Assembly (NCBI GenBank): GCA_030262725.1
Contig: JAJSZS010000004.1
Span: 1 to 64,000, forward strand
From: Candidatus Desulfofervidus auxilii
Lineage (GTDB): Bacteria; Desulfobacterota; Desulfofervidia; Desulfofervidales; Desulfofervidaceae
Length of the DNA: 64,000 nucleotides
Direction: 5' to 3'
Below are positions 1 to 64,000 of the stretch, in pieces; within the stretch, counting starts at the first letter, position 1, and each line of letters starts with the position of its first letter. A program made the translations under genes and the position numbers. The notes under the pieces were generated by a model. That model was given only the letters and a program-made list of their open reading frames with translations, did not search any database and was not told the DNA's origin.

Positions 1-365
1 AGGTATTTCCCAAGATTTTCTTTTACTTCAAAAGAACCCGAACCCGTAACCATTAATTTTAATTTTCCTTTAAAATTATCCTGAATGATTTTTAAATATT
101 TACCTATATCCTTTACATATTGAGCCTCATCTACATAAAGAAACTTTTTATTAAGAAATATTTTAGCAAAAGATATAGGGTCTTTTTTTATCGCTTCTGC
201 ATATTCCTCAATTTCTAAGCTTATATACTCTCCGCCATACCTTTCTTCTAAATGTTTTAAAAAAGTAGTTTTACCACTTTGTCTCGGTCCTTTAATAAGG
301 ATTATCTCCTCTCTATTAATCCATTTTTCTAATTTTTTCTCTATTTTTCTTGGAAGATAGTCCAT
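1..365 (-). CDS. AAA-family ATPase, 5' part only (AAA_14/DUF4143-like)
   Basis: The reading frame opens at ATG 365 on the minus strand and runs off the left edge, giving about 121 residues. A P-loop is visible as GPRQSGKTT near residues 28-36, preceded by EEIILIKG. A Walker B-like strand follows as FLYVDEAQY, and a sensor-like MVTGSGS stretch comes later. This order and the GPRQ(S/V)GKTT form are typical of the AAA_14 ATPases usually followed by a DUF4143 region, often annotated simply as ATP-binding protein. Their cellular role is poorly defined. The gene diverges from cas4, with about 150 bp of AT-rich non-coding DNA between it and the cas4 promoter. There is no evidence that it belongs to the CRISPR system. 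Confidence 0.75.
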   Translation of the reverse strand, partial: MDYLPRKIEKKLEKWINREEIILIKGPRQSGKTTFLKHLEERYGGEYISLEIEEYAEAIKKDPISFAKIFLNKKFLYVDEAQYVKDIGKYLKIIQDNFKGKLKLMVTGSGSFEVKENLGKY

Positions 366-515
366 AAAAATTAGCCTTAAAAATGGAATATAGTCTAAAA
401 ATTATTTAACTCATTAATCAAAAAAATCAAGAGAATTTAAAACGGAAATTAAACAGATTGTTTTATTACACTGATTCATCTTTAAAAGCCTTAACGGAAT
501 TTAGTAATAATTAAA

Positions 516-544
516 TTGATTAATTTTTTGTTTTAAGTTACACT
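516..544 (+). promoter_or_regulatory. Promoter of cas4, leaderless geometry
   Basis: TTGATT (516-521), 17 nt, TACACT (539-544), then exactly 6 nt to ATG 551. No Shine-Dalgarno can fit. The geometry matches many other first genes in the window. Confidence 0.55.
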
Positions 545-550
545 TTTTAA

Positions 551-1057
551 ATGGAAAGCAATAAAATGCGTATTACAGGGTCACTCATTAATGCCTTTTA
601 TATTTGCCCACGTAAGGCATGGCTTTTAGCACATGAATTTGGTCCTGATCCAGAAAATGTCTTTATTGAATTAGGAAGGATATTATCAGAAGAAACCTAT
701 AGAAGGGAGAAAAAAGAGATTGTTTTAGAGAATATGAAGATTGATTTGATAAAAAGGGCAAAAGAAGATGTCATTGTAGGAGAAGTAAAGAAGTCTTCTA
801 AAGGGCATCATGCAGCAAAGATGCAACTTGTTTTTTATCTTTATCAACTTAAACAATATGGTATATCTGCTAAAGGAGAACTTTTAATCCCAAAAGAGAA
901 GAAAAAATTTAAAATAGATTTAACACAAGAGTTAGAAGGTGAATTAAAACAAACATTTTTAAGTATCAAAAAAACTATAAATCAAACACAACCACCATTG
1001 CCTAAAAAATCTTCTTTTTGTAGAAACTGCGCCTATAAAGATTTTTGCTGGGTTTAA
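551..1057 (+). CDS. cas4: CRISPR adaptation nuclease Cas4
   Basis: 168 residues. Cas4 is a RecB-like nuclease with an Fe-S cluster that trims prespacers and selects PAMs together with Cas1-Cas2. Visible marks are Cys19 in an N-terminal YICPRKAW motif, the RecB nuclease motif GEVKK (Glu78, Lys80), a QLVFYLYQL helix (Gln92) and a C-terminal cysteine set CRNCAYKDFC (Cys157, Cys160, Cys166). Together these give the four cluster cysteines. The length is normal for the family. The start ATG 551 fits a promoter whose -10 box ends 6 nt upstream. It is the first gene of cas4-cas1-cas2, the usual adaptation order of type I-A/I-B/I-D systems. The 116-bp gap to cas1 contains a second promoter. Confidence 0.93.
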   Translation: MESNKMRITGSLINAFYICPRKAWLLAHEFGPDPENVFIELGRILSEETYRREKKEIVLENMKIDLIKRAKEDVIVGEVKKSSKGHHAAKMQLVFYLYQLKQYGISAKGELLIPKEKKKFKIDLTQELEGELKQTFLSIKKTINQTQPPLPKKSSFCRNCAYKDFCWV

Positions 1058-1137
1058 TCTTCAAATTCAATAAGTAATTTTCTCCTAGAGGTTGGCATGT
1101 CTCAATATTAGATTACAAAAGAGATATATCAAAAAAA

Positions 1138-1166
1138 TTGACCTTACGTAAGTTACGTGATATTTT
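1138..1166 (+). promoter_or_regulatory. Promoter of cas1, leaderless geometry
   Basis: TTGACC (1138-1143), 17 nt, TATTTT (1161-1166), then 7 nt to ATG 1174. An upstream in-frame TTG at 1138 is part of this -35 box, which argues against using it as a start codon. Confidence 0.55.
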
Positions 1167-1173
1167 GATAAAA

Positions 1174-2166
1174 ATGAAAAGGACAATATATATCTTTTCT
1201 GATGGAGAATTGAGGAGGAAGCAAAATACTATTTATTTTGAAGGTGAGAAAGGACGTAAGTATATACCAGTAGAAAACATTACAGAGATTATGGTATTTG
1301 GTGAGATAACAATTAATAAGCGTATATTAGAATTTTTATCACAAAATGAAATTATTTTGCATTTTTTTAATCATTATGGTTATTACACAGGAAGTTTTTA
1401 TCCAAGGGAGCATTTAAATTCAGGCTATATGATTTTAAAACAAGCAGAGCATTATTTGGATAATGAAAAAAGATTGCTTTTAGCGCGTTTATTTGTATGG
1501 GGTGCAATAGAAAATATTAAAAAAGTCCTAAATTATTATATAAATCGTGGCGTAGAGTTAAATGAAATAAAAGAGAATATAAAAAATTTGCAAGAAACTA
1601 TTGGTGATTGTAAAAATGTAGAAGAACTTATGGCATTAGAGGGAAATGCAAGAGATTACTATTACAAAGGTTTTGATTTGATTTTGAATAATCCTGATTT
1701 TGTTTTTGAATCTCGCACTCGCCGTCCACCATTAAACAGGCTTAATGCATTAATTAGCTTTGGAAATAGCTTACTTTATACTGTAATATTGAGTGAGATT
1801 TATAAAACACATCTTGATCCAAGAATTGGCTTTTTGCATACAACAAATTTTAGGCGTTTTAGTCTAAATCTGGATATAGCTGAGATTTTTAAACCTATTA
1901 TTGTGGATAGATTAATTTTTACCCTAATTAATAAAGGCATGATTAAAAAGACCCATTTTGAAAAACATTTAAATGGGATTGTATTGAATGAAAAAGGAAG
2001 ATTGCTTTTTGTGGAAGAAATGGACAAAAGATTAAAAGCTACCATTAAGCATCAAAAATTAAGAAGAAATGTTTCTTATCGGCACTTAATAAAGCTTGAA
2101 TTATATAAATTGGAAAAACATTTAATGGATGAAACTTGTTATCAACCATTTATAGCGAGGTGGTAG
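1174..2166 (+). CDS. cas1: CRISPR-associated integrase Cas1 (type I-B-like)
   Basis: 330 residues from ATG 1174. Cas1 is the metal-dependent integrase that, as two dimers around a Cas2 dimer, inserts spacers at the leader end of the array. The N-terminus MKRTIYIFSDGELRR is typical of subtype I-B Cas1. The metal ligands are visible as Glu156 in ALEGNARDYYYKGF, His222 in GFLHTTNFRRFS and Asp234/Glu237 in LDIAEIFKP. The frame is open upstream to TTG 1138, but that codon lies in a -35 box and the family starts at MKRTIY, so the shorter form is preferred. The stop codon directly abuts the cas2 start. Confidence 0.95.
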   Translation: MKRTIYIFSDGELRRKQNTIYFEGEKGRKYIPVENITEIMVFGEITINKRILEFLSQNEIILHFFNHYGYYTGSFYPREHLNSGYMILKQAEHYLDNEKRLLLARLFVWGAIENIKKVLNYYINRGVELNEIKENIKNLQETIGDCKNVEELMALEGNARDYYYKGFDLILNNPDFVFESRTRRPPLNRLNALISFGNSLLYTVILSEIYKTHLDPRIGFLHTTNFRRFSLNLDIAEIFKPIIVDRLIFTLINKGMIKKTHFEKHLNGIVLNEKGRLLFVEEMDKRLKATIKHQKLRRNVSYRHLIKLELYKLEKHLMDETCYQPFIARW

Positions 2167-2430
2167 GTGTTTGTCATTATGGTTTATGATGTAGAGGTAA
2201 AAAGGGTAAATAAAGTATTAAAAACAGCAAGAAAATACCTTTATTGGGTGCAAAATTCCGTGCTTGAAGGTGATATAAGTCCTGCTAAATTAGAAAAATT
2301 AAAAAGTGAATTAAAACATATTATTAATGAAGAAAAGGATTCTATTGTTTTTTATACATTTCGCACTACACGCTATAGCTCAAGAGAAATAATGGGTATC
2401 AGAAAAGGTGGTGAAAATGCTATAATTTAG
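2167..2430 (+). CDS. cas2: CRISPR-associated protein Cas2
   Basis: 87 residues starting with GTG immediately after the cas1 stop, so translation is probably coupled. Cas2 forms the dimeric scaffold of the Cas1-Cas2 integration complex. The first β-strand MFVIMVYDVEVKRVNKVLK carries the conserved Asp8. The following ARKYLYWVQNSVLEG matches the family pattern (helix, then the Q-S-V-F/L-E-G strand). The length is ordinary. It is the last cas gene in the window. The 165 bp that follow form the array leader. No Cas3, Cas5-8 or Cas6 gene is visible, so interference genes must lie elsewhere. Confidence 0.94.
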   Translation: MFVIMVYDVEVKRVNKVLKTARKYLYWVQNSVLEGDISPAKLEKLKSELKHIINEEKDSIVFYTFRTTRYSSREIMGIRKGGENAII

Positions 2431-2595
2431 TCGTCGACCTTCAATAATGCAAAAAATCCTTTTGATCGACAACAATATTAAAAATTATTTTTACTTGACT
2501 TAATGGGAAAAAACTTGTTATTTTTAGATATGAAATTTATATTTATTAAAAATGTGGTTAATAATAACGCACTTGCATTTTCTATATAAAAATGG
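2431..2595 (+). promoter_or_regulatory. CRISPR leader with promoter
   Basis: 165 bp of AT-rich DNA lie between cas2 and the first repeat. The leader is on this side because cas genes adjoin it and the only altered repeat (last base C to T) is at the far right end. A promoter-like pair TTGACT (2495-2500), 17 nt, TTATTT (2518-2523) would start transcription near 2530, giving a left-to-right pre-crRNA. An ATG at 2530 opens a 19-codon frame ending at 2589, just before repeat 1; its meaning is unclear. Confidence 0.6.
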
Positions 2596-5500
2596 ATTTA
2601 GAGCTTACCTATGAGGGATTGAAACTCATTTCAAAATCTCCTTTACTCGATCACTTCATACATTTAGAGCTTACCTATGAGGGATTGAAACTAAGGGTGA
2701 GATTTCTATAAGACGTATATTTTGCTTGCATTTAGAGCTTACCTATGAGGGATTGAAACTTTGTATCTTTTTTATGCGTGCCGGTATCGAATAAAAATTT
2801 AGAGCTTACCTATGAGGGATTGAAACTTTCTTTAACAGCACGCCGCCAATTCTCATTGGCGAGATTTAGAGCTTACCTATGAGGGATTGAAACAAGTCTC
2901 AAGAATCCAGTCCTGACTAGGGTAACAATAATTTAGAGCTTACCTATGAGGGATTGAAACTTAACTTTTCAACACCTTCCCAATCAAAAACACTATAATT
3001 TAGAGCTTACCTATGAGGGATTGAAACCAATCAAAGTACAACTGCAACAACTCATAAAAATACATTTAGAGCTTACCTATGAGGGATTGAAACCAAGACT
3101 TCAATTGAAGACATTTTAATCAGCTATTTACATTTAGAGCTTACCTATGAGGGATTGAAACAAAAATCTGTCAAATCGTTTTGCTCATTCTCCAATTATT
3201 TAGAGCTTACCTATGAGGGATTGAAACTTTTCCAAAATTTAGTTTTACTATTGTGTCGAATGTGATTTAGAGCTTACCTATGAGGGATTGAAACGTCAGA
3301 GAGAAGATTGCCATTGACAAGACGAGCGAGCGAATTTAGAGCTTACCTATGAGGGATTGAAACAGCAAAAACTATAAATATTGCTACTAAACCGGCAAAT
3401 ATTTAGAGCTTACCTATGAGGGATTGAAACAAGATAAAATTTTCGTGAAAAGTGAAAAATTAGATTATTTAGAGCTTACCTATGAGGGATTGAAACAAGC
3501 GGAGTTGCATAAATAGTGCGAGCCGTACTGTATTTAGAGCTTACCTATGAGGGATTGAAACCAGGAACACGCAAATAATGAGGACTTGGATATATATGAT
3601 TTAGAGCTTACCTATGAGGGATTGAAACTATGCTTGTTATTATATGGGAGCTGTTTGTGAGCCGCATTTAGAGCTTACCTATGAGGGATTGAAACGACCA
3701 TGTTCCCCTTGATAGCTTTTTGGAAAAATACGGAATTTAGAGCTTACCTATGAGGGATTGAAACAGGAGAAACAATACTCCTTTTTCCAAGTTGCTAAGC
3801 ATTTAGAGCTTACCTATGAGGGATTGAAACAATTTTTCATTAACTGCAGCCACCACATTTTTTTTCTATTTAGAGCTTACCTATGAGGGATTGAAACTTG
3901 TAAAGATGCTTGCGCTAACCAAGCACCTTGATACATTTAGAGCTTACCTATGAGGGATTGAAACTCAGAGCAAGAAAAACCTTGGACTGCTTGTAATGGG
4001 GATTTAGAGCTTACCTATGAGGGATTGAAACAACCATTTAGGGGGCTTCCTATTTTTGTAAGTGTATTCATTTAGAGCTTACCTATGAGGGATTGAAACA
4101 TTGCTCTTGCAAGTCGTTTATTTCTTCCCCCAATTCATTTAGAGCTTACCTATGAGGGATTGAAACCACTGTAATCTTCAAAGATTGGTTTAACAGCCTG
4201 ACCGATTTAGAGCTTACCTATGAGGGATTGAAACTTGTGTCGAATGTGGAAGGTTTGCGTTTAGACCATGATTTAGAGCTTACCTATGAGGGATTGAAAC
4301 TGATATGCATGGAAATGTGATTCCATTTGAATATTTGCATTTAGAGCTTACCTATGAGGGATTGAAACTAAACTCGAAAACCTACCAATCTACACTCACC
4401 CTCATATTTAGAGCTTACCTATGAGGGATTGAAACTCGATTGTTAAAGTTACGTAATTGCTACCAGGATTATAAAATTTAGAGCTTACCTATGAGGGATT
4501 GAAACTAATATAGACAGGAGGTTAGGGTTAAGATGGATTTGAATTTAGAGCTTACCTATGAGGGATTGAAACAATTTCTATGATTACTTCCTTAATTTTG
4601 CCTATACTACATTTAGAGCTTACCTATGAGGGATTGAAACAAATAGGAGCAGGATGGGTTTTTTTTTTACTTTATTATTTAGAGCTTACCTATGAGGGAT
4701 TGAAACGTATTATAAATAATTCTGGCATTCAAACAAGTGGAGATTTAGAGCTTACCTATGAGGGATTGAAACTTTGATAACGCAGGATGCTACCTTGCTT
4801 GATAGACGTATTTAGAGCTTACCTATGAGGGATTGAAACAGAAAAACGGGCGATGGTTCTCCACCATCGCCCTTAAAATTTAGAGCTTACCTATGAGGGA
4901 TTGAAACCTTCAGAGAGGTAGACGTCCGAGATTAGTTAAAGTGATTTAGAGCTTACCTATGAGGGATTGAAACTCCCACATTTCTAACTGAAGATTTGCA
5001 AAATCCGTTGCATTTAGAGCTTACCTATGAGGGATTGAAACTTATTAAACCTACGACTGTCACTTAAAAGCCAAGGCAAATTTAGAGCTTACCTATGAGG
5101 GATTGAAACAAATCTCAAAGTTATACAGGATTTCTATTGAAGACATATTTAGAGCTTACCTATGAGGGATTGAAACCAGCAAAAGGTTTTGAGCAACAGA
5201 AAAGCTCGGGAAATTTAGAGCTTACCTATGAGGGATTGAAACATTGTGATTGACGAGGCGCAGAAGTATTTTTCAAAGATTAATTTAGAGCTTACCTATG
5301 AGGGATTGAAACATGGGAGCTGCTTGTGAGCCGCCCGCCGATGATGAATTTAGAGCTTACCTATGAGGGATTGAAACCTACTTCACTTAACCTAAGCTTT
5401 GTCGCCATCCAAATTTAGAGCTTACCTATGAGGGATTGAAACTTTCGAAGGAGGAGAAATTTTCAAACCTGGAAACCAATTTAGAGCTTACCTATGAGGG

Positions 5501-8500
5501 ATTGAAACTCGCAACATCGAAAGAAAGGTGAGAATGGAGCTGGAATTTAGAGCTTACCTATGAGGGATTGAAACTGGTCCCACATTGTTAGGAGGAGGAC
5601 TGACCAACACTCATTTAGAGCTTACCTATGAGGGATTGAAACTGTTTAGGGCACTCTTCCTTATTATAGTGTTAATCATATTTAGAGCTTACCTATGAGG
5701 GATTGAAACTCCTTTCAGGGTTTGGTAGATGGCAAAGGGATTTCAAATTTAGAGCTTACCTATGAGGGATTGAAACTTAATTTTCCTTGCCTTCTTTTCC
5801 ATGAACAAAACAAATTTAGAGCTTACCTATGAGGGATTGAAACTTGCGAAATCGAGAGCGGATTTTAAGACGCTTGGGTGATTTAGAGCTTACCTATGAG
5901 GGATTGAAACATTGGTGAGGGTGAAGTAACAGAACCGGACACGTCAGAATTTAGAGCTTACCTATGAGGGATTGAAACTCAAGTGATAGTGACGTATATG
6001 TGGAAGTATACGGGATTTAGAGCTTACCTATGAGGGATTGAAACCCGTGCTTGCGTATTTTTTCTTTCCTGCCACCCTTTCATTTAGAGCTTACCTATGA
6101 GGGATTGAAACTGAGGTTAGTGAGTTTGAAAAACCTAAAAGTATTTTTTATTTAGAGCTTACCTATGAGGGATTGAAACTTTAGGAATACCAGGCTCATG
6201 GAGTTTTGGTCTAGGATTTAGAGCTTACCTATGAGGGATTGAAACTTCTTCTTCTTTTTTAAGGAGCTCTAATTCTTGACGATTTAGAGCTTACCTATGA
6301 GGGATTGAAACTGGAAAACCGAGATACACACTTCAGGATATTAAAAGAATTTAGAGCTTACCTATGAGGGATTGAAACTCTATTCTTTAAAAAGGAGGTG
6401 ATAACTATGAAAGAAATTTAGAGCTTACCTATGAGGGATTGAAACATCTGTCATGCTCGACCCAAATATACATCCCTTACCTCAATTTAGAGCTTACCTA
6501 TGAGGGATTGAAACAAATGGGTATTTTAGGGTTTTTAGCGGAGTTTATAGCAATTTAGAGCTTACCTATGAGGGATTGAAACTCTTCTTTCCTAGCCAAA
6601 TATATGCCTGCAAATCTAAATTTAGAGCTTACCTATGAGGGATTGAAACCCCATTTCTGTAAACTTTGCCACTTTTTTGCCAAAAAATTTAGAGCTTACC
6701 TATGAGGGATTGAAACACAATTGAGGATTTGAGCTATGAATACAAAGTGAAAAATTTAGAGCTTACCTATGAGGGATTGAAACTCCTTGCACCTTGAACG
6801 AGCTGGCTTTATTCATCCAGATTTAGAGCTTACCTATGAGGGATTGAAACCTTTTCGAACCTCTTGGAAAAGATGCAAGACACAGCTGATTTAGAGCTTA
6901 CCTATGAGGGATTGAAACGCTGGTGCAGAAGTGATAATGATCTCACCAAAGCAGTATTTAGAGCTTACCTATGAGGGATTGAAACGATGATTTTCAAAAT
7001 AGCTGTGAACCGATTCTTTTACTTATTTAGAGCTTACCTATGAGGGATTGAAACATTTCTCTCCGTGAGCGATAATGTAAGGAGTCACGTCATTTAGAGC
7101 TTACCTATGAGGGATTGAAACTATAACAAAGTTCTTTTAAAGCTTCTACAATTTGTCATTTAGAGCTTACCTATGAGGGATTGAAACTTGTGCTGATGTT
7201 GAAATTATTCACCATCAATCTAGTATTTAGAGCTTACCTATGAGGGATTGAAACTCATTAAACTTACGAGCGTCACTTAAAACCCAAGGCAATTTAGAGC
7301 TTACCTATGAGGGATTGAAACTGGGACTATTGCTAATGGTGAGACAGCTTGGAGCAAGCATTTAGAGCTTACCTATGAGGGATTGAAACCTGTGCCGTGC
7401 GTTCATTTTTATATGTGGAAGACTTATTTAGAGCTTACCTATGAGGGATTGAAACAATTGATAACATCCTCTCAACCATTTACCTTCCAACCATTTAGAG
7501 CTTACCTATGAGGGATTGAAACTGCACTTCCAATACGTGATCTAAAAATTGCTTCTTTTATTTAGAGCTTACCTATGAGGGATTGAAACACCATTCCTTG
7601 ATTTCGTTAAAAGCCAGCCATATTTTATTTAGAGCTTACCTATGAGGGATTGAAACTTATTGGTGTTAACCCAAGAGTATTTAAAACAGCGTCATTTAGA
7701 GCTTACCTATGAGGGATTGAAACGCAAAACCGAACGGTACTGTACAAAGTAAAAAAATATATTTAGAGCTTACCTATGAGGGATTGAAACATGAAAAACT
7801 TAAGTCAAGAAGAACAAGAAATTTTGATTTAGAGCTTACCTATGAGGGATTGAAACACCCGATGCTCTCTTTGAGTGTCGGGTTTTTTTTACTTATTTAG
7901 AGCTTACCTATGAGGGATTGAAACTCAGGGAAAGGGTACTTTAAGTACATTAGAAAGTCCGGATTTAGAGCTTACCTATGAGGGATTGAAACTAGTTTTT
8001 GCTTAAAAATATGGGTATTTTGGGATTTTATTTAGAGCTTACCTATGAGGGATTGAAACCTTGATTATGGCGATGTAACATATTCATGGGAAGACTATTT
8101 AGAGCTTACCTATGAGGGATTGAAACTCTTCTTTTGAACCTGAAGAGTAAAAAATCTATCCCCATTTAGAGCTTACCTATGAGGGATTGAAACAACGGCA
8201 GAGAACTTTTTAATACATCTGCTTTGTTAATTTAGAGCTTACCTATGAGGGATTGAAACTTATTTTAGTAATGATTTTAAAATCGTTAAAGGAGGATTTA
8301 GAGCTTACCTATGAGGGATTGAAACTCTCCACGTTTGCGAGAGCGACGAAATGCTCTGTCGCATTTAGAGCTTACCTATGAGGGATTGAAACTTGTTTGA
8401 AAAATATTGAGAACAAACAATTGAAAGGAGAATTTAGAGCTTACCTATGAGGGATTGAAACCTTGTTCAATTGTTATGTGTTTTTCTCTGGCTAAAAAAA

Positions 8501-10211
8501 TTTAGAGCTTACCTATGAGGGATTGAAACAGAAAAAGGATTTTGGACAGAAATGGGGAAAGGGAATAATTTAGAGCTTACCTATGAGGGATTGAAACGTA
8601 CTTACAAATTGTCCATCGTCAATATTAGATGATTATTTAGAGCTTACCTATGAGGGATTGAAACTCAAGAACAATTGAAAGAGCTAGTTGGTGAAGGGGA
8701 GGTATTTAGAGCTTACCTATGAGGGATTGAAACTGAATCATTCTACCTTTTGCAAAATATTTTACTAAATTTAGAGCTTACCTATGAGGGATTGAAACGC
8801 AAAAGTTTTTGAGACGTTCTTCGAATACTCGGAGGATTTAGAGCTTACCTATGAGGGATTGAAACTTTAGTGACACTAAAAGAGTTAGAAAATTATGACG
8901 TGATTTAGAGCTTACCTATGAGGGATTGAAACGCCTTTTCCTTGCCCACTCCCACAACGGAGATGGGCTGATTTAGAGCTTACCTATGAGGGATTGAAAC
9001 TCAGGGTCCGGAGTGTGAGCCTCCTGCGGATGATGAATTTAGAGCTTACCTATGAGGGATTGAAACTTTTCTCCTGGTTTTTTCGCTAGAAATAAAAAAT
9101 TTAATTTAGAGCTTACCTATGAGGGATTGAAACGTCAAAAGGGCTATAAGGACTCTTACAGCTGGTGTGACGGATTTAGAGCTTACCTATGAGGGATTGA
9201 AACATGGTTTTCTATATCTACTTACTAAAGAACCTATAGGATTTAGAGCTTACCTATGAGGGATTGAAACACAGGACAGACAATCAGTGAAGTTTTTGCT
9301 GAAAAAGGATTTAGAGCTTACCTATGAGGGATTGAAACAGTGATGATGAGTTGCCAATCTGCACTCCTGAAGAGCGATTTAGAGCTTACCTATGAGGGAT
9401 TGAAACTTGTTTTTTCCACAACTCTAAACCATGTGCCATAATGAATTTAGAGCTTACCTATGAGGGATTGAAACTGATTTGTCTACCTGTGTGAGGGTAA
9501 GCAAGCACCACATTTAGAGCTTACCTATGAGGGATTGAAACGAAAGCTATTATGATGGAGGCTTAGACTTTAAAGATTATTTAGAGCTTACCTATGAGGG
9601 ATTGAAACCTTACATCAGTGTCATTTGGTGTAGCTAAAATATCAGATTTAGAGCTTACCTATGAGGGATTGAAACTAGTCACTTTTCCATTATCAGCTAC
9701 TTTATAAGTATTATTTAGAGCTTACCTATGAGGGATTGAAACATTAGGAAAATTCATAGTATTCCTAAAATTGAAAAACCAATTTAGAGCTTACCTATGA
9801 GGGATTGAAACAGTAAAGCCGTGTTATCATAAATCCAGATGTCGACTAGATTTAGAGCTTACCTATGAGGGATTGAAACTTTGATAACACAGGATGCTAG
9901 TTTAATTGATAGACGTATTTAGAGCTTACCTATGAGGGATTGAAACGAGAAAAAGTTGCAGCTAAGAAAGCGAGCGAGCGAGCATTTAGAGCTTACCTAT
10001 GAGGGATTGAAACTTTGTTGAGGACATAGAATCTGCACGCAAAAGAAGGAATTTAGAGCTTACCTATGAGGGATTGAAACTTTGATTTTATTGAACAATA
10101 TGAAATTAATTTTAAATTTAGAGCTTACCTATGAGGGATTGAAACTGCTAAACCTATTAACCCTATTCCTAATGCAATAGGATTTAGAGCTTACCTATGA
10201 GGGATTGAAAT
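2596..10211 (+). CRISPR. CRISPR array, 114 repeats of 30 bp and 113 spacers
   Basis: A 30-bp direct repeat begins ATTTAGAGCT, continues TACCTATGAG and ends GGATTGAAAC. I counted 114 copies by hand, from 2596 to 10211, with spacers of 35-40 bp (mostly 36-38). The repeats I read are identical except the final one, which ends in T instead of C, marking the trailer end. The ATTGAAAC 3' end is the usual 5' handle left by Cas6 in type I-A/I-B and III systems. With cas4-cas1-cas2 alongside, this suggests a type I-B-like array whose effector genes are not in this window. Several spacers form families of related sequence (about 3629, 5313 and 9001; 4773 and 9880; 5042 and 7255). Two spacers carry strong hairpins (4840-4877 and 7857-7894). 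Confidence 0.99.
7857..7890 (+). terminator. Intrinsic-terminator-like spacer inside the CRISPR array
   Basis: Spacer 79 folds as an 11-bp stem (ACCCGATGCTC, 7857-7867, with GAGTGTCGGGT, 7873-7883, including two G-T pairs) around a 5-nt loop. It runs directly into eight T residues in the direction of array transcription. It was probably captured from a foreign gene's terminator. It could reduce transcription of the 35 repeats downstream. Confidence 0.6.
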
Positions 10212-10305
10212 AATGCATACCTTGCCACATCTTGACGGCAGGCTAATTTAGAACTAATCTTAAGTACTTGAAGTTTATAAAGTATGAACAAGTGGAAGTA
10301 ATATT

Positions 10306-11139
10306 TTATCCTGGTTTTGCATAGCTGTGTAAACCAGAAAGAAGAAAATTGACACCAAAATAAGTAAATAGGACTGAAATGAAACCAATAATAGAAACAA
10401 TTGCCATTTTTGTTTCACGCCAACCTCTTATCATGCGGCAATGAAGAAAAAGGGCATAAACAAACCAAGTAATTAATGACCAGGTCTCTTTTGGATCCCA
10501 ACTCCAATAGCTTCCCCAAGCTTTATCTGCCCATACTGCTCCGGTAACAATACCTATAGTAAGAAAGGTAAAACCAAAAGCAATAGTCTGATAAATTAAT
10601 TCATCTAGTTGGGATTTTGGTGGAAATATATTCCAAAATTTACCTTCTTTTTTCCGAAGTAAATATATGATACTTAAACCACAAGAAACAGCAAAAGCAC
10701 CATAGGCAAGAAAACAAGTAATTACATGAGCAATTAGCCAATTGCTTTTTAATGCTGGAAGTAAAGGCTCAATACGACTATTTACATCAGGTGAAAAGGA
10801 TGCATAAGCCATAATAAGAAAGGCAAATGGAATGACAAAAGCACCTAAATATGGATTTTTGTATTTTCTTTCAATAAAAAGATATAAAAGTGCTATGCAC
10901 CAAGCAAAGAAAATGAGAGATTCATAAAGATTTGACAAAGGAGCATGACCAATTCCTAATTTATGAGATTCTATCCAGCGTAAAATTATACCAAATGTAT
11001 GAAGAATAAGTGTAAAAATAGTAGAATAAGTCGCTATTTTCCAAAATCGTTCTTTTCTAAAAATTACCACAGCCAAATAGAGCAGAAAACAACCAAGATA
11101 AAGGAAGGTGACATAGCTTAGAATCTTTATGTTCCACAT
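10306..11139 (-). CDS. ccsA: Cytochrome c biogenesis protein CcsA/ResC (System II heme handler)
   Basis: 277 residues with multiple membrane helices. CcsA with ResB (Ccs1) forms the System II synthase that exports heme and attaches it to CxxCH motifs outside the cytoplasmic membrane. The heme-handling WWD motif is clear as WGSYWSWDPKE (residues 208-218). Candidate heme-ligand histidines are His65 (GHAPLSNLYES), His138 and His271 (LSGLHSYAKPG). It follows resB with a 13-bp overlap and ends the tatA-resB-ccsA operon. This machinery is needed by the many multiheme cytochromes encoded at 46-64 kb. The 94 bp between its stop and the CRISPR trailer show no clear signal. Confidence 0.93.
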   Translation of the reverse strand: MWNIKILSYVTFLYLGCFLLYLAVVIFRKERFWKIATYSTIFTLILHTFGIILRWIESHKLGIGHAPLSNLYESLIFFAWCIALLYLFIERKYKNPYLGAFVIPFAFLIMAYASFSPDVNSRIEPLLPALKSNWLIAHVITCFLAYGAFAVSCGLSIIYLLRKKEGKFWNIFPPKSQLDELIYQTIAFGFTFLTIGIVTGAVWADKAWGSYWSWDPKETWSLITWFVYALFLHCRMIRGWRETKMAIVSIIGFISVLFTYFGVNFLLSGLHSYAKPG

Positions 11140-12470
11140 GATAAACCCTCTCTTATCTGTTTAATCCAGCGTTGAAAGGTATGTTTAAATAGTGTTCGTC
11201 TCTTAGTTGCCATGCCACCAATTAAAATTTCACATCCTTTAGGATGTGGTGTTAAATGAAGCCACATTTTTTGTGGTATGACAAATAATCCAATTGCTAA
11301 TCCGCCAATTATAATCAAACAACCTATCCATACTATCCATACTCCTGGGTCTTTTTTTACTTGTAAGCCTGTATAGCGAGTATAATTTTTTAGAACAAAA
11401 GCATATTTTCCTTTACGGTGCATGGCATCAAATTGCGGAAATCTTTCTATTACCCATGTAGTTTGAGGTTTATCATCTTCTATTACTACTAACTGAAAGG
11501 CTGGTCCCATATTCATTAAATCTGAAAAAGCTCTAACAACCTTAATGGAACCTTTGCCATCTGGTAAAGAAACTGACTGATTAAAAGGAACTGTTATTTC
11601 AAATTTTTCTCCTGTTTTTCGGTTAATAACAAAAAGAGTTAAAGTGGGTCTAGAGGCTACACCATAATTTGCTTGGTAAAATCGAAAGCCACGATAATCT
11701 AAAGGAGCATTAACTTTTATAATTTTGGGAATCTTTTGTTTGCCATCAATGATTGTTAAATGAGAGATATATTCTTTGGGTGTTCCATTCGGATAATATT
11801 CTATTATAAATTTTTCACATTTAAGACTAAATGGTAAATTGTGAATTTTATGACCTTTTCCATGCAAAAATACAGTATTGCTTACTTCTCCTTCAGGAAT
11901 GAACATACTTCCTGAAAAGCCAAAAACAGAAGTAATAATTGCTCCAAGTAAAACTACAAGAATACCTGAATGAACAATATATGGCCCCCAATAACTGATG
12001 TTTCCTTTTTTCCCATAAAGAGCAAAAACAGGATTAGAAATTACTTCTATTTTAGGAAAATCTTTTTCAAATAATGATATAATTTTTTCTTTAGCTTTTT
12101 CTAAAGGCATTGAACAAATAATTTTTTCAGAAAGGGGGAGATGTTTAAAGAATTTTTTATCTACTTCTTTTTTTTCATAACGCCACAGACGCCATGTTTT
12201 TGGCAAGCGATCCAAAGAACAAATAATAAGATTAATAGATAAAGAAAAAAGAAGTAATTGGAACCAAATAGCATGATAAACATCATTAAGGGATAAAGCA
12301 TCAATAAGTTTTGTTCCTAAGTTACCAAATTGTTTTTGATAAATCGTTAATGGTTGGTTTTGTGGCAAAAGAGTACCACAAGTGCATGCTAGAGCTAAAA
12401 GGATAAGTAAAATAATGGTTAATCGAACTGAACTGAGAAAATGGAAAATTTTTTCCAAAATAATTTTCAT
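11127..12470 (-). CDS. resB: ResB-family cytochrome c maturation protein (Ccs1)
   Basis: 447 residues. ResB is the membrane partner of CcsA in System II and holds the apocytochrome and reductant side of the complex. The N-terminus has the family pattern, a short amphipathic start then FLSSVRLTIILLILLALACT followed by GTLLPQNQ. Further membrane helices appear near residues 70-90, about 165-185 and near 385-405. A large external β-rich region lies between the last two. The gene begins 2 bp after the tatA stop and overlaps ccsA by 13 bp, so the three genes form one transcript. Confidence 0.9.
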   Translation of the reverse strand: MKIILEKIFHFLSSVRLTIILLILLALACTCGTLLPQNQPLTIYQKQFGNLGTKLIDALSLNDVYHAIWFQLLLFSLSINLIICSLDRLPKTWRLWRYEKKEVDKKFFKHLPLSEKIICSMPLEKAKEKIISLFEKDFPKIEVISNPVFALYGKKGNISYWGPYIVHSGILVVLLGAIITSVFGFSGSMFIPEGEVSNTVFLHGKGHKIHNLPFSLKCEKFIIEYYPNGTPKEYISHLTIIDGKQKIPKIIKVNAPLDYRGFRFYQANYGVASRPTLTLFVINRKTGEKFEITVPFNQSVSLPDGKGSIKVVRAFSDLMNMGPAFQLVVIEDDKPQTTWVIERFPQFDAMHRKGKYAFVLKNYTRYTGLQVKKDPGVWIVWIGCLIIIGGLAIGLFVIPQKMWLHLTPHPKGCEILIGGMATKRRTLFKHTFQRWIKQIREGLSCGT

Positions 12471-12472
12471 CT

Positions 12473-12676
12473 TCAGGTTTCTTTATCTGTTCTTTCTTTT
12501 TCTTCCAATTCTTTATCGGGTGTAACATCAATAGCTTTCTCCTCTTTAAAAGCCTTTTTAAAATTACGAATACCTTGTCCTAGTCCTGCTCCAATTTCTG
12601 GTAGACGACTAGCTCCAAAGATGATTAAGATGATAAATAAAATGATTAATAATTCAGGTAATCCAATCCCAAACAT
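12473..12676 (-). CDS. tatA: Sec-independent translocase subunit TatA/TatE
   Basis: 67 residues. TatA oligomerises to form the path for folded proteins in Tat export. The sequence begins [21 protein letters not shown], the usual short membrane helix, then the hinge [25 protein letters not shown] and a charged tail. A strong Shine-Dalgarno AAGGAGG lies 6-7 nt before ATG, and a TTGACA/17/TAGCTT promoter lies further upstream. TatB and TatC are not in the window. Its place ahead of resB and ccsA suggests joint supply of exported redox proteins, although System II substrates themselves travel by Sec. Confidence 0.92.
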
Positions 12677-12701
12677 CTTTTCCTCCTTTTAAGTTGTATT
12701 C

Positions 12702-12730
12702 AAGCTAGCATTCATTTATGCAGGTGTCAA
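12702..12730 (-). promoter_or_regulatory. Promoter of tatA-resB-ccsA
   Basis: On the minus strand: TTGACA (12730-12725), 17 nt, TAGCTT (12707-12702), followed by a leader of about 20 nt containing AAGGAGG before the tatA ATG. This is the leadered, Shine-Dalgarno type, in contrast to murJ on the other side of the same intergenic region. Confidence 0.55.
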
Positions 12731-12750
12731 TAGGCTTTTAGGGATTGATA

Positions 12751-12779
12751 TTGACATTATTTCTCCTACCTGTTACCCC
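12751..12779 (+). promoter_or_regulatory. Promoter of murJ, leaderless geometry
   Basis: TTGACA (12751-12756), 17 nt, TACCCC (12774-12779), 7 nt, ATG 12787. The -10 box is weak, but the spacing is identical to the other leaderless candidates. Confidence 0.4.
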
Positions 12780-12786
12780 ATCAAAC

Positions 12787-14322
12787 ATGAGTCTAAAAAG
12801 TAAGCTTGTTCGAGCAGCAAGCATATATACCTTTGGTATTTTAATAAGTCGAATACTTGGAGTAGGACGAGAAATAGCCATTGCTTATTTTTTGGGAACA
12901 AGTGCTGCTGCTGATGCTTTTTTTGTTGCCTTTCGTTTGCCAAATTTATGGCGTCGTTTATTTGCTGAAGGAAGCCTTGCTATTGTTTTTGTCCCTGTTT
13001 TTACAGAACATCTTTTAAAATCAAAAAAAGAAGCTATTAAATTAGCTAGGGTTGTTATTACACTTCTTGGTGTTATATTATTAGGTTTAAGTTTTTTAGG
13101 TGTTATTTTTGCACCTTTATTGATAAATTTAATTGCTCCTGGATTTTCTAACTTTCCAACAAAATTTTCTCTTGCTGTAAATCTCACTCGCATTATGTTC
13201 CCTTATGTTTTTTTTATATGTCTTACTGCCTTATTTATTGCTATTTTGAATTCTTTAGGTTATTTTGCTGCTCCTGCTTTTTGTTATGCTTTTTTAAATA
13301 TTTCCATGATATTAAGTTTGTTTGTTGCACATATTTTAGGATTAGTTCCTGTCTATTGTTTGGCAATTGGTGTTATAGTTGGGGGAATCTTGCAATTGGG
13401 TTTGCAGTTACCTTTTCTTTACAAAGAAGGATTTTCTTTTAAACCTTTGTGGCAAAAACATCCTGCTCTAAAACGTATTTTTACCCTTATGGGACCGGCT
13501 GTTGTTGGAGCAGCTGTTTATCAGCTAAGCATTTTTATAAATACTATTCTTGCTTCTTTTTTACCAGAGGGAAGTATTTCTTATCTTTATTATGCTGACA
13601 GATTAGTACAATTTCCTTTAGCTCTTTTTGCTTTTTCTTTTGGCACTGCAAGCCTACCTACTCTTTCAGCACAAGCAGTTAAAAATGATCTAGAATCTTT
13701 TAAAAATACCCTTTGTTTTGGTTTTCAGACTGTATTTTTTTTCATTTTACCAGCTAGTATTGGTTTAATAGTATTAGGTGATTCAATTATTACTATTCTT
13801 TTAGAAAGAGGAGCATTTTCTCCTGCTTCTACTAAAGCAACAATGCAGGCTTTGTTTTTTTATGCTATTGGTTTACCTTTTTTTAGTGCGCTTAGACTTT
13901 TGACTACTGCTTTTTATGCTTTTCAAGATACAAAAACACCAGTTAAAATAAGTGTAATATGTTTGTTTTTAAATGCTATTTTAGGTCTTATCTTAATGCG
14001 ACCTTTAAAACATGCTGGACTTGCTTTAACAACTTCTATTGTTAGTGGATTAAATGTTTTTATTCTTTTATATTTCCTTAGAAAAAAAATCAAACCATTG
14101 TTTTCAATTGATTTTTGGTTAGCTTTAGGAAAAACTACATTAGCTGCTTTAGGTATGGGAATTATACTTTGGCAAATTAAATCTATAATTATAAAACCAT
14201 CACTAATATTAATTAGCGGTATTCCTTTAGGTATAGCTACTTTTTTTCTTCTTGCTTCTATGTTAGGATGTAATGAAATGGCTATTATAAAAGAAAAATT
14301 ATTACGCCGGGGTGGGCTTTGA
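12787..14322 (+). CDS. murJ: Lipid II flippase MurJ (MviN)
   Basis: 511 residues from ATG 12787. MurJ flips the peptidoglycan precursor lipid II across the cytoplasmic membrane. The N-terminal half carries the MOP-superfamily signature GREIAIAYFLGTSAAADAF followed by FRLPNLWRRLFAEGSL and FVPVF, all strongly conserved in MurJ. About 14 membrane helices are apparent, as expected. The frame extends upstream to a TTG at 12745, but this lies ahead of the promoter -35 box and the family begins near this methionine. It is the first gene of a plus-strand run and its stop overlaps the next start (TTGA). Confidence 0.93.
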   Translation: MSLKSKLVRAASIYTFGILISRILGVGREIAIAYFLGTSAAADAFFVAFRLPNLWRRLFAEGSLAIVFVPVFTEHLLKSKKEAIKLARVVITLLGVILLGLSFLGVIFAPLLINLIAPGFSNFPTKFSLAVNLTRIMFPYVFFICLTALFIAILNSLGYFAAPAFCYAFLNISMILSLFVAHILGLVPVYCLAIGVIVGGILQLGLQLPFLYKEGFSFKPLWQKHPALKRIFTLMGPAVVGAAVYQLSIFINTILASFLPEGSISYLYYADRLVQFPLALFAFSFGTASLPTLSAQAVKNDLESFKNTLCFGFQTVFFFILPASIGLIVLGDSIITILLERGAFSPASTKATMQALFFYAIGLPFFSALRLLTTAFYAFQDTKTPVKISVICLFLNAILGLILMRPLKHAGLALTTSIVSGLNVFILLYFLRKKIKPLFSIDFWLALGKTTLAALGMGIILWQIKSIIIKPSLILISGIPLGIATFFLLASMLGCNEMAIIKEKLLRRGGL

Positions 14323-14903
14323 AAGATTGGGTTCTATCCCGGTTAGAAAAATTATTTACCACACCTAAATCAATTGTTTATTTTATACACAATTTTATTG
14401 GATATTATTCAGAAGAAAAATTGCTTAAATCAAAGATATATTTTAGTTATAAACCGTTATTAACCTTCTTTTTTCAAACAAAGATAAATAAAGAAACTAT
14501 TCAAAGAGTAAATAGCTATTTAGGATTACCAGACGACTTGCCTTGGCCATATAATAGAAAAGGAAAGTTGCGTCATCCTAAAAGTTGGACAAAAAAATTT
14601 TTAAAAAAACACTATCCTGAAATATATCTTCCTCCCCTTTTATGGTTAAGAAAATTGGTTTTTGTTGAATTTGAAACTATTATTGATGTACCAAATCACA
14701 TTTTTTTCCTTATAAAGGCTGCACCTGCCCCATTTTCCTCAGCACAAATAGAAAAGGCTTATGCTTGCGGAGAATTATTAAAAAAAGTAACAAAGTATGA
14801 TGAATTTCAATTAATTACCATTACAACACCACGCATGGTCGCACCATTAGAAAAGATTCATAAAGCTTTAAGTTGGAAAGATTTGGAAAATGTTAAAAAT
14901 TAA
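14319..14903 (+). CDS. Hypothetical protein between murJ and queE
   Basis: 194 residues from TTG 14319, overlapping the murJ stop by 4 bp and preceded by a GGGGTGG Shine-Dalgarno-like stretch. I do not recognise the family. The protein is basic and rich in aromatic residues. It has no signal peptide and no convincing membrane helix. Notable patches are LGLPDDLPWPYN near residues 68-79 and KAAPAPFSSAQIEKAYACGELL near residues 139-160. Its 3' end overlaps queE by 14 bp, so it is co-translated with that operon. It could be a soluble enzyme or a nucleic-acid-binding protein; nothing in the sequence decides. Confidence 0.7.
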   Translation: MKDWVLSRLEKLFTTPKSIVYFIHNFIGYYSEEKLLKSKIYFSYKPLLTFFFQTKINKETIQRVNSYLGLPDDLPWPYNRKGKLRHPKSWTKKFLKKHYPEIYLPPLLWLRKLVFVEFETIIDVPNHIFFLIKAAPAPFSSAQIEKAYACGELLKKVTKYDEFQLITITTPRMVAPLEKIHKALSWKDLENVKN

Positions 14904-15525
14904 TGAATTGTTTTATAGTTTACAAGGAGAAACTTCTTATATAGGATTACCCTGTATCTTTATTCGACTTACAGGCTGTAATCTTCGATGTAAATATTGT
15001 GATACAAAATATGCTTATACAGAAGGGAAAGAATATAATTTAGATAAAATCATTTCTTTTGTAAGTAGATTTCAGATAAAATTAGTAATGATTACCGGTG
15101 GTGAACCACTTTTACAGAAAGAGGTAATTCCTTTAATTGAAGAATTAATTAGTGTAGGCTATAAGGTACTTATAGAAACTAATGGCAGTCTTCCAATTAA
15201 TATTTTACCTGAAAAAGCTATTTGTATTATGGACATTAAATGTCCTGGCAGTGGTATGAGTGAATATATGATGTGGGAAAATATTGATTATCTTAAAGAA
15301 AAAGACGAAGTTAAATTTGTTATTTCAGATTATAATGATTATGTTTGGGCAAAGAATATTTTAAAGAAATATGAGCTCTTAAAACGTTGTCAAGTACTTT
15401 TTTCGCCTGTATTTCAGAAACTTGATTTAAGAGTATTAGCAGAATGGATTTTAAAAGATGAGTTATTTGTAAGAATTCAACCTCAGTTACATAAATTTAT
15501 TTGGGGAGAAAAAAGGGGGGTATAA
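14890..15525 (+). CDS. queE: 7-carboxy-7-deazaguanine synthase QueE
   Basis: 211 residues. QueE is a radical SAM enzyme converting carboxytetrahydropterin to 7-carboxy-7-deazaguanine in queuosine/7-deazaguanine synthesis. The N-terminus INELFYSLQGETSYIGLPCIFIRLTGCNLRCKYCD contains the Cx3Cx2C cluster motif and the substrate-binding LQGE. Further family motifs are MITGGEPLL, LIETNGS and MDIKCPGSG. The length is normal. It overlaps its upstream neighbour by 14 bp and stops 1 bp before the macro-domain gene. The other queuosine genes are not in view. Confidence 0.94.
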   Translation: MLKINELFYSLQGETSYIGLPCIFIRLTGCNLRCKYCDTKYAYTEGKEYNLDKIISFVSRFQIKLVMITGGEPLLQKEVIPLIEELISVGYKVLIETNGSLPINILPEKAICIMDIKCPGSGMSEYMMWENIDYLKEKDEVKFVISDYNDYVWAKNILKKYELLKRCQVLFSPVFQKLDLRVLAEWILKDELFVRIQPQLHKFIWGEKRGV

Positions 15526-15526
15526 A

Positions 15527-16054
15527 ATGGAGAAAAGGATTAATAAAACACAATTGGAAATTACAAAAGGAGATATTACAAAATTAGCTGTGGATGCTAT
15601 TGTCAATGCTGCTGGCCCAAGTCTTGTTATGGGCGGTGGTGTAGCTGGAGCTATCCTTAAAGCAGGAGGACAGGAAATCCAAGAAGAATGTTATAAATAT
15701 GCTCCAATAAAGGCAGGTGAGGCAGTAATTACTACTGGTGGAAAATTAAAAGCTAAACATGTTATTCATGCTGTTGGTCCTCGTTGGGGTGAGGGTGAAG
15801 AAGAAGAAAAATTAAGAAATGCAGTATTAAACAGCTTAAAACTGGCTGAAAAATATAAGTTAAAAAGCATTGCATTTCCTGCTATTAGTACAGGTATTTT
15901 TGGATGTCCAAAACCTTGGGCTGCTTCTGTGATGCTAAAAGCAGCTATAGATTATTTAAAAGAAAAAACCGGACTAGAAAAAGTTATATTCTGTCTTTAT
16001 AGTGAGGATGACTTTAAACTTTGGTGTAAAGTTTTAGAGGAAATGAATGTATAA
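15527..16054 (+). CDS. Macro-domain protein (ADP-ribose/O-acetyl-ADP-ribose hydrolase type)
   Basis: 175 residues, essentially one macro domain. Macro domains bind ADP-ribose and many remove it from proteins or from O-acetyl-ADP-ribose. Motifs are ITKGDITKLAVDAIVNAAG near residues 12-30, the MGGGVAGAI glycine loop, the central HAVGPRW and the phosphate loop AISTGIFGCP. It resembles the Af1521/YmdB group by motif order. It lies in the queE-mog operon, overlapping mog by 8 bp, with AAAGGAG-like sequence near its start. The physiological substrate cannot be inferred from context. Confidence 0.9.
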   Translation: MEKRINKTQLEITKGDITKLAVDAIVNAAGPSLVMGGGVAGAILKAGGQEIQEECYKYAPIKAGEAVITTGGKLKAKHVIHAVGPRWGEGEEEEKLRNAVLNSLKLAEKYKLKSIAFPAISTGIFGCPKPWAASVMLKAAIDYLKEKTGLEKVIFCLYSEDDFKLWCKVLEEMNV

Positions 16055-16532
16055 AGTAGGAGTACTTACAATAAGTGATAAGGGAAGTAAAGGGGAAAGA
16101 GAAGATAAAAGTGGCAAATTACTTCAGGAAATTCTTAAAAAATCTGGTTTTGAAATTAAAGCTTATACAATTGTACCAGATGAAGAAATAGCTATTATTG
16201 AAAAATTAAAAGAATGGACAGATAAGAAACAATTAGATTTGATTTTAACAACCGGAGGCACAGGTTTAACACCTAGAGATGTTACTCCTGAAGCTACACA
16301 AAAAATTATAGAAAAAATTATACCTGGAATAGAAGAAGCATTACGAATAGAAGGAATGAAAAAAACACCTTTTTCTATACTTTCACGTGGCATAGCAGGT
16401 ATTAGAAAAAAAACCCTTATCATTAATTTGCCTGGTAGTCCAAAAGCTGTTCAAGAAAGTATGGAGATAATTCTTCCTATTTTATTCCATGCTATTGATA
16501 AAATTAAGGGAGATTTAAAAGAGTGTGGATAA
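16047..16532 (+). CDS. mog: Molybdopterin adenylyltransferase (MogA/MoaB family)
   Basis: 161 residues. Family members adenylylate molybdopterin before molybdenum or tungsten insertion. Visible motifs are VGVLTISDKGSKGEREDKSG at the N-terminus, LTTGGTGLTPRDVTPEAT with the catalytic loop, and INLPGSPKAVQE. MogA and MoaB are hard to separate by eye; the length and the DKSG motif fit both. The start overlaps the macro-domain gene by 8 bp. It implies use of molybdo- or tungsto-enzymes by this organism. Confidence 0.9.
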   Translation: MYKVGVLTISDKGSKGEREDKSGKLLQEILKKSGFEIKAYTIVPDEEIAIIEKLKEWTDKKQLDLILTTGGTGLTPRDVTPEATQKIIEKIIPGIEEALRIEGMKKTPFSILSRGIAGIRKKTLIINLPGSPKAVQESMEIILPILFHAIDKIKGDLKECG

Positions 16533-16577
16533 TTTAGACTTGACAAATTAAAAACTTTTTTGATAAAAAAAGCCAAA

Positions 16578-16838
16578 ATGGAAGTATTTTTACATAAGTT
16601 AGCAGAACAAATTTTAAAGTTAGATGAAGCCTCTCTTACTTCTCTTTTAGAAAAATATCGTCAGAAAGTTCGACAATTTGAACCTACTAAGGAATGGGAA
16701 AAAGCAGTTATTATCTTTTTTATTATTAATGCTGTTAAAACAAAAAATTTGATCTTTAATGAAGAAATGTTTAAAAGAACACCCAAATTGAATAAACCAA
16801 CTATACAATCAAAACCTTTTTTAAGGCTTATTAAATAA
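16578..16838 (+). CDS. Small hypothetical protein upstream of DUF1992 gene
   Basis: 86 residues from ATG 16578 (the frame is open from TTG 16560). A TTGACA at 16540 with a GATAAA-like -10 box at 16562 suggests transcription starting only a few bases before this ATG, which is why I prefer it. The protein is charged and helical: FLHKLAEQILKLDEASLTSLLEKYRQKVRQFEPTKEWEKAVIIFFIINAV. No known family is recognised. The stop overlaps the next ATG by 1 base (TAATG), so the two proteins are translationally coupled and may work together. Confidence 0.65.
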   Translation: MEVFLHKLAEQILKLDEASLTSLLEKYRQKVRQFEPTKEWEKAVIIFFIINAVKTKNLIFNEEMFKRTPKLNKPTIQSKPFLRLIK

Positions 16839-17230
16839 TGTGGATTTTTCATAAAATTGCTGAAAAAAGAATTCAAGAGGCAATGGAAAGGGGAGAATTT
16901 GACAATCTTGAAGGTAAAGGAAAACCTTTACCACGTGAAGACGATATGGAACATGTTCCTCCAGAGTTAAGAATGGCTTATAAAATACTTAAAAATGCTG
17001 GATGCTTACCACCAGAACTGATGTTAAAAAAGGAAATTAAAGAGTTAAAAGATCTTCTTGAAACAATGGAAGATGAAAAAGAAATTTATCTTTGTTGTCG
17101 TCGACTTAATTTTCTTATTATGAAATTAAATATGATGCGTCCTACCTCTCCTTTACTAGAAGAAGGACAAGTTTATTACAAAAAAATTGTCTATCGTATG
17201 GCTAAACGGCGTGGAAAAACAAGTTTCTAA
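16838..17230 (+). CDS. DUF1992 protein (DnaJ-C28-like conserved domain)
   Basis: 130 residues. The first 60 residues match the DUF1992 pattern: HKIAEKRIQEAMERGEFDNLEGKGKPL, then VPPELRMAYKILKNAGCLPPEL. The function of this domain is not established; in eukaryotes it occurs in DNAJC28. The remaining residues are helical and charged, with a stretch near LLETMEDEKEIYLCCRRLNFLIMK. The protein is soluble and slightly longer than the domain alone. It is coupled to the small gene upstream and is last in the murJ run. The next gene has its own promoter. Confidence 0.85.
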   Translation: MWIFHKIAEKRIQEAMERGEFDNLEGKGKPLPREDDMEHVPPELRMAYKILKNAGCLPPELMLKKEIKELKDLLETMEDEKEIYLCCRRLNFLIMKLNMMRPTSPLLEEGQVYYKKIVYRMAKRRGKTSF

Positions 17231-17264
17231 ATTTTAATTTTCATTCTTTTTATAAATAAATTTA

Positions 17265-17293
17265 TTGACAATTTTTTTCCAAAGGGCTACGTT
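17265..17293 (+). promoter_or_regulatory. Promoter of the BTAD/MalT-like regulator, leaderless geometry
   Basis: TTGACA (17265-17270), 17 nt, TACGTT (17288-17293), 6 nt, GTG 17300. The predicted transcript starts at the start codon. Confidence 0.55.
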
Positions 17294-17299
17294 ATCTTA

Positions 17300-20200
17300 G
17301 TGTTGGTCAATCCAACAAGAATTACAATACCAATTATCTCAGAAAAAATTTTGCATCGAGAAAGATTAATATTTTTACTTAAGAAAGGTTTAGAAAAAAA
17401 ATTAATTACAATAGTAGCAGGGCCAGGAGAAGGAAAAACAACTCTTGCTATTGATTTTGTTAATACTTTGAAATTACCTACTATTTGGTATAGTTTAACA
17501 TCATCTGATAGCGATTTAGTAAGGTTTATTAATCATCTTGATTATGCATTATGTAAAACTTTTCAAAAATACAAACAAGGCACAATTGCTCACTATTTCT
17601 CTTCAATAACAAATATATCTTCTCAAATAGATCAACTTGCTGATGTTTTAGCAGCTAATTTTGATAAAATAGTTGATGATTCTTTATTAATAGTATTAGA
17701 TGATTATCATTTAATTCATTCTAATTCAAATGTCCATTTTTTTCTTGCTAGATTGCTAGAACATTGTCCTAAAAAAATTCATTTTATTATTATTACTAGA
17801 TTCCCACTTCATGATGTTTATGCAAAATTTTATCTTCACCAAGAAATACTTGAAATAACAAAAGATGATTTGAGATTTACTTTAGAAGAAACTTTTTTGC
17901 TATTTAAAAAAATATTTTTTTCTAAGCTAGAAAAAAACAAAATAAAAGAACTTACAAGAATTTGTGATGGATGGATAATAGCACTCATTCTTTTATCTAA
18001 ACATTTAGAAAAATTGGATACTGAAAGTATTCCTAAAAAATCTTTAGATAAGCTTTATTCATATTTAGGAGAAGAAATATTCAAAAAATTGCCTCTAACA
18101 ACTCAAACTGTTTTACTAAAAACCTCTATTTTAGAAGAGGTGACTCCAGAGTTAGCACAAAAATTATCAGGCATCCCTAATGCAAAAGATATTATTGAAA
18201 CATTTGCAAAACATTATTTTTTAGCTACTCGAGTTGCTCATGATACTTATCGATATCACCATTTGTTAAGACTTTTTTTACAAAGCAAACTTACTCAAAA
18301 AGAAATAAAAAAACTTCATTTAAAAGCTGCTTCTTATTATCAAACCAAAAAAAATAATTTTATTGCTATTCATCATATATTAAAAGCAAATTGCCTTAAA
18401 AAAGCAGCACGTTTGTTAGAAAAAGAAGGTTGGAATTTATTAATAACAGGTCAATACGAAAGTCTTGAATCAATTTTAAAAAATTTTTCTTCAGAAGATT
18501 TTCAAAATAATCCTTGGTTATTATATTTTAAAACATGGCTTGATCGCTGGGAAAAACCTAAAAAAGCAATTCAAGAGTTTAAAAAAGCAATAAATCTATT
18601 TAAACAAAAAAAGAATAATAAAGGAGTTGTTATAAGTATTTTAGCTTATGTAGAAGTTGCATTAATGGCAGGAAATATATCACTTAGACTTAGCAAATTA
18701 ATAGACCAAGTAGCACAAATTGTAGAACAAAAAAAAGTTAAATTTCCTTCTTACCTTCTACCTTATATTTTACTTTCTACAGCAAGCGTTAGAATTTTTT
18801 GTAATGGAAATTTTCAACATGGTCTTGAATTAGCTGAAACAGCTTATAAAAGTGCTTTAAAAAATGAAAATCTTTATGTTCAACTTAAGTCTTTGGTTCT
18901 TCAAGGTTTTGCTCATTATTATATGGGAGAAATTGAAAATGCCTCAAATATATTAAAAAAATTGTTAAATTTAATTGAAAAAGATATTGTACCTTTAGAC
19001 ATTCGTTTTTATATATTTCATTTAGGTGGAATGATATATCGTTTAAAAGGAGATATTAAAAAAGCTAAAATTTTTTTAGATAAGTCTTTAAAGATAGTAA
19101 AACAACTTAAAGCTGAATCACTCTATCCCTTTATTTTTGAAACTATAATAACTGTTCATATCATTCAACGTGAATATTTTAATGCTAAGCAAAAGATTTT
19201 GGAATTAAAAAATATAGGAGAATATACTCAAAATATGTGGGTCTTAACACTTGTTCAAATTAATCTTGTTTGTCTTTATCTTTTAACAAAATCTAAAGAA
19301 GTATTAAATTTGATACCTTATCTTTTAAAAATAGCTAAAAAAGCAGGAAGGGAATACTTTTTCATCTTAGCAAAAGTTTTAGCTATAGCTACTTACAGTG
19401 AAATGGGGAAAAAAGAAAAGGCTATCAAACTTTTTAAAAATACTCTGCTTAAAGCTCAAAAAATGAAAGCTAAATATTTAGTTTGTCTTCTTTATAGCGA
19501 AGCAGCAAAACTTTATTTTGACTTAGGTAAAAAAAGTCTTTTTATTAAATATCTTCAAAATTTTTTAGAACTAATAAAAAATAATCCATATCGTTATTTT
19601 TATAATTATAGAGAAAATTTATACGCATTTATTGCCTACCAATCTATAAATCAAGGAATTTACCCAGAAGTTGGTGAAAATATTATAATTATATTTCTTG
19701 GAAGAAATGCAAATAAAGCCCTTTCACCTTATTTAAAAGAAGCTAGACCTGAAGTCAAAGAAAGATTAAAAAAATTAATAAAAAAAGCTTTTAAACATTC
19801 TGCTCCTCTTCTTTTTATTAAAACTTTAGGAGATTTTGAGGTTAAAGTAGGTAATAAAACCATTGTCCAATGGGAGAGCCAAAAAGCTAAAACGCTTTTA
19901 AAAATTTTAGTAACTCGAGGAGAAAAACCTGTACCAATTGATGTAATAATGGAAGATTTATGGCCAGAGGCAAATTGGGAATCTGTAAAGGAAAATTTTA
20001 AAATTACTTTAAAAAGACTTAGACGAAGTTTAGAACCAGATCTTCCTTCAAGAATAAGCTCTAGCTATATTTGTTTAAAAAGTAATTGTTTATATTTAGA
20101 TTCTGAAAAAGTAATAGTAGATGCTTGGGAATTCAAAAGAAAGGCAAAAAGTTTGCAAAAAAAGAAAATGTTTACTCAGGATGATTTAAAAGAAGTAGAA

Positions 20201-20566
20201 AGTATTATTAAAATTTATAAAGGAATATTTTTGCCTCAAGACTTGTATAATGAATGGGCTTCAGGAGAAAGAGAATATTTAAGAAATATTTATATAAAAT
20301 TACTTGAAATAGCTGTTTCATTAACGAAAAATTTAAATCTTTATAAAAAAACAATTTTTTATCTAGAACTTCTTATTGCTGAAGATTCTTTTAATCAAAA
20401 ACTTTATGAAGAGTTAATGAATTGCTATCTAGAGATAGGTTTATATAATAAAGCTATTGAACTCTTTAAAAATTTTAAAAAATTATTTGAAACTGAATTA
20501 GGCATTCCTCCTGGCAAGAAAATGATAGAACTTTATCAAAAAGCACTTACATTAATATCTCATTAA
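17300..20566 (+). CDS. Large signal-transduction ATPase with TPRs, OmpR-type winged helix and BTAD domain
   Basis: 1088 residues from GTG 17300. It combines a MalT/STAND-like ATPase with a SARP-type DNA-binding end. Walker A is GPGEGKTT (residues 41-48) and Walker B is LLIVLDDYHLI (about 128-138). The middle is a long helical repeat region that looks like tetratricopeptides. Near residues 830-930 is an OmpR-like winged helix (IKTLGDFEVKVG, then SQKAKTLLKILVTRGEKPV and DLWPEANWESVKENF). It is followed by a bacterial transcriptional activator domain ending in LGIPPGKKMIELYQKAL. Such proteins activate transcription when a ligand or partner releases the ATPase. The target is unknown; the kinase gene that follows has its own promoter. 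Confidence 0.88.
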   Translation: MLVNPTRITIPIISEKILHRERLIFLLKKGLEKKLITIVAGPGEGKTTLAIDFVNTLKLPTIWYSLTSSDSDLVRFINHLDYALCKTFQKYKQGTIAHYFSSITNISSQIDQLADVLAANFDKIVDDSLLIVLDDYHLIHSNSNVHFFLARLLEHCPKKIHFIIITRFPLHDVYAKFYLHQEILEITKDDLRFTLEETFLLFKKIFFSKLEKNKIKELTRICDGWIIALILLSKHLEKLDTESIPKKSLDKLYSYLGEEIFKKLPLTTQTVLLKTSILEEVTPELAQKLSGIPNAKDIIETFAKHYFLATRVAHDTYRYHHLLRLFLQSKLTQKEIKKLHLKAASYYQTKKNNFIAIHHILKANCLKKAARLLEKEGWNLLITGQYESLESILKNFSSEDFQNNPWLLYFKTWLDRWEKPKKAIQEFKKAINLFKQKKNNKGVVISILAYVEVALMAGNISLRLSKLIDQVAQIVEQKKVKFPSYLLPYILLSTASVRIFCNGNFQHGLELAETAYKSALKNENLYVQLKSLVLQGFAHYYMGEIENASNILKKLLNLIEKDIVPLDIRFYIFHLGGMIYRLKGDIKKAKIFLDKSLKIVKQLKAESLYPFIFETIITVHIIQREYFNAKQKILELKNIGEYTQNMWVLTLVQINLVCLYLLTKSKEVLNLIPYLLKIAKKAGREYFFILAKVLAIATYSEMGKKEKAIKLFKNTLLKAQKMKAKYLVCLLYSEAAKLYFDLGKKSLFIKYLQNFLELIKNNPYRYFYNYRENLYAFIAYQSINQGIYPEVGENIIIIFLGRNANKALSPYLKEARPEVKERLKKLIKKAFKHSAPLLFIKTLGDFEVKVGNKTIVQWESQKAKTLLKILVTRGEKPVPIDVIMEDLWPEANWESVKENFKITLKRLRRSLEPDLPSRISSSYICLKSNCLYLDSEKVIVDAWEFKRKAKSLQKKKMFTQDDLKEVESIIKIYKGIFLPQDLYNEWASGEREYLRNIYIKLLEIAVSLTKNLNLYKKTIFYLELLIAEDSFNQKLYEELMNCYLEIGLYNKAIELFKNFKKLFETELGIPPGKKMIELYQKALTLISH

Positions 20567-20587
20567 AATAATTCCTTTGTCACTTTT

Positions 20588-20616
20588 TTGTCACTTTTTT
20601 ATGTTAAAAATAAATA
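20588..20616 (+). promoter_or_regulatory. Promoter of the PAS kinase-like gene with tandem repeat
   Basis: TTGTCA (20588-20593), 17 nt, TAAATA (20611-20616), 6 nt, ATG 20623. An 11-bp direct repeat TTGTCACTTTT (20577-20587 and 20588-20598) places its second copy on the -35 box, so it may bind a regulator. Confidence 0.5.
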
Positions 20617-20622
20617 ATTAGT

Positions 20623-21702
20623 ATGATTGATATTGCAAAATGTAAACAAGTAGAGAAAATATTAAAAAAATTTCAAAAAAAATCTAAAGAAATACTTGAT
20701 AACATTCCAACATGTATAACTATATATAAAGTTCAAGAAGACGGTAAAATTATCCTTACTTATTTAAATCGAAAAGCAGAGGAAATATATAATCTTTCAG
20801 TATCTGTATTAGGAAAAAGTATTGATGAAGTTTATCCAGAAATTAATCAAATAGGACTAGCTTCTTGGATCCGACAGGTTCATAAAACTGGACAAATTTT
20901 AAACATTCCTCCTACTCCTTGGAGAAAAAGTCATTCAGTAGATGATATTTATTGGTTTGAACATAGCATTTGCAAGTCTGGAGATGAAGTAATAGTTATT
21001 TCAGAAGATGTTACTGAAAAGGTAATAGCAGAATTAAACAAACATCAAAACTTGGAATACTCAGTTAACGATATTATTCATGACTTTAACAATGTATTGG
21101 CAACTATTTCGATAGCAACTGATCTTTTATCAATAAAAATAAAAGAAAAAAATCTAATTAAATACCTAATTATGATAAAATCAGCAGTAAAAAGGGGGAA
21201 AAATATTTTTAACAAAATGTTTAAATCTGTTAGAAAAAATGCTTTAGAATTAACACCTATTTCACTTGTAGAAATTATGAAAAATATTAAGGATTTTTTG
21301 AACTATTTGCTTTCTAAGAAAATTTTAATAATATTAGAAAAAACAGTAGAAGAAGACAAAATTTTAGGAAATAAAAATGAACTTCAACAAGTTTTAATGA
21401 ATCTTTGTCTCAATGCAATTAATGTCATGCCTAAAAATGGTTTGTTAATTTTGAAGTTAGAAAAAATTTCAGGAAAAAATTTAAAAAAACGATTTAAAAA
21501 AAGCGAACAAATAGATTATTTTTGTCTTTCTATAAGTAACTCAAACACAGAAGATTATTCCGAAACCATAGAAAAAAATGCAAATTTATATATTGCTCAT
21601 GACATTATTAAATCCCATCAAGGATTTATTGACATAGAAAATCAACCAGGAAGAGGTACTATTTTTAAAATTTATCTTCCACAAACAGAAATATTAAAAT
21701 GA
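20623..21702 (+). CDS. PAS-domain histidine kinase-like protein with degenerate ATP site
   Basis: 359 residues, no membrane segment. A PAS domain covers roughly residues 18-135 (ILDNIPTCITIYKV ... VIVISEDVTEK). An H-box IIHDFNNVLATI follows with His153, of the HDFNN type seen in HPK4-like kinases. In the ATPase domain the N-box is present (LQQVLMNLCLNAINVMPKNG) and the C-terminal strand GRGTIFKIYLP is normal. However, the G1 box (usually DxGxG) reads SNSNTEDYS and the G2 box (usually GTGLGL) reads NANLYIAHDI. Kinase activity is therefore doubtful; it may be a signalling scaffold or phosphatase. No partner regulator adjoins it. Confidence 0.8.
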   Translation: MIDIAKCKQVEKILKKFQKKSKEILDNIPTCITIYKVQEDGKIILTYLNRKAEEIYNLSVSVLGKSIDEVYPEINQIGLASWIRQVHKTGQILNIPPTPWRKSHSVDDIYWFEHSICKSGDEVIVISEDVTEKVIAELNKHQNLEYSVNDIIHDFNNVLATISIATDLLSIKIKEKNLIKYLIMIKSAVKRGKNIFNKMFKSVRKNALELTPISLVEIMKNIKDFLNYLLSKKILIILEKTVEEDKILGNKNELQQVLMNLCLNAINVMPKNGLLILKLEKISGKNLKKRFKKSEQIDYFCLSISNSNTEDYSETIEKNANLYIAHDIIKSHQGFIDIENQPGRGTIFKIYLPQTEILK

Positions 21703-21711
21703 TTTTATCAT

Positions 21712-22749
21712 CTATCGAGTTTCTAACCTTAAAGGAAAACCTGGCACAAGAATACCTTCTTTTCTTTCAAACGTAGAAGTGACTGCTTTTACTTGAATAA
21801 CTTGAATACGTTGATTAAAAGTATCAGCTATAAGCACTCTTTGGGCAGGGTCAACCCATATAAAATTGGGATATTGAAACCAGCCTGCCCCCCATCCCTT
21901 TCCTCCAAATTCAAAAAGATATTTTCCTTCATAAGAATAAACACTAATTGTATGCCGCATATAATCCACAATAAAAATCCAGTGATTTATCTCATCCACA
22001 GCAATTCCACGAGGACGGCTTAATTTACCTGTACTACCTCCTTTTTGGCCAAATTTAAAAAGAAAATTTTCATCTTTATCATAAACATACACTCGACCAT
22101 AACCTTCGCTTAAAAGATAAATTCTTCCTTGTTTATCTATATATACTGCACAAATATCAGCTTTTCCCTTCATTCCTGATAATTCATCTTCAGGAGAAAT
22201 AATATGCAAAAATTTACCTGCTTTATCTAAAACTATTACTCCAGGAAATCCATCGCCACTGACATAAATTTTTCTATTCTTACTTACAGCCACAGTCCTA
22301 GGACGAAATTTTTCCGCATCAGGAAATCCTTTTAAAAAAATATCTCTTACCCACTTAAGACAGGGATTAAAAACAGAAATCCTACCAATAAGTTTTTTAC
22401 CCTTCCTTGATTGGCACAGATAAATATAGCCTTCATTATCAATCCATAAACCTCCGGGAGCTTCTACTCCATTATTTTTATCTAGTACAAAAAGAGGATA
22501 ACCATCTTCAGTATAAATGACAAGCCGACTATGACCTCCATCTACGACATAAATCTCTTTTGTATTAGCATCTACCAACACATAAGAAGGATAAGAAAGA
22601 AAATCTCTTTCCATACCTTCACGAATATCAAAAAGGTGAAGAATATGAGGTACTAATTTTGTCTCTGAAACTTCTTCTTTTAATGATTTAGCAAATAGAT
22701 TAAAAGAAAATAGTAATGATAATGATAATATTAAAATAATTCTTCTCAC
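21712..22749 (-). CDS. Exported NHL-repeat β-propeller protein
   Basis: 345 residues from GTG 22749, with an N-terminal signal peptide (RRIILILSLSLLFSFNLFAKS). The remainder is a series of NHL-like blades: YPSYVLVDANTKEIYVVDGGHSRLVIY, GLWIDNEGYIYL, AVSKNRKIYVSGDG, PRGIAVDEINHWIFIVDYMRHTISVY, and YPNFIWVDPAQRVLIADTFNQRIQV. Such propellers are protein-binding scaffolds outside the cytoplasmic membrane, and similar proteins accompany multiheme cytochrome clusters. A second NHL protein is encoded in the cytochrome cluster at 48.7 kb. This one is monocistronic by position, with its own promoter, and is convergent with the kinase-like gene to its left (9 bp between stops). Confidence 0.85.
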   Translation of the reverse strand: MRRIILILSLSLLFSFNLFAKSLKEEVSETKLVPHILHLFDIREGMERDFLSYPSYVLVDANTKEIYVVDGGHSRLVIYTEDGYPLFVLDKNNGVEAPGGLWIDNEGYIYLCQSRKGKKLIGRISVFNPCLKWVRDIFLKGFPDAEKFRPRTVAVSKNRKIYVSGDGFPGVIVLDKAGKFLHIISPEDELSGMKGKADICAVYIDKQGRIYLLSEGYGRVYVYDKDENFLFKFGQKGGSTGKLSRPRGIAVDEINHWIFIVDYMRHTISVYSYEGKYLFEFGGKGWGAGWFQYPNFIWVDPAQRVLIADTFNQRIQVIQVKAVTSTFERKEGILVPGFPLRLETR

Positions 22750-22755
22750 AGTTTT

Positions 22756-22784
22756 TTTATATGCTATTATTTATAAAAAATCAA
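22756..22784 (-). promoter_or_regulatory. Promoter of NHL gene, leaderless geometry
   Basis: Minus strand: TTGATT (22784-22779), 17 nt, TATAAA (22761-22756), 6 nt, GTG 22749. Confidence 0.5.
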
Positions 22785-23882
22785 CTAAACATTAAATCTA
22801 AAATAAAGAATATCACCATCTTTTACTTCATAATCTTTCCCTTCTATACTAACAAGCCCTTTTTCTTTACAGGCAGAAATAGAACCTTCTCTAATTAAAT
22901 CTTCATATTTTACTACTTCCACTTTAATAAAGCCTTTTTCCATATCAGAATGAATCTTTCCTGCTGCTTGTGGAGCTTTAGTTCCTTTTTTTATTGTCCA
23001 AGCTCTTATTTCAGCTCCTACTGTTGTAAAAAAAGTAATAAGATTTAAAAGCCTATAACCCTCTCGAACAAATTGATTGAGACCACTTTCTTTTAAACCT
23101 AATGCCTCAATAAACTCTTGTCTTTCTTTTTCATTTAATTCTGCTAATTCTACCTCAAGTTGGGCACAAATTTTTATAAAAGCATTTTTTTCTTTCTGAG
23201 CCATTTCCTTTATTTTTACTATCCATTTATTATCTTCCTCCAATCCATTCTCATCAACATTAGCCACATACATCATTGGTTTTGCTGTTAATAGTTGCAA
23301 TTCTTTAACAATTTTTTCTAACTCTTCATCAATTTCGGAAAGATTTTTTATAAAATTTCCTTTTTCAAGCCAATCTTTTAGCTTTAAAAGTGCTGATACT
23401 TGTTTTTTTGCCTGTTTATCACCTATTTTTGCCAACCTTTTTAATTTTTCTAATCTTTTTTCTACTGTAGCTAAATCAGCCAGTATCAATTCTAAATTTA
23501 CAATCTCTATATCTCTTTCTGGGTCAATTTCTCCCTCTACATGAGCAACATCTGGATTTTCAAAACATCGCACTACATGGACAATTGCATCTACTGTTCT
23601 TATGTACGAAAGAAATTGATTTCCCAAACCTTCTCCTTTACTAGCATTTTTTACCAAACCAGCAATATCTACAAACTCAAGTATAGCTGGCACAACTTTT
23701 TTAGGCTCAACCTTTTTAGCAATCTCATAAAGCCGTGAATCAGGTACAGCCACTACACCCATATTGGGATTGATTGTACAAAAAGGATAATTGGCTACCT
23801 CAGCTTTCCCTTTGGTTAAAGCATTAAAAAGAGTAGATTTTCCCACATTGGGCAAGCCAACAATACCACATTTAAAACCCAT
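22785..23882 (-). CDS. ychF: Redox-regulated ATPase YchF (Obg-like)
   Basis: 365 residues, the standard length. YchF is a ribosome-associated P-loop NTPase of the OBG family that prefers ATP. The G1 loop is GLPNVGKSTLFNAL (residues 8-21) and G3 is FVDIAGLVKNASKGEGLGNQFL. The NxxE-type specificity element lies in YVANVDENG, and the C-terminal TGS domain includes FTTVGAEIRAWTIKKGTKAPQAAGKIHSDMEKGFI. A dedicated promoter places the transcription start at the ATG. The gene lies 35 bp upstream of the NHL gene promoter and ends the housekeeping stretch on this strand. Confidence 0.96.
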   Translation of the reverse strand: MGFKCGIVGLPNVGKSTLFNALTKGKAEVANYPFCTINPNMGVVAVPDSRLYEIAKKVEPKKVVPAILEFVDIAGLVKNASKGEGLGNQFLSYIRTVDAIVHVVRCFENPDVAHVEGEIDPERDIEIVNLELILADLATVEKRLEKLKRLAKIGDKQAKKQVSALLKLKDWLEKGNFIKNLSEIDEELEKIVKELQLLTAKPMMYVANVDENGLEEDNKWIVKIKEMAQKEKNAFIKICAQLEVELAELNEKERQEFIEALGLKESGLNQFVREGYRLLNLITFFTTVGAEIRAWTIKKGTKAPQAAGKIHSDMEKGFIKVEVVKYEDLIREGSISACKEKGLVSIEGKDYEVKDGDILYFRFNV

Positions 23883-23888
23883 AATTTA

Positions 23889-23917
23889 CTTTAAACCTTA
23901 GATAAAAGATAGGTCAA
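23889..23917 (-). promoter_or_regulatory. Promoter of ychF, leaderless geometry
   Basis: Minus strand: TTGACC (23917-23912), 17 nt, TTAAAG (23894-23889), 6 nt, ATG 23882. Confidence 0.5.
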
Positions 23918-23951
23918 GAGATAAAGAGACTATTTAATTAAAAATAAAAAA

Positions 23952-24027
23952 TGGTGGAGCTGACGGGATTCGAACCCGTGACCTCGTGAATGCCATTCAC
24001 GCGCTCTCCCAACTGAGCTACAGCCCC
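23952..24027 (-). tRNA. tRNA-Ala (anticodon GGC)
   Basis: 76 nt on the minus strand including an encoded CCA (24-base acceptor/D region begins GGGGCTGTAGCTCAG). The anticodon stem CGTGAAT-GGC-ATTCACG, the T arm GGGTTCGAATCCC and a 7-bp acceptor stem (one G-T pair) are all present. A strong promoter lies 9 nt upstream. Confidence 0.96.
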
Positions 24028-24036
24028 ACTTTTTAA

Positions 24037-24065
24037 ATATTAACAAATCACTTTTTTATTGTCAA
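24037..24065 (-). promoter_or_regulatory. Promoter of tRNA-Ala
   Basis: Minus strand: consensus TTGACA (24065-24060), 17 nt, TAATAT (24042-24037), 9 nt before the tRNA. Its -35 box overlaps the plus-strand -35 box at 24059-24064, inside the palindrome ATTGTCAAT. Confidence 0.65.
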
Positions 24066-24087
24066 TGACTCCCAATCCTGATAAGCT
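24059..24087 (+). promoter_or_regulatory. Promoter of the small exported protein gene, leaderless geometry
   Basis: TTGTCA (24059-24064), 17 nt, TAAGCT (24082-24087), 6 nt, ATG 24094. It shares its -35 region with the divergent tRNA-Ala promoter. Confidence 0.5.
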
Positions 24088-24093
24088 TATAAC

Positions 24094-24456
24094 ATGAAGA
24101 ACAAAATTAAAAGAGTAATTTTATTCTGTTTATTGATTTTATCCTTTGCCTTTACGCTCTTTGCCTTAGACCCTGTAGTTGTTTCATTTATTGATTGGAC
24201 AAAGACTGGTTCATTTTTTGGAGAAACAGGATATTGGTCCTTTTATTCTTTAGAAGCAGAGGTACAAAATTTTATGAAAACAGGCATTGTACATGTGATC
24301 TTTCAGGCAATTGACCCAAGTGGTAATGTAGTGGGCACAGGAGAGATTGCAGGATATCTAGAATATGGACAGCGAAAAAAACTCAAAGGAAGAGTAAAAA
24401 TTTTTGGTGATCCGCGCATAAGTAAATGGAAACTATTTAAGGCCTATGTTGAGTAA
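24094..24456 (+). CDS. Small exported protein of unknown function
   Basis: 120 residues. An N-terminal signal peptide is evident (KNKIKRVILFCLLILSFAFTLFA, cleavage probably near residue 25). The mature part is about 95 residues and predicted β-rich: VEVQ-type strands such as YSLEAEVQNFMKTGIVHVIFQAIDPSGNVVGTGEIAGYLEYGQRKKLKGRV. That pattern resembles the FxLYD/immunoglobulin-like folds found in bacterial secreted proteins, but I cannot assign a family. There are no cysteines in the mature part. It is convergent with uppP, with 3 bp between the stop codons. Confidence 0.75.
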   Translation: MKNKIKRVILFCLLILSFAFTLFALDPVVVSFIDWTKTGSFFGETGYWSFYSLEAEVQNFMKTGIVHVIFQAIDPSGNVVGTGEIAGYLEYGQRKKLKGRVKIFGDPRISKWKLFKAYVE

Positions 24457-24459
24457 AAC

Positions 24460-25218
24460 TTACAATATCCAAAGAAACATTATTCCTATACTCCAGCAAT
24501 AATAGGCAAAATATATAAGTCTTTTTTGATTGGTAGTTAGAAGTCTTAGTAACCAACGAATAGCCCAGAGGCTAGAAAAAAAGGAGCATAAAAAACCTGT
24601 TAAATAAGGAAATAAAAGATGGGATGAAATACTAGTCATATCTTTTAAGGATAAAACACCTGCTCCAAAAATGGCTGGAATAGCAATAAGGAAAGAAAAA
24701 CGTCCTGCCGTTTCTCCAGTTAATCCTAAATAAATTCCAGCAGAGATAGTTGTACCAGAGCGTGAAATACCTGGCAGTACAGCTAGTGCTTGAGCCAAAC
24801 CAATACCAATTGCCTTTTGCCAACTTACTTTATGATGTGTATTGTTTTTCAACCTTCCGGCCACGAAAAGCAAAGTACCAGTGATAAGGAGCATTATGCA
24901 AGCAAAGCGTGGTGAATTAAAAGTAGCTTCAATAAATCCCTTAAGAGGAAAAACAACTAAAGCTGTAACAAATGTAGCTATTAATATAGGAAAAGCAAGA
25001 CGAGGTGTAAACAACATAGCTTTTATGTCTTTAAAAAAATATGTACATAAAGCAAAAAGTGTTCCTAAATGAAGGATAATTACTAAAAGAAGTGGTTGTT
25101 GCTTAAGTTCTGGAAAAAAATGCTGTGCTATAACTAAATGCCCAGAACTACTTACAGGTAAAAATTCTGTTAATCCCTGTAAAATTCCAAGAAAGATAGC
25201 TTGAAAAATAATCTTCAT
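24460..25218 (-). CDS. uppP: Undecaprenyl-diphosphatase UppP (BacA)
   Basis: 252 residues, polytopic. UppP dephosphorylates undecaprenyl pyrophosphate to recycle the lipid carrier for peptidoglycan and other envelope polymers. The two catalytic signatures are clear: GILQGLTEFLPVSSSGHLVIAQHFF near residues 12-36 and LPGISRSGTTISAG in the second half. Length and the number of helices fit the family. The start overlaps the stop of the LigD phosphoesterase gene by 4 bp (ATGA), so it belongs to the glmU-glmS-phosphoesterase-uppP operon. Confidence 0.95.
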   Translation of the reverse strand: MKIIFQAIFLGILQGLTEFLPVSSSGHLVIAQHFFPELKQQPLLLVIILHLGTLFALCTYFFKDIKAMLFTPRLAFPILIATFVTALVVFPLKGFIEATFNSPRFACIMLLITGTLLFVAGRLKNNTHHKVSWQKAIGIGLAQALAVLPGISRSGTTISAGIYLGLTGETAGRFSFLIAIPAIFGAGVLSLKDMTSISSHLLFPYLTGFLCSFFSSLWAIRWLLRLLTTNQKRLIYFAYYCWSIGIMFLWIL

Positions 25219-25595
25219 TTTTTAAAAAATAACCATGCACCTTCGCCTCCTTTAGGGAAACGAAGGAGTACATAAGTGCCTTTTAAACGTTTACCATGCA
25301 AGACAAAAATAAGTTTATCAGGTTCTCTTTTTAAAAGCTCATAATTACCTTTATCCCAAATTATTACCTTACCTGCTCCATAATGACCAGGAGGAATTTC
25401 TCCTTCAAAATTGGCATACTCTAAATCATGGTCTTCTGTTTGAATAGCCAATCTTTTTAATCCCTTTTTTGTTGGTGGCTCCTTAGGGATTGCCCAACTT
25501 TTTAATACTCCATCTAAAGCTAATCTGAAATCCCAATGTAAATGGGTAGCATGATGTTCTTGAACAACAAAAATGGACTCACTATCCTTAATCAT
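25215..25595 (-). CDS. Stand-alone LigD 3'-phosphoesterase domain protein
   Basis: 126 residues, equal to the phosphoesterase domain of the NHEJ ligase LigD and nothing more. These enzymes remove 3'-terminal ribonucleotides or phosphates from DNA ends. Motifs are FVVQEHHATHLHWDFRLALDGVLKSWAIPK (metal-binding histidines and the acidic residue), VQTEDHDLEYANFEGEIPPGHYGAG and VIIWDKG; the C-terminal GAWLFFKK is also typical. It overlaps glmS (stop) and uppP (start) by 4 bp each, so it is embedded in an envelope-precursor operon with no ligase or Ku gene nearby. Such free-standing phosphoesterases are known in archaea and some bacteria. Confidence 0.92.
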   Translation of the reverse strand: MIKDSESIFVVQEHHATHLHWDFRLALDGVLKSWAIPKEPPTKKGLKRLAIQTEDHDLEYANFEGEIPPGHYGAGKVIIWDKGNYELLKREPDKLIFVLHGKRLKGTYVLLRFPKGGEGAWLFFKK

Positions 25596-27421
25596 TCTAC
25601 TGTAACACTTTTGGCTAAATTACGAGGCTGATCTACATCTGTACCACGAAATACAGCAATATAATAGGCAAATAGCTGTAATGGAACAGTAAGTAAAATA
25701 GTTTTTAAAAAAGGATTAGAAGATGGAATATAAATTATTTCATCTGCTTTTTCTTCTACTTCTTTACAACCTTTTTCAGTAAGGGCAATAATTTTCCCTC
25801 TCCTTGAACGCACCTCTTCCATATTGCTTAAAACCTTGGTGTAAGTTTCTCCCTTTGGGGCAATGATAACTACAGGCATATTTTCATCTATAAGGGCAAT
25901 AGGGCCATGTTTCATTTCACCTGCGGCATAGGCTTCAGCATGTATATAAGAAATCTCTTTTAATTTCAATGCCCCCTCCATAGCAATAGGGAAATAAATA
26001 CCTCTGCCTAAGTAGAGGAAATTGTGAAAACGACCATAATAAGGAGCAAGGGCTTCAATATTATTAGCTTCTTTCAGTAAAATTTCTACTTGATGAGGTA
26101 AACATAACATATCTTTAAGATAAGATTTAACTTCTTCAGAAGTTAGACGATGAGAAAGAGCAGCAAGGTATAAACTAAGCAGATATAAAATAGATATCTG
26201 AGTAGTAAATGCCTTTGTAGATGCCACACCAATTTCTGGGCCAGCATGTGTATAAATTACATAATCACATTCTCTAGAAAGGGTGCTTCCTAATACATTA
26301 CAAATACCTAAAGTTTTTACACCTTTAGCCTTTCCTTCTCTTAAAGCGGCCAAAGTATCAGCAGTTTCTCCAGACTGAGAAATTAAAATAAGAAGCATAT
26401 TTTCATCAAGAATAGGCTCACGATAGCGAAATTCAGAGGCAATGTCTACTTCTACAGGTAAACGACATAATTTTTCAATCATATATTTTCCTACAAGACC
26501 AGCATGAAATGAAGTACCACAGGCAACAATCCAAATTTTTTTAATATTTTTTAATCCCTCATAATCAAGCTGAAATTCTTCAAAAAATGCCTTCCCTTTT
26601 TCTAAATCCATATGTGATCGCACTGTATCAGCAATGGCACGAGGCTGTTCAAATATCTCTTTTTGCATAAAATGTTTATATCCTGCTTTTTCAGCCATAG
26701 ATGGCGACCACGGGAGTTCCATGGGTTTTAAAGGCAATTCTTTTCCAGAAAAGTCCTTTAATTCTATTCTATCTTTTTTTAAAACAGCTAACTCACCATC
26801 ATTCATAAAGATAACTTTTTTTGTATAAGGCAAAAGAGCTGGTGCATCTGAAGCAAGAAAATTTTCATCTTCTCCTAATCCAATAATTAATGGGCTTTCT
26901 TGTCTAACACCAATAATTTTATCAGGTTCATTTGCACAAAGAATTGCTAAAGCAAAGGAGCCTTTAAGTCGCTTTATAGCTGTTTTTACTGCTTCTTCAA
27001 ATGATATTCCTTTTTTTAAATAAAGGGAAATTAAATGAGCTATAACTTCTGTATCTGTTTGAGAAGAAAATTTAATGCCTTTTTCCTTAAGCTCTTCTTT
27101 AAGGGCAATATAATTTTCAATAATTCCATTGTGTACTACTGCTATTGAGCCAGAAACATGAGGATGAGCATTGTTTTCTGAAGGCACACCATGAGTTGCC
27201 CAACGAGTATGACCAATGCCTATTATTCCATTTATGGGTTTTTCTTTTAATAAAGATTCAAGGCTATTTAATTTTCCTTGAACTCGCCGACACAAAATTT
27301 TCCCATCAGTAATAATAGCTATGCCTGCTGAGTCATAACCTCTATATTCTAAACGTTTAAGGGCATCTAAAAGCAAAGAAGAACAGTCCCTATTACCTAT
27401 ATAACCAACAATGCCACACAT
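25592..27421 (-). CDS. glmS: Glutamine-fructose-6-phosphate aminotransferase GlmS
   Basis: 609 residues from ATG 27421. GlmS makes glucosamine-6-phosphate, the first step to UDP-GlcNAc. The mature catalytic Cys2 follows the start (MCGIVGYIG). The glutaminase half contains YRGYDSAGIA, GHTRWATHG and HNGIIENY. The two SIS isomerase halves include GTSFHAG, SQSGETADTLAALREGK and SGEMKHGPIAL-like EMKHGPIALI; the C-terminus is DVDQPRNLAKSVTVE. The frame is open for 16 more codons upstream, but Cys2 must be N-terminal and a clear AAGGAGG precedes this ATG. It begins 1 bp after the glmU stop. Confidence 0.97.
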   Translation of the reverse strand: MCGIVGYIGNRDCSSLLLDALKRLEYRGYDSAGIAIITDGKILCRRVQGKLNSLESLLKEKPINGIIGIGHTRWATHGVPSENNAHPHVSGSIAVVHNGIIENYIALKEELKEKGIKFSSQTDTEVIAHLISLYLKKGISFEEAVKTAIKRLKGSFALAILCANEPDKIIGVRQESPLIIGLGEDENFLASDAPALLPYTKKVIFMNDGELAVLKKDRIELKDFSGKELPLKPMELPWSPSMAEKAGYKHFMQKEIFEQPRAIADTVRSHMDLEKGKAFFEEFQLDYEGLKNIKKIWIVACGTSFHAGLVGKYMIEKLCRLPVEVDIASEFRYREPILDENMLLILISQSGETADTLAALREGKAKGVKTLGICNVLGSTLSRECDYVIYTHAGPEIGVASTKAFTTQISILYLLSLYLAALSHRLTSEEVKSYLKDMLCLPHQVEILLKEANNIEALAPYYGRFHNFLYLGRGIYFPIAMEGALKLKEISYIHAEAYAAGEMKHGPIALIDENMPVVIIAPKGETYTKVLSNMEEVRSRRGKIIALTEKGCKEVEEKADEIIYIPSSNPFLKTILLTVPLQLFAYYIAVFRGTDVDQPRNLAKSVTVE

Positions 27422-27422
27422 T

Positions 27423-28781
27423 TTATTTCTTTCTCCTCCTTGGTTTATGCACTTGTTTTGCCCTAGCAATAGCTAAAGTATCATTTGGAACATCTTCTGT
27501 AATTACTGAGCCTGCACCAACTAATGCTCCTTTGCCAATTTTTACTGGAGCAATTAAAGCAGTGTTGCTTCCAATAAAAGCAGCATCTTCAATTGTAGTT
27601 TTATGCTTTCTTATACCATCATAATTGCAAGTGATAGTACCTGCTCCAATATTTACTCCTTTGCCAATCTCTGCATCTCCTATATAGGTAAGATGGCAAG
27701 CCTTTGAGCCTGAACCAACATAACTTTTTTTCACCTCAACAAAGTTACCAATCCTTGCCTCTTGCCCAATGTGTGTGCCTGGTCGTAAATGGGCAAATGG
27801 GCCAATTGTTGCTTTTTTTTCAATTATGCTTTCTGTTATTACACAATAAGGTTTTATTTCTACTTCATCACCTATTTCACTATCTTTAATAATCACCCCT
27901 GCCCCTAAAACACATTTTTTGCCAACTTTTGTCTTCCCTTGAAGGTAAACACCAGGATAAATCACTGTATCTTCACCAATAATTACATCTGGCTCTATAT
28001 AAGTAGCCTCTGGAGCAATAATAGTAACACCATTTAACATATGTTTCTTTAAAATTTCTTCTCTTAAAATACGCATGGCTTCTGCTAACTCCATTCTTGT
28101 ATTAATACCTATAATTTCATTATAAGAAACTTCTTTTGTAATAATTTTTTCTTTATTGTCGGCTGCCAAAGTGATTAAGTCCGTAAGATAATATTCCTTT
28201 TTCTTAGGATTGAGTTTTATTTGAGGTAAATATTTATTTAAGAAATCTGTTTTAAAACAATAAATTCCAGCATTAATTTCAGCTGTTTCTAATGTATTTT
28301 TTCTTTCAGTTATTTCTAACACACCTTTAACTTGCCCATTTTTATCCCTTACAATCACTCCATATTGTTCAGGGTATTTAACTTTAGCCGTTAAAAAACT
28401 TATAGCAGCGTTTTGTTCTAAATGTAACTTTATTAGTGTTTTAAGGGTAGATGAACGTAAAAATGGAACATCCCCATTTAATACCAAAACATGATCCGCA
28501 TTTTGCCAAAAATCTTTAGCACACATTAAAGCATGACCTGTACCTAGTTGTTTTTCTTGAAAAATAAAATTAATATTTTCCTCAACAATTACTTCTTGAA
28601 TAAGCTTTTTTTTATGCCCTATTACTACACCAATTTTAATATTATTTAATTCTTTTAGTGTATTTAATACATAAATAAGCATAGGTTTTCCTAAAAGAGT
28701 ATGCAAAACCTTTGGCAAATCTGAATGCATTCGAGTACCTTGACCTGCTGCTAAAATCACTGATACAAATTTTTCTTCCAT
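27423..28781 (-). CDS. glmU: Bifunctional UDP-GlcNAc pyrophosphorylase/GlcN-1-P acetyltransferase GlmU
   Basis: 452 residues. GlmU acetylates glucosamine-1-phosphate and couples it to UTP. The N-terminal uridylyltransferase has LAAGQGTRMHSDLPKVLH and NGDVPFL near residue 100, and the arm helix follows. From about residue 250 a left-handed β-helix of hexapeptide repeats runs to the end (IGEDTVIYPGVYLQGKTKVGKKC, FVEVKKSYVG, GAGTITCNYDG). The catalytic HLTYIGDAEIG and the KHKTTIEDAAFIGSNTALIAPV loop are intact. It is the first gene of the glmU-glmS-phosphoesterase-uppP operon, with a promoter and an AGAGGT ribosome site upstream. Confidence 0.97.
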   Translation of the reverse strand: MEEKFVSVILAAGQGTRMHSDLPKVLHTLLGKPMLIYVLNTLKELNNIKIGVVIGHKKKLIQEVIVEENINFIFQEKQLGTGHALMCAKDFWQNADHVLVLNGDVPFLRSSTLKTLIKLHLEQNAAISFLTAKVKYPEQYGVIVRDKNGQVKGVLEITERKNTLETAEINAGIYCFKTDFLNKYLPQIKLNPKKKEYYLTDLITLAADNKEKIITKEVSYNEIIGINTRMELAEAMRILREEILKKHMLNGVTIIAPEATYIEPDVIIGEDTVIYPGVYLQGKTKVGKKCVLGAGVIIKDSEIGDEVEIKPYCVITESIIEKKATIGPFAHLRPGTHIGQEARIGNFVEVKKSYVGSGSKACHLTYIGDAEIGKGVNIGAGTITCNYDGIRKHKTTIEDAAFIGSNTALIAPVKIGKGALVGAGSVITEDVPNDTLAIARAKQVHKPRRRKK

Positions 28782-28809
28782 TAAAAAACCTCTTGAAAAA
28801 ACTAATTAA

Positions 28810-28838
28810 TTTTAACTTGCTAAAAATTTTGATGTCAA
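28810..28838 (-). promoter_or_regulatory. Promoter of glmU operon
   Basis: Minus strand: TTGACA (28838-28833), 17 nt, TTAAAA (28815-28810), followed by a leader of about 25 nt containing AGAGGT. Confidence 0.5.
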
Positions 28839-28862
28839 GCTTGATTTTTTAATAGACAAAAA

Positions 28863-28898
28863 TGACAAAAACGAAAAAATTGACAAAAACGAAAAAAT
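28863..28898 (+). repeat. Perfect 18-bp tandem repeat in a promoter
   Basis: TGACAAAAACGAAAAAAT occurs twice without a gap (28863-28880, 28881-28898). The junction forms the TTGACA -35 box of the response-regulator gene at 28915. This is a candidate operator for the HTH-REC protein or another regulator. Confidence 0.8.
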
Positions 28899-28908
28899 AG
28901 TTTATTTA
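28880..28908 (+). promoter_or_regulatory. Promoter of the signalling operon, leaderless geometry
   Basis: TTGACA (28880-28885), 17 nt, TATTTA (28903-28908), 6 nt, ATG 28915. Confidence 0.6.
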
Positions 28909-28914
28909 GCAAAC

Positions 28915-29484
28915 ATGGTTAAAAGGGATAAAAATGATTTTATTACTACAGCAGAAGCAGGTAGAATTTGTGGAGTTGCACGCACTACTATCTCTAAATG
29001 GATAGATGAAGGCCTTCTTAAAGCCTTTATTACTCCTGGTGGTCACCGTAAAATAAGAAGAGGGGATTTAGAAGAATTTATTAGAAAATACGGTCTTTCT
29101 TTGGGGGTGGAAAGAAAGAAAAAGATATTGATAGTGGATGATAATCCTGATGACATTAAACTATTACGAGCAGCATTTTTAGCTGCAAGTAATGATTATG
29201 AAATACATTCAGCAGATGGTGGATTTGAAGCAATTTATAAGCTTGGAGAAGTAAAACCTGATTTAGTCATTTTAGATATTGTAATGCCTGATATGGATGG
29301 TTTTACAGTATGTCAAAAGATTAAAACGAATCCTGAAACAAAAGAAATAAAAGTAATAGCAGTAACTGCTTATCCAGACGAAGAGAAAAAACAAAAGGCA
29401 TTTAATTGTGGAGTGGATGCTTTCTTCACTAAACCTCTGGATATAGAAGCTTTAATTAAAAAAATTTTAGAATTATTAAGATAA
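28915..29484 (+). CDS. Helix-turn-helix / receiver domain response regulator
   Basis: 189 residues. Residues about 8-60 form a MerR/excisionase-type winged helix-turn-helix (TTAEAGRICGVARTTISKWIDEGLL, then TPGGHRKIRRGDLEEFI). Residues about 67-188 are a receiver domain: KKILIVDDNPDD, phospho-acceptor aspartate in LVILDIVMPDMDGF, the threonine in VIAVTAYPD and lysine in FFTKPLD. The order HTH then REC is inverted relative to OmpR- or NarL-type regulators. It is the first gene of a plus-strand signalling operon and may control its own promoter, which carries a tandem repeat. The likely partner kinases are encoded downstream at 31.7 and 35.1 kb. Confidence 0.92.
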   Translation: MVKRDKNDFITTAEAGRICGVARTTISKWIDEGLLKAFITPGGHRKIRRGDLEEFIRKYGLSLGVERKKKILIVDDNPDDIKLLRAAFLAASNDYEIHSADGGFEAIYKLGEVKPDLVILDIVMPDMDGFTVCQKIKTNPETKEIKVIAVTAYPDEEKKQKAFNCGVDAFFTKPLDIEALIKKILELLR

Positions 29485-30828
29485 ATGACAAAATTAGAGA
29501 AAACTTTTTTTATTTCTCCAGGAAATTTCTACATAAGTAATAATCCAGAAATTATTTTAGAAACTTGTTTAGGCTCATGTGTAGGTATAGCTTTATATGA
29601 CGCAGTAAATAAAGTAGGAGGAATAGTCCACATTGTATTGCCAGAAGGGGATAAAAAGAAAATGTTAAATCATCCAACAAGATATGCAGTTTCAGGTATC
29701 CCTTTTCTTATTAAAGAAATGACAAAATTAGGAGCCTCAAGGTCGTTTTTAACAGCCACAATTGTAGGAGGTGCTTCTCTTTCAAAGGACACAAATATAA
29801 AGATTGGTCAGCGCAACATTGATAAAGTGCGAGAGGTTTTAGCTAAAGAGGGAATCCCCATTTTGGAAGAAGATTTAGGAGGTAGTTTTAGCAGATTATT
29901 TAGATTAAGGATTAAAGATGGAAAGGTGACTTTAACTCAAATTGGGAAAAGAATTTCTGAAACAATACCTGCTACCTCTACTAAAATAGAATTAAAAGAA
30001 ATTTTAGAAAAAGTTGATCAAATTCGACCTCTATCTAAAACTGTACAGGAGGTTTTAAAAATAATAAATGCTGAACCAAATAATGTAGAGGAAGTGAAAA
30101 GAGTTGTCTTAAAAGATCAAGCTCTTACAACTAATATTTTAAAAGTTTGTAATTCAGCATATTATGGATTAAGTCAACGAGTCTCAAATCTTAGCCATGC
30201 CATAATTTTGCTAGGGTTTCAAACGGTTAAAAAAATACTTTTAGCTGTTTCTTTAAAAAGCACATTAGACCGCAAAATAGATGTATATGATTTAAAAAGA
30301 GGTGAACTTTTTAAACACGCTTTGGCTTGTGCTTTGACAGCAGAATTAATTGCTAAAGAAAAGCAATATAAAGACCCAGAGGTAGTTTTCACAGCTGCTC
30401 TGCTTCATGATTTGGGCAAAGTAGTTTTAGACCAATGTGCATTCGAACAATTTGCATTAATTATGAATAAAGTAGCAAAAGAAAAAAAGGCTTTTTGGAT
30501 TGTAGAAAAAGAAATTTTAGGCTTTGACCATGCTCAAATAGGTGGATTGATAGCTCAGCGATGGAAACTTCCTCAAATTCTTGTTGAAGCAATCACACTC
30601 CATCATTCTCCAGAAAAAGCAAAATTTACACCAGAAATCGTCAGTATTGTTCATATAGCTGATGTCATATGCAGTATGCTAGGCATAGGTTGTGGAGTTG
30701 ATGGTTTAAATAATCCTATTCATCCTTATGCTTTATCTTTATTAGCTTTTAATTCTTCAGAAATAGACAATATAGTTGAAAAGTTACCTGAATTTATAGA
30801 GGAAATTAAAACTTTTGAGGAAATTTGA
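29485..30828 (+). CDS. CheD-HDOD fusion protein
   Basis: 447 residues. The N-terminal ~155 residues are CheD, a chemoreceptor glutamine deamidase: Cys32 in TCLGSCVGIALYD, His49 in GGIVHIVLP, then ATIVGGASL and IGQRNI. From about residue 165 an HDOD domain follows (QIRPLSKTVQEVLKII, ILKVCNSAYYGLSQRVSNLSHAIILLGFQTVKKILL, AALLHDLGKVVLDQ). HDOD domains act in signalling and regulation, usually without nucleotide hydrolysis, although here the LLHDLGK pair is retained. The gene starts immediately after the previous stop and its stop overlaps the TTG of cheR. No CheC, CheA or receptor gene is in view. Confidence 0.9.
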   Translation: MTKLEKTFFISPGNFYISNNPEIILETCLGSCVGIALYDAVNKVGGIVHIVLPEGDKKKMLNHPTRYAVSGIPFLIKEMTKLGASRSFLTATIVGGASLSKDTNIKIGQRNIDKVREVLAKEGIPILEEDLGGSFSRLFRLRIKDGKVTLTQIGKRISETIPATSTKIELKEILEKVDQIRPLSKTVQEVLKIINAEPNNVEEVKRVVLKDQALTTNILKVCNSAYYGLSQRVSNLSHAIILLGFQTVKKILLAVSLKSTLDRKIDVYDLKRGELFKHALACALTAELIAKEKQYKDPEVVFTAALLHDLGKVVLDQCAFEQFALIMNKVAKEKKAFWIVEKEILGFDHAQIGGLIAQRWKLPQILVEAITLHHSPEKAKFTPEIVSIVHIADVICSMLGIGCGVDGLNNPIHPYALSLLAFNSSEIDNIVEKLPEFIEEIKTFEEI

Positions 30829-31673
30829 GAATTATGAATTTTGAAAAAAAAGAACTTAAAATTATATTAAAAAAATTGAAAGAAAAAACAGGTTATGATT
30901 TTTCTCAATATCGACAAGGAACAATCAAAAGGCGTATTGCTAAAAGATTATGGACTGTTGGTGTAAAGGATATTCAAACATATATAACAATTTTAGAAAG
31001 AGATTTAAATGAATGTAAACGTCTTATTCAAGAACTAACAATAAAAGTTAGTCAATTTTTTAGAAACCCTTATGTATTTGAAATTTTAAATATCATGATT
31101 TTACCAGAAATTTTGGAAATTAAAAAAAAGCAAAAAGATTGTATGATCAGAATTTGGAGTGCAGGATGTGCTTATGGAGAAGAAGCTTATTCTATTGCCA
31201 TGCTTTTAATGGAACATCTTAAACAAAAAAAGATATTTAATGATTACAAAATCTCTATTTTTGCCACTGATATTGATGAAAAGGCATTAATAAAAGCTAA
31301 ACAAGGAATATATGATGAAGAAGCGGTTTTAGAAGTAAAAAAGAAGTTTTTAGATAAATATTTCATTTACAATGGTTTATATAAAGTAACAGATGAAATA
31401 AAACAATTAGTTAATTTCTATGAACATGATGTTACTTCTCAAAGACAAATCGCCCCTCCAGGAGGTGTGATTTGCAATTATGACATAATATTATGTCGCA
31501 ATCTTTTAATTTATTTATCTGATCCTTTACAAAAAAGGGTAATTTCAAACTTTTCTAAATCTCTCAATCCTGGAGGGTATTTGATTTTGGGAGAATCAGA
31601 GTACATCCCTAAAGAATTTGAAGAAATATTTATCTTAAAAGATAGACATGGAAAAATTTACCAAAAGAGGTAA
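30825..31673 (+). CDS. cheR: CheR-type protein glutamate methyltransferase
   Basis: 282 residues from TTG 30825; ATG 30834 is an alternative, but GAGG is better placed for TTG. CheR methylates chemoreceptor glutamates using S-adenosylmethionine. The N-terminal helical domain contains YDFSQYRQGTIKRRIAKRL. The SAM-binding core has IRIWSAGCAYGEEAYSIAMLL, IFATDIDEKALIKAKQGIY and CRNLLIYL, ending with GGYLILGESEYIP. It overlaps the CheD-HDOD gene by 4 bp. CheR paired with hybrid kinases and CheD, but no receptor, suggests a non-classical sensory pathway. Confidence 0.94.
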   Translation: MRIMNFEKKELKIILKKLKEKTGYDFSQYRQGTIKRRIAKRLWTVGVKDIQTYITILERDLNECKRLIQELTIKVSQFFRNPYVFEILNIMILPEILEIKKKQKDCMIRIWSAGCAYGEEAYSIAMLLMEHLKQKKIFNDYKISIFATDIDEKALIKAKQGIYDEEAVLEVKKKFLDKYFIYNGLYKVTDEIKQLVNFYEHDVTSQRQIAPPGGVICNYDIILCRNLLIYLSDPLQKRVISNFSKSLNPGGYLILGESEYIPKEFEEIFILKDRHGKIYQKR

Positions 31674-31720
31674 TTAAATGAAAAAGATAAGTATACGCAC
31701 TAAATTTTTGTTTATAATTC

Positions 31721-34700
31721 TTGGCAGTTTTTTATCTTATTATTACACTCATTTTTACCTATATCAGCCTTTCTTATCATTTTAAAAAAGAATTAAAAAG
31801 CTGGAGTATTCCTTTAGCTCAAAAAATTAGTGAAGAAGTAAAACCAATTCTTATAAGTGGAGATAAAATTGCTGCTAGAACTATTTTGTTTAAATATTTA
31901 CAGAAAGAGCCAGAAATTGCCTACCTTATTATTATAGATAAATTTGGTAATATATTTGCACATACCTTTGAAAAAACAATTCCATTTGAGTTAGAAAATA
32001 TAAGTTTAAAAAACCTATATGATATAAAAGAAGTAAACATAGATGGACGACTTATTTTTAATATTGCCTATCCTTTAAAAAAATGGACACTTCACATAGG
32101 ATTATTACGTTTGACAAAACTACCAATAAAAGAAAGAGTTCATCATGTGTTTAAAATTGTAGGTAGTATTTTTGGCGCAGTAAGTTTAGTTGGTATTGGT
32201 ATAGCTTTTATTTTATCCTACCTTGTTACAAAGCCTATTTTTAATCTTGTTCAAGCTGCTGAAGCATTTGGCCGAGGAGAATTAGATGTTAAGGTAGATG
32301 TAAAAACCAAAGATGAAGTAGGAGAGTTGGCAAATGCATTTAATAAAATGGCAAAAGATTTAAAAATAAGTCAAGAAAGGATTAAAAGACTACTTGCTGA
32401 ATTTACTCAAATTTATAATAATGCCCCTTCGCCTATGCGGGTAATAGATAAAGACTTCAACATTATTAGTCAAAACGAAGCTATGAATGAGTTAGTAGGT
32501 GTAAGTGCAGAAAAAGCAAAAGGGAAAAAATGTTATGAATTGTTAAGAAGTCCTGCTGTCTGTCAAACAAAAGATTGTTCTATGAAACTTATTTTTCAGG
32601 GAATAAAAAAGATTGATAGAGAACAAGAACGCATCACTCCTGAAGGAAAAATTATACCTTGCCGACAAATGGCTACACCTTTTAGAGATGCTATAGGCAA
32701 CATTATTGGAATTATTGAAATATATACAGATATTAGTGAAAGAAAACAATTTATTGAAAAATTAGAAAATGAAAGAAAAAGATTATCAGAGCTTCTTAAT
32801 ATACAAAGAGCGTTCGCAGATATTTTAACCTCTTTGGCTAGTACAGCAAAATTAAAACCTCTTTTAAAAAGTGTTTTAGAAAAGATTATCTATTATACAA
32901 ATAGCCAATTAGGTGTCATTTATATTTTGGAAAACGAGCATTTAAAACCTTATGCAGCCTCTGCTTTAGATTTAAAGAAAATAAAAACATTTAAAATAGG
33001 AGATGGTTTACCTGGTAGATGTGCAATAGAAAGAAAACAAATAATAGTCTCTGATATACCAAAAGATTACTTCAAAATTTCTTCTGGAAGTGGAGAAAGA
33101 TTGCCAAATCATATTATTTGTTTTCCTATTTTTTATAAAGATAAACTTATGGGAGTGTTAGAATTAGGCACTTTGCATACTTTTAGTGAAAAAGATATTT
33201 CTTTTTTAAAGATTGTTGCTGAGCAACTAGGAATAGGAATTGATCATGCTTTAGCATATGAAAAAGTTGAAAAACTTAGCCAAGAATTGCAAGAAAAAAA
33301 TGAACTTTTAGTAGCACAAAATGAAGAATTACAATCTCAAAGCGAAGAATTATCAGCTCTTAATGAAGAACTTCAAGCACAAGCAGAAGAATTAGCTGCT
33401 CAAAAAAAAGCATTAGAAGAAAAAACAAAACAAGTAGAAGAGGCAAATCGTTTAAAATCCGAATTTCTTTCTAATATGTCCCATGAACTTAGAACACCAC
33501 TTAATGCTATTCTAGGAATGGCTAAACTTCTTCAAGAAAAAATTGAAGATAAAACACAAAAACAATATGTGGAAATTATAGAAAGAAATGGTCAAAGCTT
33601 ATTAGCATTAATAAATGATGTATTAGATCTCTCTAAAATTGAAGCTGGTAAAGTAGAGGTTATTTGGGAAAAAATTTATCTTAAGGAATTTATTGAAAGC
33701 ATTATAGCTTCTGTAAAACCTTTAGCAGATGAAAAAAGATTGCCATTAAAAACATCTTTTGATGAATCTATAGATTTTATTGTTACTGATCCAGAAAAAC
33801 TTAAAAGAATTTTATTTAATCTTTTAAGTAATGCCATAAAATTTACAGATAAAGGAGAAGTGGCTGTTGAAGTTAAAGCAGAAAAAGAAAAAATTTTAAT
33901 AAGTGTTAAAGATACAGGAATTGGAATACCTGAAGAAGCCTTAGATTATATATTTGAAGCATTTCGTCAGGTGGATGGTTCTACTACAAGAAGATATGGA
34001 GGAACAGGTCTTGGTTTAAATATTGCTAAAAAATTGGCTGAACTTTTAGGTGGAGAAATTAAAGTAAAGAGTAAAGTAGGAGTTGGTTCTACTTTTACTA
34101 TAATTTTGCCTAAGCAACCGATAGAAAAAAAGAAAGAAGAAGTATTAAAACAAAAAATTAAATCTGTATTGTTAAGAGAAAAATCCTTTGGTGTTAAAAA
34201 AGTTTTAATTATTGATGATGATCCTGTTGTTATAAAAGAGTTAAGCATTATTCTAAAAGATGAACCTTATCAAACTATATTTGCGTCAAATGGGAAAGAA
34301 GGGTTAGATTGTATTAAAAAAGAAGTACCTGATCTAATATTACTTGATTTAAAAATGCCAGTAATGGATGGCTTTGCTTTACTTGAAGTATTAGAAAGGG
34401 ATAAAAAATTTAAAGATATACCTGTAATTATTTTATCAGCATTAGATCTAACTAAAGAAGAGAAAGAAAGATTAAAAGGTAACATAAAAGGTATTTTGCT
34501 TAAAGGACTCATTGATAAAACTACTTTTATTGAGACAATAAAAAAGATTTTGTACGGTGAAAAACATGAAAGAATTTCTCCTAAAATTCTTATTGTTGAA
34601 GATAACCCAGATAATCTTTTTCTATTAAAAGAGGTTTTCAAAAACACTGATTATGAAATTTATACAGCAGAAAATGGGCTTGAAGCAATAGAGAAAGCTT

Positions 34701-34942
34701 TGGAAATAAGACCAAATTTAATTCTTATGGATATGCTTATGCCATTAATGGATGGATATGAAGCTACACATAAAATTAGAAACATTCCTGCTTTGAAGGA
34801 TATCCCTATAATTGCTTTAACAGCCAAGGCTATGAAGGGTAATAGAGAAGAAATTTTAGCAATTGGTTGTAATGATTACATTACAAAGCCTTTTGATTTT
34901 CATGAGTTATTCAAAAAAGTTGAAAAATGGCTAAAAGTTTAA
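31721..34942 (+). CDS. Membrane hybrid histidine kinase (HAMP-PAS-GAF-HK-REC-REC), probable N-terminal frameshift
   Basis: The open frame gives 1073 residues from TTG 31721. A membrane helix at 1-20, a ~125-residue external sensor and a second helix (145-168) are followed by HAMP (about 170-222), PAS (225-345), GAF (360-515) and a glutamine/glutamate coiled coil (516-580). Then come the kinase with His588 in SHELRTPLN, N-box LLSNAIKF, G1 DTGIGI, G2 GTGLGL, and two receivers (Asp876, Asp1004). A better start exists out of frame: AGAGGT then ATG 31678 encodes MKKISIRTKFLFIIL, after which the run of six T (31728-31733) shifts the frame. With five T the two parts join as one N-terminal membrane anchor. 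This is either a sequence error, a mutation or slippage. The gene overlaps the next by 16 bp. Confidence 0.9.
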   Translation: MAVFYLIITLIFTYISLSYHFKKELKSWSIPLAQKISEEVKPILISGDKIAARTILFKYLQKEPEIAYLIIIDKFGNIFAHTFEKTIPFELENISLKNLYDIKEVNIDGRLIFNIAYPLKKWTLHIGLLRLTKLPIKERVHHVFKIVGSIFGAVSLVGIGIAFILSYLVTKPIFNLVQAAEAFGRGELDVKVDVKTKDEVGELANAFNKMAKDLKISQERIKRLLAEFTQIYNNAPSPMRVIDKDFNIISQNEAMNELVGVSAEKAKGKKCYELLRSPAVCQTKDCSMKLIFQGIKKIDREQERITPEGKIIPCRQMATPFRDAIGNIIGIIEIYTDISERKQFIEKLENERKRLSELLNIQRAFADILTSLASTAKLKPLLKSVLEKIIYYTNSQLGVIYILENEHLKPYAASALDLKKIKTFKIGDGLPGRCAIERKQIIVSDIPKDYFKISSGSGERLPNHIICFPIFYKDKLMGVLELGTLHTFSEKDISFLKIVAEQLGIGIDHALAYEKVEKLSQELQEKNELLVAQNEELQSQSEELSALNEELQAQAEELAAQKKALEEKTKQVEEANRLKSEFLSNMSHELRTPLNAILGMAKLLQEKIEDKTQKQYVEIIERNGQSLLALINDVLDLSKIEAGKVEVIWEKIYLKEFIESIIASVKPLADEKRLPLKTSFDESIDFIVTDPEKLKRILFNLLSNAIKFTDKGEVAVEVKAEKEKILISVKDTGIGIPEEALDYIFEAFRQVDGSTTRRYGGTGLGLNIAKKLAELLGGEIKVKSKVGVGSTFTIILPKQPIEKKKEEVLKQKIKSVLLREKSFGVKKVLIIDDDPVVIKELSIILKDEPYQTIFASNGKEGLDCIKKEVPDLILLDLKMPVMDGFALLEVLERDKKFKDIPVIILSALDLTKEEKERLKGNIKGILLKGLIDKTTFIETIKKILYGEKHERISPKILIVEDNPDNLFLLKEVFKNTDYEIYTAENGLEAIEKALEIRPNLILMDMLMPLMDGYEATHKIRNIPALKDIPIIALTAKAMKGNREEILAIGCNDYITKPFDFHELFKKVEKWLKV

Positions 34943-35163
34943 ATCAAATAAATAATAAAAATTTACAACCTCTTATGCATAAATTAAGGGCACCATTAAA
35001 TTCTATTATTGGTTTTACCGAGCTTTTAAAAAAAGAAATCTATGGCCCTTTAAATGAAAAACAAAAAGAATTTTTAGAAATTATTCATCGTAATGCTCAA
35101 GAACTTTTAAATCTTTTGGAAAAAATAATTAAAGAAGGAGATAAATATGAAAACAGATCATAA
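34927..35163 (+). CDS. Orphan histidine-kinase dimerisation (DHp/HisKA) domain protein
   Basis: 78 residues, almost wholly a HisKA domain. The helix pair HKLRAPLNSIIGFTELLKK and EKQKEFLEIIHRNAQELLNLLEKI has His18 in the phospho-acceptor position. The residue after the histidine, normally Glu or Asp, is Lys here. There is no ATPase domain. It could receive a phosphoryl group from, or heterodimerise with, the hybrid kinases on either side, acting as a phosphorelay carrier or as a decoy. It overlaps the upstream kinase by 16 bp and the downstream REC-kinase by 17 bp, so the three are co-translated and probably act together. Confidence 0.8.
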   Translation: MAKSLNQINNKNLQPLMHKLRAPLNSIIGFTELLKKEIYGPLNEKQKEFLEIIHRNAQELLNLLEKIIKEGDKYENRS

Positions 35164-36283
35164 TGGTGCCCTTATTTTAATAGTGGACGATGACCTTGAC
35201 AGTCTTTGTTTAATGGAATCTCTTCTTTTACCTATTGGATATAAAATTATTAAAGCACAGGATGGAAAAAAAGCTCTTAATATTTTGAATAATGTATTAC
35301 CTGATTTAGTCATTTTAGACATTATAATGCCTGATGTTAATGGATTTCAAATTTGTAAAGAAATGAGAGAAAATATTCTTCCAAAAGATGAATTTGTACC
35401 AGTAATTATGGTCACTGGTCTTTCTTCCAAAGAAGATAAACTTAAAGGTCTTGCTATAGGAGCAGATGACTTTATTTCTAAACCTATAGATGGTGCTGAA
35501 CTTTTGACTAGAATAAATTCATTACTTCGAATTAGATACCTTCATAAAAGGCTTCGAGAAAGTTATGAAAAATTAAAACAGTTAGAAAACATAAAAGAAT
35601 TACTTTATCAAACTATTGTTCATGATTTAAAAACACCATTAACTTCCTTAATAGGAGGTTTAGAACTCCTTTCATTGAAAAGTGCTTGTTTACCTCACCC
35701 TGAAACTTCCTGGTCACCACAATGTTTATTAAATATTGCATATCGTTTGCTTCGTTTAATTCAAAATCTTTTAGACGTAGCTAGGATGGAAGAAGGAAAA
35801 CTTCAGCCAAATTATACAGATATAGATATAAGAATTCTATTTAAAGAAATAGAAAAAATGTTTTCAGTTGAAGCTGAAAAAAGATCTATTTTTGTCTATT
35901 GGAAAGTTGAAAAAAATTTGCCTATTTTTAAAGCAGACAAAGATTTTTTAATGAGAATTTTAGAAAATTTGGTTTCTAATGCTTTAAAAAATGTTAAATC
36001 AGAAATTGGTAAAATTTCATTAATAGCAACATTTGACAACATTAATAATTGTATAGTGATTAGTGTAATTGATAATGGACGTGGTATACCAAAAAAGGAT
36101 TTAGAAAAAATATTTGATAAATTTGAGCAAGCTCGTTTGAGAGAAAAAAATAAAAAATATACTACTGGGTTAGGACTTACTTTTTGCAAATTAGCTGTGG
36201 AAGCTCATGGTGGAAAAATCAATGTTGAAAGTAAAATAGGCAAAGGTACTAAATTCACTTTTACTATTCCTTTGAAAAAATAG
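35147..36283 (+). CDS. Response receiver-histidine kinase (REC-HisKA-HATPase)
   Basis: 378 residues, soluble. A receiver domain occupies about 8-128 (LILIVDDDLDS, LVILDIIMPDVNGF, FISKPIDG). A helical linker and the H-box YQTIVHDLKTPLTSLIGG follow. The ATPase domain is complete: FLMRILENLVSNALKN, VIDNGRGIPKKDLEKIFDKFEQ, TTGLGLTFCKLAVEAHGG and GKGTKFTFTIPL. Reading the receiver as input, this is a relay kinase that responds to phosphorylation by another kinase, probably the upstream hybrid. It is the last gene of the operon starting at 28915. Its stop codon overlaps by two bases the 3' end of the convergent RNase P RNA gene. Confidence 0.93.
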   Translation: MKTDHNGALILIVDDDLDSLCLMESLLLPIGYKIIKAQDGKKALNILNNVLPDLVILDIIMPDVNGFQICKEMRENILPKDEFVPVIMVTGLSSKEDKLKGLAIGADDFISKPIDGAELLTRINSLLRIRYLHKRLRESYEKLKQLENIKELLYQTIVHDLKTPLTSLIGGLELLSLKSACLPHPETSWSPQCLLNIAYRLLRLIQNLLDVARMEEGKLQPNYTDIDIRILFKEIEKMFSVEAEKRSIFVYWKVEKNLPIFKADKDFLMRILENLVSNALKNVKSEIGKISLIATFDNINNCIVISVIDNGRGIPKKDLEKIFDKFEQARLREKNKKYTTGLGLTFCKLAVEAHGGKINVESKIGKGTKFTFTIPLKK

Positions 36284-36689
36284 GAGTCAGAGTTGGTCAT
36301 AAGCCGAGTTCTGTTTCCTGAAAGAGGTCACCCTCTTTCAGGTGATGGCCATTCATCTGGGACGCCGGTTACCCGACGCCTCAAGCGACCTACCCGAGGG
36401 CTTCGGGCGGGCCACCCTTATCCCTTTTAGGGAACGCCCTCCTATTTGGTCTTGCTCCGGGTGGGGTTTACCCACTTTAGGTGTCACCACCTAAAGGGGT
36501 GAGCTCTTACCTCACCGTTTCACCCTTGCCCGCACCCTGCAAAATTTACAGGGCCGCTGGCGGTCTGGTTTCTGTGGCACTTTCCTGGGGTCACCCCCAC
36601 TGGGTGTTACCCAGCACCCTGCCCTATGGAGCTCGGACTTTCCTCCTGCTGTTTTAACAGCAGGCGGCCATCCGCCAACTCTGACTCCT
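36282..36689 (-). ncRNA. rnpB: RNase P RNA (class A-like)
   Basis: About 408 nt on the minus strand. The ends form a perfect 15-bp P1 helix (36282-36296 with 36675-36689). The 5' part contains the conserved GAGGAAAGTCCGAGCTCC core and the 3' part ends with ACAGAACTCGGCTTATGACC, the universal CRIV/CRV region. Internal hairpins typical of a bacterial class A ribozyme are visible. It processes pre-tRNA 5' ends. Downstream (minus direction) a T-run (CTATTTTTTC) may serve as terminator. The gene is much more GC-rich than its surroundings, as expected for a structured RNA, possibly in a thermophile. Confidence 0.97.
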
Positions 36690-36756
36690 ACGCAATTTTT
36701 TAAATCTCTAATACTAATTTAATCTTTTTATGCCTCTTTAGCAAGCTTCTTAAAAA

Positions 36757-37491
36757 TTATTTTTCTTCATTATTTTTTATTTCTAAAAGTCCTTTCCAAT
36801 AAATAATTCGTTGGCAAGAAGGGCAAGTCATAAGTTTATCTACTCTTAAAAGTTCATTATAGTTTTGAGGAGGAATATGCATATGACAACCTTCACATAC
36901 ACCATCATTTACAGCTACTACTGCTTGACCATTACGATGTTGACGGATAAAGTCATAACGCTGCAAAATTTCTTTTGGGATATATTTAACCATTTCTTCT
37001 CGTTTTTTACGAAGATCCAAAAGTTCTTTTTTCAAATTGGTAAAACTTATCTCTAACCTTTTCTGAGCCTCAATTAACCTTTTTTCCAATTCCTTTACCT
37101 TCTCCTCTTTCTCTGCAACTACTTTCTTTGCCTCTTCTATTTCATCAAGGGCAATAATAATCTTTTCTTCCCATTCTGAAGCAATTTTTTTCAATTCTTC
37201 TATCTCGACAAGTAAAGCTTGATACTCTTTATTTGTTTTTACTTCCATCATCTTTTGTTTACTTTTTTTTATGCGTGCTTCAGTATCTTCTAGTTCCCAT
37301 TCAGCATCTTTTTTTACCTTTTCTTTTTCTGCTAATATATTTTTAGCATCCTCTAATTCTTTTTGAGCTTCTGTCAATTTTTCTTTTATATTACTTAAAA
37401 TCTCCGGCTCTGTTTCCAATGTTTGATTAATCTTTTTAATTTTAAGATCCAAATCTTGAAGTTTGATAAGGTTTAACAATATTTCACGCAA
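36757..37491 (-). CDS. C4-type zinc ribbon coiled-coil protein (COG1579/DUF164 family)
   Basis: 244 residues. Residues about 1-175 form an antiparallel-coiled-coil-like stretch of charged heptads. The end is a zinc ribbon: GVCEGCHMHIPPQNYNELLR then MTCPSCQRIIYW, giving CxxC...CxxC. The family is widespread in bacteria next to the Nif3-like gene, exactly as here (19-bp overlap). Its function is not settled; related proteins have been linked to nucleic acid binding or flagellar and secretion regulation. The CEGCH string is part of the ribbon, and with no signal peptide it is not a heme site. rnpB follows downstream. Confidence 0.88.
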   Translation of the reverse strand: MREILLNLIKLQDLDLKIKKINQTLETEPEILSNIKEKLTEAQKELEDAKNILAEKEKVKKDAEWELEDTEARIKKSKQKMMEVKTNKEYQALLVEIEELKKIASEWEEKIIIALDEIEEAKKVVAEKEEKVKELEKRLIEAQKRLEISFTNLKKELLDLRKKREEMVKYIPKEILQRYDFIRQHRNGQAVVAVNDGVCEGCHMHIPPQNYNELLRVDKLMTCPSCQRIIYWKGLLEIKNNEEK

Positions 37492-38294
37492 AGTTTGCCT
37501 CCTTCTACATAATATTTAAATGGCGATTCTTCATAAAAAAGCAACACTTCTATATTTTGATTATACTTTTTAAAAAAAGCATCTAATTTTTCTTTAATTT
37601 TAAGCAAAACCCATTTTTCTGACTCATAATGTCCTACCTCTAAAATTAATAAAGGCATTTTTTCAAACAAACGGGCAGGATGATATTTAATTTCTCCTAA
37701 AACAAAAGCATCTAAACCCAATTTGATTGCCAAAGGTAATAATTCACTTGCACTACCTCCACATACACCTACTTTTTTTATTTTTTCTTTCCCTCCAACT
37801 ACTTTTATAATCGGGAGTTTTAATCTTTCTTTCACTTGATTAATAAACACTTCCATTTCTATATTTTCTTTTAATTCACCCCACCATCCAAACCCTACAT
37901 TTGGCATTTGTTTAGGCTGAATAACACCTTTTGGTAAAATATCTAATTGCTCAAGCAAAGCTCTACTTACACCATCAGTAACGCTATCCAAATTAGTATG
38001 TAAAGCAATAATATTTAAGCGGTGATCAATTATTTTTAAAATTAATTTTCCTAAAGGTTCTGAATAAAGAATATTTTTAAAGGATGAGAAAAAAAGAGGA
38101 TGATGGGTAATAATTAATTGAGCATTATTTTTAATAGCATAATCAATTGCATCTTCTGAAGGATCCAATGCAATAATAATCTTTTTTACAGTTGCTTCTT
38201 TATCTCCACATTGAATTCCAACATTATCCCATGACTCTGCAAGATTTGTTGGTACCCATTCTTCTAAATAATCCATAATTTCTTTGATTTTCAT
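37473..38294 (-). CDS. Nif3-like dinuclear metal centre protein
   Basis: 273 residues from ATG 38294. NIF3/YbgI proteins form toroidal hexamers with a dinuclear metal site; the biochemical function is uncertain (GTP cyclohydrolase-like fold). Motifs are LAESWDNVGIQCG near the N-terminus, IALDPSEDAIDYAI, the metal ligands LIITHHPLFF, ALHTNLDSV and, near the C-terminus, GEIKYHPARLF and EVGHYESEKW. The frame is open 16 codons further upstream, but that would run through a terminator hairpin at 38306-38337 and the family starts at MKIKEI. It is followed by the zinc-ribbon gene. Confidence 0.93.
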   Translation of the reverse strand: MKIKEIMDYLEEWVPTNLAESWDNVGIQCGDKEATVKKIIIALDPSEDAIDYAIKNNAQLIITHHPLFFSSFKNILYSEPLGKLILKIIDHRLNIIALHTNLDSVTDGVSRALLEQLDILPKGVIQPKQMPNVGFGWWGELKENIEMEVFINQVKERLKLPIIKVVGGKEKIKKVGVCGGSASELLPLAIKLGLDAFVLGEIKYHPARLFEKMPLLILEVGHYESEKWVLLKIKEKLDAFFKKYNQNIEVLLFYEESPFKYYVEGGKLCVKYC

Positions 38295-38305
38295 TTTTAC
38301 AAAAT

Positions 38306-38337
38306 AAAAAGGTGCGTCAATAACGCACCTTTTTTTA
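38306..38337 (-). terminator. Terminator downstream of tRNA-Met (bidirectional)
   Basis: GGTGCGT and ACGCACC pair around a short loop, extended by A/T pairs. T-runs flank it on both strands. In the minus direction it ends the tRNA-Met transcript, 40 bp after the tRNA and just ahead of the Nif3 gene. Confidence 0.75.
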
Positions 38338-38377
38338 AACACGTAAAATTTCGCTTAAAAAGTAATCTCATTTCTTT

Positions 38378-38453
38378 TGGTGGGCCCACCAGGAATCGAA
38401 CCTGGGACCTTCCGGTTATGAGCCGGTGGCTCTGCCAACTGAGCTATGGGCCC
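38378..38453 (-). tRNA. tRNA-Met (anticodon CAT)
   Basis: 76 nt on the minus strand with encoded CCA. It begins GGGCCCATAGCTCAGTTGG. The anticodon arm CCGGCT-CAT-AACCGG, the T arm CAGGTTCGATTCCTG and a 7-bp acceptor stem are present. The CCGG anticodon stem favours elongator Met; tRNA-Ile2 (lysidine-modified CAT) cannot be fully excluded by eye. It lacks the initiator features (C1-A72 mismatch and three GC pairs). Confidence 0.93.
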
Positions 38454-38465
38454 TTTTTTTATTTT

Positions 38466-38493
38466 ATAATACAATGAAACTAGCCTTTGTCAA
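38466..38493 (-). promoter_or_regulatory. Promoter of tRNA-Met
   Basis: Minus strand: TTGACA (38493-38488), 16 nt, TATTAT (38471-38466), 12 nt before the tRNA 5' end. Close to consensus. Confidence 0.6.
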
Positions 38494-38495
38494 CC

Positions 38496-38524
38496 TTGAA
38501 AGAAAAATGAAAAAAGTTTAGATT
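38496..38524 (+). promoter_or_regulatory. Promoter of the DUF374 gene, leaderless geometry
   Basis: TTGAAA (38496-38501), 17 nt, TAGATT (38519-38524), 7 nt, ATG 38532. It lies back to back with the tRNA-Met promoter. Confidence 0.5.
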
Positions 38525-38531
38525 TTGATTT

Positions 38532-39158
38532 ATGAAGAAATTTAAAAGAATGTTAGTCTATCTTGCTGTAAAACTTTTATATTTTTTACATAAAACATGT
38601 CGTGTAATAATAAAATATGAAGCTCCATTACCTAATTCACCAGTAATTTATGCAGGTTGGCATGGTGTTTTACCTATTTTGTTTTTTATTTTCAAAGATA
38701 AACAAATTGTTACTATGGTTAGTCAAAGTGAAGATGGAGAATTGATTGCTCCTGCTTTTGAAAGAGCTGGATTTAAAGTAATAAGAGGCTCTAGCCATCG
38801 AGGCGGTGTTTTAGCATTAAAAAAAATGGTAAAAATAGTCAAACAAGGCTATAGTGCTGGTTTAGCTATAGATGGTTCTCGTGGGCCTTTACGAAAGGTA
38901 CAAGGAGGAGCACTTTTCTTAGCCATGCATTCTAACTATCCCCTTATACCTCTTAATGTTTTTTATAAACATAGCATAAAACTGCCTACTTGGGATAAAA
39001 TGGAAATCCCATTGCCTTTTACAAAAATAGCTATTGTTTATGGTCGTCCTTTTTATGTAAAAAAAGGAATAAATGAAACTGAATTTGAAACTATACGATT
39101 AGAATTAGAGAAATATCTTTTCCATTTAAAAGATGTAGGAGAAAAGTTGTTAACATAG
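38532..39158 (+). CDS. DUF374 lysophospholipid acyltransferase-like protein
   Basis: 208 residues. The DUF374 family belongs to the lysophospholipid/lauroyl acyltransferase superfamily and is usually linked to lipid A or outer-membrane lipid synthesis. The motifs are YAGWHGVLPILFF (in place of the HX4D motif), VSQSEDGELIAPAFERAGFKVIRGSSHRGG, LAIDGSRGPLRKVQGGALFLA, and YPLIPL. The N-terminus has one hydrophobic anchor segment (MLVYLAVKLLYFLHK). The 3' end overlaps the convergent gene at 39053-39625 by 106 bp. The presence of a Gram-negative outer membrane is consistent with the β-barrel and OmpA genes further on. Confidence 0.9.
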   Translation: MKKFKRMLVYLAVKLLYFLHKTCRVIIKYEAPLPNSPVIYAGWHGVLPILFFIFKDKQIVTMVSQSEDGELIAPAFERAGFKVIRGSSHRGGVLALKKMVKIVKQGYSAGLAIDGSRGPLRKVQGGALFLAMHSNYPLIPLNVFYKHSIKLPTWDKMEIPLPFTKIAIVYGRPFYVKKGINETEFETIRLELEKYLFHLKDVGEKLLT

Positions 39159-39625
39159 TAATTCAATACTTTATTAAATACATCTGGTGTGGTTGTAATC
39201 CAATAAACCATAGTTTTTTTATAAAAAACAGCATGTTTTTTCCCTAATCCCCAAAAAGTATAAATAGTTAAATTTTTTTGTTTAGTTAATTTAAAATGAC
39301 TGAAAGGGCTTTTTATATTCTTTCTTATTTTTTCCATCATGATTTCAGTTTGACTTTTTGCTTCTTTAGGATTAAAGGCCTCTGAAATCCAAATAGTAGC
39401 CTCATGACCATTTCCTCTATAATAAGCAACCCAGGCATTTTTTACATGAATTTCTTTACCATGAAGTCGGTTAACTTCTGCAATAGCTTCTTGCCCTTTT
39501 AATAAATGTATAAGACAAAGTTGCTCTAAACTTTTTGGAAAGGATGGAGATTTTGACTGAGTACAATTGATAAATAACAAAATTAACCATAATATTCTAA
39601 TTTTAAAATAAATTTTTTTATTCAT
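39053..39625 (-). CDS. Exported protein of unknown function, possible lipoprotein
   Basis: 190 residues. A hydrophobic N-terminus (ILWLILLFINC) with Cys21 suggests a signal peptide; the lipobox is imperfect because Asn precedes the cysteine. The mature part has a compact region around VAYYRGNGHEATIWISEAFN and TIYTFWGLGKKHAVFYKKTMVYWITT. This resembles small periplasmic proteins annotated as DUF6599-like or unknown, so I assign no family. The last 35 residues are encoded opposite the 3' end of the DUF374 gene, an unusually long convergent overlap. The true C-terminus may therefore be an accidental extension. It overlaps the upstream small gene by 8 bp. Confidence 0.65.
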   Translation of the reverse strand: MNKKIYFKIRILWLILLFINCTQSKSPSFPKSLEQLCLIHLLKGQEAIAEVNRLHGKEIHVKNAWVAYYRGNGHEATIWISEAFNPKEAKSQTEIMMEKIRKNIKSPFSHFKLTKQKNLTIYTFWGLGKKHAVFYKKTMVYWITTTPDVFNKVLNYYVNNFSPTSFKWKRYFSNSNRIVSNSVSFIPFFT

Positions 39626-39827
39626 GCTTATTAAATTTCAAAAAAGAAGCAATAGACTCATCTCTCACTTGAAAGGAAAAATAATCATGCTTAGCAATAG
39701 CACAATTAATATTTAAAGCACAATATTTAAGACATATAGAATCTTCTGAATCAAAATCTCCAAAACAATGAAGACGCCCTTCTAAAAATTCTTGTTTTAT
39801 TATTTTCACTTTAATTCTTTGCATCAT
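39618..39827 (-). CDS. Small cysteine-containing hypothetical protein
   Basis: 69 residues, starting at ATG 39827 (or the adjacent second ATG), in a TAATG overlap with suhB. A good ribosome site (AAGGAG) lies just upstream. The sequence has four cysteines, in LHCFGDF and CLKYCALNINC, and could bind a metal, but no known family is recognised. It sits between suhB and an exported protein gene as part of a three-gene minus-strand unit. Confidence 0.65.
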   Translation of the reverse strand: MMQRIKVKIIKQEFLEGRLHCFGDFDSEDSICLKYCALNINCAIAKHDYFSFQVRDESIASFLKFNKHE

Positions 39828-40591
39828 TACTCCTTTAAAAATTTTATCATATCCTGATGTAAAAATCCATTAGTTGCTAAAATCTCTTTAGAATAAATAG
39901 AATAAGGACGACCTGAAAAATCAGAAACTATCCCTCCTGCCTCTTCCACAATTAATTTACCAGCAGCAGTATCCCAAGGATGGAGACGCTCTTCCCAAAA
40001 GCCATCAAAACGCCCACAAGCCAAATAACACAAATCCATAGCAGCTGAACCTGCTCGACGAATACCTCTAGCAACCATAAGCATTTTCTTAAATCGAGTA
40101 ACTACTGGCTCTGGTCGTTGGTGAATATCATAAGGGAAACCTGTTGCAAGTAAAGCTTGATGAATTTTTTTAGTTTTAGAAACTTTTATAGGCTTTCCAT
40201 TTAAAAAAGCCCCTTTACCTTTAATGGCAGAAAAACATTCTTTTAAAATGGGAATATATACTACTCCTAAAACAATTTCTCCTTTTACTTCCAAAGCCAA
40301 AGAAGTGCAAAACCAAGGTAATCCATGAGCAAAGTTTGTTGTACCATCCAATGGGTCAATAATCCATTTTATTTCGCCTTCTTCTAATCCACTTTCTTCA
40401 GCTAAAATACCATGCTCAGGATAATGAGCCTTAATAGCCTTTTTAAAAATAGCCTCACTTTTTAAATCTGCTTCAGTTACTAAATTTATTTTTCCTTTAT
40501 AATCAATTTGATGTGTTTTTGGAAAAAGCCCTAAAAGTTCTTCTCCTGCTTTATAAGAAACCTCTAAAGCAAACTTATAAAACTCTTCCAT
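39827..40591 (-). CDS. suhB: Inositol-1-monophosphatase family protein SuhB
   Basis: 254 residues from ATG 40591. This is a magnesium-dependent phosphatase of the inositol monophosphatase/fructose-bisphosphatase superfamily. Metal-site motifs are AEESGLEEGEIKWIIDPLDGTTNFAHG and HPWDTAAGKLIVEEAGG; VTEADLKSE precedes them. In thermophiles such enzymes may act on inositol phosphates or fructose-1,6-bisphosphate. The frame is open 31 codons upstream, but CGGAGGT 5 nt before this ATG and family alignment support the shorter form. It leads a small operon with two unknown genes. Confidence 0.94.
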   Translation of the reverse strand: MEEFYKFALEVSYKAGEELLGLFPKTHQIDYKGKINLVTEADLKSEAIFKKAIKAHYPEHGILAEESGLEEGEIKWIIDPLDGTTNFAHGLPWFCTSLALEVKGEIVLGVVYIPILKECFSAIKGKGAFLNGKPIKVSKTKKIHQALLATGFPYDIHQRPEPVVTRFKKMLMVARGIRRAGSAAMDLCYLACGRFDGFWEERLHPWDTAAGKLIVEEAGGIVSDFSGRPYSIYSKEILATNGFLHQDMIKFLKE

Positions 40592-40639
40592 TCCAACCTC
40601 CGGATGAAAAATTTCTTCTTTACTCTTTTGCAAAACTAT

Positions 40640-40668
40640 GTTATAAGCCCACAGTAGCCTAAAGGCAA
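40640..40668 (-). promoter_or_regulatory. Promoter of suhB
   Basis: Minus strand: TTGCCT (40668-40663), 17 nt, TATAAC (40645-40640), then a leader with CGGAGGT before ATG 40591. The -35 box almost touches the start of the divergent gene at 40673. Confidence 0.4.
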
Positions 40669-40672
40669 GAGG

Positions 40673-42136
40673 ATGACTAAACACTTACCATTGTACTTTG
40701 AAAGTTGTTCAAAAAAACCTTTCTTTCTTTTAAGTCGTGTCCATTTTGAAATCCTTATACCAAGAAAAGTTTTTTCATTTATAAATAAACATAAGGAATT
40801 TTTTATTCATACACAGAAAAAAGAATTTTGCCATGCATTTTGGGTAGATTTGAAACAAGAGCGAATTTTAGGTATCTTAAAAATAAATAAAAAATATTGT
40901 GTTCTTGAATGTTTTACAAAAAAACAAGCAAAAAAAGGAAAAAAGTGGTTAGAAACTGAATTAAAAGAAGCTATTAGATTTAAAGCCTATAGCTATAGAC
41001 GTTTATCTAATCCTTGGCGAGAAGAAAGGACTTCTTTAAAAGAATATCTTATTCATTATTATGAAAAAGAATGGATTCATACCCCTTTATCATATTTAAA
41101 TAATCAAACCCCTCTCCAATCTTTGAAAACTAATCGTTCTTCTTTAATCAATCTTATTGAAGAAATGGAAAAAACACTTTTTCTCCCCTATGATTTTAAT
41201 CGTCTTAGGCAACGATTAAATTTAAATAGTATTTGTTATTTAGATAAAGAAATTGAAAAACAAAAACTAAATTTACAAGAAGAAATTTTAGAGTGTTTAA
41301 ATACTGCTTTTCGACTCTTACGTGTAATTGAGGAAACAGAAACATTTTCCTCTAATATAATTGAACCATTAATTTCCCTTACACATCTTGTAGATAGACT
41401 TAGTGAATTTGCTATTTTTTTAGATAAGAAGCTTTGTTATAAAGATTTGAAAAAAATCACCAGTCAACTTTATGAAGTCTTTGATAAAGTAGAGATACAA
41501 TTAAAAGAACTATTAGAAGCTATCCCTCAAAAAGAAAAAATAATAGAACTTTATACTGATGAAAATTGGCATCATTTAGAGATAATTAATGAAGAGCCTT
41601 TTTTATCTCTACCTCGAAGCTTGGCTAAAGAAGTAATGGCTAATTGGAGAGGAAAAGCAGAAGAAATTATTCTTACTTCAGAAATGGACCTTTTTTCTGT
41701 TTTGGAAAAACAGCCTTTAGAATGGATTGAAGCAATAGCTGCTTTTCTCAATCTACTTGAAGGAAATAAGAGTAAAAAAGCATATGTTGATACTATTACT
41801 TCTTTTTTAAAAAAACCTTCAAATTTAATTCAGGTAGTGGCTAACTTACCTGAAGAAGCCCATGGAGTATTACGAGTTGTTTTAGAAGCTGGAGGTAGTT
41901 TCCCTTATGCCTGCTTAATAAGATACTTTGGTAATGACATTTATGATGGTTTTTATTGGCGAATAAAACCACCACGAAGTGCGATTGGTATTATTAGAGC
42001 AAGAGGTTTGCTTTTTGTAGGACAAATGAAAAGAATGGGGACACTAACAAAAGTAGCTTTTATTCCTTCTGATTTACGTCCTATTTTACGTCACCTTACA
42101 ACAGTCCCCGATAATATCCTCCGTCTACCTGAATAA
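40673..42136 (+). CDS. Large hypothetical protein
   Basis: 487 residues, soluble. I do not recognise the whole protein. A region at about residues 137-168 (WIHTPLSYLNNQTPLQSLKTNRSSLINLIEEME) resembles the short segment found in some SEC-C/YecA-associated proteins ('W...PL..L...TP..A'). The C-terminal 90 residues (EEAHGVLRVVLEAGGSFPYACLIRYFGN ... GIIRARGLLFVGQM ... VAFIPSDLRPIL) resemble the helicase-associated winged domain of XPB/Ssl2-like proteins. These are pattern impressions only. The start ATG has GGCAAGAGG before it. The 3' end overlaps the convergent SDR gene by 41 bp. Confidence 0.75.
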   Translation: MTKHLPLYFESCSKKPFFLLSRVHFEILIPRKVFSFINKHKEFFIHTQKKEFCHAFWVDLKQERILGILKINKKYCVLECFTKKQAKKGKKWLETELKEAIRFKAYSYRRLSNPWREERTSLKEYLIHYYEKEWIHTPLSYLNNQTPLQSLKTNRSSLINLIEEMEKTLFLPYDFNRLRQRLNLNSICYLDKEIEKQKLNLQEEILECLNTAFRLLRVIEETETFSSNIIEPLISLTHLVDRLSEFAIFLDKKLCYKDLKKITSQLYEVFDKVEIQLKELLEAIPQKEKIIELYTDENWHHLEIINEEPFLSLPRSLAKEVMANWRGKAEEIILTSEMDLFSVLEKQPLEWIEAIAAFLNLLEGNKSKKAYVDTITSFLKKPSNLIQVVANLPEEAHGVLRVVLEAGGSFPYACLIRYFGNDIYDGFYWRIKPPRSAIGIIRARGLLFVGQMKRMGTLTKVAFIPSDLRPILRHLTTVPDNILRLPE

Positions 42137-42887
42137 CTGTTCCTGTTAAATAACTTGCTTTTTCTGAAGCTAAAAAAACCACAAGATTAGCAATTTCTTC
42201 AGGTTTTGCTAAACGTCCTAAAGGAATCTGCTTTTCCCATAATTTAATAACCTCTTCAGTTGTTATGCCCTTTTCTAATGCTTGTGTTTTTGCTAATTGC
42301 TTCACTCGTTCTGTAAGTGTATAACCTGGACAAACACTATTTACTAAAATATTATATTTTGCCACTTCATCAGCTAAAGTTTTTGTCCAACTTACTATGG
42401 CTGCTCGTAAACTATTAGAAAGAATCAGTCGTTCAATGGGCTGTTTTACTGAGATAGAAGCCATAGCAATAATACGTCCCCATCTTTCCTTTTGCATATA
42501 AGGAATGGCTGCCCAAGCCATATTTAGTGCACTCATTAAAGTAAGATAAAAAGCCTTTTCCCACATCTCTATTGTGGTCTCAACAAAATAGGCAGACGGA
42601 GGGCCACCGGCATTTGTAACTAAAATATGAATAGTGCCAAAATGATTTATAGTTTGGTGTATAAATTCTTTTGCCTGTTTGGCTATTGAAACATCAGCAA
42701 CAATAGGCAATATTTCAGTATCTGTAATTTTTTTAATCTCTTCAGCAGTAGCCTCTAATATTTCTTTATTTCTAGCACAAATTGCCACATTCACCCCTTC
42801 CTTTGCCAAACCTAAAGCTATGGCTTTACCCAAACCTCTACTTGCTCCAGATACAGCTGCAATCTTTCCTTTAATCCCCAAATCCAT
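42096..42887 (-). CDS. Short-chain dehydrogenase/reductase-like protein with altered active site
   Basis: 263 residues. The Rossmann signature SGASRGLGKAIALG (residues 13-26) and TNAGGPP (91-97) are intact, and the C-terminus AEEIANLVVFLASEKASYLTGTVIQVDGG is typical of 3-oxoacyl-ACP reductase-like SDRs. The catalytic YxxxK is replaced: the aligned segment reads SNSLR (Ser157, Arg161). A subfamily of SDRs with this LSNSLR segment exists and is usually annotated as 3-oxoacyl-ACP reductase, but its chemistry must differ from the classical mechanism. It is co-transcribed with pepA (17-bp overlap), with AAGGAGG ahead of the start. Confidence 0.88.
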   Translation of the reverse strand: MDLGIKGKIAAVSGASRGLGKAIALGLAKEGVNVAICARNKEILEATAEEIKKITDTEILPIVADVSIAKQAKEFIHQTINHFGTIHILVTNAGGPPSAYFVETTIEMWEKAFYLTLMSALNMAWAAIPYMQKERWGRIIAMASISVKQPIERLILSNSLRAAIVSWTKTLADEVAKYNILVNSVCPGYTLTERVKQLAKTQALEKGITTEEVIKLWEKQIPLGRLAKPEEIANLVVFLASEKASYLTGTVIQVDGGYYRGLL

Positions 42888-44352
42888 AATTTGCCTCCTT
42901 GAGTAGCCAAGTAAGCACTGTCCTTACTGGCACTCCAGTAGCTCCTTCTACATAATATTTCCAAGATTTTTCAAGATAGGCAGGGCCAGCAATATCTAAA
43001 TGTATCCAATGTTTTACTTCTACAAATTCTTTAAGAAAAAGGGCAGCAGTAATAGCTCCACCATAACGAGAACCAACATTTTTAATATCACCAAAAGTTC
43101 CTTTAATTTCTTCTTTTAAATCTTCATCTAAAGGTAAAGGCCAAAATTTTTCTCCTGTTTCTTTACCAATTTCTTGAATATCTTTTGTTAAATTTTCATC
43201 ATTGCTAAAAATGCCACTTGTAAAACGCCCTAAAGCTACTATACATGCCCCTGTCAATGTAGCCATATCAATAATAACATCTGGTTTAAGCTCTGAAGCA
43301 TAAATCAAGGCATCTGCAAGAATCAATCTTCCTTCTGCGTCAGTATTATGAATTTCAACACTTTTCCCATTTTTAAAGACAATAATATCATCAGGACGAA
43401 ATGCTTTTCCTCCAGGCATATTTTCAGCTGCAGGGATGAGACCATGAACTTCACATTGAGGTTTTAAACTAGCTATAGCTTTCATAATACCCAAAACAGC
43501 GCAGGCACCAGCCTTATCACTTTTCATGGTCTTCATAAATTGATCAGGTTTAATATTAAGACCTCCACTATCAAAAGTAATACCCTTTCCAATAATAACA
43601 AATCGTTTTTTTGCTTTAGAAGGAGTATAGGCAAGATGAATAAATCGAGGAGGATGATAACTGCCTTGACCTACTGCTAAAATGCCATGCATTTTTTCAT
43701 CTTTTAGTTTTTTTTCATCATAGACAATACATTTTAATCCTACCTCTTTAGCTAATCTTATAGCAATCTCTGCTAGATCTTGTGGTTTAATAACATTACC
43801 AGGTTCATTTACTAAATCGCGAGTGAAATTAGCAGCTTCTGCTAAATATTTACCTATTTGTATTGACTTTTGCCATTTTTTTTCAACTAATAGATTTATT
43901 TTCTCAATTTTTGTTTTTTCATTGTCTTTTTTATATTTTTTAAACTTATAATTACTTAATAAAACTCCTTCTACTAACCATTGAATAGCTTTTTCTCCCA
44001 ATTGCTCACTACCTAGATTTTCAAAAGTAACATCATTTAATTTAAGCTCCTCAACTTTTTTTAAAGCAGAAGCACTTGCTTTTCTGATTTTATCTGGCTC
44101 TAATTTTTCTTTTTCTCCTAATCCTGTTATAATAAGATACTTAAAATTTGTTTTATCTTTAACAGGCATAAAAACTGTTTTCTCTAACTCTCCCTTAAAA
44201 TCAATATCCTTCAAAAATTCTATTAATTTGCCTTCTAAAAAGCTATCTATTTCTTGAGCAATAGGAGTTAAACTTAATTCTTTGTATACACCAATAACAA
44301 GAGCATTACCCTTTATTTCTTTTATTTTTTTTCCTACTAAAATAAACTCCAT
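42871..44352 (-). CDS. pepA: Leucyl aminopeptidase PepA (M17)
   Basis: 493 residues. PepA is a hexameric two-metal aminopeptidase. The N-terminal macro-like domain precedes an intact catalytic domain: GKGITFDSGGLNIKP, MKSDKAGACAVLGIMKA, the signature NTDAEGRLILADAL, and DMATLTGACIVALG. Length is normal. A GGAGGT ribosome site precedes ATG 44352, and a TTGATT/17/TATTTA promoter lies upstream. It is first in a two-gene operon with the SDR. In some bacteria PepA also binds DNA, but nothing here indicates that. Confidence 0.96.
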   Translation of the reverse strand: MEFILVGKKIKEIKGNALVIGVYKELSLTPIAQEIDSFLEGKLIEFLKDIDFKGELEKTVFMPVKDKTNFKYLIITGLGEKEKLEPDKIRKASASALKKVEELKLNDVTFENLGSEQLGEKAIQWLVEGVLLSNYKFKKYKKDNEKTKIEKINLLVEKKWQKSIQIGKYLAEAANFTRDLVNEPGNVIKPQDLAEIAIRLAKEVGLKCIVYDEKKLKDEKMHGILAVGQGSYHPPRFIHLAYTPSKAKKRFVIIGKGITFDSGGLNIKPDQFMKTMKSDKAGACAVLGIMKAIASLKPQCEVHGLIPAAENMPGGKAFRPDDIIVFKNGKSVEIHNTDAEGRLILADALIYASELKPDVIIDMATLTGACIVALGRFTSGIFSNDENLTKDIQEIGKETGEKFWPLPLDEDLKEEIKGTFGDIKNVGSRYGGAITAALFLKEFVEVKHWIHLDIAGPAYLEKSWKYYVEGATGVPVRTVLTWLLKEANYGFGD

Positions 44353-44386
44353 TTTTTACCTCCATTACTAAAATAAAGCAAAACAC

Positions 44387-44415
44387 TAAATAGCATGAAA
44401 ACTATTTAAAATCAA
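44387..44415 (-). promoter_or_regulatory. Promoter of pepA
   Basis: Minus strand: TTGATT (44415-44410), 17 nt, TATTTA (44392-44387), then a leader of about 30 nt containing GGAGGT. Divergent from the promoter at 44424-44452. Confidence 0.45.
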
Positions 44416-44423
44416 TTATCAGC

Positions 44424-44452
44424 TTGCTCAGAATAAAAGAAGAAGATATTAT
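44424..44452 (+). promoter_or_regulatory. Promoter of the clamp-like gene, leaderless geometry
   Basis: TTGCTC (44424-44429), 17 nt, TATTAT (44447-44452), 6 nt, GTG 44459. Strong -10 box. Confidence 0.5.
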
Positions 44453-44458
44453 AATTTT

Positions 44459-45520
44459 GTGGTTGAGATTACTTTTTCTGCACATGTGCTTTTTAAAGCA
44501 TTAGAATTCTTTGATAAAATTTTAGGTTCACAAGAAAAACGTTATCTTATATTTTTTTCCAAAGATGGTCTTTTTCTTGGTGGAGGAGATAATTTTTTAA
44601 ATGCTAACTTAAAGCTTAAATCCCATATTACCCTCCTTCAAAATTACACTTTCCCTTTAGATACCTTACGTCTTTTTCTTAAAGATAAACTTGAACAACC
44701 AGTTAAAATAATATTTTCTAATCCTCTTAAATTTATTACACTTAAAGAAAAATTAAGCATTAAAACATGGCCCTCTTCTCTTTCTTTTATACAGACCAAA
44801 AATAAATATTTAGGCACAATCTCTGTAAAGACATTGAGACGAATTTTAGATCTAGGTAGTATTATTTCTGAAGAAGGAGAATCTATCTTCCTCTTTTTAC
44901 AGAAGGGATATTTTGGTGTCTTAAGTGAAAATAAAAAATTTATTTCATGTGCTTTCACACCTTTTAAAACCAATTTTAATGCTACTTTTTCTGTCCAATA
45001 TACCTTTCTCCGTCGCTTGATAAAAGCACTCCAATTTCTTTCTGAAAAGAAAATTTTTCTTTTTCTTTCTTCTCAAAATTTGATTTTTTTACTTCCACAA
45101 TTAAAAATTAACCTTGGTTTTTCTCCTATAAACAATGATATTTTTTCTCTTTTACACAATATATTTACTACCCATCCTTTAGTAAGATTTAAGGTAAATT
45201 TAAAAGAGTTTAAAAAAAATTTGGCAAAATTAGCTAGAATGCATAAATATTTAACCCCAATTGGCAACATTATCTTTGAATCAGATAATTGCATTTTTAA
45301 GATTGTGTCTTCTCAAGGAGATTATATCATCAATTTGCCTTTAAAAACATCTTTATCATCTCCTCTCATCATTGATTGTCATTTCCCTCAGCTTCACAGT
45401 TTATGCAGTCGATTAAATGGAAAAGAAATTAATATATCTTTTTTACCAACAGGTTGTTTATTAAAACATGGCCAATTCTTTTGTTTTATTAAAAAGAGGC
45501 CTTTATCCCATCTAATATAA
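44459..45520 (+). CDS. Hypothetical protein, possible divergent DNA polymerase sliding clamp (DnaN-like)
   Basis: 353 residues from GTG 44459. No strong motif is present, but length and rhythm resemble the β-clamp. Three ~115-residue units each begin with a helix-forming segment (AHVLFKALEFFDKIL; SVKTLRRILDLGSIISEEG; NLKEFKKNLAKLARM) followed by alternating β-strands. The C-terminus (PLIIDCHFPQLHSLCSRLNGKEINISFLPTGCLLKHGQFFCFIKKR) lines up in pattern with the DnaN end, where 'fN..yLld.l' precedes strands and 'y.imP.r'. The identity is far too low to be sure by eye. It has its own promoter and overlaps the convergent marC gene by 32 bp. Confidence 0.55.
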   Translation: MVEITFSAHVLFKALEFFDKILGSQEKRYLIFFSKDGLFLGGGDNFLNANLKLKSHITLLQNYTFPLDTLRLFLKDKLEQPVKIIFSNPLKFITLKEKLSIKTWPSSLSFIQTKNKYLGTISVKTLRRILDLGSIISEEGESIFLFLQKGYFGVLSENKKFISCAFTPFKTNFNATFSVQYTFLRRLIKALQFLSEKKIFLFLSSQNLIFLLPQLKINLGFSPINNDIFSLLHNIFTTHPLVRFKVNLKEFKKNLAKLARMHKYLTPIGNIIFESDNCIFKIVSSQGDYIINLPLKTSLSSPLIIDCHFPQLHSLCSRLNGKEINISFLPTGCLLKHGQFFCFIKKRPLSHLI

Positions 45521-46103
45521 ATTGAACAGCAATAGCAGCTAAGATAAGTCCCATCAGACGAGTAAATATATTCAATCCAGTAGGGCCAAACCACTTTACA
45601 AGGCGTCTAGCAGAAAGCAAAATAAAATATGTAAGCAACGCAGTAATTAAAATACTACTTAAAATAATAAATTTTGCATAAGGTTCTTTATGACCAGCAA
45701 GGACAATAACAGTAGTAATGGCACCTGGACCAGCCAACATAGGTGTACCCAATGGAACAACACCAATCTCTTCTTGTTCTTTTGTATAAGCCTCCTCCTC
45801 TGGAGTAGTTTTTAATCGTGTGCGTTTTACCTGTAACATTTGCCAGGCAACCATGAAGATAATTATTCCACCAGCAATTCTAAAGGCATGAATGGTAACA
45901 CCAAAAAAATTAAGTATGTTTTCACCCCAAAGTGTGAATATTGTAAGTATAAAAATAATAGTTAAAGTGGCTTCACGTACAGTTGTTTTTATCTTTGTTG
46001 AAGAATACGATGCAGTAAGAGTAATAAATCCAGGAATGAGCCCAATAGGATCAACAATGATAAAAATAGAAATAAAGGATTTTATAATGAATTCTATTTC
46101 CAT
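45489..46103 (-). CDS. MarC-family integral membrane protein
   Basis: 204 residues with six predicted membrane helices. The family signature is at the N-terminus (FISIFIIVDPIGLIPGFITLTASYS). A second conserved stretch follows in PLGTPMLAGPGAITTVIVLAGH. MarC proteins were once thought to export antibiotics; their real substrate is unknown. The gene follows the cytochrome gene ending at 46140 on the same strand after 36 bp without a clear promoter. It may be read from the cytochrome operon, although its product is probably unrelated to it. It is convergent with the clamp-like gene. Confidence 0.92.
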   Translation of the reverse strand: MEIEFIIKSFISIFIIVDPIGLIPGFITLTASYSSTKIKTTVREATLTIIFILTIFTLWGENILNFFGVTIHAFRIAGGIIIFMVAWQMLQVKRTRLKTTPEEEAYTKEQEEIGVVPLGTPMLAGPGAITTVIVLAGHKEPYAKFIILSSILITALLTYFILLSARRLVKWFGPTGLNIFTRLMGLILAAIAVQFILDGIKASF

Positions 46104-46139
46104 GAATGGGAGCTAGCTCAACTTTCCTTAGGACAGTTT

Positions 46140-47162
46140 TTAACCACCTTTTCCTGTATGACAGACAAAACAGCCACAGTCTGGGTCTGATGTGCCTGCT
46201 TTACACTCATTTTCATAATCCCAACGAAGAAGATCAGGATAAGGTGAACCATGTGGACGATGACAAGAAAGACAAGAAACTTGATCCTCTCCTGGTGTTA
46301 CAGTTGAGCTAGCTGCTGTCATACCTGTTAAAGTGCTTTCAAGTCTAGCTATAGGGGCTAAAGGATTATATGTTGTATAATTTGCATATTCACCACTATT
46401 TGGTAATGCAATATCTGATGGATGTCTTTTCCAATGCTCAGTATTTTCTCCATAAAATCCCCAATGACATGCAGCACAATACCTACTTATAGAGTGAGAA
46501 GGATTTGAATAATCCCCTGAACTAGCGGCACCACAATATTCATTATGGTCATTTGAGCTTACAGTATATTCCCAATCATCATCTTCTATACCTGCAACCC
46601 CATAAAAATTATAACTACCTTCCTGAAAAGTAGATGGGTGGAAATAGTCAAGACTTAAAAACCTATATTTAACCTCTTCATCATCACCTACAACTGGGCC
46701 ATTCTCATCTCCATGATGTTTTGGATTATGACAAAAGACACATTTAGTAAGCACCATATTGCCACCACCATGACAACTACTGCAGGTTTTACCACTCTCA
46801 AAACCTGGGGTTTGAGAAAAATTTGGATCTTGACTTACACCAGGAATAGCAGTTACATTGTGGCCACATTCATCACAGCCATGAGCTACCCAATAAAAAT
46901 TTCCACCTGCAAGGGTATTTGTTCCATAAGTTGGCTCAGTTTCAGAAAAGACATAAGGGGTAGTATTTGTACCATCATTTTCTCCTGTGTGACAACCAAC
47001 ACAGTTATTTATTAATAATGACTCATAAGGGCCTCCCCCCGAAAGATTTCCGCCTTGGCTATAGTGCATAGTATGACAATTTGAACAGACACCTGATACT
47101 TTCGCCATTGCCACTGCACCATAAAACAATATACATATTACAAAAATTATAACTTTTTTCAT
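46140..47162 (-). CDS. Seven-heme c-type cytochrome (cluster paralogue A)
   Basis: 340 residues with a signal peptide (KKVIIFVICILFYGAVAMA). Canonical heme sites are CSNCH, CVGCH, CSSCH, CVFCH, CAACH, CLSCH and CFVCH. A further CDECGH lies after GGNFYWVAHG and is probably not a heme site. The protein differs from the cytochrome at 62852-63904 at only about two dozen positions over some 230 residues in the central and C-terminal parts, pointing to a recent duplication. It is also related more distantly to the neighbour at 47226. A GAGGT ribosome site precedes the start, and a perfect hairpin separates it from the preceding gene. Likely periplasmic or extracellular electron carrier. Confidence 0.93.
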   Translation of the reverse strand: MKKVIIFVICILFYGAVAMAKVSGVCSNCHTMHYSQGGNLSGGGPYESLLINNCVGCHTGENDGTNTTPYVFSETEPTYGTNTLAGGNFYWVAHGCDECGHNVTAIPGVSQDPNFSQTPGFESGKTCSSCHGGGNMVLTKCVFCHNPKHHGDENGPVVGDDEEVKYRFLSLDYFHPSTFQEGSYNFYGVAGIEDDDWEYTVSSNDHNEYCGAASSGDYSNPSHSISRYCAACHWGFYGENTEHWKRHPSDIALPNSGEYANYTTYNPLAPIARLESTLTGMTAASSTVTPGEDQVSCLSCHRPHGSPYPDLLRWDYENECKAGTSDPDCGCFVCHTGKGG

Positions 47163-47190
47163 TCTTTTACCTCAATTAAAAATCATTTAA

Positions 47191-47218
47191 GGGTCAGGTC
47201 TTTTTTTAGACCTGACCC
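47191..47218. repeat. Perfect 11-bp inverted repeat (REP-like hairpin) between cytochrome genes
   Basis: GGGTCAGGTCT (47191-47201) and AGACCTGACCC (47208-47218) enclose six T. On the minus strand it lies in the mRNA between two cytochrome genes without a following T-run. It may stabilise mRNA or be a dispersed palindromic repeat; GGGTCAGGTC palindromes recur in some bacterial genomes near RAYT transposases. Confidence 0.7.
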
Positions 47219-47225
47219 AATATTT

Positions 47226-48380
47226 TTATTTTGTAGTATGACAGATAAAGCAGCCACCTATCTCATTGCGTGGATCATCAGAAGTACCTGCCTGCATAGC
47301 ATTATAATCCCACCTTAAGATATCATCATTAGGTGTTCCATGAGCACGGTGACAGGAAACACAAAGCACAATAGTATCATCACTAAAGGTCACTGTGTCA
47401 ATGGTCATATTAGCAGAAAGAGAAGCCCAACCTACAGGCGCAATCGGACTATAAGTACCTACTGTTGAGCCTGGATGACCATAACTTCTGTATTCAGAAC
47501 CAGCATCTGTATTTCCCATATCATAATCAGTTGGATGTCTAAGCCATGGATGACCAAAGCTACCATCATCCATACCTAAGTTACCAGTACCACTATGGAA
47601 ATCTCCATGACATTCAGCACAAAGGTAACTAATAGTCGCTGTAGAACTAATTGCATCACTATTTCTATCTTCACCTAAATAGACATTATGGTCAGAAGGA
47701 CTTACAGTTAATTCCCAATCATCATCTTCTATACCTTTAATACCAAGCAAGAAACGATAACTTTTACCAACAGTGGTTCCAGCTTCTGAATCATCATAAG
47801 TAGCCAGTTTTAAACAACTATCATCAGCATGATGAGCTCCATAAATACCTGCAAACGAACCTTCTTTATCAGGATCACCATGACAACCATAAGTACCAGC
47901 ACAAGTAAATTTACTCATATCCCAAGTAGCTGGACGACCATAACTTTCAGCCTGACTATAGCCAGGGGGCTCAGTAAAAGTAGTAGAACCTATACCAGAA
48001 ACATTATGACCTTTTGCATCTCCAACCGTGGCTGCCCAGTAAAAGTTACCACCTGCCAAAACTTCACCCATACCTGCATGCAATCCATCTGTTGTATAAT
48101 TTGGTCCACCTTGACTATAAACAACAGGAACAGTAGAACCAGCAACTGTCTTTGTCACAGCAGTACCAGTATCACTATGACAACCAAGACAAGTTGTAAT
48201 CAATAAAGCTCCTTGGGGTTCGGATAAAGGAGCCCCAGTTTCATCATAGGCCATAGGACTTCCACCTTGACTATTATGCATTGTATGACAGTTATCACAG
48301 CGCCCACTCACTTTTGCCATCGCTACCACACCATAAAGCAACATACACATTCCCACTATCAACATCACAACTTTTTTCAT
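47226..48380 (-). CDS. Multiheme c-type cytochrome with an unusual CX5CH site
   Basis: 384 residues from ATG 48380, chosen because AGGAGGTGA lies just upstream; an in-frame GTG at 48389 falls inside that ribosome site. A signal peptide ends near VVAMA. Canonical sites are CDNCH, CLGCH, CAECH, CVSCH and CFICH. At residues 160-167 the sequence is CAGTYGCH, where the paralogues have CSSCH, so this is either a CX5CH heme site or a lost one. The paralogues' CDxCGH is reduced here to GDAKGH, keeping only the histidine. A strong promoter lies upstream at 48427-48455, so this gene starts a two-cytochrome (plus marC) transcript. Confidence 0.92.
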   Translation of the reverse strand: MKKVVMLIVGMCMLLYGVVAMAKVSGRCDNCHTMHNSQGGSPMAYDETGAPLSEPQGALLITTCLGCHSDTGTAVTKTVAGSTVPVVYSQGGPNYTTDGLHAGMGEVLAGGNFYWAATVGDAKGHNVSGIGSTTFTEPPGYSQAESYGRPATWDMSKFTCAGTYGCHGDPDKEGSFAGIYGAHHADDSCLKLATYDDSEAGTTVGKSYRFLLGIKGIEDDDWELTVSPSDHNVYLGEDRNSDAISSTATISYLCAECHGDFHSGTGNLGMDDGSFGHPWLRHPTDYDMGNTDAGSEYRSYGHPGSTVGTYSPIAPVGWASLSANMTIDTVTFSDDTIVLCVSCHRAHGTPNDDILRWDYNAMQAGTSDDPRNEIGGCFICHTTK

Positions 48381-48426
48381 TCCCTTCACCTCCTTTCTTT
48401 ATTATTTTACATAATTCTCTATTTTT

Positions 48427-48455
48427 CGTATAACTATTTTCTTCTATTATGTCAA
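48427..48455 (-). promoter_or_regulatory. Promoter of the 47.2-48.4 kb cytochrome genes
   Basis: Minus strand: TTGACA (48455-48450), 17 nt, TATACG (48432-48427), followed by a leader of about 40 nt with AGGAGGTGA. The remaining intergenic DNA to 48693 is AT-rich; I see no gene in it. Confidence 0.6.
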
Positions 48456-48693
48456 GTAAGCAAAATTTATGCCATTGTAAAAAATAAGTATTTATGCTAT
48501 TTTTGAATAGATAGGATATAAAAAGAAGATTATTTTTCTTCTATTGAGGAAAGTATTTTCACTTTTTCTTTCTTTTATAATTATCCTAATTTTTTACATT
48601 TTTTTGTCTAAAGAAAAATTAAGAAATATTTTTCCATTTAAATTTAAAATTTACAATTTTTTCCAATGATTGACAGATTTTGTCACAGATTTG

Positions 48694-49584
48694 TTATTTT
48701 ATCTCAAATACCTGAATGCGATTATTACCAGTATCAACTACATAAAGTTGTTTTTTATGTAAAAGGACATAGCGAGGATAATAAAACTCACCTTCTTTCC
48801 AACCTTTTCTTCCTATCTCACTAATAATATTGCCATTTTTATCAAAAACAAAGACCTTACACTTATGGGCATCAAGGACATAAAGATTACCACCAGCATC
48901 TATTGCAAGACTTAACGGAAAAGCTAGATTTTTTAATGATAAAGAACGAACAAATTTCCCACTATTTTTCTCATAAATAAATACTTCTTTTTTTAAAGGA
49001 TCAAGAGCATAAAGGTATTTTTTAGTTAATGCTATATCTGAAAACCCTGTAGCATCTTTTGTTTTTATCTGTTTTAAGAATTTATATTCTTTTGGAGAAA
49101 AAACTAAGATACGCTTATTTGCTTTATCAATAAGATAAAGATAACCTTCTTTATCTAATTTCATATTGCCAGGAACAGGTTTTGGAGAAATATCATTTAA
49201 AGCAAGTGGCTTAATGATTTTTTTCTTTACATCAATAATTAAAACTGAATTTTCACCTTTATTGTTAACAATTAAAAGACCCTCTTTATCTCTAAGCATA
49301 CACAAGGGAAGTTTTAAACGACCTTCTGCATTGAATTGGGAAATAAATTTGTAATATTTTTTATGATAAGAAACAAGACGATGATTTAGTGTGTCAGTAA
49401 TATAAATTTTATTTCTTTTTTCATCCAAATAAATTGCTTGTGGTTGTTTAAAATTGCCAATTTCTTCTTCAGCGTAAATAATGGTTAAGAGTTTGGCTTT
49501 GGTAAAGGCATAGCAAGAAGTAAGAAATACAAAATGCAAAATGTAAAGTACAAAGCACAAAATAAGAATTTTTTTAATCTTCAT
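48694..49584 (-). CDS. Exported NHL-repeat protein of the cytochrome cluster
   Basis: 296 residues with an N-terminal signal segment (KILILCFVLYILHFVFLTSCYA); Cys24 could be lipidated but the lipobox is weak. Repeated blades follow: QPQAIYLDEKRNKIYITDTLNHRLVSY, MKLDKEGYLYLIDKANKRILVF, LAIDAGGNLYVLDAHKCKVFVFDKNGNII, and YPRYVLLHKKQLYVVDTGNNRIQVF. It is a six-bladed-type β-propeller. It begins 21 bp after the 16-heme cytochrome stop, with a GAGGTGA site, and appears to be the last gene of the large operon. Propellers of this kind commonly accompany porin-cytochrome conduits, where they may hold cytochromes together. Confidence 0.88.
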   Translation of the reverse strand: MKIKKILILCFVLYILHFVFLTSCYAFTKAKLLTIIYAEEEIGNFKQPQAIYLDEKRNKIYITDTLNHRLVSYHKKYYKFISQFNAEGRLKLPLCMLRDKEGLLIVNNKGENSVLIIDVKKKIIKPLALNDISPKPVPGNMKLDKEGYLYLIDKANKRILVFSPKEYKFLKQIKTKDATGFSDIALTKKYLYALDPLKKEVFIYEKNSGKFVRSLSLKNLAFPLSLAIDAGGNLYVLDAHKCKVFVFDKNGNIISEIGRKGWKEGEFYYPRYVLLHKKQLYVVDTGNNRIQVFEIK

Positions 49585-49605
49585 TTTTATTCACCTCGCC
49601 AAATT

Positions 49606-50802
49606 TTATGTTTCAATTTTATGACACTGGATACAAAGTTGCTTTCTGTGGTCAAAGATCATATTAAATTTGTATTTTGTGCCCATGGGATTATGACAGC
49701 TAACACAATCCATTCCCTTTTTACATCTAGGATCTATTGCCTTTTCCCTAAGAGGATGAGTAAATTGAGCCTGACGCTTATGGCAATTAACACAGACCTT
49801 AACAACCTCTTCTTTAAAAAAGAAAGGTTCATTACTACTATGGGCAGCATGACAGTTCAAACAATTGCCTTTTTTTGCCTCTGGATGTTTATAATAATAA
49901 ACATTACTTAATAATTTATCTTTTGCATCTTGGTGGCAGGTAAAACAGATCCTAGACACAGGAGCCTTTAAGGCTGGTTTTTCATCAAAAAGATGAGGAC
50001 TGTGACAATTAAGGCAAACATTCTCACCATACCCTAAATAAAGATGAGTATAAAGTGCAGTTTCATCATTTTTAAGAGAATGACACTTTAAGCAAAGTGA
50101 ACGACTTTTTATTTTTATATCCTTGATTTTTTTTCCCTGCAAAAGGTGACATTCATTACATTGCTTTTTTGCATAAGGTTTGTGGGCAGATTGGCGTAAA
50201 AGTCCTTTCTTAGAGGAAGCATGAACATTATGGCAGGAAAGACAGATTTGTGTATTAAAGCTATGAGTATTAGAAATATTATGTGCTGTAGTCATCTTTT
50301 TCTTTGAATGGCAATTAAAGCAGAGTTTTTCAGGTTTGATGTTAAGTAGCCACTGAAATTTTCCTCCATGTGCTTGATGACAGGTAAGACAATCCCTTTT
50401 TGCAGGAGAATGTAAATTTTTTCCTGAAAGAATCTTTTTCTTTTCATGACAGCTGAAACAAACCTCTGCCTCTTGTTTTTTAAGCAATGCTTTATAAGGA
50501 GAAGCATGAGCATTATGGCATTTATTACATTCTCCTTGAATTACAGGCAAATGAGTATAATTTGTCTTTACTTCTTTATGACAATCAAAACATAGCTCTT
50601 TAACAGATTTGGTCAAAAGATTTGGCTCATTTGAGGCATGGGCATTATGACAAACAAGACAACCTTTTTGTTTTAAAGGAATGTGTATTCTACCAAGTTT
50701 TAATTCCTCTTTTACTCCTGGATGACAGCGCAAACAATCTGTACTAGCATAAATTAAAACAGGCAAAAATAAGTATAAAATAATTAAGATTATTTTCTTC
50801 AT
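49606..50802 (-). CDS. 16-heme c-type cytochrome
   Basis: 398 residues with a standard signal peptide (KKIILIILYLFLPVLIYA). I count 16 CxxCH sites, about one per 24 mature residues. They occur in the doubled-CxxCH pattern, pairs such as GCLVCHNAHAS ... LCFDCHKE separated by short lysine-rich linkers. In many pairs a histidine three residues after the first motif (CHNAH, CHQAH, CHSPH) provides a distal ligand, implying bis-histidine low-spin hemes. It begins 13 bp after the 26-heme gene stop with an AGAGGT site. Expected location is periplasm or cell surface; with System II maturation encoded at 10-12 kb. Role by inference: electron transfer across or outside the envelope. Confidence 0.95.
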   Translation of the reverse strand: MKKIILIILYLFLPVLIYASTDCLRCHPGVKEELKLGRIHIPLKQKGCLVCHNAHASNEPNLLTKSVKELCFDCHKEVKTNYTHLPVIQGECNKCHNAHASPYKALLKKQEAEVCFSCHEKKKILSGKNLHSPAKRDCLTCHQAHGGKFQWLLNIKPEKLCFNCHSKKKMTTAHNISNTHSFNTQICLSCHNVHASSKKGLLRQSAHKPYAKKQCNECHLLQGKKIKDIKIKSRSLCLKCHSLKNDETALYTHLYLGYGENVCLNCHSPHLFDEKPALKAPVSRICFTCHQDAKDKLLSNVYYYKHPEAKKGNCLNCHAAHSSNEPFFFKEEVVKVCVNCHKRQAQFTHPLREKAIDPRCKKGMDCVSCHNPMGTKYKFNMIFDHRKQLCIQCHKIET

Positions 50803-50815
50803 GGCCTTTTACCTC

Positions 50816-52729
50816 TTAATGACAATCCTGACAACGTCTTTCACCAAAAGGTTTATGTAGAACATATTTAAATAAAGCTTTATCTCTAGAACTATGAGGT
50901 GTATGACATTTGATACAATGCATCTTTGACATCTTTTTACCCAAATGTTTCTGCATCAATGTTTTATCCTTCAAATCATGACAGTTCTGGCAGAGTTTGC
51001 TGCCAGAAGCAACAAGTAACTTTGGCAATTTGCTATAATGGGCACGATGGCAAAGAGCACATTTACCTTCATCAATAGGCTTATGGATAAATGTTTCTGT
51101 CTCAGCCTTTATTATTATATCTTCTTCATGACAGGAAAGACAAAGCCCTTTCCAGGGACGATAAAGTTGATGGGAAATCTTGCTACCATGCGGACTATGG
51201 CAAATAGTACATTCTCCCTTCTTCAATGGGTCATGCACATTCTTTTCTTTTATCACCCTTTTTTCTATAGTTTTATGACAAGGATAACAACCCTCTGCCC
51301 CAATACGGATTAATTGGTCTGGATTATCAGATGCATGATGTTCATGACACTGCTCACACCTTCCACGTTTAAAAGGCGGATGTAAAACAGTTAAACCTTT
51401 TTTCATCGTTCCATGACAGTAAAAACAAAGCTCTTTATGTCTTACAGGGAAGAAAAATTTGTATGAAGCAGAATGAGGATTGTGACATTTGTAACACTCA
51501 CCTTTTTCAGCCGGTGTATGAACATTTATTTTTTTGAAACTTTTAGCAGTTTCTTTATGACACTTATAACAAAGCCCAGGTAAACTTTGCACTAAAATCC
51601 TTTTTTGTGCAGAAGCATGAGCATCATGACAGACAAGGCAATTTTCCTCATTTGCTGGTGGATGGCGATAAACTTTAGTAAATTTTTCTTTTTTATGACA
51701 TTCATAACAAATACCAGCTACAGGTTTTAAAAGCAATCTATCAGCATCAGCAGAATGTGGATTATGGCAAATAACACATTTTCCCTCATTTATGGGCTTA
51801 TGGACAAAAGAAAGTTTTGTCTTTTCTACCATAGACTTATGACAACTAAGACAAACTTCCTTTTCTTCTTTTGCTAATATACTAGCATGGTTGCTGGCAT
51901 GAGGTTTATGACAGATAAGACAGGATTCTTTTTCTAAAGGAAGATGTTTTTTTAAAGCATTAAAAGGAGGCTTTTTCTTATCATGACAACTATAACAAAG
52001 ATCATTACCTTTTATTTTAAGACCAAATGGGTTTTCTGCTTCAGGTCCTAAGTGACAGGTATCGCAATCTTGAATAGGCTTATGAGCATAGAGTTTAAAA
52101 AGAGCCTTTTCTTTACCACTGTGAGGGCTGTGGCAATCAATACAGTGATTACCGCTTACTTTATAATTAGCATGAGCTTTAACAAAATTAGACTTTTTAA
52201 TATCATGACAATCAAGACAAAGGATTTCTTTTGATTTTTTTAGACGATTTGCAATATTGGCATAATGAGGTAGATGGCATGTTTGACAATTTTTTGCAGG
52301 AGAATGAAGAAATGATAGGATAAATTTCTCAGATGTATGACAAGAAAGACAAGTTTCTTTTGGTCCTTTTACTAAAAGGAATTCATATGAGGCACTATGT
52401 GGATTGTGACACTTTAAACAATTTCCTTTTTCAAAAGGAGAATGAATCTTTTTAGCCTTAAGTTCTTTTAAATCTTTATGACATTCATAACATAGCTGTG
52501 GTAAAGCCTTATTAAGATAAACACCACCAATAAGACCATGGGAACGATGGCAAGCCTCACAATTTTTATTTTTGACTGGTGCATGAATTATTTTTTCTGA
52601 AAGAAATTTTTGAAGTTCTTTATCATGGCATTCAATACAACGCCTACCTGTTGTGATTCTTCTTTCTGGTTGTGCACAGGCAAAAACAAAGATAAATAAA
52701 AATAATCCAAACAATAAAACTTTTTTCAT
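50816..52729 (-). CDS. 26-heme c-type cytochrome lipoprotein
   Basis: 637 residues. The signal peptide ends in a lipobox VFAC (Cys18), so the protein should be lipid-anchored, probably to the outer membrane. I count 26 CxxCH motifs, one per about 24 residues, in tandem doubled-CxxCH units with CHxPH/CHxAH second histidines (CLKCHNPHSASY, CVICHNPHSAD, CYKCHNPHSASY). The units are clearly internally repeated, suggesting growth by duplication. The protein ends exactly at its last motif (CQDCH then stop). Its start overlaps the stop of the parvulin gene (ATGA). It is the most heme-rich product in the window and the likely electron wire of the proposed conduit. Confidence 0.95.
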   Translation of the reverse strand: MKKVLLFGLFLFIFVFACAQPERRITTGRRCIECHDKELQKFLSEKIIHAPVKNKNCEACHRSHGLIGGVYLNKALPQLCYECHKDLKELKAKKIHSPFEKGNCLKCHNPHSASYEFLLVKGPKETCLSCHTSEKFILSFLHSPAKNCQTCHLPHYANIANRLKKSKEILCLDCHDIKKSNFVKAHANYKVSGNHCIDCHSPHSGKEKALFKLYAHKPIQDCDTCHLGPEAENPFGLKIKGNDLCYSCHDKKKPPFNALKKHLPLEKESCLICHKPHASNHASILAKEEKEVCLSCHKSMVEKTKLSFVHKPINEGKCVICHNPHSADADRLLLKPVAGICYECHKKEKFTKVYRHPPANEENCLVCHDAHASAQKRILVQSLPGLCYKCHKETAKSFKKINVHTPAEKGECYKCHNPHSASYKFFFPVRHKELCFYCHGTMKKGLTVLHPPFKRGRCEQCHEHHASDNPDQLIRIGAEGCYPCHKTIEKRVIKEKNVHDPLKKGECTICHSPHGSKISHQLYRPWKGLCLSCHEEDIIIKAETETFIHKPIDEGKCALCHRAHYSKLPKLLVASGSKLCQNCHDLKDKTLMQKHLGKKMSKMHCIKCHTPHSSRDKALFKYVLHKPFGERRCQDCH

Positions 52730-54369
52730 TTATCACTCCCTACAAGCTCTTTATTTACCTTCTCTAGCGCTTCTTTGTCAATCTTTATTTTTGAAAGCCT
52801 TTTAAGCTCATTTAAATAAGTGACAACAAATTTATTAAACTTCTCAACCCAAATATCTTTTTTAACTTGCTTTTTTACTAACTTAAATGGTAAAGGTTCA
52901 GGAAATTTTTTATCTTCAAGCAATATAATACTATAATAGCGTCCTTCTTCTATAACTGGTGAAATCTCACCTGGTTTTAATGTTTTAATAACTTTTCTTA
53001 TGCTTTCAGGTAATTTATCTTCAGATATCCAACCTACAAGACCTCCTTTTTTAGCAGAATCACTTTTTGATTTTTTCTTAGCAAGTAAAGCAAAATCTGC
53101 TCCTGCCAAAAGTTCTTCATGAATATCTTCTGCTTCCTGAGCTGTAGAGACTTTAATTAAACGTATGTAATATTTTGCAGGAGACATATACTTTTCTTTT
53201 TTATGTCTTTCATAATATTTTTTCATTTCTTCTTCTGTAACAGTAATTTGAGGAGCAACAATTTTGCGCTTAAATTCGTTGACAAGCAGACTTATTTCAT
53301 AAATTTTTAACTTTCTTTTCAATTTTTTATCTTTTTTCAAGTAACTGCGACTTAATGCCTCCTGTTCTGCTATATGCACTTTAATCAATTCCTCCAACAC
53401 TTCCTTTTTAATATCGTCCATCTTTACTTTTATGTCCCAGCGTCTTTGCATTGCCTGATAGCCCCAAAGTTTTCTTTTTAAAATAGGCAAAAATTCTTTT
53501 ACATAGATAGGTTCTCCATTCACCCAGGCAATAATGCCTTGTATTTCTCTTTCAGGATCTAATTTTTCAAGAAGGTCTTTATTAACTTTTACTTTTGCTT
53601 TTTTTCGCCAATTATTTATTAATTCTTCTCTTTTAACCTTCTTTTTCTCTTTTAGCAATTTTCTTCGCATGCTTTTTTTTACTTTTTCAAACTTAGCCAT
53701 ATCAGGCTTTTTTATCTCCACCAATTTTATGATGTAAAAGCCTGAATCAGCTTCAATAATATCACTTATTTCTCCAGGACTTAGGGAAAAAACTGTTTTC
53801 TTCCACTTTTCTGGCATTCTTTCTAAAGGAATAAAACCCAAATCACCTCCTTTGGCTGCTTGAGGGTCTTCTGAGAACTTCTTTGCTACTTCTTTAAACT
53901 CCTCTCCTGCTTTAATGCGCTTTAAAGCCTCTTCTGCCTTCTTTTTATCTCTAGTAAAGATTTGATAGACATGAATTTTTGTATTTCTTTCTCTATATAT
54001 TTTCCTCAGTTCTTCATCTGTTATTGTGATGTCTTTTAATTCCTCCTCCCAAAGGGCATCAAGACACAGATTGCGTTTATATTCTTCAATTGCATTAAGA
54101 TAATCAGGCTCTTTATCCAAACCTAATCTTTTTGCCTCTTGGGCTATAAGATAATTTTCAATCATTCTTTGCAAAGCATTTTCAATTACATCTAAATTAA
54201 GCTTTCCTGCTGTTGTCCTACCACGCATCTGCATAAGAAGATGAAAATCAGAAAGGGCATTTTTAAAATCATCAACTTCAATTACTTCATCATTTACTTT
54301 GGCAAGAAAAGCAAAAAGAAGATTGGGAAATAGAATAAAAAGAATAATGAATAAAAAAGACTTTTTCAT
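52726..54369 (-). CDS. SurA-like periplasmic chaperone with two parvulin domains
   Basis: 547 residues with a signal peptide (SFLFIILFILFPNLLFA). An N-terminal SurA-like helical region precedes a parvulin peptidyl-prolyl isomerase domain at about residues 130-225 (VYQIFTRDKKKAEEALKRIKAGEEFKEVAKKFSED, then GGDLGFIPLERMPE and LSPGEISDIIEADSGFYIIKL). A second helical part and a second parvulin domain lie at about residues 390-485 (GGLVGWISEDKLPESI, LKPGEISPVIE). It probably assists folding of the neighbouring outer-membrane barrel or cytochromes. It lies 2 bp after the OmpA-like gene and overlaps the 26-heme gene by 4 bp. Parvulin genes are frequent companions of porin-cytochrome clusters. Confidence 0.93.
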   Translation of the reverse strand: MKKSFLFIILFILFPNLLFAFLAKVNDEVIEVDDFKNALSDFHLLMQMRGRTTAGKLNLDVIENALQRMIENYLIAQEAKRLGLDKEPDYLNAIEEYKRNLCLDALWEEELKDITITDEELRKIYRERNTKIHVYQIFTRDKKKAEEALKRIKAGEEFKEVAKKFSEDPQAAKGGDLGFIPLERMPEKWKKTVFSLSPGEISDIIEADSGFYIIKLVEIKKPDMAKFEKVKKSMRRKLLKEKKKVKREELINNWRKKAKVKVNKDLLEKLDPEREIQGIIAWVNGEPIYVKEFLPILKRKLWGYQAMQRRWDIKVKMDDIKKEVLEELIKVHIAEQEALSRSYLKKDKKLKRKLKIYEISLLVNEFKRKIVAPQITVTEEEMKKYYERHKKEKYMSPAKYYIRLIKVSTAQEAEDIHEELLAGADFALLAKKKSKSDSAKKGGLVGWISEDKLPESIRKVIKTLKPGEISPVIEEGRYYSIILLEDKKFPEPLPFKLVKKQVKKDIWVEKFNKFVVTYLNELKRLSKIKIDKEALEKVNKELVGSDK

Positions 54370-54371
54370 AA

Positions 54372-55490
54372 TTACTTTATCCTCACAGTGATCTCCACCC
54401 GTCTATTTTTCGCTCGACCATCAACTGTAGCATTATCTGCTATAGGATACCTCTCTCCATAACCTATAATGACTGTTTGATAAGGAGAAAGATTAAATCG
54501 TTTTAGAAAGAAATCTTTAATTATTTCTGCCCGGCGTAAAGATAATCTTATATTGTAGATTTCTGAACCAACATTGTCTGTGTGACCAGCAATAATAGCT
54601 CGTTCCCAAGGGTATTTTTTTAAACACCTTCCCACTTTTTCTAGTTCAGAATAATAGGCAGGAGAAAGAAAGTCACTATCAAAATCAAATCTTATCTGTA
54701 TTTTCTTTTCACCTTTACAGGGATCAATAGCTTTGGTCTTCCTTTTTTTAAAAAAGATAGGCTTTTGAGCAGCTAGCATTGTAAATCTTCTTTCAAACCT
54801 TTTTGAAATTTTTTTAATTTTTTTCTTAGCAGATTGTAAACTGTGTCTAATAACAGTTGGCTTAAGTTTTGTTAATCTCTTTTTTGTTCTACTTACCCGC
54901 CTTTTTATTTTCTCTTTTTTAGCTACTGCATAAGGGATTTCCTTAATCTTTATTGTTTCTATCAATTCATCCGCTACACGCTGAGTTAATTGAGGCAATG
55001 TTCTTACACGGGAGATGTTTAGAAATCTAACATAATCTTCTCCATTTTTTTCAATTGAAGCCTTCCAAAGCACTTCTGCATCTTCTGTAGAAACCATGCG
55101 CACAGAAAAATTTAAATAAGGGATCCCTCCTTTTTCTTCAAAAGTTAAAATTTTACCAAAAATAACAGCATCAATTTTATATCTTCTTTTAAGCAAAAGG
55201 AGCCTTGCACGATCAAGACTACTACCAATCTTTATTCTCTGTTCTACCATAAAATCAATAATGTTACCTAAGTCTTCAATCACAAAAAGATCTTTCTTTG
55301 CCAATTCAGCTATAAATATCTGAGTAACAATTTCTCTTGCCCAAGGATTAGTAGAAAGATTAGAAAATGGGAAAACAGCAACTTTTTTCACCCCTTTGAG
55401 TTCATAATAATCAACATAGTGATGTGAAAATGGAGAACTACAAGTAGTTAAAAAACAAAACATAAATATAAAAAATTTTTTAAAATTCAT
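54372..55490 (-). CDS. CsgG-like/OmpA-domain outer-membrane lipoprotein
   Basis: 372 residues. The lipobox LTTC places a lipidated Cys at residue 17. The first ~150 residues resemble the CsgG/LpoB-type fold (GVKKVAVFPFSNLSTNPWAREIVTQIFIAELAKKDLFVIE, then IDAVIFGKILTFEE and AEVLWKASIEK). A basic linker (residues ~190-255) leads to a C-terminal OmpA peptidoglycan-binding domain: IRFDFDSDFLSPAYYSELEKVG, IAGHTDNVGS, NIRLSLRRAEIIKDFF, and IIGYGERYPIADN ending with KNRRVEITV. It should tether an outer-membrane complex to peptidoglycan. It overlaps its upstream neighbour by 11 bp and is followed by the parvulin gene 2 bp later. Confidence 0.92.
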   Translation of the reverse strand: MNFKKFFIFMFCFLTTCSSPFSHHYVDYYELKGVKKVAVFPFSNLSTNPWAREIVTQIFIAELAKKDLFVIEDLGNIIDFMVEQRIKIGSSLDRARLLLLKRRYKIDAVIFGKILTFEEKGGIPYLNFSVRMVSTEDAEVLWKASIEKNGEDYVRFLNISRVRTLPQLTQRVADELIETIKIKEIPYAVAKKEKIKRRVSRTKKRLTKLKPTVIRHSLQSAKKKIKKISKRFERRFTMLAAQKPIFFKKRKTKAIDPCKGEKKIQIRFDFDSDFLSPAYYSELEKVGRCLKKYPWERAIIAGHTDNVGSEIYNIRLSLRRAEIIKDFFLKRFNLSPYQTVIIGYGERYPIADNATVDGRAKNRRVEITVRIK

Positions 55491-56997
55491 AATCCCAACC
55501 AGTAGGTAATTTTTTCTTTTTCTTTTTGCGTTTTTCTATAGTCTTGCCTTTAATAACTAAAGAATTTTTATATTCAGCTTTATTACCTGCAAAGTCTAAA
55601 GCTTCTGCTAAAACATAAAGTATTTCTGGATCTTTATCAGGCAAAGGTAATACAACTTCTTCTGGTGGATATCCCTCACCATTGGTTGAATAATAGATAT
55701 TATCTTCATTATCAGAAATACTCAAATGCCATTTAGAAACATTGGTTTTTTCTTTGCACTTAAGTTTAAATTTGACCTCTTTTTCTTTTAATTCAGCTGA
55801 TAAATTCAGTTTAGGAGGTGTTATATCAACTATAATCTTCTTTCTTTTTATCGTCGCTATATTCCCTGCCTTATCTTGACAAGCACCTTCAAGAAAATAA
55901 GTCCCCTCACTTACTTTATTAAATTGATCATCTTCTCCATGCCATGCCAAACCAAGAGGAAGCTCACCACCTCCTTCAAATCGTCGCACTATTCTTCCAT
56001 CAGCATCTCTAATTAAAAAACTCCAAAGTTTAATCTTATCTGGATGTAAAAGTGTAGGGAAGAAAATCATCATATCTTTTCTACCATCCCCATTTGGAGA
56101 AAAAATCACATTTTCATAAGAAATCCTTATTTTAGGAGGAGTATTATCTACTTCTAAAAAATGTCCTGTATCTAAAAAGCGAAAATGACCATTATTAGTG
56201 GCAAGTTTTAATTTTGCATAATATTTTCCTTCCTTATATGGAGCAGAGATAATTTTCTCCCAATAGCCATTTTCTTTTTTTTTCAAAGCCCATTTTTTAC
56301 CTCCTAAAAGAAGAAAGACCTTTTTAGGAGGCTTTTTAAGAGTAACTATCCTTAAAGATACATTTACTGAAGCACCACCCTGTACTAAAGAAGGAAAAAG
56401 AGAAAAATTTTCCAATGCAAATAAAGGTTTTTCTATAGGTTGTATCTTTTCAAATTTAATTTTTTTTGGAAATTCAGCTAAAAGTCTTTCTAAAGCATTG
56501 TCAATCAATTTATCAACAGATTTTATTTCACCCCGACAGAACCAAGAGATAAAATCTTCACTTGCAAGAGCTACATAATTTCCCCATAATACTGTGCCTG
56601 TCTCACTTGCCACTACCCTTAATCCAATCCCTATTTTAGGATGCTCACCGCTATCATAAAGGTCAACCCAGCTAATTACAACCGCATCTATACCAAAGAG
56701 TTTTTTTAACTCCTTAGCCTGAGCCTGGGTAACAACACCAAAGCGACGCACCCGATTTTGCAAAAAAAAGTCTTCTAATTTGGAAGGTAAAATGACATCA
56801 AAATTATATTTCTCTTTAAGTCTTTGAGCAATCTCAACCACAATTTCTTCAGGGACATCATTTTGACCACTTATATTATATAATGGAAAAAATGCTATTT
56901 TTTTTAAGCTTAGAATTTTTGAAGAAACTTCAACTGTAAAAATTAAAACAAATAGACAAACAAAAAATACATTTTTTAAGATAATGTTTTTAAACAT
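55480..56997 (-). CDS. Exported protein with CsgG-like N-terminus and FlgD/Ig-like repeats
   Basis: 505 residues with a signal peptide (NVFFVCLFVLIFTVEVSS). Residues about 28-180 repeat the CsgG-like pattern of the neighbours (LKKIAFFPLYNISGQNDVPEEIVVEIAQRLKEKYNFDVI, GIDAVVISWVDLYDSGE, TGTVLWGNYVALASEDF). The C-terminal half has immunoglobulin-like segments, including a FlgD-type one (ENVIFSPNGDGRKDMMIFFP, GLAWHGEDDQFNKVSEGTYFLEGACQDKAGN, VDITPPKLNLS). It is probably a periplasmic or surface assembly protein. It overlaps the 182-residue gene by 22 bp and the OmpA gene by 11 bp, so the three CsgG-like products are translated together. Confidence 0.85.
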   Translation of the reverse strand: MFKNIILKNVFFVCLFVLIFTVEVSSKILSLKKIAFFPLYNISGQNDVPEEIVVEIAQRLKEKYNFDVILPSKLEDFFLQNRVRRFGVVTQAQAKELKKLFGIDAVVISWVDLYDSGEHPKIGIGLRVVASETGTVLWGNYVALASEDFISWFCRGEIKSVDKLIDNALERLLAEFPKKIKFEKIQPIEKPLFALENFSLFPSLVQGGASVNVSLRIVTLKKPPKKVFLLLGGKKWALKKKENGYWEKIISAPYKEGKYYAKLKLATNNGHFRFLDTGHFLEVDNTPPKIRISYENVIFSPNGDGRKDMMIFFPTLLHPDKIKLWSFLIRDADGRIVRRFEGGGELPLGLAWHGEDDQFNKVSEGTYFLEGACQDKAGNIATIKRKKIIVDITPPKLNLSAELKEKEVKFKLKCKEKTNVSKWHLSISDNEDNIYYSTNGEGYPPEEVVLPLPDKDPEILYVLAEALDFAGNKAEYKNSLVIKGKTIEKRKKKKKKLPTGWDYEF

Positions 56998-57524
56998 TTT
57001 TGTATTAAAGTATAACTTACTTCTGTTAAACTTTTCTCACCTATACCAAAAAGGCGATTAAGTATTCCTCCGCCTTTCTCACTAGCACTTACCTGCCAGA
57101 TTACCTTTCCAGACTGAACATCAATTAATTTAAGAGAAATAGCTACTATAGCCAAAGAAATACCACCTGATTGTTCTGTTTTATACTCATCTACTGAGCC
57201 AGTAAAAACAGCTTGTACAGATAATCTTTGACCAATTTTTTTTATAAGAGCAGGCGTGATTTCAGAAGGTTCTCTAATTCTAAGTTCTCTTAAAACAGCA
57301 TCTACTTCACCTCGGTCTACTACTTCAAAAAGCTCTAGTTTAAGAAGTTCTGTCTCAAACACATCTCTTATTCTTTCATGAGCCAGATTATCCCGACTGA
57401 AATTGTGCAAAGGAAGAATAGCTACACGCTTTACATAAGAAATATCTGCTGTAGGATGAAGATAATAACGCACCCCAGAACCACATCCAAGTAAAACCAA
57501 TAGTAAAATGATTAGTCTTTTCAT
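56976..57524 (-). CDS. CsgG-like lipoprotein
   Basis: 182 residues. The signal peptide ends in LLGC (lipidated Cys14). The mature part is a single CsgG-like domain: VKRVAILPLHNFSRDNLAHERIRDVFETELLKLELFEVVDRGEVDAVLREL, then LSVQAVFTGSVDEYKTE and DVQSGKVIWQVSASEKGGG. CsgG family proteins form outer-membrane export pores or serve as accessory lipoproteins (FlgO/FlgT, LpoB). The missing extra transmembrane hairpins make a pore unlikely. An AGGAGC site precedes the start. It follows the β-barrel gene by 9 bp and precedes two other proteins with the same type of domain. Confidence 0.85.
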   Translation of the reverse strand: MKRLIILLLVLLGCGSGVRYYLHPTADISYVKRVAILPLHNFSRDNLAHERIRDVFETELLKLELFEVVDRGEVDAVLRELRIREPSEITPALIKKIGQRLSVQAVFTGSVDEYKTEQSGGISLAIVAISLKLIDVQSGKVIWQVSASEKGGGILNRLFGIGEKSLTEVSYTLIQKCLKTLS

Positions 57525-57533
57525 ACTAAGCTC

Positions 57534-59585
57534 CTAAAAACTCAATGAATATTGGACGTAAAAACTTCTACTTTTTTCTTCAATTTCATTAGTAATTTTA
57601 TTAAAACTCCATCCTGCACGAAAGTTTGAGTGTCTGCCAATATTCCAATTCAAGTCAAGTGTATGAGTCATTTCATCTCTTAGTTCTGCCTCTGTAAATC
57701 TACTTATCCAACTTAATTGAATTTTCCGAGTTAAAAATATTCCCATACTATACTCATGTAAAAATCTTGTTTCTATTTCAGTTTTATTATATTGCAAAAA
57801 AACTCTTCCGTAAAGACGGGAAGAAGGAGTATACACTAATGTTGTATTGATATTTGTGTAAGTAGTAGTTGTAGTCTCCTCATTACTAGTACGTTGCCAA
57901 CTTTGATTATAATCTATATCCCAAGAAAGGTATCTTGTAATAATAACTCTTAAATAAATATCAGAAAAAATACTTAAAGATTCAGTTCCTGCTTCACTTT
58001 TGGTGCGAGAGACATTAAAATTCCAATTAATATCTACCCCTTCCCAGATGGTAGCTACTGTTGTAAGGATAGCACTATCTACTTTAGAATCATAGCCTTC
58101 TTCACTATCGGTTTCTGAATGAGTTAAGGTGAATGAAGTAGTTAAAGTTTCAAAAGGGACTGAACGGATATTGAGACTATAAGTATCTACTATTACTTCA
58201 TCATCACCAGTAACATTTTTTGATCTTTGGTAACTTAATGTTGGGGTAAAATAACGAGAGAGCTCCCAGGTAATATTAGCACCATGACTTAAGGTATAAT
58301 TTAATGTATCCTGAGGAGAAATCTCTGCACGGTAATAAGATAGATGATATGCTGTGCTCCACTTCTCCCAAGGACGGGCAGAAAGACTGAAATTTCCTGT
58401 CCATGTCTTAGTGGAAGTTTTTGTTTTTTCTTCTACATATTCAAACCCATAGGCTTCAATTTCAGTAATGGATATTGAAGTTTGAGAATGATAGACTACC
58501 TTAAAATATTTGGCATTGGTTTCAGAAAAATCAATTTCAAACCGATGATATACAGAATTAAAAGTAAAAGAGGCATTAGAGGTGATAAGTGTCCAGTTTT
58601 TGGTTGTATTGTCATCATTACTGTAATAAACAGCCCAGGTAATTTTTTGGGCTTCAGTAGGATTTTCTGGATAGACATATGTTGATTCAGTATAAATATA
58701 AATTGTATCAACATTTGCAGCCTCAAAAAGGCCAAGACCAATATTCATATTATTAGAAGCAGATAGCACTACTGTTGTTAAGTCTCCATCAATCAATCCT
58801 GGGGTAGATGTTAATTCATCTGGTTTACTAACTGTTGGAGTTGAATCAATACCAGAAAATCCCTCTTTAGGATGTAGTTTTTCTTTTACCGTGCCTGCCT
58901 CAAGTCTTGTTATAGTGCTATCAAAATAATTAAATCCTCCTTCCCCAGAAATACTTAGACGATTATCTAAAAAGTTTTGATGAACACCTAAGCGAGAAAT
59001 ATGGTTATTGCCTACCTGTTTTGTGTCTGTCACAAAATCAGTTGAAGTATTACGCATATAATTATACATAATATCAAGGAATTTGTAAGTATGAGTAAAA
59101 CCGGCTAAAAGACTATCTGATTTGGTATTTATTTGGTGCTCCTCTAAGTGGTCTTTGCTTCGCGAATGGGTATATTGAAATGACATCTTTGGCCATTTTT
59201 CCATTTGACTCATCATATTTAAATTCCAAAAAGAGGTGGTTAATCTTTGGTCATCATATGTTTCAATACGATTATAAGAAGCATTGCCAGAGAAATACTC
59301 ATTAATGGTATTAAGAGAAAAGGTAGGATAAAGAGTAGTTTGTTCATCTTTGTTAGTCTTTGAATAATTAACTCTTGTACTTAAATTGCAAGTTGTATTA
59401 GGGGTAAGGTAAGCTGAATAATCTAAAAAATAGTTTTGAATTAATTGCCAAGTAGTTTCTTTTTCTCCGTCAGATTCTGTTTTAGTATTGCGATAATAAA
59501 TATCTAAGCTGCCTGTTATATCTTGCGCAAAACAAGAAAGACTTAAAAGGAAAGAACATATTACTATAACTATCCATAGCTTCAC
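57534..59585 (-). CDS. Outer-membrane β-barrel with inserted discoidin-like domain
   Basis: 683 residues from GTG 59585, with GGAGAG 5 nt upstream and a signal peptide (IVIVICSFLLSLSCFA). The mature protein is a succession of amphipathic β-strands with aromatic girdles (SLDIYYRNTKTES, NLSTRVNYSK, MSFQYTHSRSKDH, LSYYRAEI, ISRFTEAEL), ending in FYVQYSLSF with a terminal Phe, the hallmark of outer-membrane barrels. Between about residues 225 and 385 is a different segment (GLIDGDLTTVVLSAS ... VDTIYIYTEST ... WAVYYSNDDNTTKNWTLI ... RFEIDFSETNAKYFKVVYHS ... ITEIEAYGFE) that matches the pattern of F5/8 type C (discoidin) carbohydrate-binding domains. It is the best candidate for a cytochrome-lined barrel of an electron conduit. 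Confidence 0.85.
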   Translation of the reverse strand: MKLWIVIVICSFLLSLSCFAQDITGSLDIYYRNTKTESDGEKETTWQLIQNYFLDYSAYLTPNTTCNLSTRVNYSKTNKDEQTTLYPTFSLNTINEYFSGNASYNRIETYDDQRLTTSFWNLNMMSQMEKWPKMSFQYTHSRSKDHLEEHQINTKSDSLLAGFTHTYKFLDIMYNYMRNTSTDFVTDTKQVGNNHISRLGVHQNFLDNRLSISGEGGFNYFDSTITRLEAGTVKEKLHPKEGFSGIDSTPTVSKPDELTSTPGLIDGDLTTVVLSASNNMNIGLGLFEAANVDTIYIYTESTYVYPENPTEAQKITWAVYYSNDDNTTKNWTLITSNASFTFNSVYHRFEIDFSETNAKYFKVVYHSQTSISITEIEAYGFEYVEEKTKTSTKTWTGNFSLSARPWEKWSTAYHLSYYRAEISPQDTLNYTLSHGANITWELSRYFTPTLSYQRSKNVTGDDEVIVDTYSLNIRSVPFETLTTSFTLTHSETDSEEGYDSKVDSAILTTVATIWEGVDINWNFNVSRTKSEAGTESLSIFSDIYLRVIITRYLSWDIDYNQSWQRTSNEETTTTTYTNINTTLVYTPSSRLYGRVFLQYNKTEIETRFLHEYSMGIFLTRKIQLSWISRFTEAELRDEMTHTLDLNWNIGRHSNFRAGWSFNKITNEIEEKSRSFYVQYSLSF

Positions 59586-59594
59586 AAATCTCTC

Positions 59595-60971
59595 CTATTC
59601 ACCAGTTAAAATCAGAGCATAAGGTTCATTTCCTACAGAAATACGCTCAATTTCCTTTTCTCTTATCAAATCTATTACACTAACAGTGTTTTCTTTTAGG
59701 TTAGTTACATAAAGCAATTTTCTATCTCTGTCTAAAGCCAAACCACAAGGATGAGTACCAACAGAGATTCTTTTAAAAACTACATTGCTTAAAGGATTAA
59801 TAAAAGAAATATCATTACTTTTTTCTCCAGTCACATAAAACCAATTTTGAAGTCCTTCAATAATCCTAGCTGGGGAATTTGGGACAAAAATAGTTCGAAC
59901 TTCCTCTAAAAAAAGACGTTTCAAAACAGTTACAGTATTTGTTTGAGCATTTGAAACCAAAATATATCTATCTGTTACTATAAGATATCTTGGTTTTCCT
60001 CCAACACCTATTGTATGTACAACAGTATTATCATAAGTATCTATAACAGAAATATCATTAGAATAACTATTTGCTACATAAACATATCTCCCATTAGGGT
60101 CTGCAGCTATACCTATTGGGCGTTGTCCTACATCTATCTTTTTTACAAAGTGTTTTGCCTGAGCATCTATAACCAAGACAGCATTAGAACTTGTAGCAGT
60201 AACATAAAGATATTCTCTACCCATAACTGAAACTAATACTAATTCATTAAGCTCAACACCCATAGGACAGGAAATAGTATCCATTACCCGATTGCTCATC
60301 ACCTCTATAACTGAAATATTTTGAGAAATTGAGTTTACAACATAAAGGCGACTTTTGTCTTCTGAAAGCACCATACCTTTTGGGGATTTACCAACAGTAA
60401 TATTATCAATTACCTGATGTGTACCACGGTCAATAACTGAAATATAATTATCACCTGAATTGCTGACATAAAGCAAAAGTTGCTTTAAACCTGTCCTGCC
60501 CTGACCAATCTCCATTGCTAAAGTAAATGTATCATCCTTTATAGAATTTTCAGGATACCATGTTAAAAAAAGGCTTGTAGTCTGTTTTGGACGAATATTG
60601 ATAGAAACTGAAAAGATAAATAGTCCATTTTTTGAAAGAGAAAGAGGCTTATATTTTGAATAGGCTTCTTTTACTTTAAATGAAATTTTTTGATAAAAAC
60701 CTGCTGGCAATTGAATTTTGGCAAGTAAAATTTGTTTATTAAGAAGGGAAAGGGCATCTATTTTTTTTAGTGTTGGGGTAGAATTAAATGTTAAACCAGA
60801 CTTATCCTCTATCTGGATGGTCTCTAAAACGAATTTTACACTGACTGGGCGACCTACAGTTTGAAGGTATATTATCAACTCACCTTGTTTTTCAGATATT
60901 TCTCTAGAAAAAGGAACACAGCTAAGAATAAAAAATAAAATAAAAATAGAAAAATAAGAAATATATCTCAT
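59595..60971 (-). CDS. YVTN-repeat β-propeller lipoprotein
   Basis: 458 residues. The lipobox ILSC gives a lipidated Cys18. Residues about 22-165 are a β-rich domain, of which the later part resembles DUF4382-like folds (QLPAGFYQKISFKVKEAYSKY). From about 170 onward, seven YVTN-type blades repeat: LLLYVSNSGDNYISVIDRGTHQVIDNITVGKSPKGM, RLYVVNSISQNISVIE, YVYVANSYSNDISVIDTYDNTVVHTIGVG, and LLYVTNLKENTVSVIDL. Such propellers sit on the cell surface and bind proteins. It starts after TAGGAGGAAACT and ends 9 bp before the β-barrel gene, so they are in one operon. Confidence 0.9.
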   Translation of the reverse strand: MRYISYFSIFILFFILSCVPFSREISEKQGELIIYLQTVGRPVSVKFVLETIQIEDKSGLTFNSTPTLKKIDALSLLNKQILLAKIQLPAGFYQKISFKVKEAYSKYKPLSLSKNGLFIFSVSINIRPKQTTSLFLTWYPENSIKDDTFTLAMEIGQGRTGLKQLLLYVSNSGDNYISVIDRGTHQVIDNITVGKSPKGMVLSEDKSRLYVVNSISQNISVIEVMSNRVMDTISCPMGVELNELVLVSVMGREYLYVTATSSNAVLVIDAQAKHFVKKIDVGQRPIGIAADPNGRYVYVANSYSNDISVIDTYDNTVVHTIGVGGKPRYLIVTDRYILVSNAQTNTVTVLKRLFLEEVRTIFVPNSPARIIEGLQNWFYVTGEKSNDISFINPLSNVVFKRISVGTHPCGLALDRDRKLLYVTNLKENTVSVIDLIREKEIERISVGNEPYALILTGE

Positions 60972-60986
60972 TAGTTTCCTCCTAAC

Positions 60987-61430
60987 TCACTTAAATGGGT
61001 TCACTGCCTTTATTTCTTTTATATTTTTAAAATCATTTACATTTATTGTATAAATGGTAGAAATTCCCTTACTGAGCATAGTAGCTACTAAAAATATATC
61101 AAAAAACCTTTGAGCACAAATATTATATTTATGCCCTAATTCAATAGCAATTTTTAATACTTCTTCTGTAGGATAAATTTTTCTTATAAAATCTGCTTCT
61201 AAATATTTCTTTACTTCTTCTTTAGCTACTTGTGGAGACAAAGGTTTTTCCACTCTTTTTCTGTCCGTTATAACAGCATAAAACTCAACAAGATTTTGGA
61301 TTGAGACATAAGTCTTTAAAATACCTTTTTCGGCTTTTTCTCTTAGTGCCTTGGCTTTACTATGAAAAGGAGAGGCTTTATTGGCTGCATAGACAAGAAT
61401 ATTAGTATCAAACAGAACTTGAACGTCCAT
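60987..61430 (-). CDS. PIN-domain toxin, VapC-like
   Basis: 147 residues. PIN-domain toxins are magnesium-dependent RNases. Active-site acids are visible as Asp8 in LFDTNILVYA, Glu in IQNLVEFYAVI, Asp in AQRFFDIFLVATML and Asp in TINVNDFKNI. The gene overlaps the antitoxin gene by 23 bp. Unlike many VapBC pairs, this partner resembles Phd/YefM. The pair separates the two 5'-most cytochrome genes of the cluster from the YVTN-barrel part, only 15 bp before the YVTN gene, so readthrough from the toxin gene may serve the barrel operon. Confidence 0.92.
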   Translation of the reverse strand: MDVQVLFDTNILVYAANKASPFHSKAKALREKAEKGILKTYVSIQNLVEFYAVITDRKRVEKPLSPQVAKEEVKKYLEADFIRKIYPTEEVLKIAIELGHKYNICAQRFFDIFLVATMLSKGISTIYTINVNDFKNIKEIKAVNPFK

Positions 61431-61650
61431 TGTAAATATCTTTCCTTCTTATAGTGCCTTTTATTGCACCAAGATCATATTCACCAAAAATAATCTTTTG
61501 ATTTCTTTTAAGCCTCCTATATTCCTCAATGGGAAGAAGCACTGCTACTGGACGTCCCCTTTTTTCTAAGATTATAGGCCCTTCAATTTCAACTTGTTTA
61601 ATCAATTTAGAGATTTGACTCCTCAATTTAGATAAATTAATTGTCTGCAT
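61408..61650 (-). CDS. Phd/YefM-family antitoxin
   Basis: 80 residues. The N-terminal DNA-binding pattern is typical: MQTINLSKLRSQISKLIKQVEIEGPIILEKRGRPVAVLLPIEEYRRL. The tail (GEYDLGAIKGTIRRKDIY) would wrap the PIN toxin. A Shine-Dalgarno AGAGGT precedes the ATG and a promoter lies at 61678-61705. Phd-type antitoxins usually repress their own operon. The 23-bp overlap with the toxin gene supports translational coupling. Confidence 0.92.
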   Translation of the reverse strand: MQTINLSKLRSQISKLIKQVEIEGPIILEKRGRPVAVLLPIEEYRRLKRNQKIIFGEYDLGAIKGTIRRKDIYNGRSSSV

Positions 61651-61677
61651 AAATTTACCTCTTTAATTGTTTGTTTA

Positions 61678-61705
61678 AACATAGCATATAATAAATGACT
61701 GTCAA
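61678..61705 (-). promoter_or_regulatory. Promoter of the toxin-antitoxin pair
   Basis: Minus strand: TTGACA (61705-61700), 16 nt, TATGTT (61683-61678), then a leader with AGAGGT before the antitoxin ATG. It may also feed the YVTN-barrel genes downstream. Confidence 0.45.
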
Positions 61706-61714
61706 GTTAAGTTT

Positions 61715-62842
61715 TTAAAAGTTAGAACTGCCATGATAGTGACATTCTGAGCATGGTTTTCCAGTATGATCTCTATAATGGCAACGCAAACAAAGTGTTT
61801 TCCAACCATCATGAGTATCTGCTGTAACATTAGTAATATTGCCATTCACTTCTTTTCTTATTAAATACTTATATGAATAAGAACCATGAGGTTCATGACA
61901 ATCCAGACAGGATAAGACATAATTAGATACAGCAGTTACATCATAAGGAGGCTTTATTATAGGTTGTCCATCACGATAATCTCTACTTCTTATTGCATTT
62001 CCATGTTTATCTGTATTCCAATTTATAGGGGTATGAGAAAGACCATAACTGCCCATATCATAAACATGACAGTCTTGACAGAAGCTAACATAATCAATAG
62101 TTTTTTGTGCTTGAGTATTTAAATCACAACTAGCACCATCTGGTTCACAAGCAGTAGTACTATTATGACGATAAGGTGCCTGATATTTATTAGGAGCATA
62201 ATCATTCATTGTCTGAGTCCAAAGCTCATTATGAGCAGAAGGTTTAGATATGGCAGAATAATTAGGATCACCTGGATTTTCTTTATTTCTTCTGGCTAAA
62301 TGAGGATTGTGGCAGGCACAACAGGGATTTGAATCTTCTTTGAACCAGGAAGAAAAATTTGTTTTAGCAAAGTCCCAAACATCATAAAGATTATGGTAAG
62401 AATTTTGATTGAATGCCTCATATATACTGTCAATGCTAGAATCAGTATATCCACCAAAAGTGCGGCTATAATTATAATTAGTAAAATTTGGTGTTTGTAA
62501 ACTAGTTGCATCAGTGTAACAATGACAATAAAAGCAAAAATTATCAGATTGTTCATAAGAACCTGTAGATTTACCACTAAAATTGTCTGCAAAAAGACAG
62601 AATGCAGAAGCATCTCCTGATGAAGGCGTTGGCTCTCCTCCATCAATACTTGCATGCTGCTCATGACAATGAGCACAGTTACCTCTAGCATAGCCACTTA
62701 ATTCAGTCACATCTCTTTTTACACCATAACTGTTATTACCATGGGCAGAATTAAGATAAGGGCCAGCTATGACTATGTGGCTAGTGTTTAAAACCAAAAT
62801 AATTGAGATTATAAGAGAAAGTTTTTGAATCCAATCTTTCAT
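61715..62842 (-). CDS. Seven-heme c-type cytochrome, second family
   Basis: 375 residues with a signal peptide (IISIILVLNTSHIVIAG). Heme sites are CAHCH, CFYCH, CCACH, CQDCH, CLDCH, CLRCH and CSECH, seven in all. It begins with AHGNNSYGV and includes ARGNCAHCHEQHAS, DCHEPHGSYSYKYLIRKE and a dense C-terminal pair (LCLRCHYRDHTGKPCSECH). The loops are rich in Asn, Tyr and Ser, typical of surface-exposed cytochromes. It is not closely related to the 340/350-residue pair. It begins 9 bp after the preceding cytochrome stop with a TAGGAGAG site, so both are on one transcript. Probable outer-surface or periplasmic electron carrier. Confidence 0.93.
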   Translation of the reverse strand: MKDWIQKLSLIISIILVLNTSHIVIAGPYLNSAHGNNSYGVKRDVTELSGYARGNCAHCHEQHASIDGGEPTPSSGDASAFCLFADNFSGKSTGSYEQSDNFCFYCHCYTDATSLQTPNFTNYNYSRTFGGYTDSSIDSIYEAFNQNSYHNLYDVWDFAKTNFSSWFKEDSNPCCACHNPHLARRNKENPGDPNYSAISKPSAHNELWTQTMNDYAPNKYQAPYRHNSTTACEPDGASCDLNTQAQKTIDYVSFCQDCHVYDMGSYGLSHTPINWNTDKHGNAIRSRDYRDGQPIIKPPYDVTAVSNYVLSCLDCHEPHGSYSYKYLIRKEVNGNITNVTADTHDGWKTLCLRCHYRDHTGKPCSECHYHGSSNF

Positions 62843-62851
62843 AAATCTCTC

Positions 62852-63904
62852 CTAATCCTTTGTTGTATGGCAAACATTACACCCATTTGTTCCACTACCT
62901 GGCCATCCTTGATAATCCCAACGCAATATATCTGGATAAGGAGAAGCATGTGGACGATGACAGGAAAGACAAGAAACTTGATCCTGTCCTGGTGTTACAG
63001 TTGAGCTAGCTCCTGTCATACTTGTTAAAGTGCTTTCAAGTCTAGCTATAGGAGCTAAAGGATTATATGTTGTATAATTTGCATATTCACCACTATTTGG
63101 TAAGGCAATATCTGATGGATGCCTTTTCCAATGCTCAGTATTTTCTCCATAAAATCCCCAATGACATGCAGCACAAAATCTACTTATAGAATGAGATTTA
63201 CCTGAATAATCCCCTGAACTAGCAGCACCACAATATTCATTATGGTCACTTGAGCTTACATCATATTCCCAATCATCATCTTCTATACCTGCAACCCCAT
63301 AAAAATTATAACTACCTTGCTGGAAAGTATATGGATGGAAAGAGTCAAGGCTTAAAAACCTATATTTAACTTCCTCATCATCACCTACAACTGGGCCACT
63401 ATCATCTCCATGATGTTTTGGATTATGACAAAAGATACATTTAGTAAGCTCCATATTACCACTACCATGACAACTACTGCAGGTTTTACCACTCACAAAA
63501 CCAGGGGTTTGAGTAAAATTTGGATCTTTACTTACGCCAGGAATAGCAGTTACATTATGACCACATCCATCACAGCCATTGGCTACCCAATAAAAATTTC
63601 CACCTGCTAATGGATTTGTTGGCTCTTGGGTATTATAAACAATGGGAACACTGCTTTTTCCACTTCCTGCACCAATTTCCTTTATGGTTTGACTATCGTT
63701 TGAAGAATGACACCCTACACAGTCATTTACTAATAAATATTCTCTTGGCCCACCTTTCTCCCAATAAGATGGCCATGGACTTTGACTGGAATGCATTGTA
63801 TGACAATTTGAACAAACACCTGTTACCTTAGCCAGAAGATAGGTAGGAAATAAACAAATAATTAATAAAAATACTATTAAATAACTTTTTTTTTGTTCAT
63901 ACAT
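62852..63904 (-). CDS. Seven-heme c-type cytochrome (cluster paralogue B)
   Basis: 350 residues from ATG 63904. The frame is open to 63940, but a promoter (TTGACA/17/TAAAAA) covers that stretch and puts the transcript start at this ATG, which also begins the signal peptide (YLIVFLLIICLFPTYLLA). Heme sites are CSNCH, CVGCH, CSSCH, CIFCH, CAACH, CLSCH and CNVCH; CDGCGH is additional and probably not heme. It closely matches the cytochrome at 46140-47162 in the same orientation, 16.7 kb away. The N-terminal fifth and the last 20 residues differ most. It is the first gene of the whole cytochrome cluster. Confidence 0.93.
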   Translation of the reverse strand: MYEQKKSYLIVFLLIICLFPTYLLAKVTGVCSNCHTMHSSQSPWPSYWEKGGPREYLLVNDCVGCHSSNDSQTIKEIGAGSGKSSVPIVYNTQEPTNPLAGGNFYWVANGCDGCGHNVTAIPGVSKDPNFTQTPGFVSGKTCSSCHGSGNMELTKCIFCHNPKHHGDDSGPVVGDDEEVKYRFLSLDSFHPYTFQQGSYNFYGVAGIEDDDWEYDVSSSDHNEYCGAASSGDYSGKSHSISRFCAACHWGFYGENTEHWKRHPSDIALPNSGEYANYTTYNPLAPIARLESTLTSMTGASSTVTPGQDQVSCLSCHRPHASPYPDILRWDYQGWPGSGTNGCNVCHTTKD

Positions 63905-63911
63905 CACATTT

Positions 63912-63940
63912 TTTTTACTGCCTATCTTTATTTTTGTCAA
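63912..63940 (-). promoter_or_regulatory. Promoter of the cytochrome cluster, leaderless geometry
   Basis: Minus strand: TTGACA (63940-63935), 17 nt, TAAAAA (63917-63912), 7 nt, ATG 63904. The last 60 bp of the window contain no gene. Confidence 0.55.
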
Positions 63941-64000
63941 TTTATCTCTTCATATTATATCGGAAAAAAATATTCTTTTGTCCGACATTTAAAATTCAAA

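Follow-up and report, generated by a model that had tools for sequence, protein, structure and literature searches.

A conserved oet/osc-type locus in a Desulfofervidaceae-like genome that probably builds and wires OmcS-type cytochrome filaments

Here we describe a multiheme cytochrome cluster in a stretch of 64,000 nucleotides (the window) that is probably an oet/osc locus, one that builds and wires OmcS-type cytochrome filaments, in a Desulfofervidaceae-like sulfate reducer. The locus is of a known kind and well conserved; it is new in this genome, and some of its details appear to be unreported. The comparison brings the oet operon (methane-partner sulfate reducers) and the osc operon (Geobacter) under one shared locus plan, with a near-fixed gene order and a constant count of 26 hemes, that joins conduction and filament export in one testable module. 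The host genome (2.27 Mb in 72 contigs) carries dsrA with an adjacent paralogue, and we infer that it belongs to a Desulfofervidaceae-like sulfate reducer; the relatives returned comprise four in the host's family, one in its order and others that share only the phylum.

The features of the cluster, in coordinate order and with the two genes past the window end placed last, are:

46140-47162, minus strand: OmcS-family cytochrome with 7 CxxCH motifs, candidate filament subunit (profile A4, motifs, heme-site alignment)
47226-48389, minus strand: OmcS-family cytochrome with 5 CxxCH motifs and one CX5CH, candidate filament subunit (motifs, heme-site alignment)
48694-49584, minus strand: six-bladed NHL beta-propeller, possible lipoprotein (Pfam NHL E=7.5e-17; N-terminus LTSC)
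49606-50802, minus strand: 16-heme MtrA/DmsE-like cytochrome, OetA / OscJ by position (motifs, family match, synteny)
50816-52729, minus strand: 26-heme MtrA/DmsE-type lipoprotein cytochrome, OetB / OscI by position
52726-54369, minus strand: periplasmic double-parvulin prolyl isomerase, OscH-type (Pfam Rotamase, two stretches)
54372-55490, minus strand: PelC/CsgG-fold protein with a C-terminal OmpA peptidoglycan-binding domain and a lipoprotein-like start (OmpA E=3e-19)
55480-56997, minus strand: PelC/CsgG-fold domain followed by Ig-like domains (weak GNA1162-like and Big_3/Big_13/FlgD_ig matches; orthologues in relatives)
56976-57524, minus strand: short PelC-like lipoprotein, predicted ring former (lipobox LLGC, profile, fold)
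57534-59585, minus strand: candidate outer-membrane beta-barrel, OetI / OscE by position (signal peptide, C-terminal Phe)
59595-60971, minus strand: YncE-type beta-propeller lipoprotein, OscD by position (domain and N-terminus evidence; orthologues beside the barrel)
60987-61430, minus strand: PIN-domain toxin (Pfam PIN E=9e-14)
61408-61650, minus strand: Phd/YefM antitoxin (Pfam E=5e-16)
61715-62842, minus strand: 7-heme cytochrome of a separate family (motifs; orthologues in relatives G001, G002 and G003)
62852-63940, minus strand: OmcS-family 7-heme cytochrome (profile A4, heme-site alignment)
Stretch L009, 2061-2921 and 2933-3775, outside the window: two 12-heme cytochrome genes

Every gene was found where the preliminary description placed it. 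Motif counts bear out the six cytochrome genes and 68 CxxCH motifs of the preliminary description (7, 5, 16, 26, 7 and 7 in coordinate order), and Pfam its two propellers and double parvulin. The motif tally is far beyond chance, as shuffled versions of the cluster cytochromes average fewer than 0.4 CxxCH per protein and window positions 1-46000 hold a single one across every ORF of at least 60 aa. The window end truncates the cluster: beyond it the contig continues with the two 12-heme genes (contig positions 64060-65774), bringing the cluster to eight cytochromes and 92 canonical motifs. All cluster genes in 46140-63940 lie on one strand and, much as that description had it, nearly abut or overlap, with intergenic distances of -22 to +21 bases inside 48694-60971, which fits a single operon; a 304-base gap separates 48389 from 48694, so the two OmcS-like genes at 46140-47162 and 47226-48389 may form a separate transcription unit. 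The toxin-antitoxin pair interrupts the cluster at 60987-61650 and is missing at that place in relatives G001 and G003; it is probably a local insertion, its toxin no part of the system.

The initial reading of the cluster as a conduit was broadly right in recognizing a trans-envelope electron cluster, and what it missed was the presence of three homologues of the nanowire cytochrome OmcS. By sequence, the products of 46140-47162, 47226-48389 and 62852-63940 are OmcS homologues, and as such candidate filament subunits, making the locus as much one of filament assembly as a conduit. Profile A4, built without the closest OmcS relative, matches OmcS (6ef8) at E=2e-14 over nearly the full length; it supersedes an earlier profile, A2, whose match (E=4e-34) was biased by a close OmcS relative inside it, and a phmmer search of the PDB with one 7-heme protein alone gave no match. 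The six OmcS heme sites align in order in all three proteins, the 7-heme forms having one extra site between hemes 3 and 4. Alignment at 92% DNA identity over 712 bases marks 62852-63940 as a recent duplicate of 46140-47162. The N-terminal CxxCHTMH is kept, including its last His, which we take to be the ligand to heme 5 of the neighbouring subunit. In OmcS, one heme ligand is supplied by the neighbouring subunit (PMC6584659).

The protein of 47226-48389 carries a CX5CH (CAGTYGCH) at the OmcS heme-3 column, a sixth probable heme site that recurs at this column in all of the five-heme sequences (11 of 11, this one included) and in two six-heme ones. Lengthened heme motifs have a precedent in OmcZ (PMC9473688). 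The placement of CX5CH exactly at OmcS heme 3 in a 'five-heme' homologue and its relatives is apparently unreported, the motif having turned up nowhere in a limited literature text search, which is weak evidence for novelty; 'pentaheme' OmcS-like proteins may thus be undercounted by one heme. The remaining 7-heme protein, 61715-62842, belongs to a family that is conserved beside the YncE propeller, and solved structures gave no convincing relative for it.

In 2017 a core operon consisting of a six-bladed propeller, a 16-heme and a 26-heme cytochrome and a peptidyl-prolyl isomerase was published from SEEP-SRB1, Ca. Desulfofervidus and metal reducers (PMC5539420), and in 2023 the conduit was named OetABI, with OmcS-, OmcX- and Apc2a-like genes as companions (PMC10553843). 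This core is complete and contiguous at 48694-54369 in the window; the exact match, together with the conserved gene order, upholds the earlier suggestion of an Oet-like trans-envelope electron-transfer cluster. The further suggestion that the composition is unlike described types does not hold, as the 26- plus 16-heme pair is the signature of the published operon and CsgG/PelC-like genes are common in relatives. The likeness to oet extends to the candidate barrel and the OmcS/OmcX-like cytochromes alongside the core, and relative G001 (likely HotSeep-1, Ca. Desulfofervidus auxilii) has the same order at about 50-78% protein identity to the window. The present locus differs in that its three OmcS-family genes lie at either end of the cluster, one PelC-like protein carries a fused OmpA domain, and a toxin-antitoxin pair is inserted.

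The osc (omcS-companion) genes of Geobacter are reportedly, from a 2025 study, a nanowire-assembly operon. Judging by position, we assign oscD to the propeller, oscE to the candidate barrel and oscJ to the 16-heme cytochrome. One account of the operon includes omcS, omcT and oscC, proposes roles for OscD (morphology), OscE/F/G (secretion) and OscH (folding), and gives oscI as GSU2495 and oscJ as GSU2494 (PMC13194489); GSU2495 has 26 hemes (PMC12977616). By position and protein type, the osc order (omcS-like gene, propeller, OscE/F/G, OscH, 26-heme, 16-heme) is found here as well, and the operon of G. sulfurreducens (GSU2494-GSU2504) shares with the window the succession of omcS-like gene, propeller, candidate barrel, PelC-like genes, prolyl isomerase, 26-heme gene and 16-heme gene. 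Relatives G300, G067 and G286, with 6-heme OmcS-like genes upstream, show the same likeness. Here, in contrast, the OmcS relatives are 7-heme and 5+1-heme rather than 6-heme proteins, there is an additional PelC-like gene, and 12-heme cytochromes lie next door. Whether the filament is needed is in dispute, given that Geobacter anode biofilms and Fe(III) oxide reduction do not require OmcS (PMC13194489).

The conserved order runs propeller, barrel, PelC-like genes, PPIase, 26-heme, 16-heme and NHL propeller, and with local variation it is found in G001 (a member of the host's family, on a single 2.54 Mb contig), G003, G013 (twice), G022, G058 and most of 20 further regions. The 26-heme protein has exactly 26 motifs in 15 of these 20 regions, and at 21 further loci once six earlier ones are included. 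CsgG/PelC-like genes come after the barrel in most relatives examined, and orthologues of the double parvulin show 53, 50 and 45% identity. G179, G155 and G361 gave no called cytochromes, possibly because a greedy ORF caller chose antisense frames, and are not counted as absences.

The signal-peptided product of 57534-59585, present as first described, is a barrel candidate on account of its signal peptide, its C-terminal aromatic residue and a beta-periodicity about 2 s.d. above shuffles. It has no Pfam match, no detectable MtrB/PioB similarity (Pfam PF11854 / TIGR03509) and no sequence match to PelB; its structure prediction from a two-row input (mean pLDDT 30.5) was left unused. Among 395 genomes sampled from the phylum, 55 contain orthologues of the family, and a contig search with this protein returned one relative only. 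An apparently unreported detail is a discoidin/CBM32-like insert at about positions 240-376 of profile A5 (E 0.007-0.03) that is conserved in the aligned barrel orthologues.

Beside the candidate barrel stand the three genes previously called CsgG-like, which are all present, one with OmpA; the CsgG label itself gives way to PelC, at least for 56976-57524. Profile A6 of this protein matches PelC (9h80) at E=4e-9, and a fold search with its model, of moderate quality (pLDDT 56), places the PelC dodecamer and PelBC at the top, above CsgG. A CsgG curli pore was considered for the same protein and rejected: it is 182 aa long, where CsgG, a fold with transmembrane hairpins, has about 260 aa, its Pfam CsgG match is partial (39-150 of 210), and PelC ranks higher in the fold search. 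Similarity to PelC in both sequence and predicted fold is confined to 56976-57524, as the CsgG/PelC match is weak in 54372-55490 and 55480-56997; the N-terminal half of the former is similar to the CsgS family, and three of its relatives, 183-189 aa long, end before the OmpA part. The PelC-like similarity, apparently unreported, suggests a possible shape for the export gate. The PelB-PelC exopolysaccharide exporter (9h80), in which a PelC ring caps PelB, likewise pairs a barrel with small PelC-fold lipoproteins, but has one where this cluster has three paralogues, and no Pel synthesis genes were seen in the cluster, for which reason polysaccharide export was rejected. Perhaps the barrel and the PelC-like trio act as a PelBC-style exporter that extrudes OmcS-type filaments, with the 7-heme and '5-heme' forms (the latter really six, the third via CX5CH) side by side, a more specific proposal that we make only tentatively and on balance doubt.

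By sequence, MtrA is the relative suggested for the 16- and 26-heme proteins, which match chain A of 6r2q, which we take to be MtrA although the molecule name printed for that chain looks odd, at E=4e-15 and E=2e-19, respectively. The 26-heme protein additionally exceeds the TIGR03508 (DmsE/MtrA family) cut-off and begins with a lipobox, VFAC|AQP. Unlike in MtrCAB, the barrel is not of the MtrB/PioB kind and there is no MtrC.

In the favoured scheme, the double parvulin would hold cytochromes export-competent in the periplasm, and the candidate barrel would form the outer-membrane passage, resting on PelC-like lipoproteins arranged in a ring, of which one is held to peptidoglycan via its OmpA domain. 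The OmcS homologues would polymerise outside into heme-stacked filaments that the propellers may shape or anchor, and the MtrA-type 16- and 26-heme proteins with the two 12-heme proteins would carry electrons between the filament and a periplasmic cytochrome pool feeding sulfate reduction. What the analysis demonstrates is the gene content, the homologies, the conserved gene order and the dsrA of the host; polymerisation, ring formation, localisation, the direction of electron flow and the cargo of the barrel (protein, electrons or both) are in this scheme our own inference.

The published OetABI model (PMC10553843) offers a simpler alternative, a porin-cytochrome conduit in which a 16- or 26-heme MtrA-type protein plugs the barrel, filaments only dock, and the PelC-like proteins are accessory. 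The MtrA and DmsE/MtrA-family matches of the two large cytochromes and the lipobox of the 26-heme protein agree with it; we nevertheless think it rather unlikely, since the barrel lacks the MtrB/PioB similarity that the second conduit of the same genome possesses, the conserved PPIase and PelC-like genes resemble parts for export rather than conduction, and OscE/F/G of Geobacter are proposed as secretion proteins (PMC13194489). The proposed osc roles (PMC13194489), along with the PelBC-like architecture, could equally be taken to mean that the locus only exports and folds cytochromes, the 16- and 26-heme proteins being periplasmic carriers. Electrons would then cross via a pair of OmcK/OmcL type on contig 5, where a decaheme of the GSU2203 family (OmcK-type) and an MtrB-like porin of the GSU2204 family (OmcL-type) provide a second possible route. 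This we judge less probable still, because in the loci examined the 26- and 16-heme genes remain together beside the barrel operon, and in some operon-bearing genomes (e.g. G003 and G022) the second porin found no match.

That the cluster is a soluble respiratory pathway for nitrite, tetrathionate or the like mistaken for a conduit, a function raised at the outset as one that homologous clusters might encode, is highly improbable: several cytochromes show weak NrfH/NrfB/c552 matches, but these lie far under the thresholds of those families, the genes follow the oet/osc order, and we rejected this reading because domain and family searches of the cluster found no catalytic reductase subunit. 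What favours combined assembly and wiring over both the simple conduit and the dedicated exporter is that, throughout the phylum, the filament subunits, the export-like parts and the MtrA-type wires remain side by side in a single order.

Of the second conduit, the OmcK/OmcL kind has been reported for HotSeep-1 as HS1_RS02760/02765 (PMC10553843), and in G001 a decaheme gene and the gene of an MtrB-family porin lie immediately upstream of the cluster. The porin gene on contig 5 contains an in-frame TGA that almost every full-length match in the phylum retains; the host genome has selB and tRNA-Sec, and the GSU2204-family porin is already catalogued as selenoprotein family NF041027 (PMC13188914, PMC9312934).

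Among the homologues of the Geobacter nanowire cytochrome OmcS in the cluster, alignment of heme sites places a CX5CH (CAGTYGCH) in 47226-48389 at the position of the OmcS heme-3 CxxCH. The same motif sits exactly at this site in all 11 'five-heme' OmcS relatives, 47226-48389 included, which are likely six-heme proteins, although a published homologue was termed pentaheme (PMC9539880). The OmcS-like genes at the two ends of the cluster, 46140-47162 and 62852-63940, share 92% DNA identity across 712 bases, pointing to a recent duplication or gene conversion.

Other parts of the cluster differ between genomes. The PelC-like protein at 54372-55490 carries a fused OmpA domain missing from its 183-189 aa orthologues in three relatives (G001, G003 and G058), so anchoring to peptidoglycan appears to be a local variation. 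A toxin-antitoxin pair, not found at the corresponding place in G001 and G003, is an insertion that separates the YncE propeller from the 7-heme gene:

60987-61650, (-) strand, PIN/Phd toxin-antitoxin pair

Beyond the window, a second conduit combines a GSU2203-family decaheme cytochrome with a GSU2204-family MtrB-like porin in two genomes:

L120 8245-11485, contig 5 of the source genome
L022 9200-12461, relative G001

In both, the porin reading frame contains a single in-frame TGA, retained by nearly all full-length matches in the phylum; selB and tRNA-Sec are present. Folding of the sequence directly past the TGA gives a hairpin in the source genome (z -2.3) and nothing significant in G001. 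This TGA-containing family is already known, being catalogued as selenoprotein family NF041027. Small multiheme cytochromes also occur elsewhere in the source genome, at C1:162043 (5 motifs), C16:44525 (7) and C6:55680 (4).

Follow-up and report, generated by a model that had tools for sequence, protein, structure and literature searches.

Skennerton 2017 (PMC5539420) described an operon that encodes a beta-propeller protein, a 16-heme and a 26-heme cytochrome and a PPIase, presented trees of each, and named SEEP-SRB1, Ca. Desulfofervidus auxilii and Desulfuromonadales as its carriers. A role for the 26-heme family in an electron-transfer operon has been proposed in print. Murali 2023 (PMC10553843) proposed the porin-cytochrome conduit OetABI for ANME partner bacteria and listed Desulfofervidales among those possessing it. 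The family is among the conserved cytochromes proposed for electron transfer between archaea that oxidise methane and the sulfate reducers partnered with them; it occurs in metal-reducing Geobacter too. GSU2495 of Geobacter sulfurreducens has 26 heme motifs and is named OscI (PMC12977616, PMC13194489), 26 motifs are also given for Gbem_1124/GSU2495 in PMC2996986, and PMC3495685 and PMC10599522 touch on mutation and expression. A similar operon has been reported from a lake bacterium (PMC12246660).

Here we show that a gene within a 64,000-nucleotide stretch of the Ca. Desulfofervidus auxilii genome (hereafter the window; Table 1) encodes a member of this published 26-heme family, in the four-gene core known from ANME partner bacteria. 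As in the core of Skennerton 2017, 26 CxxCH motifs are accompanied by an adjoining 16-heme gene, and the block also contains PPIase and beta-propeller genes. Homology to 26-heme members covers the greater part or the whole of the protein in 53 homologues (about 29–62% identity), a set compiled without the sequences of Skennerton 2017 itself. The preliminary description of this DNA could be read as announcing an undescribed wire, whereas the family is already in print (PMC5539420). The likeness extends to GSU2495/OscI, compared here by its published description, which has 26 motifs with GSU2494 (OscJ) and an eight-gene block alongside, as in the window; three Geobacteraceae homologues (L007–L009) align along the whole or the greater part of their sequence but, unlike the window protein, have no lipobox. 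The osc block consists of eight genes with an OmcS-like hexaheme gene upstream; the window has a block of corresponding make-up, and the small cytochromes near it, of 5–7 CxxCH, may include a counterpart of the OmcS-like gene. The window also resembles OetABI, as that conduit is described in the main text of PMC10553843, in having a cytochrome lipoprotein, a second cytochrome and a candidate barrel in one cluster.

Table 1. Features of the 26-heme cytochrome and its gene block (positions in the window)
Feature	Position	Strand	Remarks
26-heme c-type cytochrome, 637 aa	50816..52729	-	single open frame; 26 CxxCH
Lipobox VFAC, residues 15–18	52676..52687	-	predicted lipid-anchored Cys18
First cap segment, heme 8–heme 9	52052..52144	-	residues 196–226
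Second, terminal cap segment, heme 25–heme 26	50819..50917	-	residues 605–637
Last heme motif CQDCH and stop TAA	50816..50833	-
16-heme cytochrome, 398 aa	49606..50802	-	signal peptide without lipobox; one cap, at hemes 8–9
NHL-type beta-propeller protein	48694..49584	-	conserved core
5-CxxCH cytochrome	47226..48389	-	downstream of block
7-CxxCH cytochrome	46140..47162	-	downstream of block
PPIase (PpiC/SurA type)	52726..54369	-	conserved core; overlaps 26-heme gene start by 4 bases
OmpA-domain protein	54372..55490	-	variable block member
Exported-looking protein, 505 aa	55480..56997	-	conserved in block
LpoB/CsgG-like protein	56976..57524	-	conserved in block
Candidate outer-membrane beta-barrel, 683 aa	57534..59585	-	by position likely the published porin-like member
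YncE/YVTN-type beta-propeller protein	59595..60971	-
7-CxxCH cytochrome	61715..62842	-	of cluster
7-CxxCH cytochrome	62852..63940	-	of cluster

The reading of the open frame and residue shuffling bear out the 26 CxxCH motifs in 637 residues that had been counted beforehand, 2000 shuffles giving a mean of 0.41 and a maximum of 4 motifs. The internal doubled-CxxCH repeats that had been noticed by eye are also real: the distances between motifs alternate (about 23 residues to one side of each pair and 21–28 to the other), the doubled-CxxCH domain is matched along the chain by both Pfam and NCBIfam, and Paired_CXXCH_1 of Pfam scores 396.7 bits. Likewise upheld are the lipobox (VFAC), whose Cys18 is the sole cysteine outside the CxxCH motifs, and the stop directly behind the final heme motif, CQDCH being encoded by the last five codons with TAA next. 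The mature protein has a mass of 70.7 kDa without hemes, or 2.7 kDa per heme, and the precursor contains 32 histidines outside the motifs.

Homologues were drawn from 39 relatives, from 395 genomes of the phylum (51 of which matched at E <= 1e-60) and from named genome contigs, the last of which gave five loci, including four full-length relatives. With the window's own protein counted, the resulting set has 54 distinct full-length sequences; the 1e-60 cut-off leaves shorter or more distant relatives under-sampled in it. Four sequences were left out: L015 (a duplicate of the L006 protein), L019 (incomplete at a contig end, 21 motifs) and the 23-motif L093 and L094. Fifty-three of the 54 have 26 CxxCH and the remaining one has 25 plus one CX4CH. 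Outside the motifs 26 histidines are invariant in all 54, enough for bis-His ligation of every heme, and in 53 sequences hemes 1 and 26 are separated by a span of 609.8 +/- 4.5 residues (range 599–621, CV 0.7%). Three genomes each carry two differing 26-heme genes, which lie on separate branches of the tree (G013, L016/L033; G194, L078/L088; G300, L056/L073). A plasmid search returned two weak records.

The tail past the last heme is 0–9 residues long in all 54 homologues and zero in three of them, so that ending at or just past the last heme is a trait of the 26-heme family. It had been argued that large cytochromes usually extend beyond their last motif. A short tail is not unusual, however: the five other ORFs in the window with at least two CxxCH end 3–7 residues past the last motif, and among 58 other complete ORFs with at least four CxxCH in the fetched loci the tail is at most 5 residues in 24, at most 10 in 32 and zero in one. 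An exact zero tail is thus uncommon and a short tail ordinary among multiheme ORFs. The absence of a single residue beyond the final motif could still suggest that the gene is truncated or its stop erroneous, with a C-terminal domain missing, and homologues with a longer conserved C-terminus had been named as the sign of this. None of the 54 has one, all ending within 9 residues of the same heme, and the downstream gene is in order, its start lying 13 bases past the stop behind an AAGAGG site; we looked for signs of a sequence error at the stop (50816–50818) and, given this start and these homologues, saw none. We give truncation practically no credence.

The preliminary description further proposed lengthening by unit duplication, a modular wire whose heme number would change by whole units among homologues, and such a wire might possibly polymerise. 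The strong internal repeats speak for it, as do remote relatives with 18 (L020), 23 (L093, L094) and at least 35 motifs (L022, 1–2460, whose frame is open at the locus edge). Within the family, however, the heme sites number 26 in 54/54 at a constant span, and the protein is far more densely packed with heme than the filament protein OmcS, for which 7.5 kDa per heme is given in PMC7096707. Nothing in the data points to recent lengthening within the 26-heme family, and we consider a growing or polymerising wire very improbable. Since remote relatives have other heme numbers, units may have been gained or lost deeper in the superfamily. The two 23-motif relatives (L093, 834–2807; L094, 663–2636) have a 55-residue tail and no strong match to the cap segment described below.

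What the repeats do represent was analysed through the inter-heme linkers, which fall into two alternating classes. In comparisons with 52 homologues, 454 of 1300 best matches of window linkers keep their ordinal position (chance, 1 in 25), the numbers being 22–25 of 25 inside the order and 3–13 of 25 outside it. An attempt to date the repeat duplications from these ordinals was abandoned, the pattern being too mixed. Duplication of a whole nine-heme module (hemes 1–9 = 18–26) was also considered, since an offset of 17 gives the highest mean linker similarity (17.5) of the 22 offsets listed. The signal is confined to the last linkers (7/24 and 8/25); without the cap linker the mean falls to 14.2, against 13.5 +/- 1.5 when linkers are permuted within their classes, a value that 6700 of 20000 permutations reach, and this duplication was rejected. 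The internal repeats represent an ancient scaffold of doubled CxxCH units, the heme number of which is now constant within the 26-heme family.

Two linkers, those between hemes 8 and 9 and between hemes 25 and 26, are distinctive. They score 39–40 against each other, the second-best partner of the first linker reaching 19, and we refer to them as cap segments. A cap profile built from the 26-motif proteins scores at least 33 bits in 53/53 26-motif ORFs, twice in 52 of them, and is found once, always at hemes 8–9, in 34/34 ORFs with 15 or 16 motifs, the latter alone being a result independent of the profile's construction. A simple account of the C-terminal position of the last heme is, therefore, that the chain ends on a cap segment that is also present internally. 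The shared cap also offers a place to cut for structural work. In the accessible text of the papers on the 26-heme family we found no description of the cap, of the 26 invariant histidines or of the fixed span, and a literature search for terminal heme motifs brought up nothing about the family, which is not proof of absence.

The doubled-CxxCH scaffold is common to the window protein and the MtrA/DmsE decahemes, which have ten hemes and a longer tail. The decahemes examined differ from it further in having no cap at hemes 8–9, DmsE/MtrA-like sequences scoring 12–21 bits against the cap profile. Apparent ten-heme carriers of the cap turned out to be incomplete 16-heme genes or a fragment of the 26-heme gene, and a cap in true decahemes was rejected. 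TIGR03508 (MtrA/DmsE decaheme) gives 295.8 bits against a cut-off of 192.2, a whole-protein score made up of six matched stretches, and assignment to this ten-heme type was rejected, given the 26 motifs. Among solved structures no close one was found: a single-sequence search at E 0.001 gave one decaheme chain and nothing else, and this is the best match (2e-19); we take this chain (PDB 6r2q) to be MtrA of MtrCAB, although its PDB label reads otherwise. AlphaFold2 models of the 26-heme and 16-heme proteins, with four homologues each, had mean pLDDT values of 28.8 and 31.4 and were unusable.

Where the protein resides is described differently in different papers. In Skennerton 2017 (PMC5539420) the core proteins are said to be attached to neither membrane, and GSU2495 is listed as periplasmic in a table for G. 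sulfurreducens; PMC10599522, too, gives it as periplasmic, and reports its upregulation on Fe(III) oxide in a strain deficient in omcB. The soluble status inferred in PMC5539420, with which we compare by description rather than by its sequences, stands against a lipobox in the window protein and in 38 of the 54 homologues, including all five of the window's clade. These calls are judgements by eye and not those of a signal-peptide program: a script filter gave 38, after which L046, L049, L052 and L089 were taken out and L006, L048, L078 and L083 brought in, with the total unchanged. The other 16 have a plain signal peptide, and 14 of them fall into one well supported clade of the tree that includes the Geobacteraceae. 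Membrane attachment, as predicted from these N-termini, appears to be a property of branches, and such a branch-wise distribution may account for the disagreement among the papers.

Taking these observations together, we consider it rather probable that the 26-heme protein, with its fixed length, relays electrons at the outer membrane together with its 16-heme neighbour and a filament of OmcS type or a porin system. The features on which this proposal is built are the 26 c-type heme sites, the 26 invariant histidines and the constant length, together with the position directly before the 16-heme gene, the export signal and the lipobox of its branch. The mature protein would be anchored to the outer membrane by its N-terminal lipid, and its 26 hemes would form a continuous bis-His chain. 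Along this chain electrons would move among periplasmic carriers, the 16-heme protein and a surface part, for which the candidate barrel and OmcS-type or 12-heme cytochromes could serve. Electron flow would probably be inward, from a partner or another outside donor, in a presumed sulfate reducer. The C-terminal heme, with which the cap segment closes, lies at the chain's end and probably serves there as a natural site of exit or docking. With a constant 26 hemes, 26 partner histidines and one length, a vaguely conceived ‘big wire’ gives way to a testable proposal, that of a part of set length.

Several published observations weigh against such a relay: the disputed location, the wild-type phenotype listed in a table of PMC9248073 for a mutant of GSU2494 (the 16-heme neighbour), and reports on OmcS maturation, to which the 16 of 54 homologues devoid of a lipobox may be added. 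In PMC12977616 and PMC13194489 (citing Shen 2025) the block GSU2500–GSU2493 is linked to maturation and secretion of the OmcS nanowire, so that electron carriage could be secondary. The 26-heme protein might then be mainly an assembly factor in the osc machinery, the companion of omcS, its hemes serving redox help or heme supply and not a respiratory trunk line. A PPIase and an LpoB/CsgG-like protein in the window block fit this reading, yet 26 hemes, each with a partner histidine available, suggest electron transfer over chaperoning, and we regard a chiefly assembling function as unlikely.

A different placement of the protein would follow from PMC10553843, where OetB is described as a cytochrome c lipoprotein that faces the cell exterior and is accompanied by a porin and a periplasmic cytochrome. 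The window protein has the trait of a cytochrome lipoprotein (VFAC at Cys18), the 16-heme protein lacks a lipobox, and the block has a candidate for an OetI-type barrel, albeit one without a family match. The 26-heme protein may accordingly be OetB itself, the surface-facing lipoprotein of the conduit, located outside the cell and not in the periplasm. However, the main text of that paper gives no heme numbers for OetA or OetB, a well supported clade including the Geobacteraceae is without lipobox, and a lipobox is by itself silent on which face of the outer membrane is occupied; we entertain the identification with OetB as a possibility, and only tentatively.

We also suggest, with considerable doubt, that the 26-heme protein could be a ruler wire of fixed length spanning the whole periplasm, its N-terminus lipid-anchored at the outer membrane and heme 26 at the free tip for docking. 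MtrCAB, in which MtrA and MtrC together hold 20 hemes, has a length of about 170 Angstrom, and the periplasm measures about 200 Angstrom (PMC7096707). On that scale a straight row of 26 hemes would extend over about 220 Angstrom, and the arithmetic allows a ruler. If true, a length-setting role would explain why heme number and span have stayed constant across the 54 homologues despite drift to about 30% identity.

In the downstream direction the gene order is PPIase, 26-heme, 16-heme and NHL propeller. A PPIase homologue lies upstream of the 26-heme gene in 14/14 neighbourhoods compared, a propeller homologue downstream in 11 of the 14 (no match was seen in G021 and G058, and the contig of G002 ends within the neighbourhood), and another multiheme ORF follows the 26-heme gene directly in all 54 loci. 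In genome G058 an extra 5-motif frame lies between block genes (L072, 5025–6155). The candidate barrel, LpoB/CsgG-like and propeller genes keep the same order in two genomes of the same family (G001, G003) and occur with changes elsewhere. The candidate barrel has no Pfam match; it ends in a C-terminal Phe and has 21 amphipathic stretches compared with 11.9 in shuffles (z 3.4), z being 1.5 to 4.5 for six of its homologues and -0.7 to 0.9 for three control proteins. Since aprA and dsrA score above cut-off in the same genome, the host is probably a sulfate reducer; genes of the aprA/dsrA type are also found in disproportionating bacteria.

In the 16-heme neighbour the heme number is nearly as constant as in the 26-heme protein, with 16 CxxCH in 27 of 33 homologues and 15 CxxCH plus a CX4CH in the gap in the other six. 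No convincing lipobox was seen among these 33, the one filter match not being of the lipoprotein type on reading. The CX4CH occupies the same place (heme 14) in L040–L045, so that a non-standard heme site has become fixed in one genome group; in the 26-heme protein of L017 a CX4CH replaces CxxCH at heme 1. Within the cytochrome cluster of the window lies a 147 aa frame (60987–61430), the start of which presumably resembles a PIN-domain protein of the toxin–antitoxin kind. Finally, two 12-motif cytochrome genes follow just beyond the window end (L060, 4061–4921 and 4933–5775); like pairs occur in G001, G003, G013 and L006, and the pair is perhaps the OmcX-like pair of the literature.
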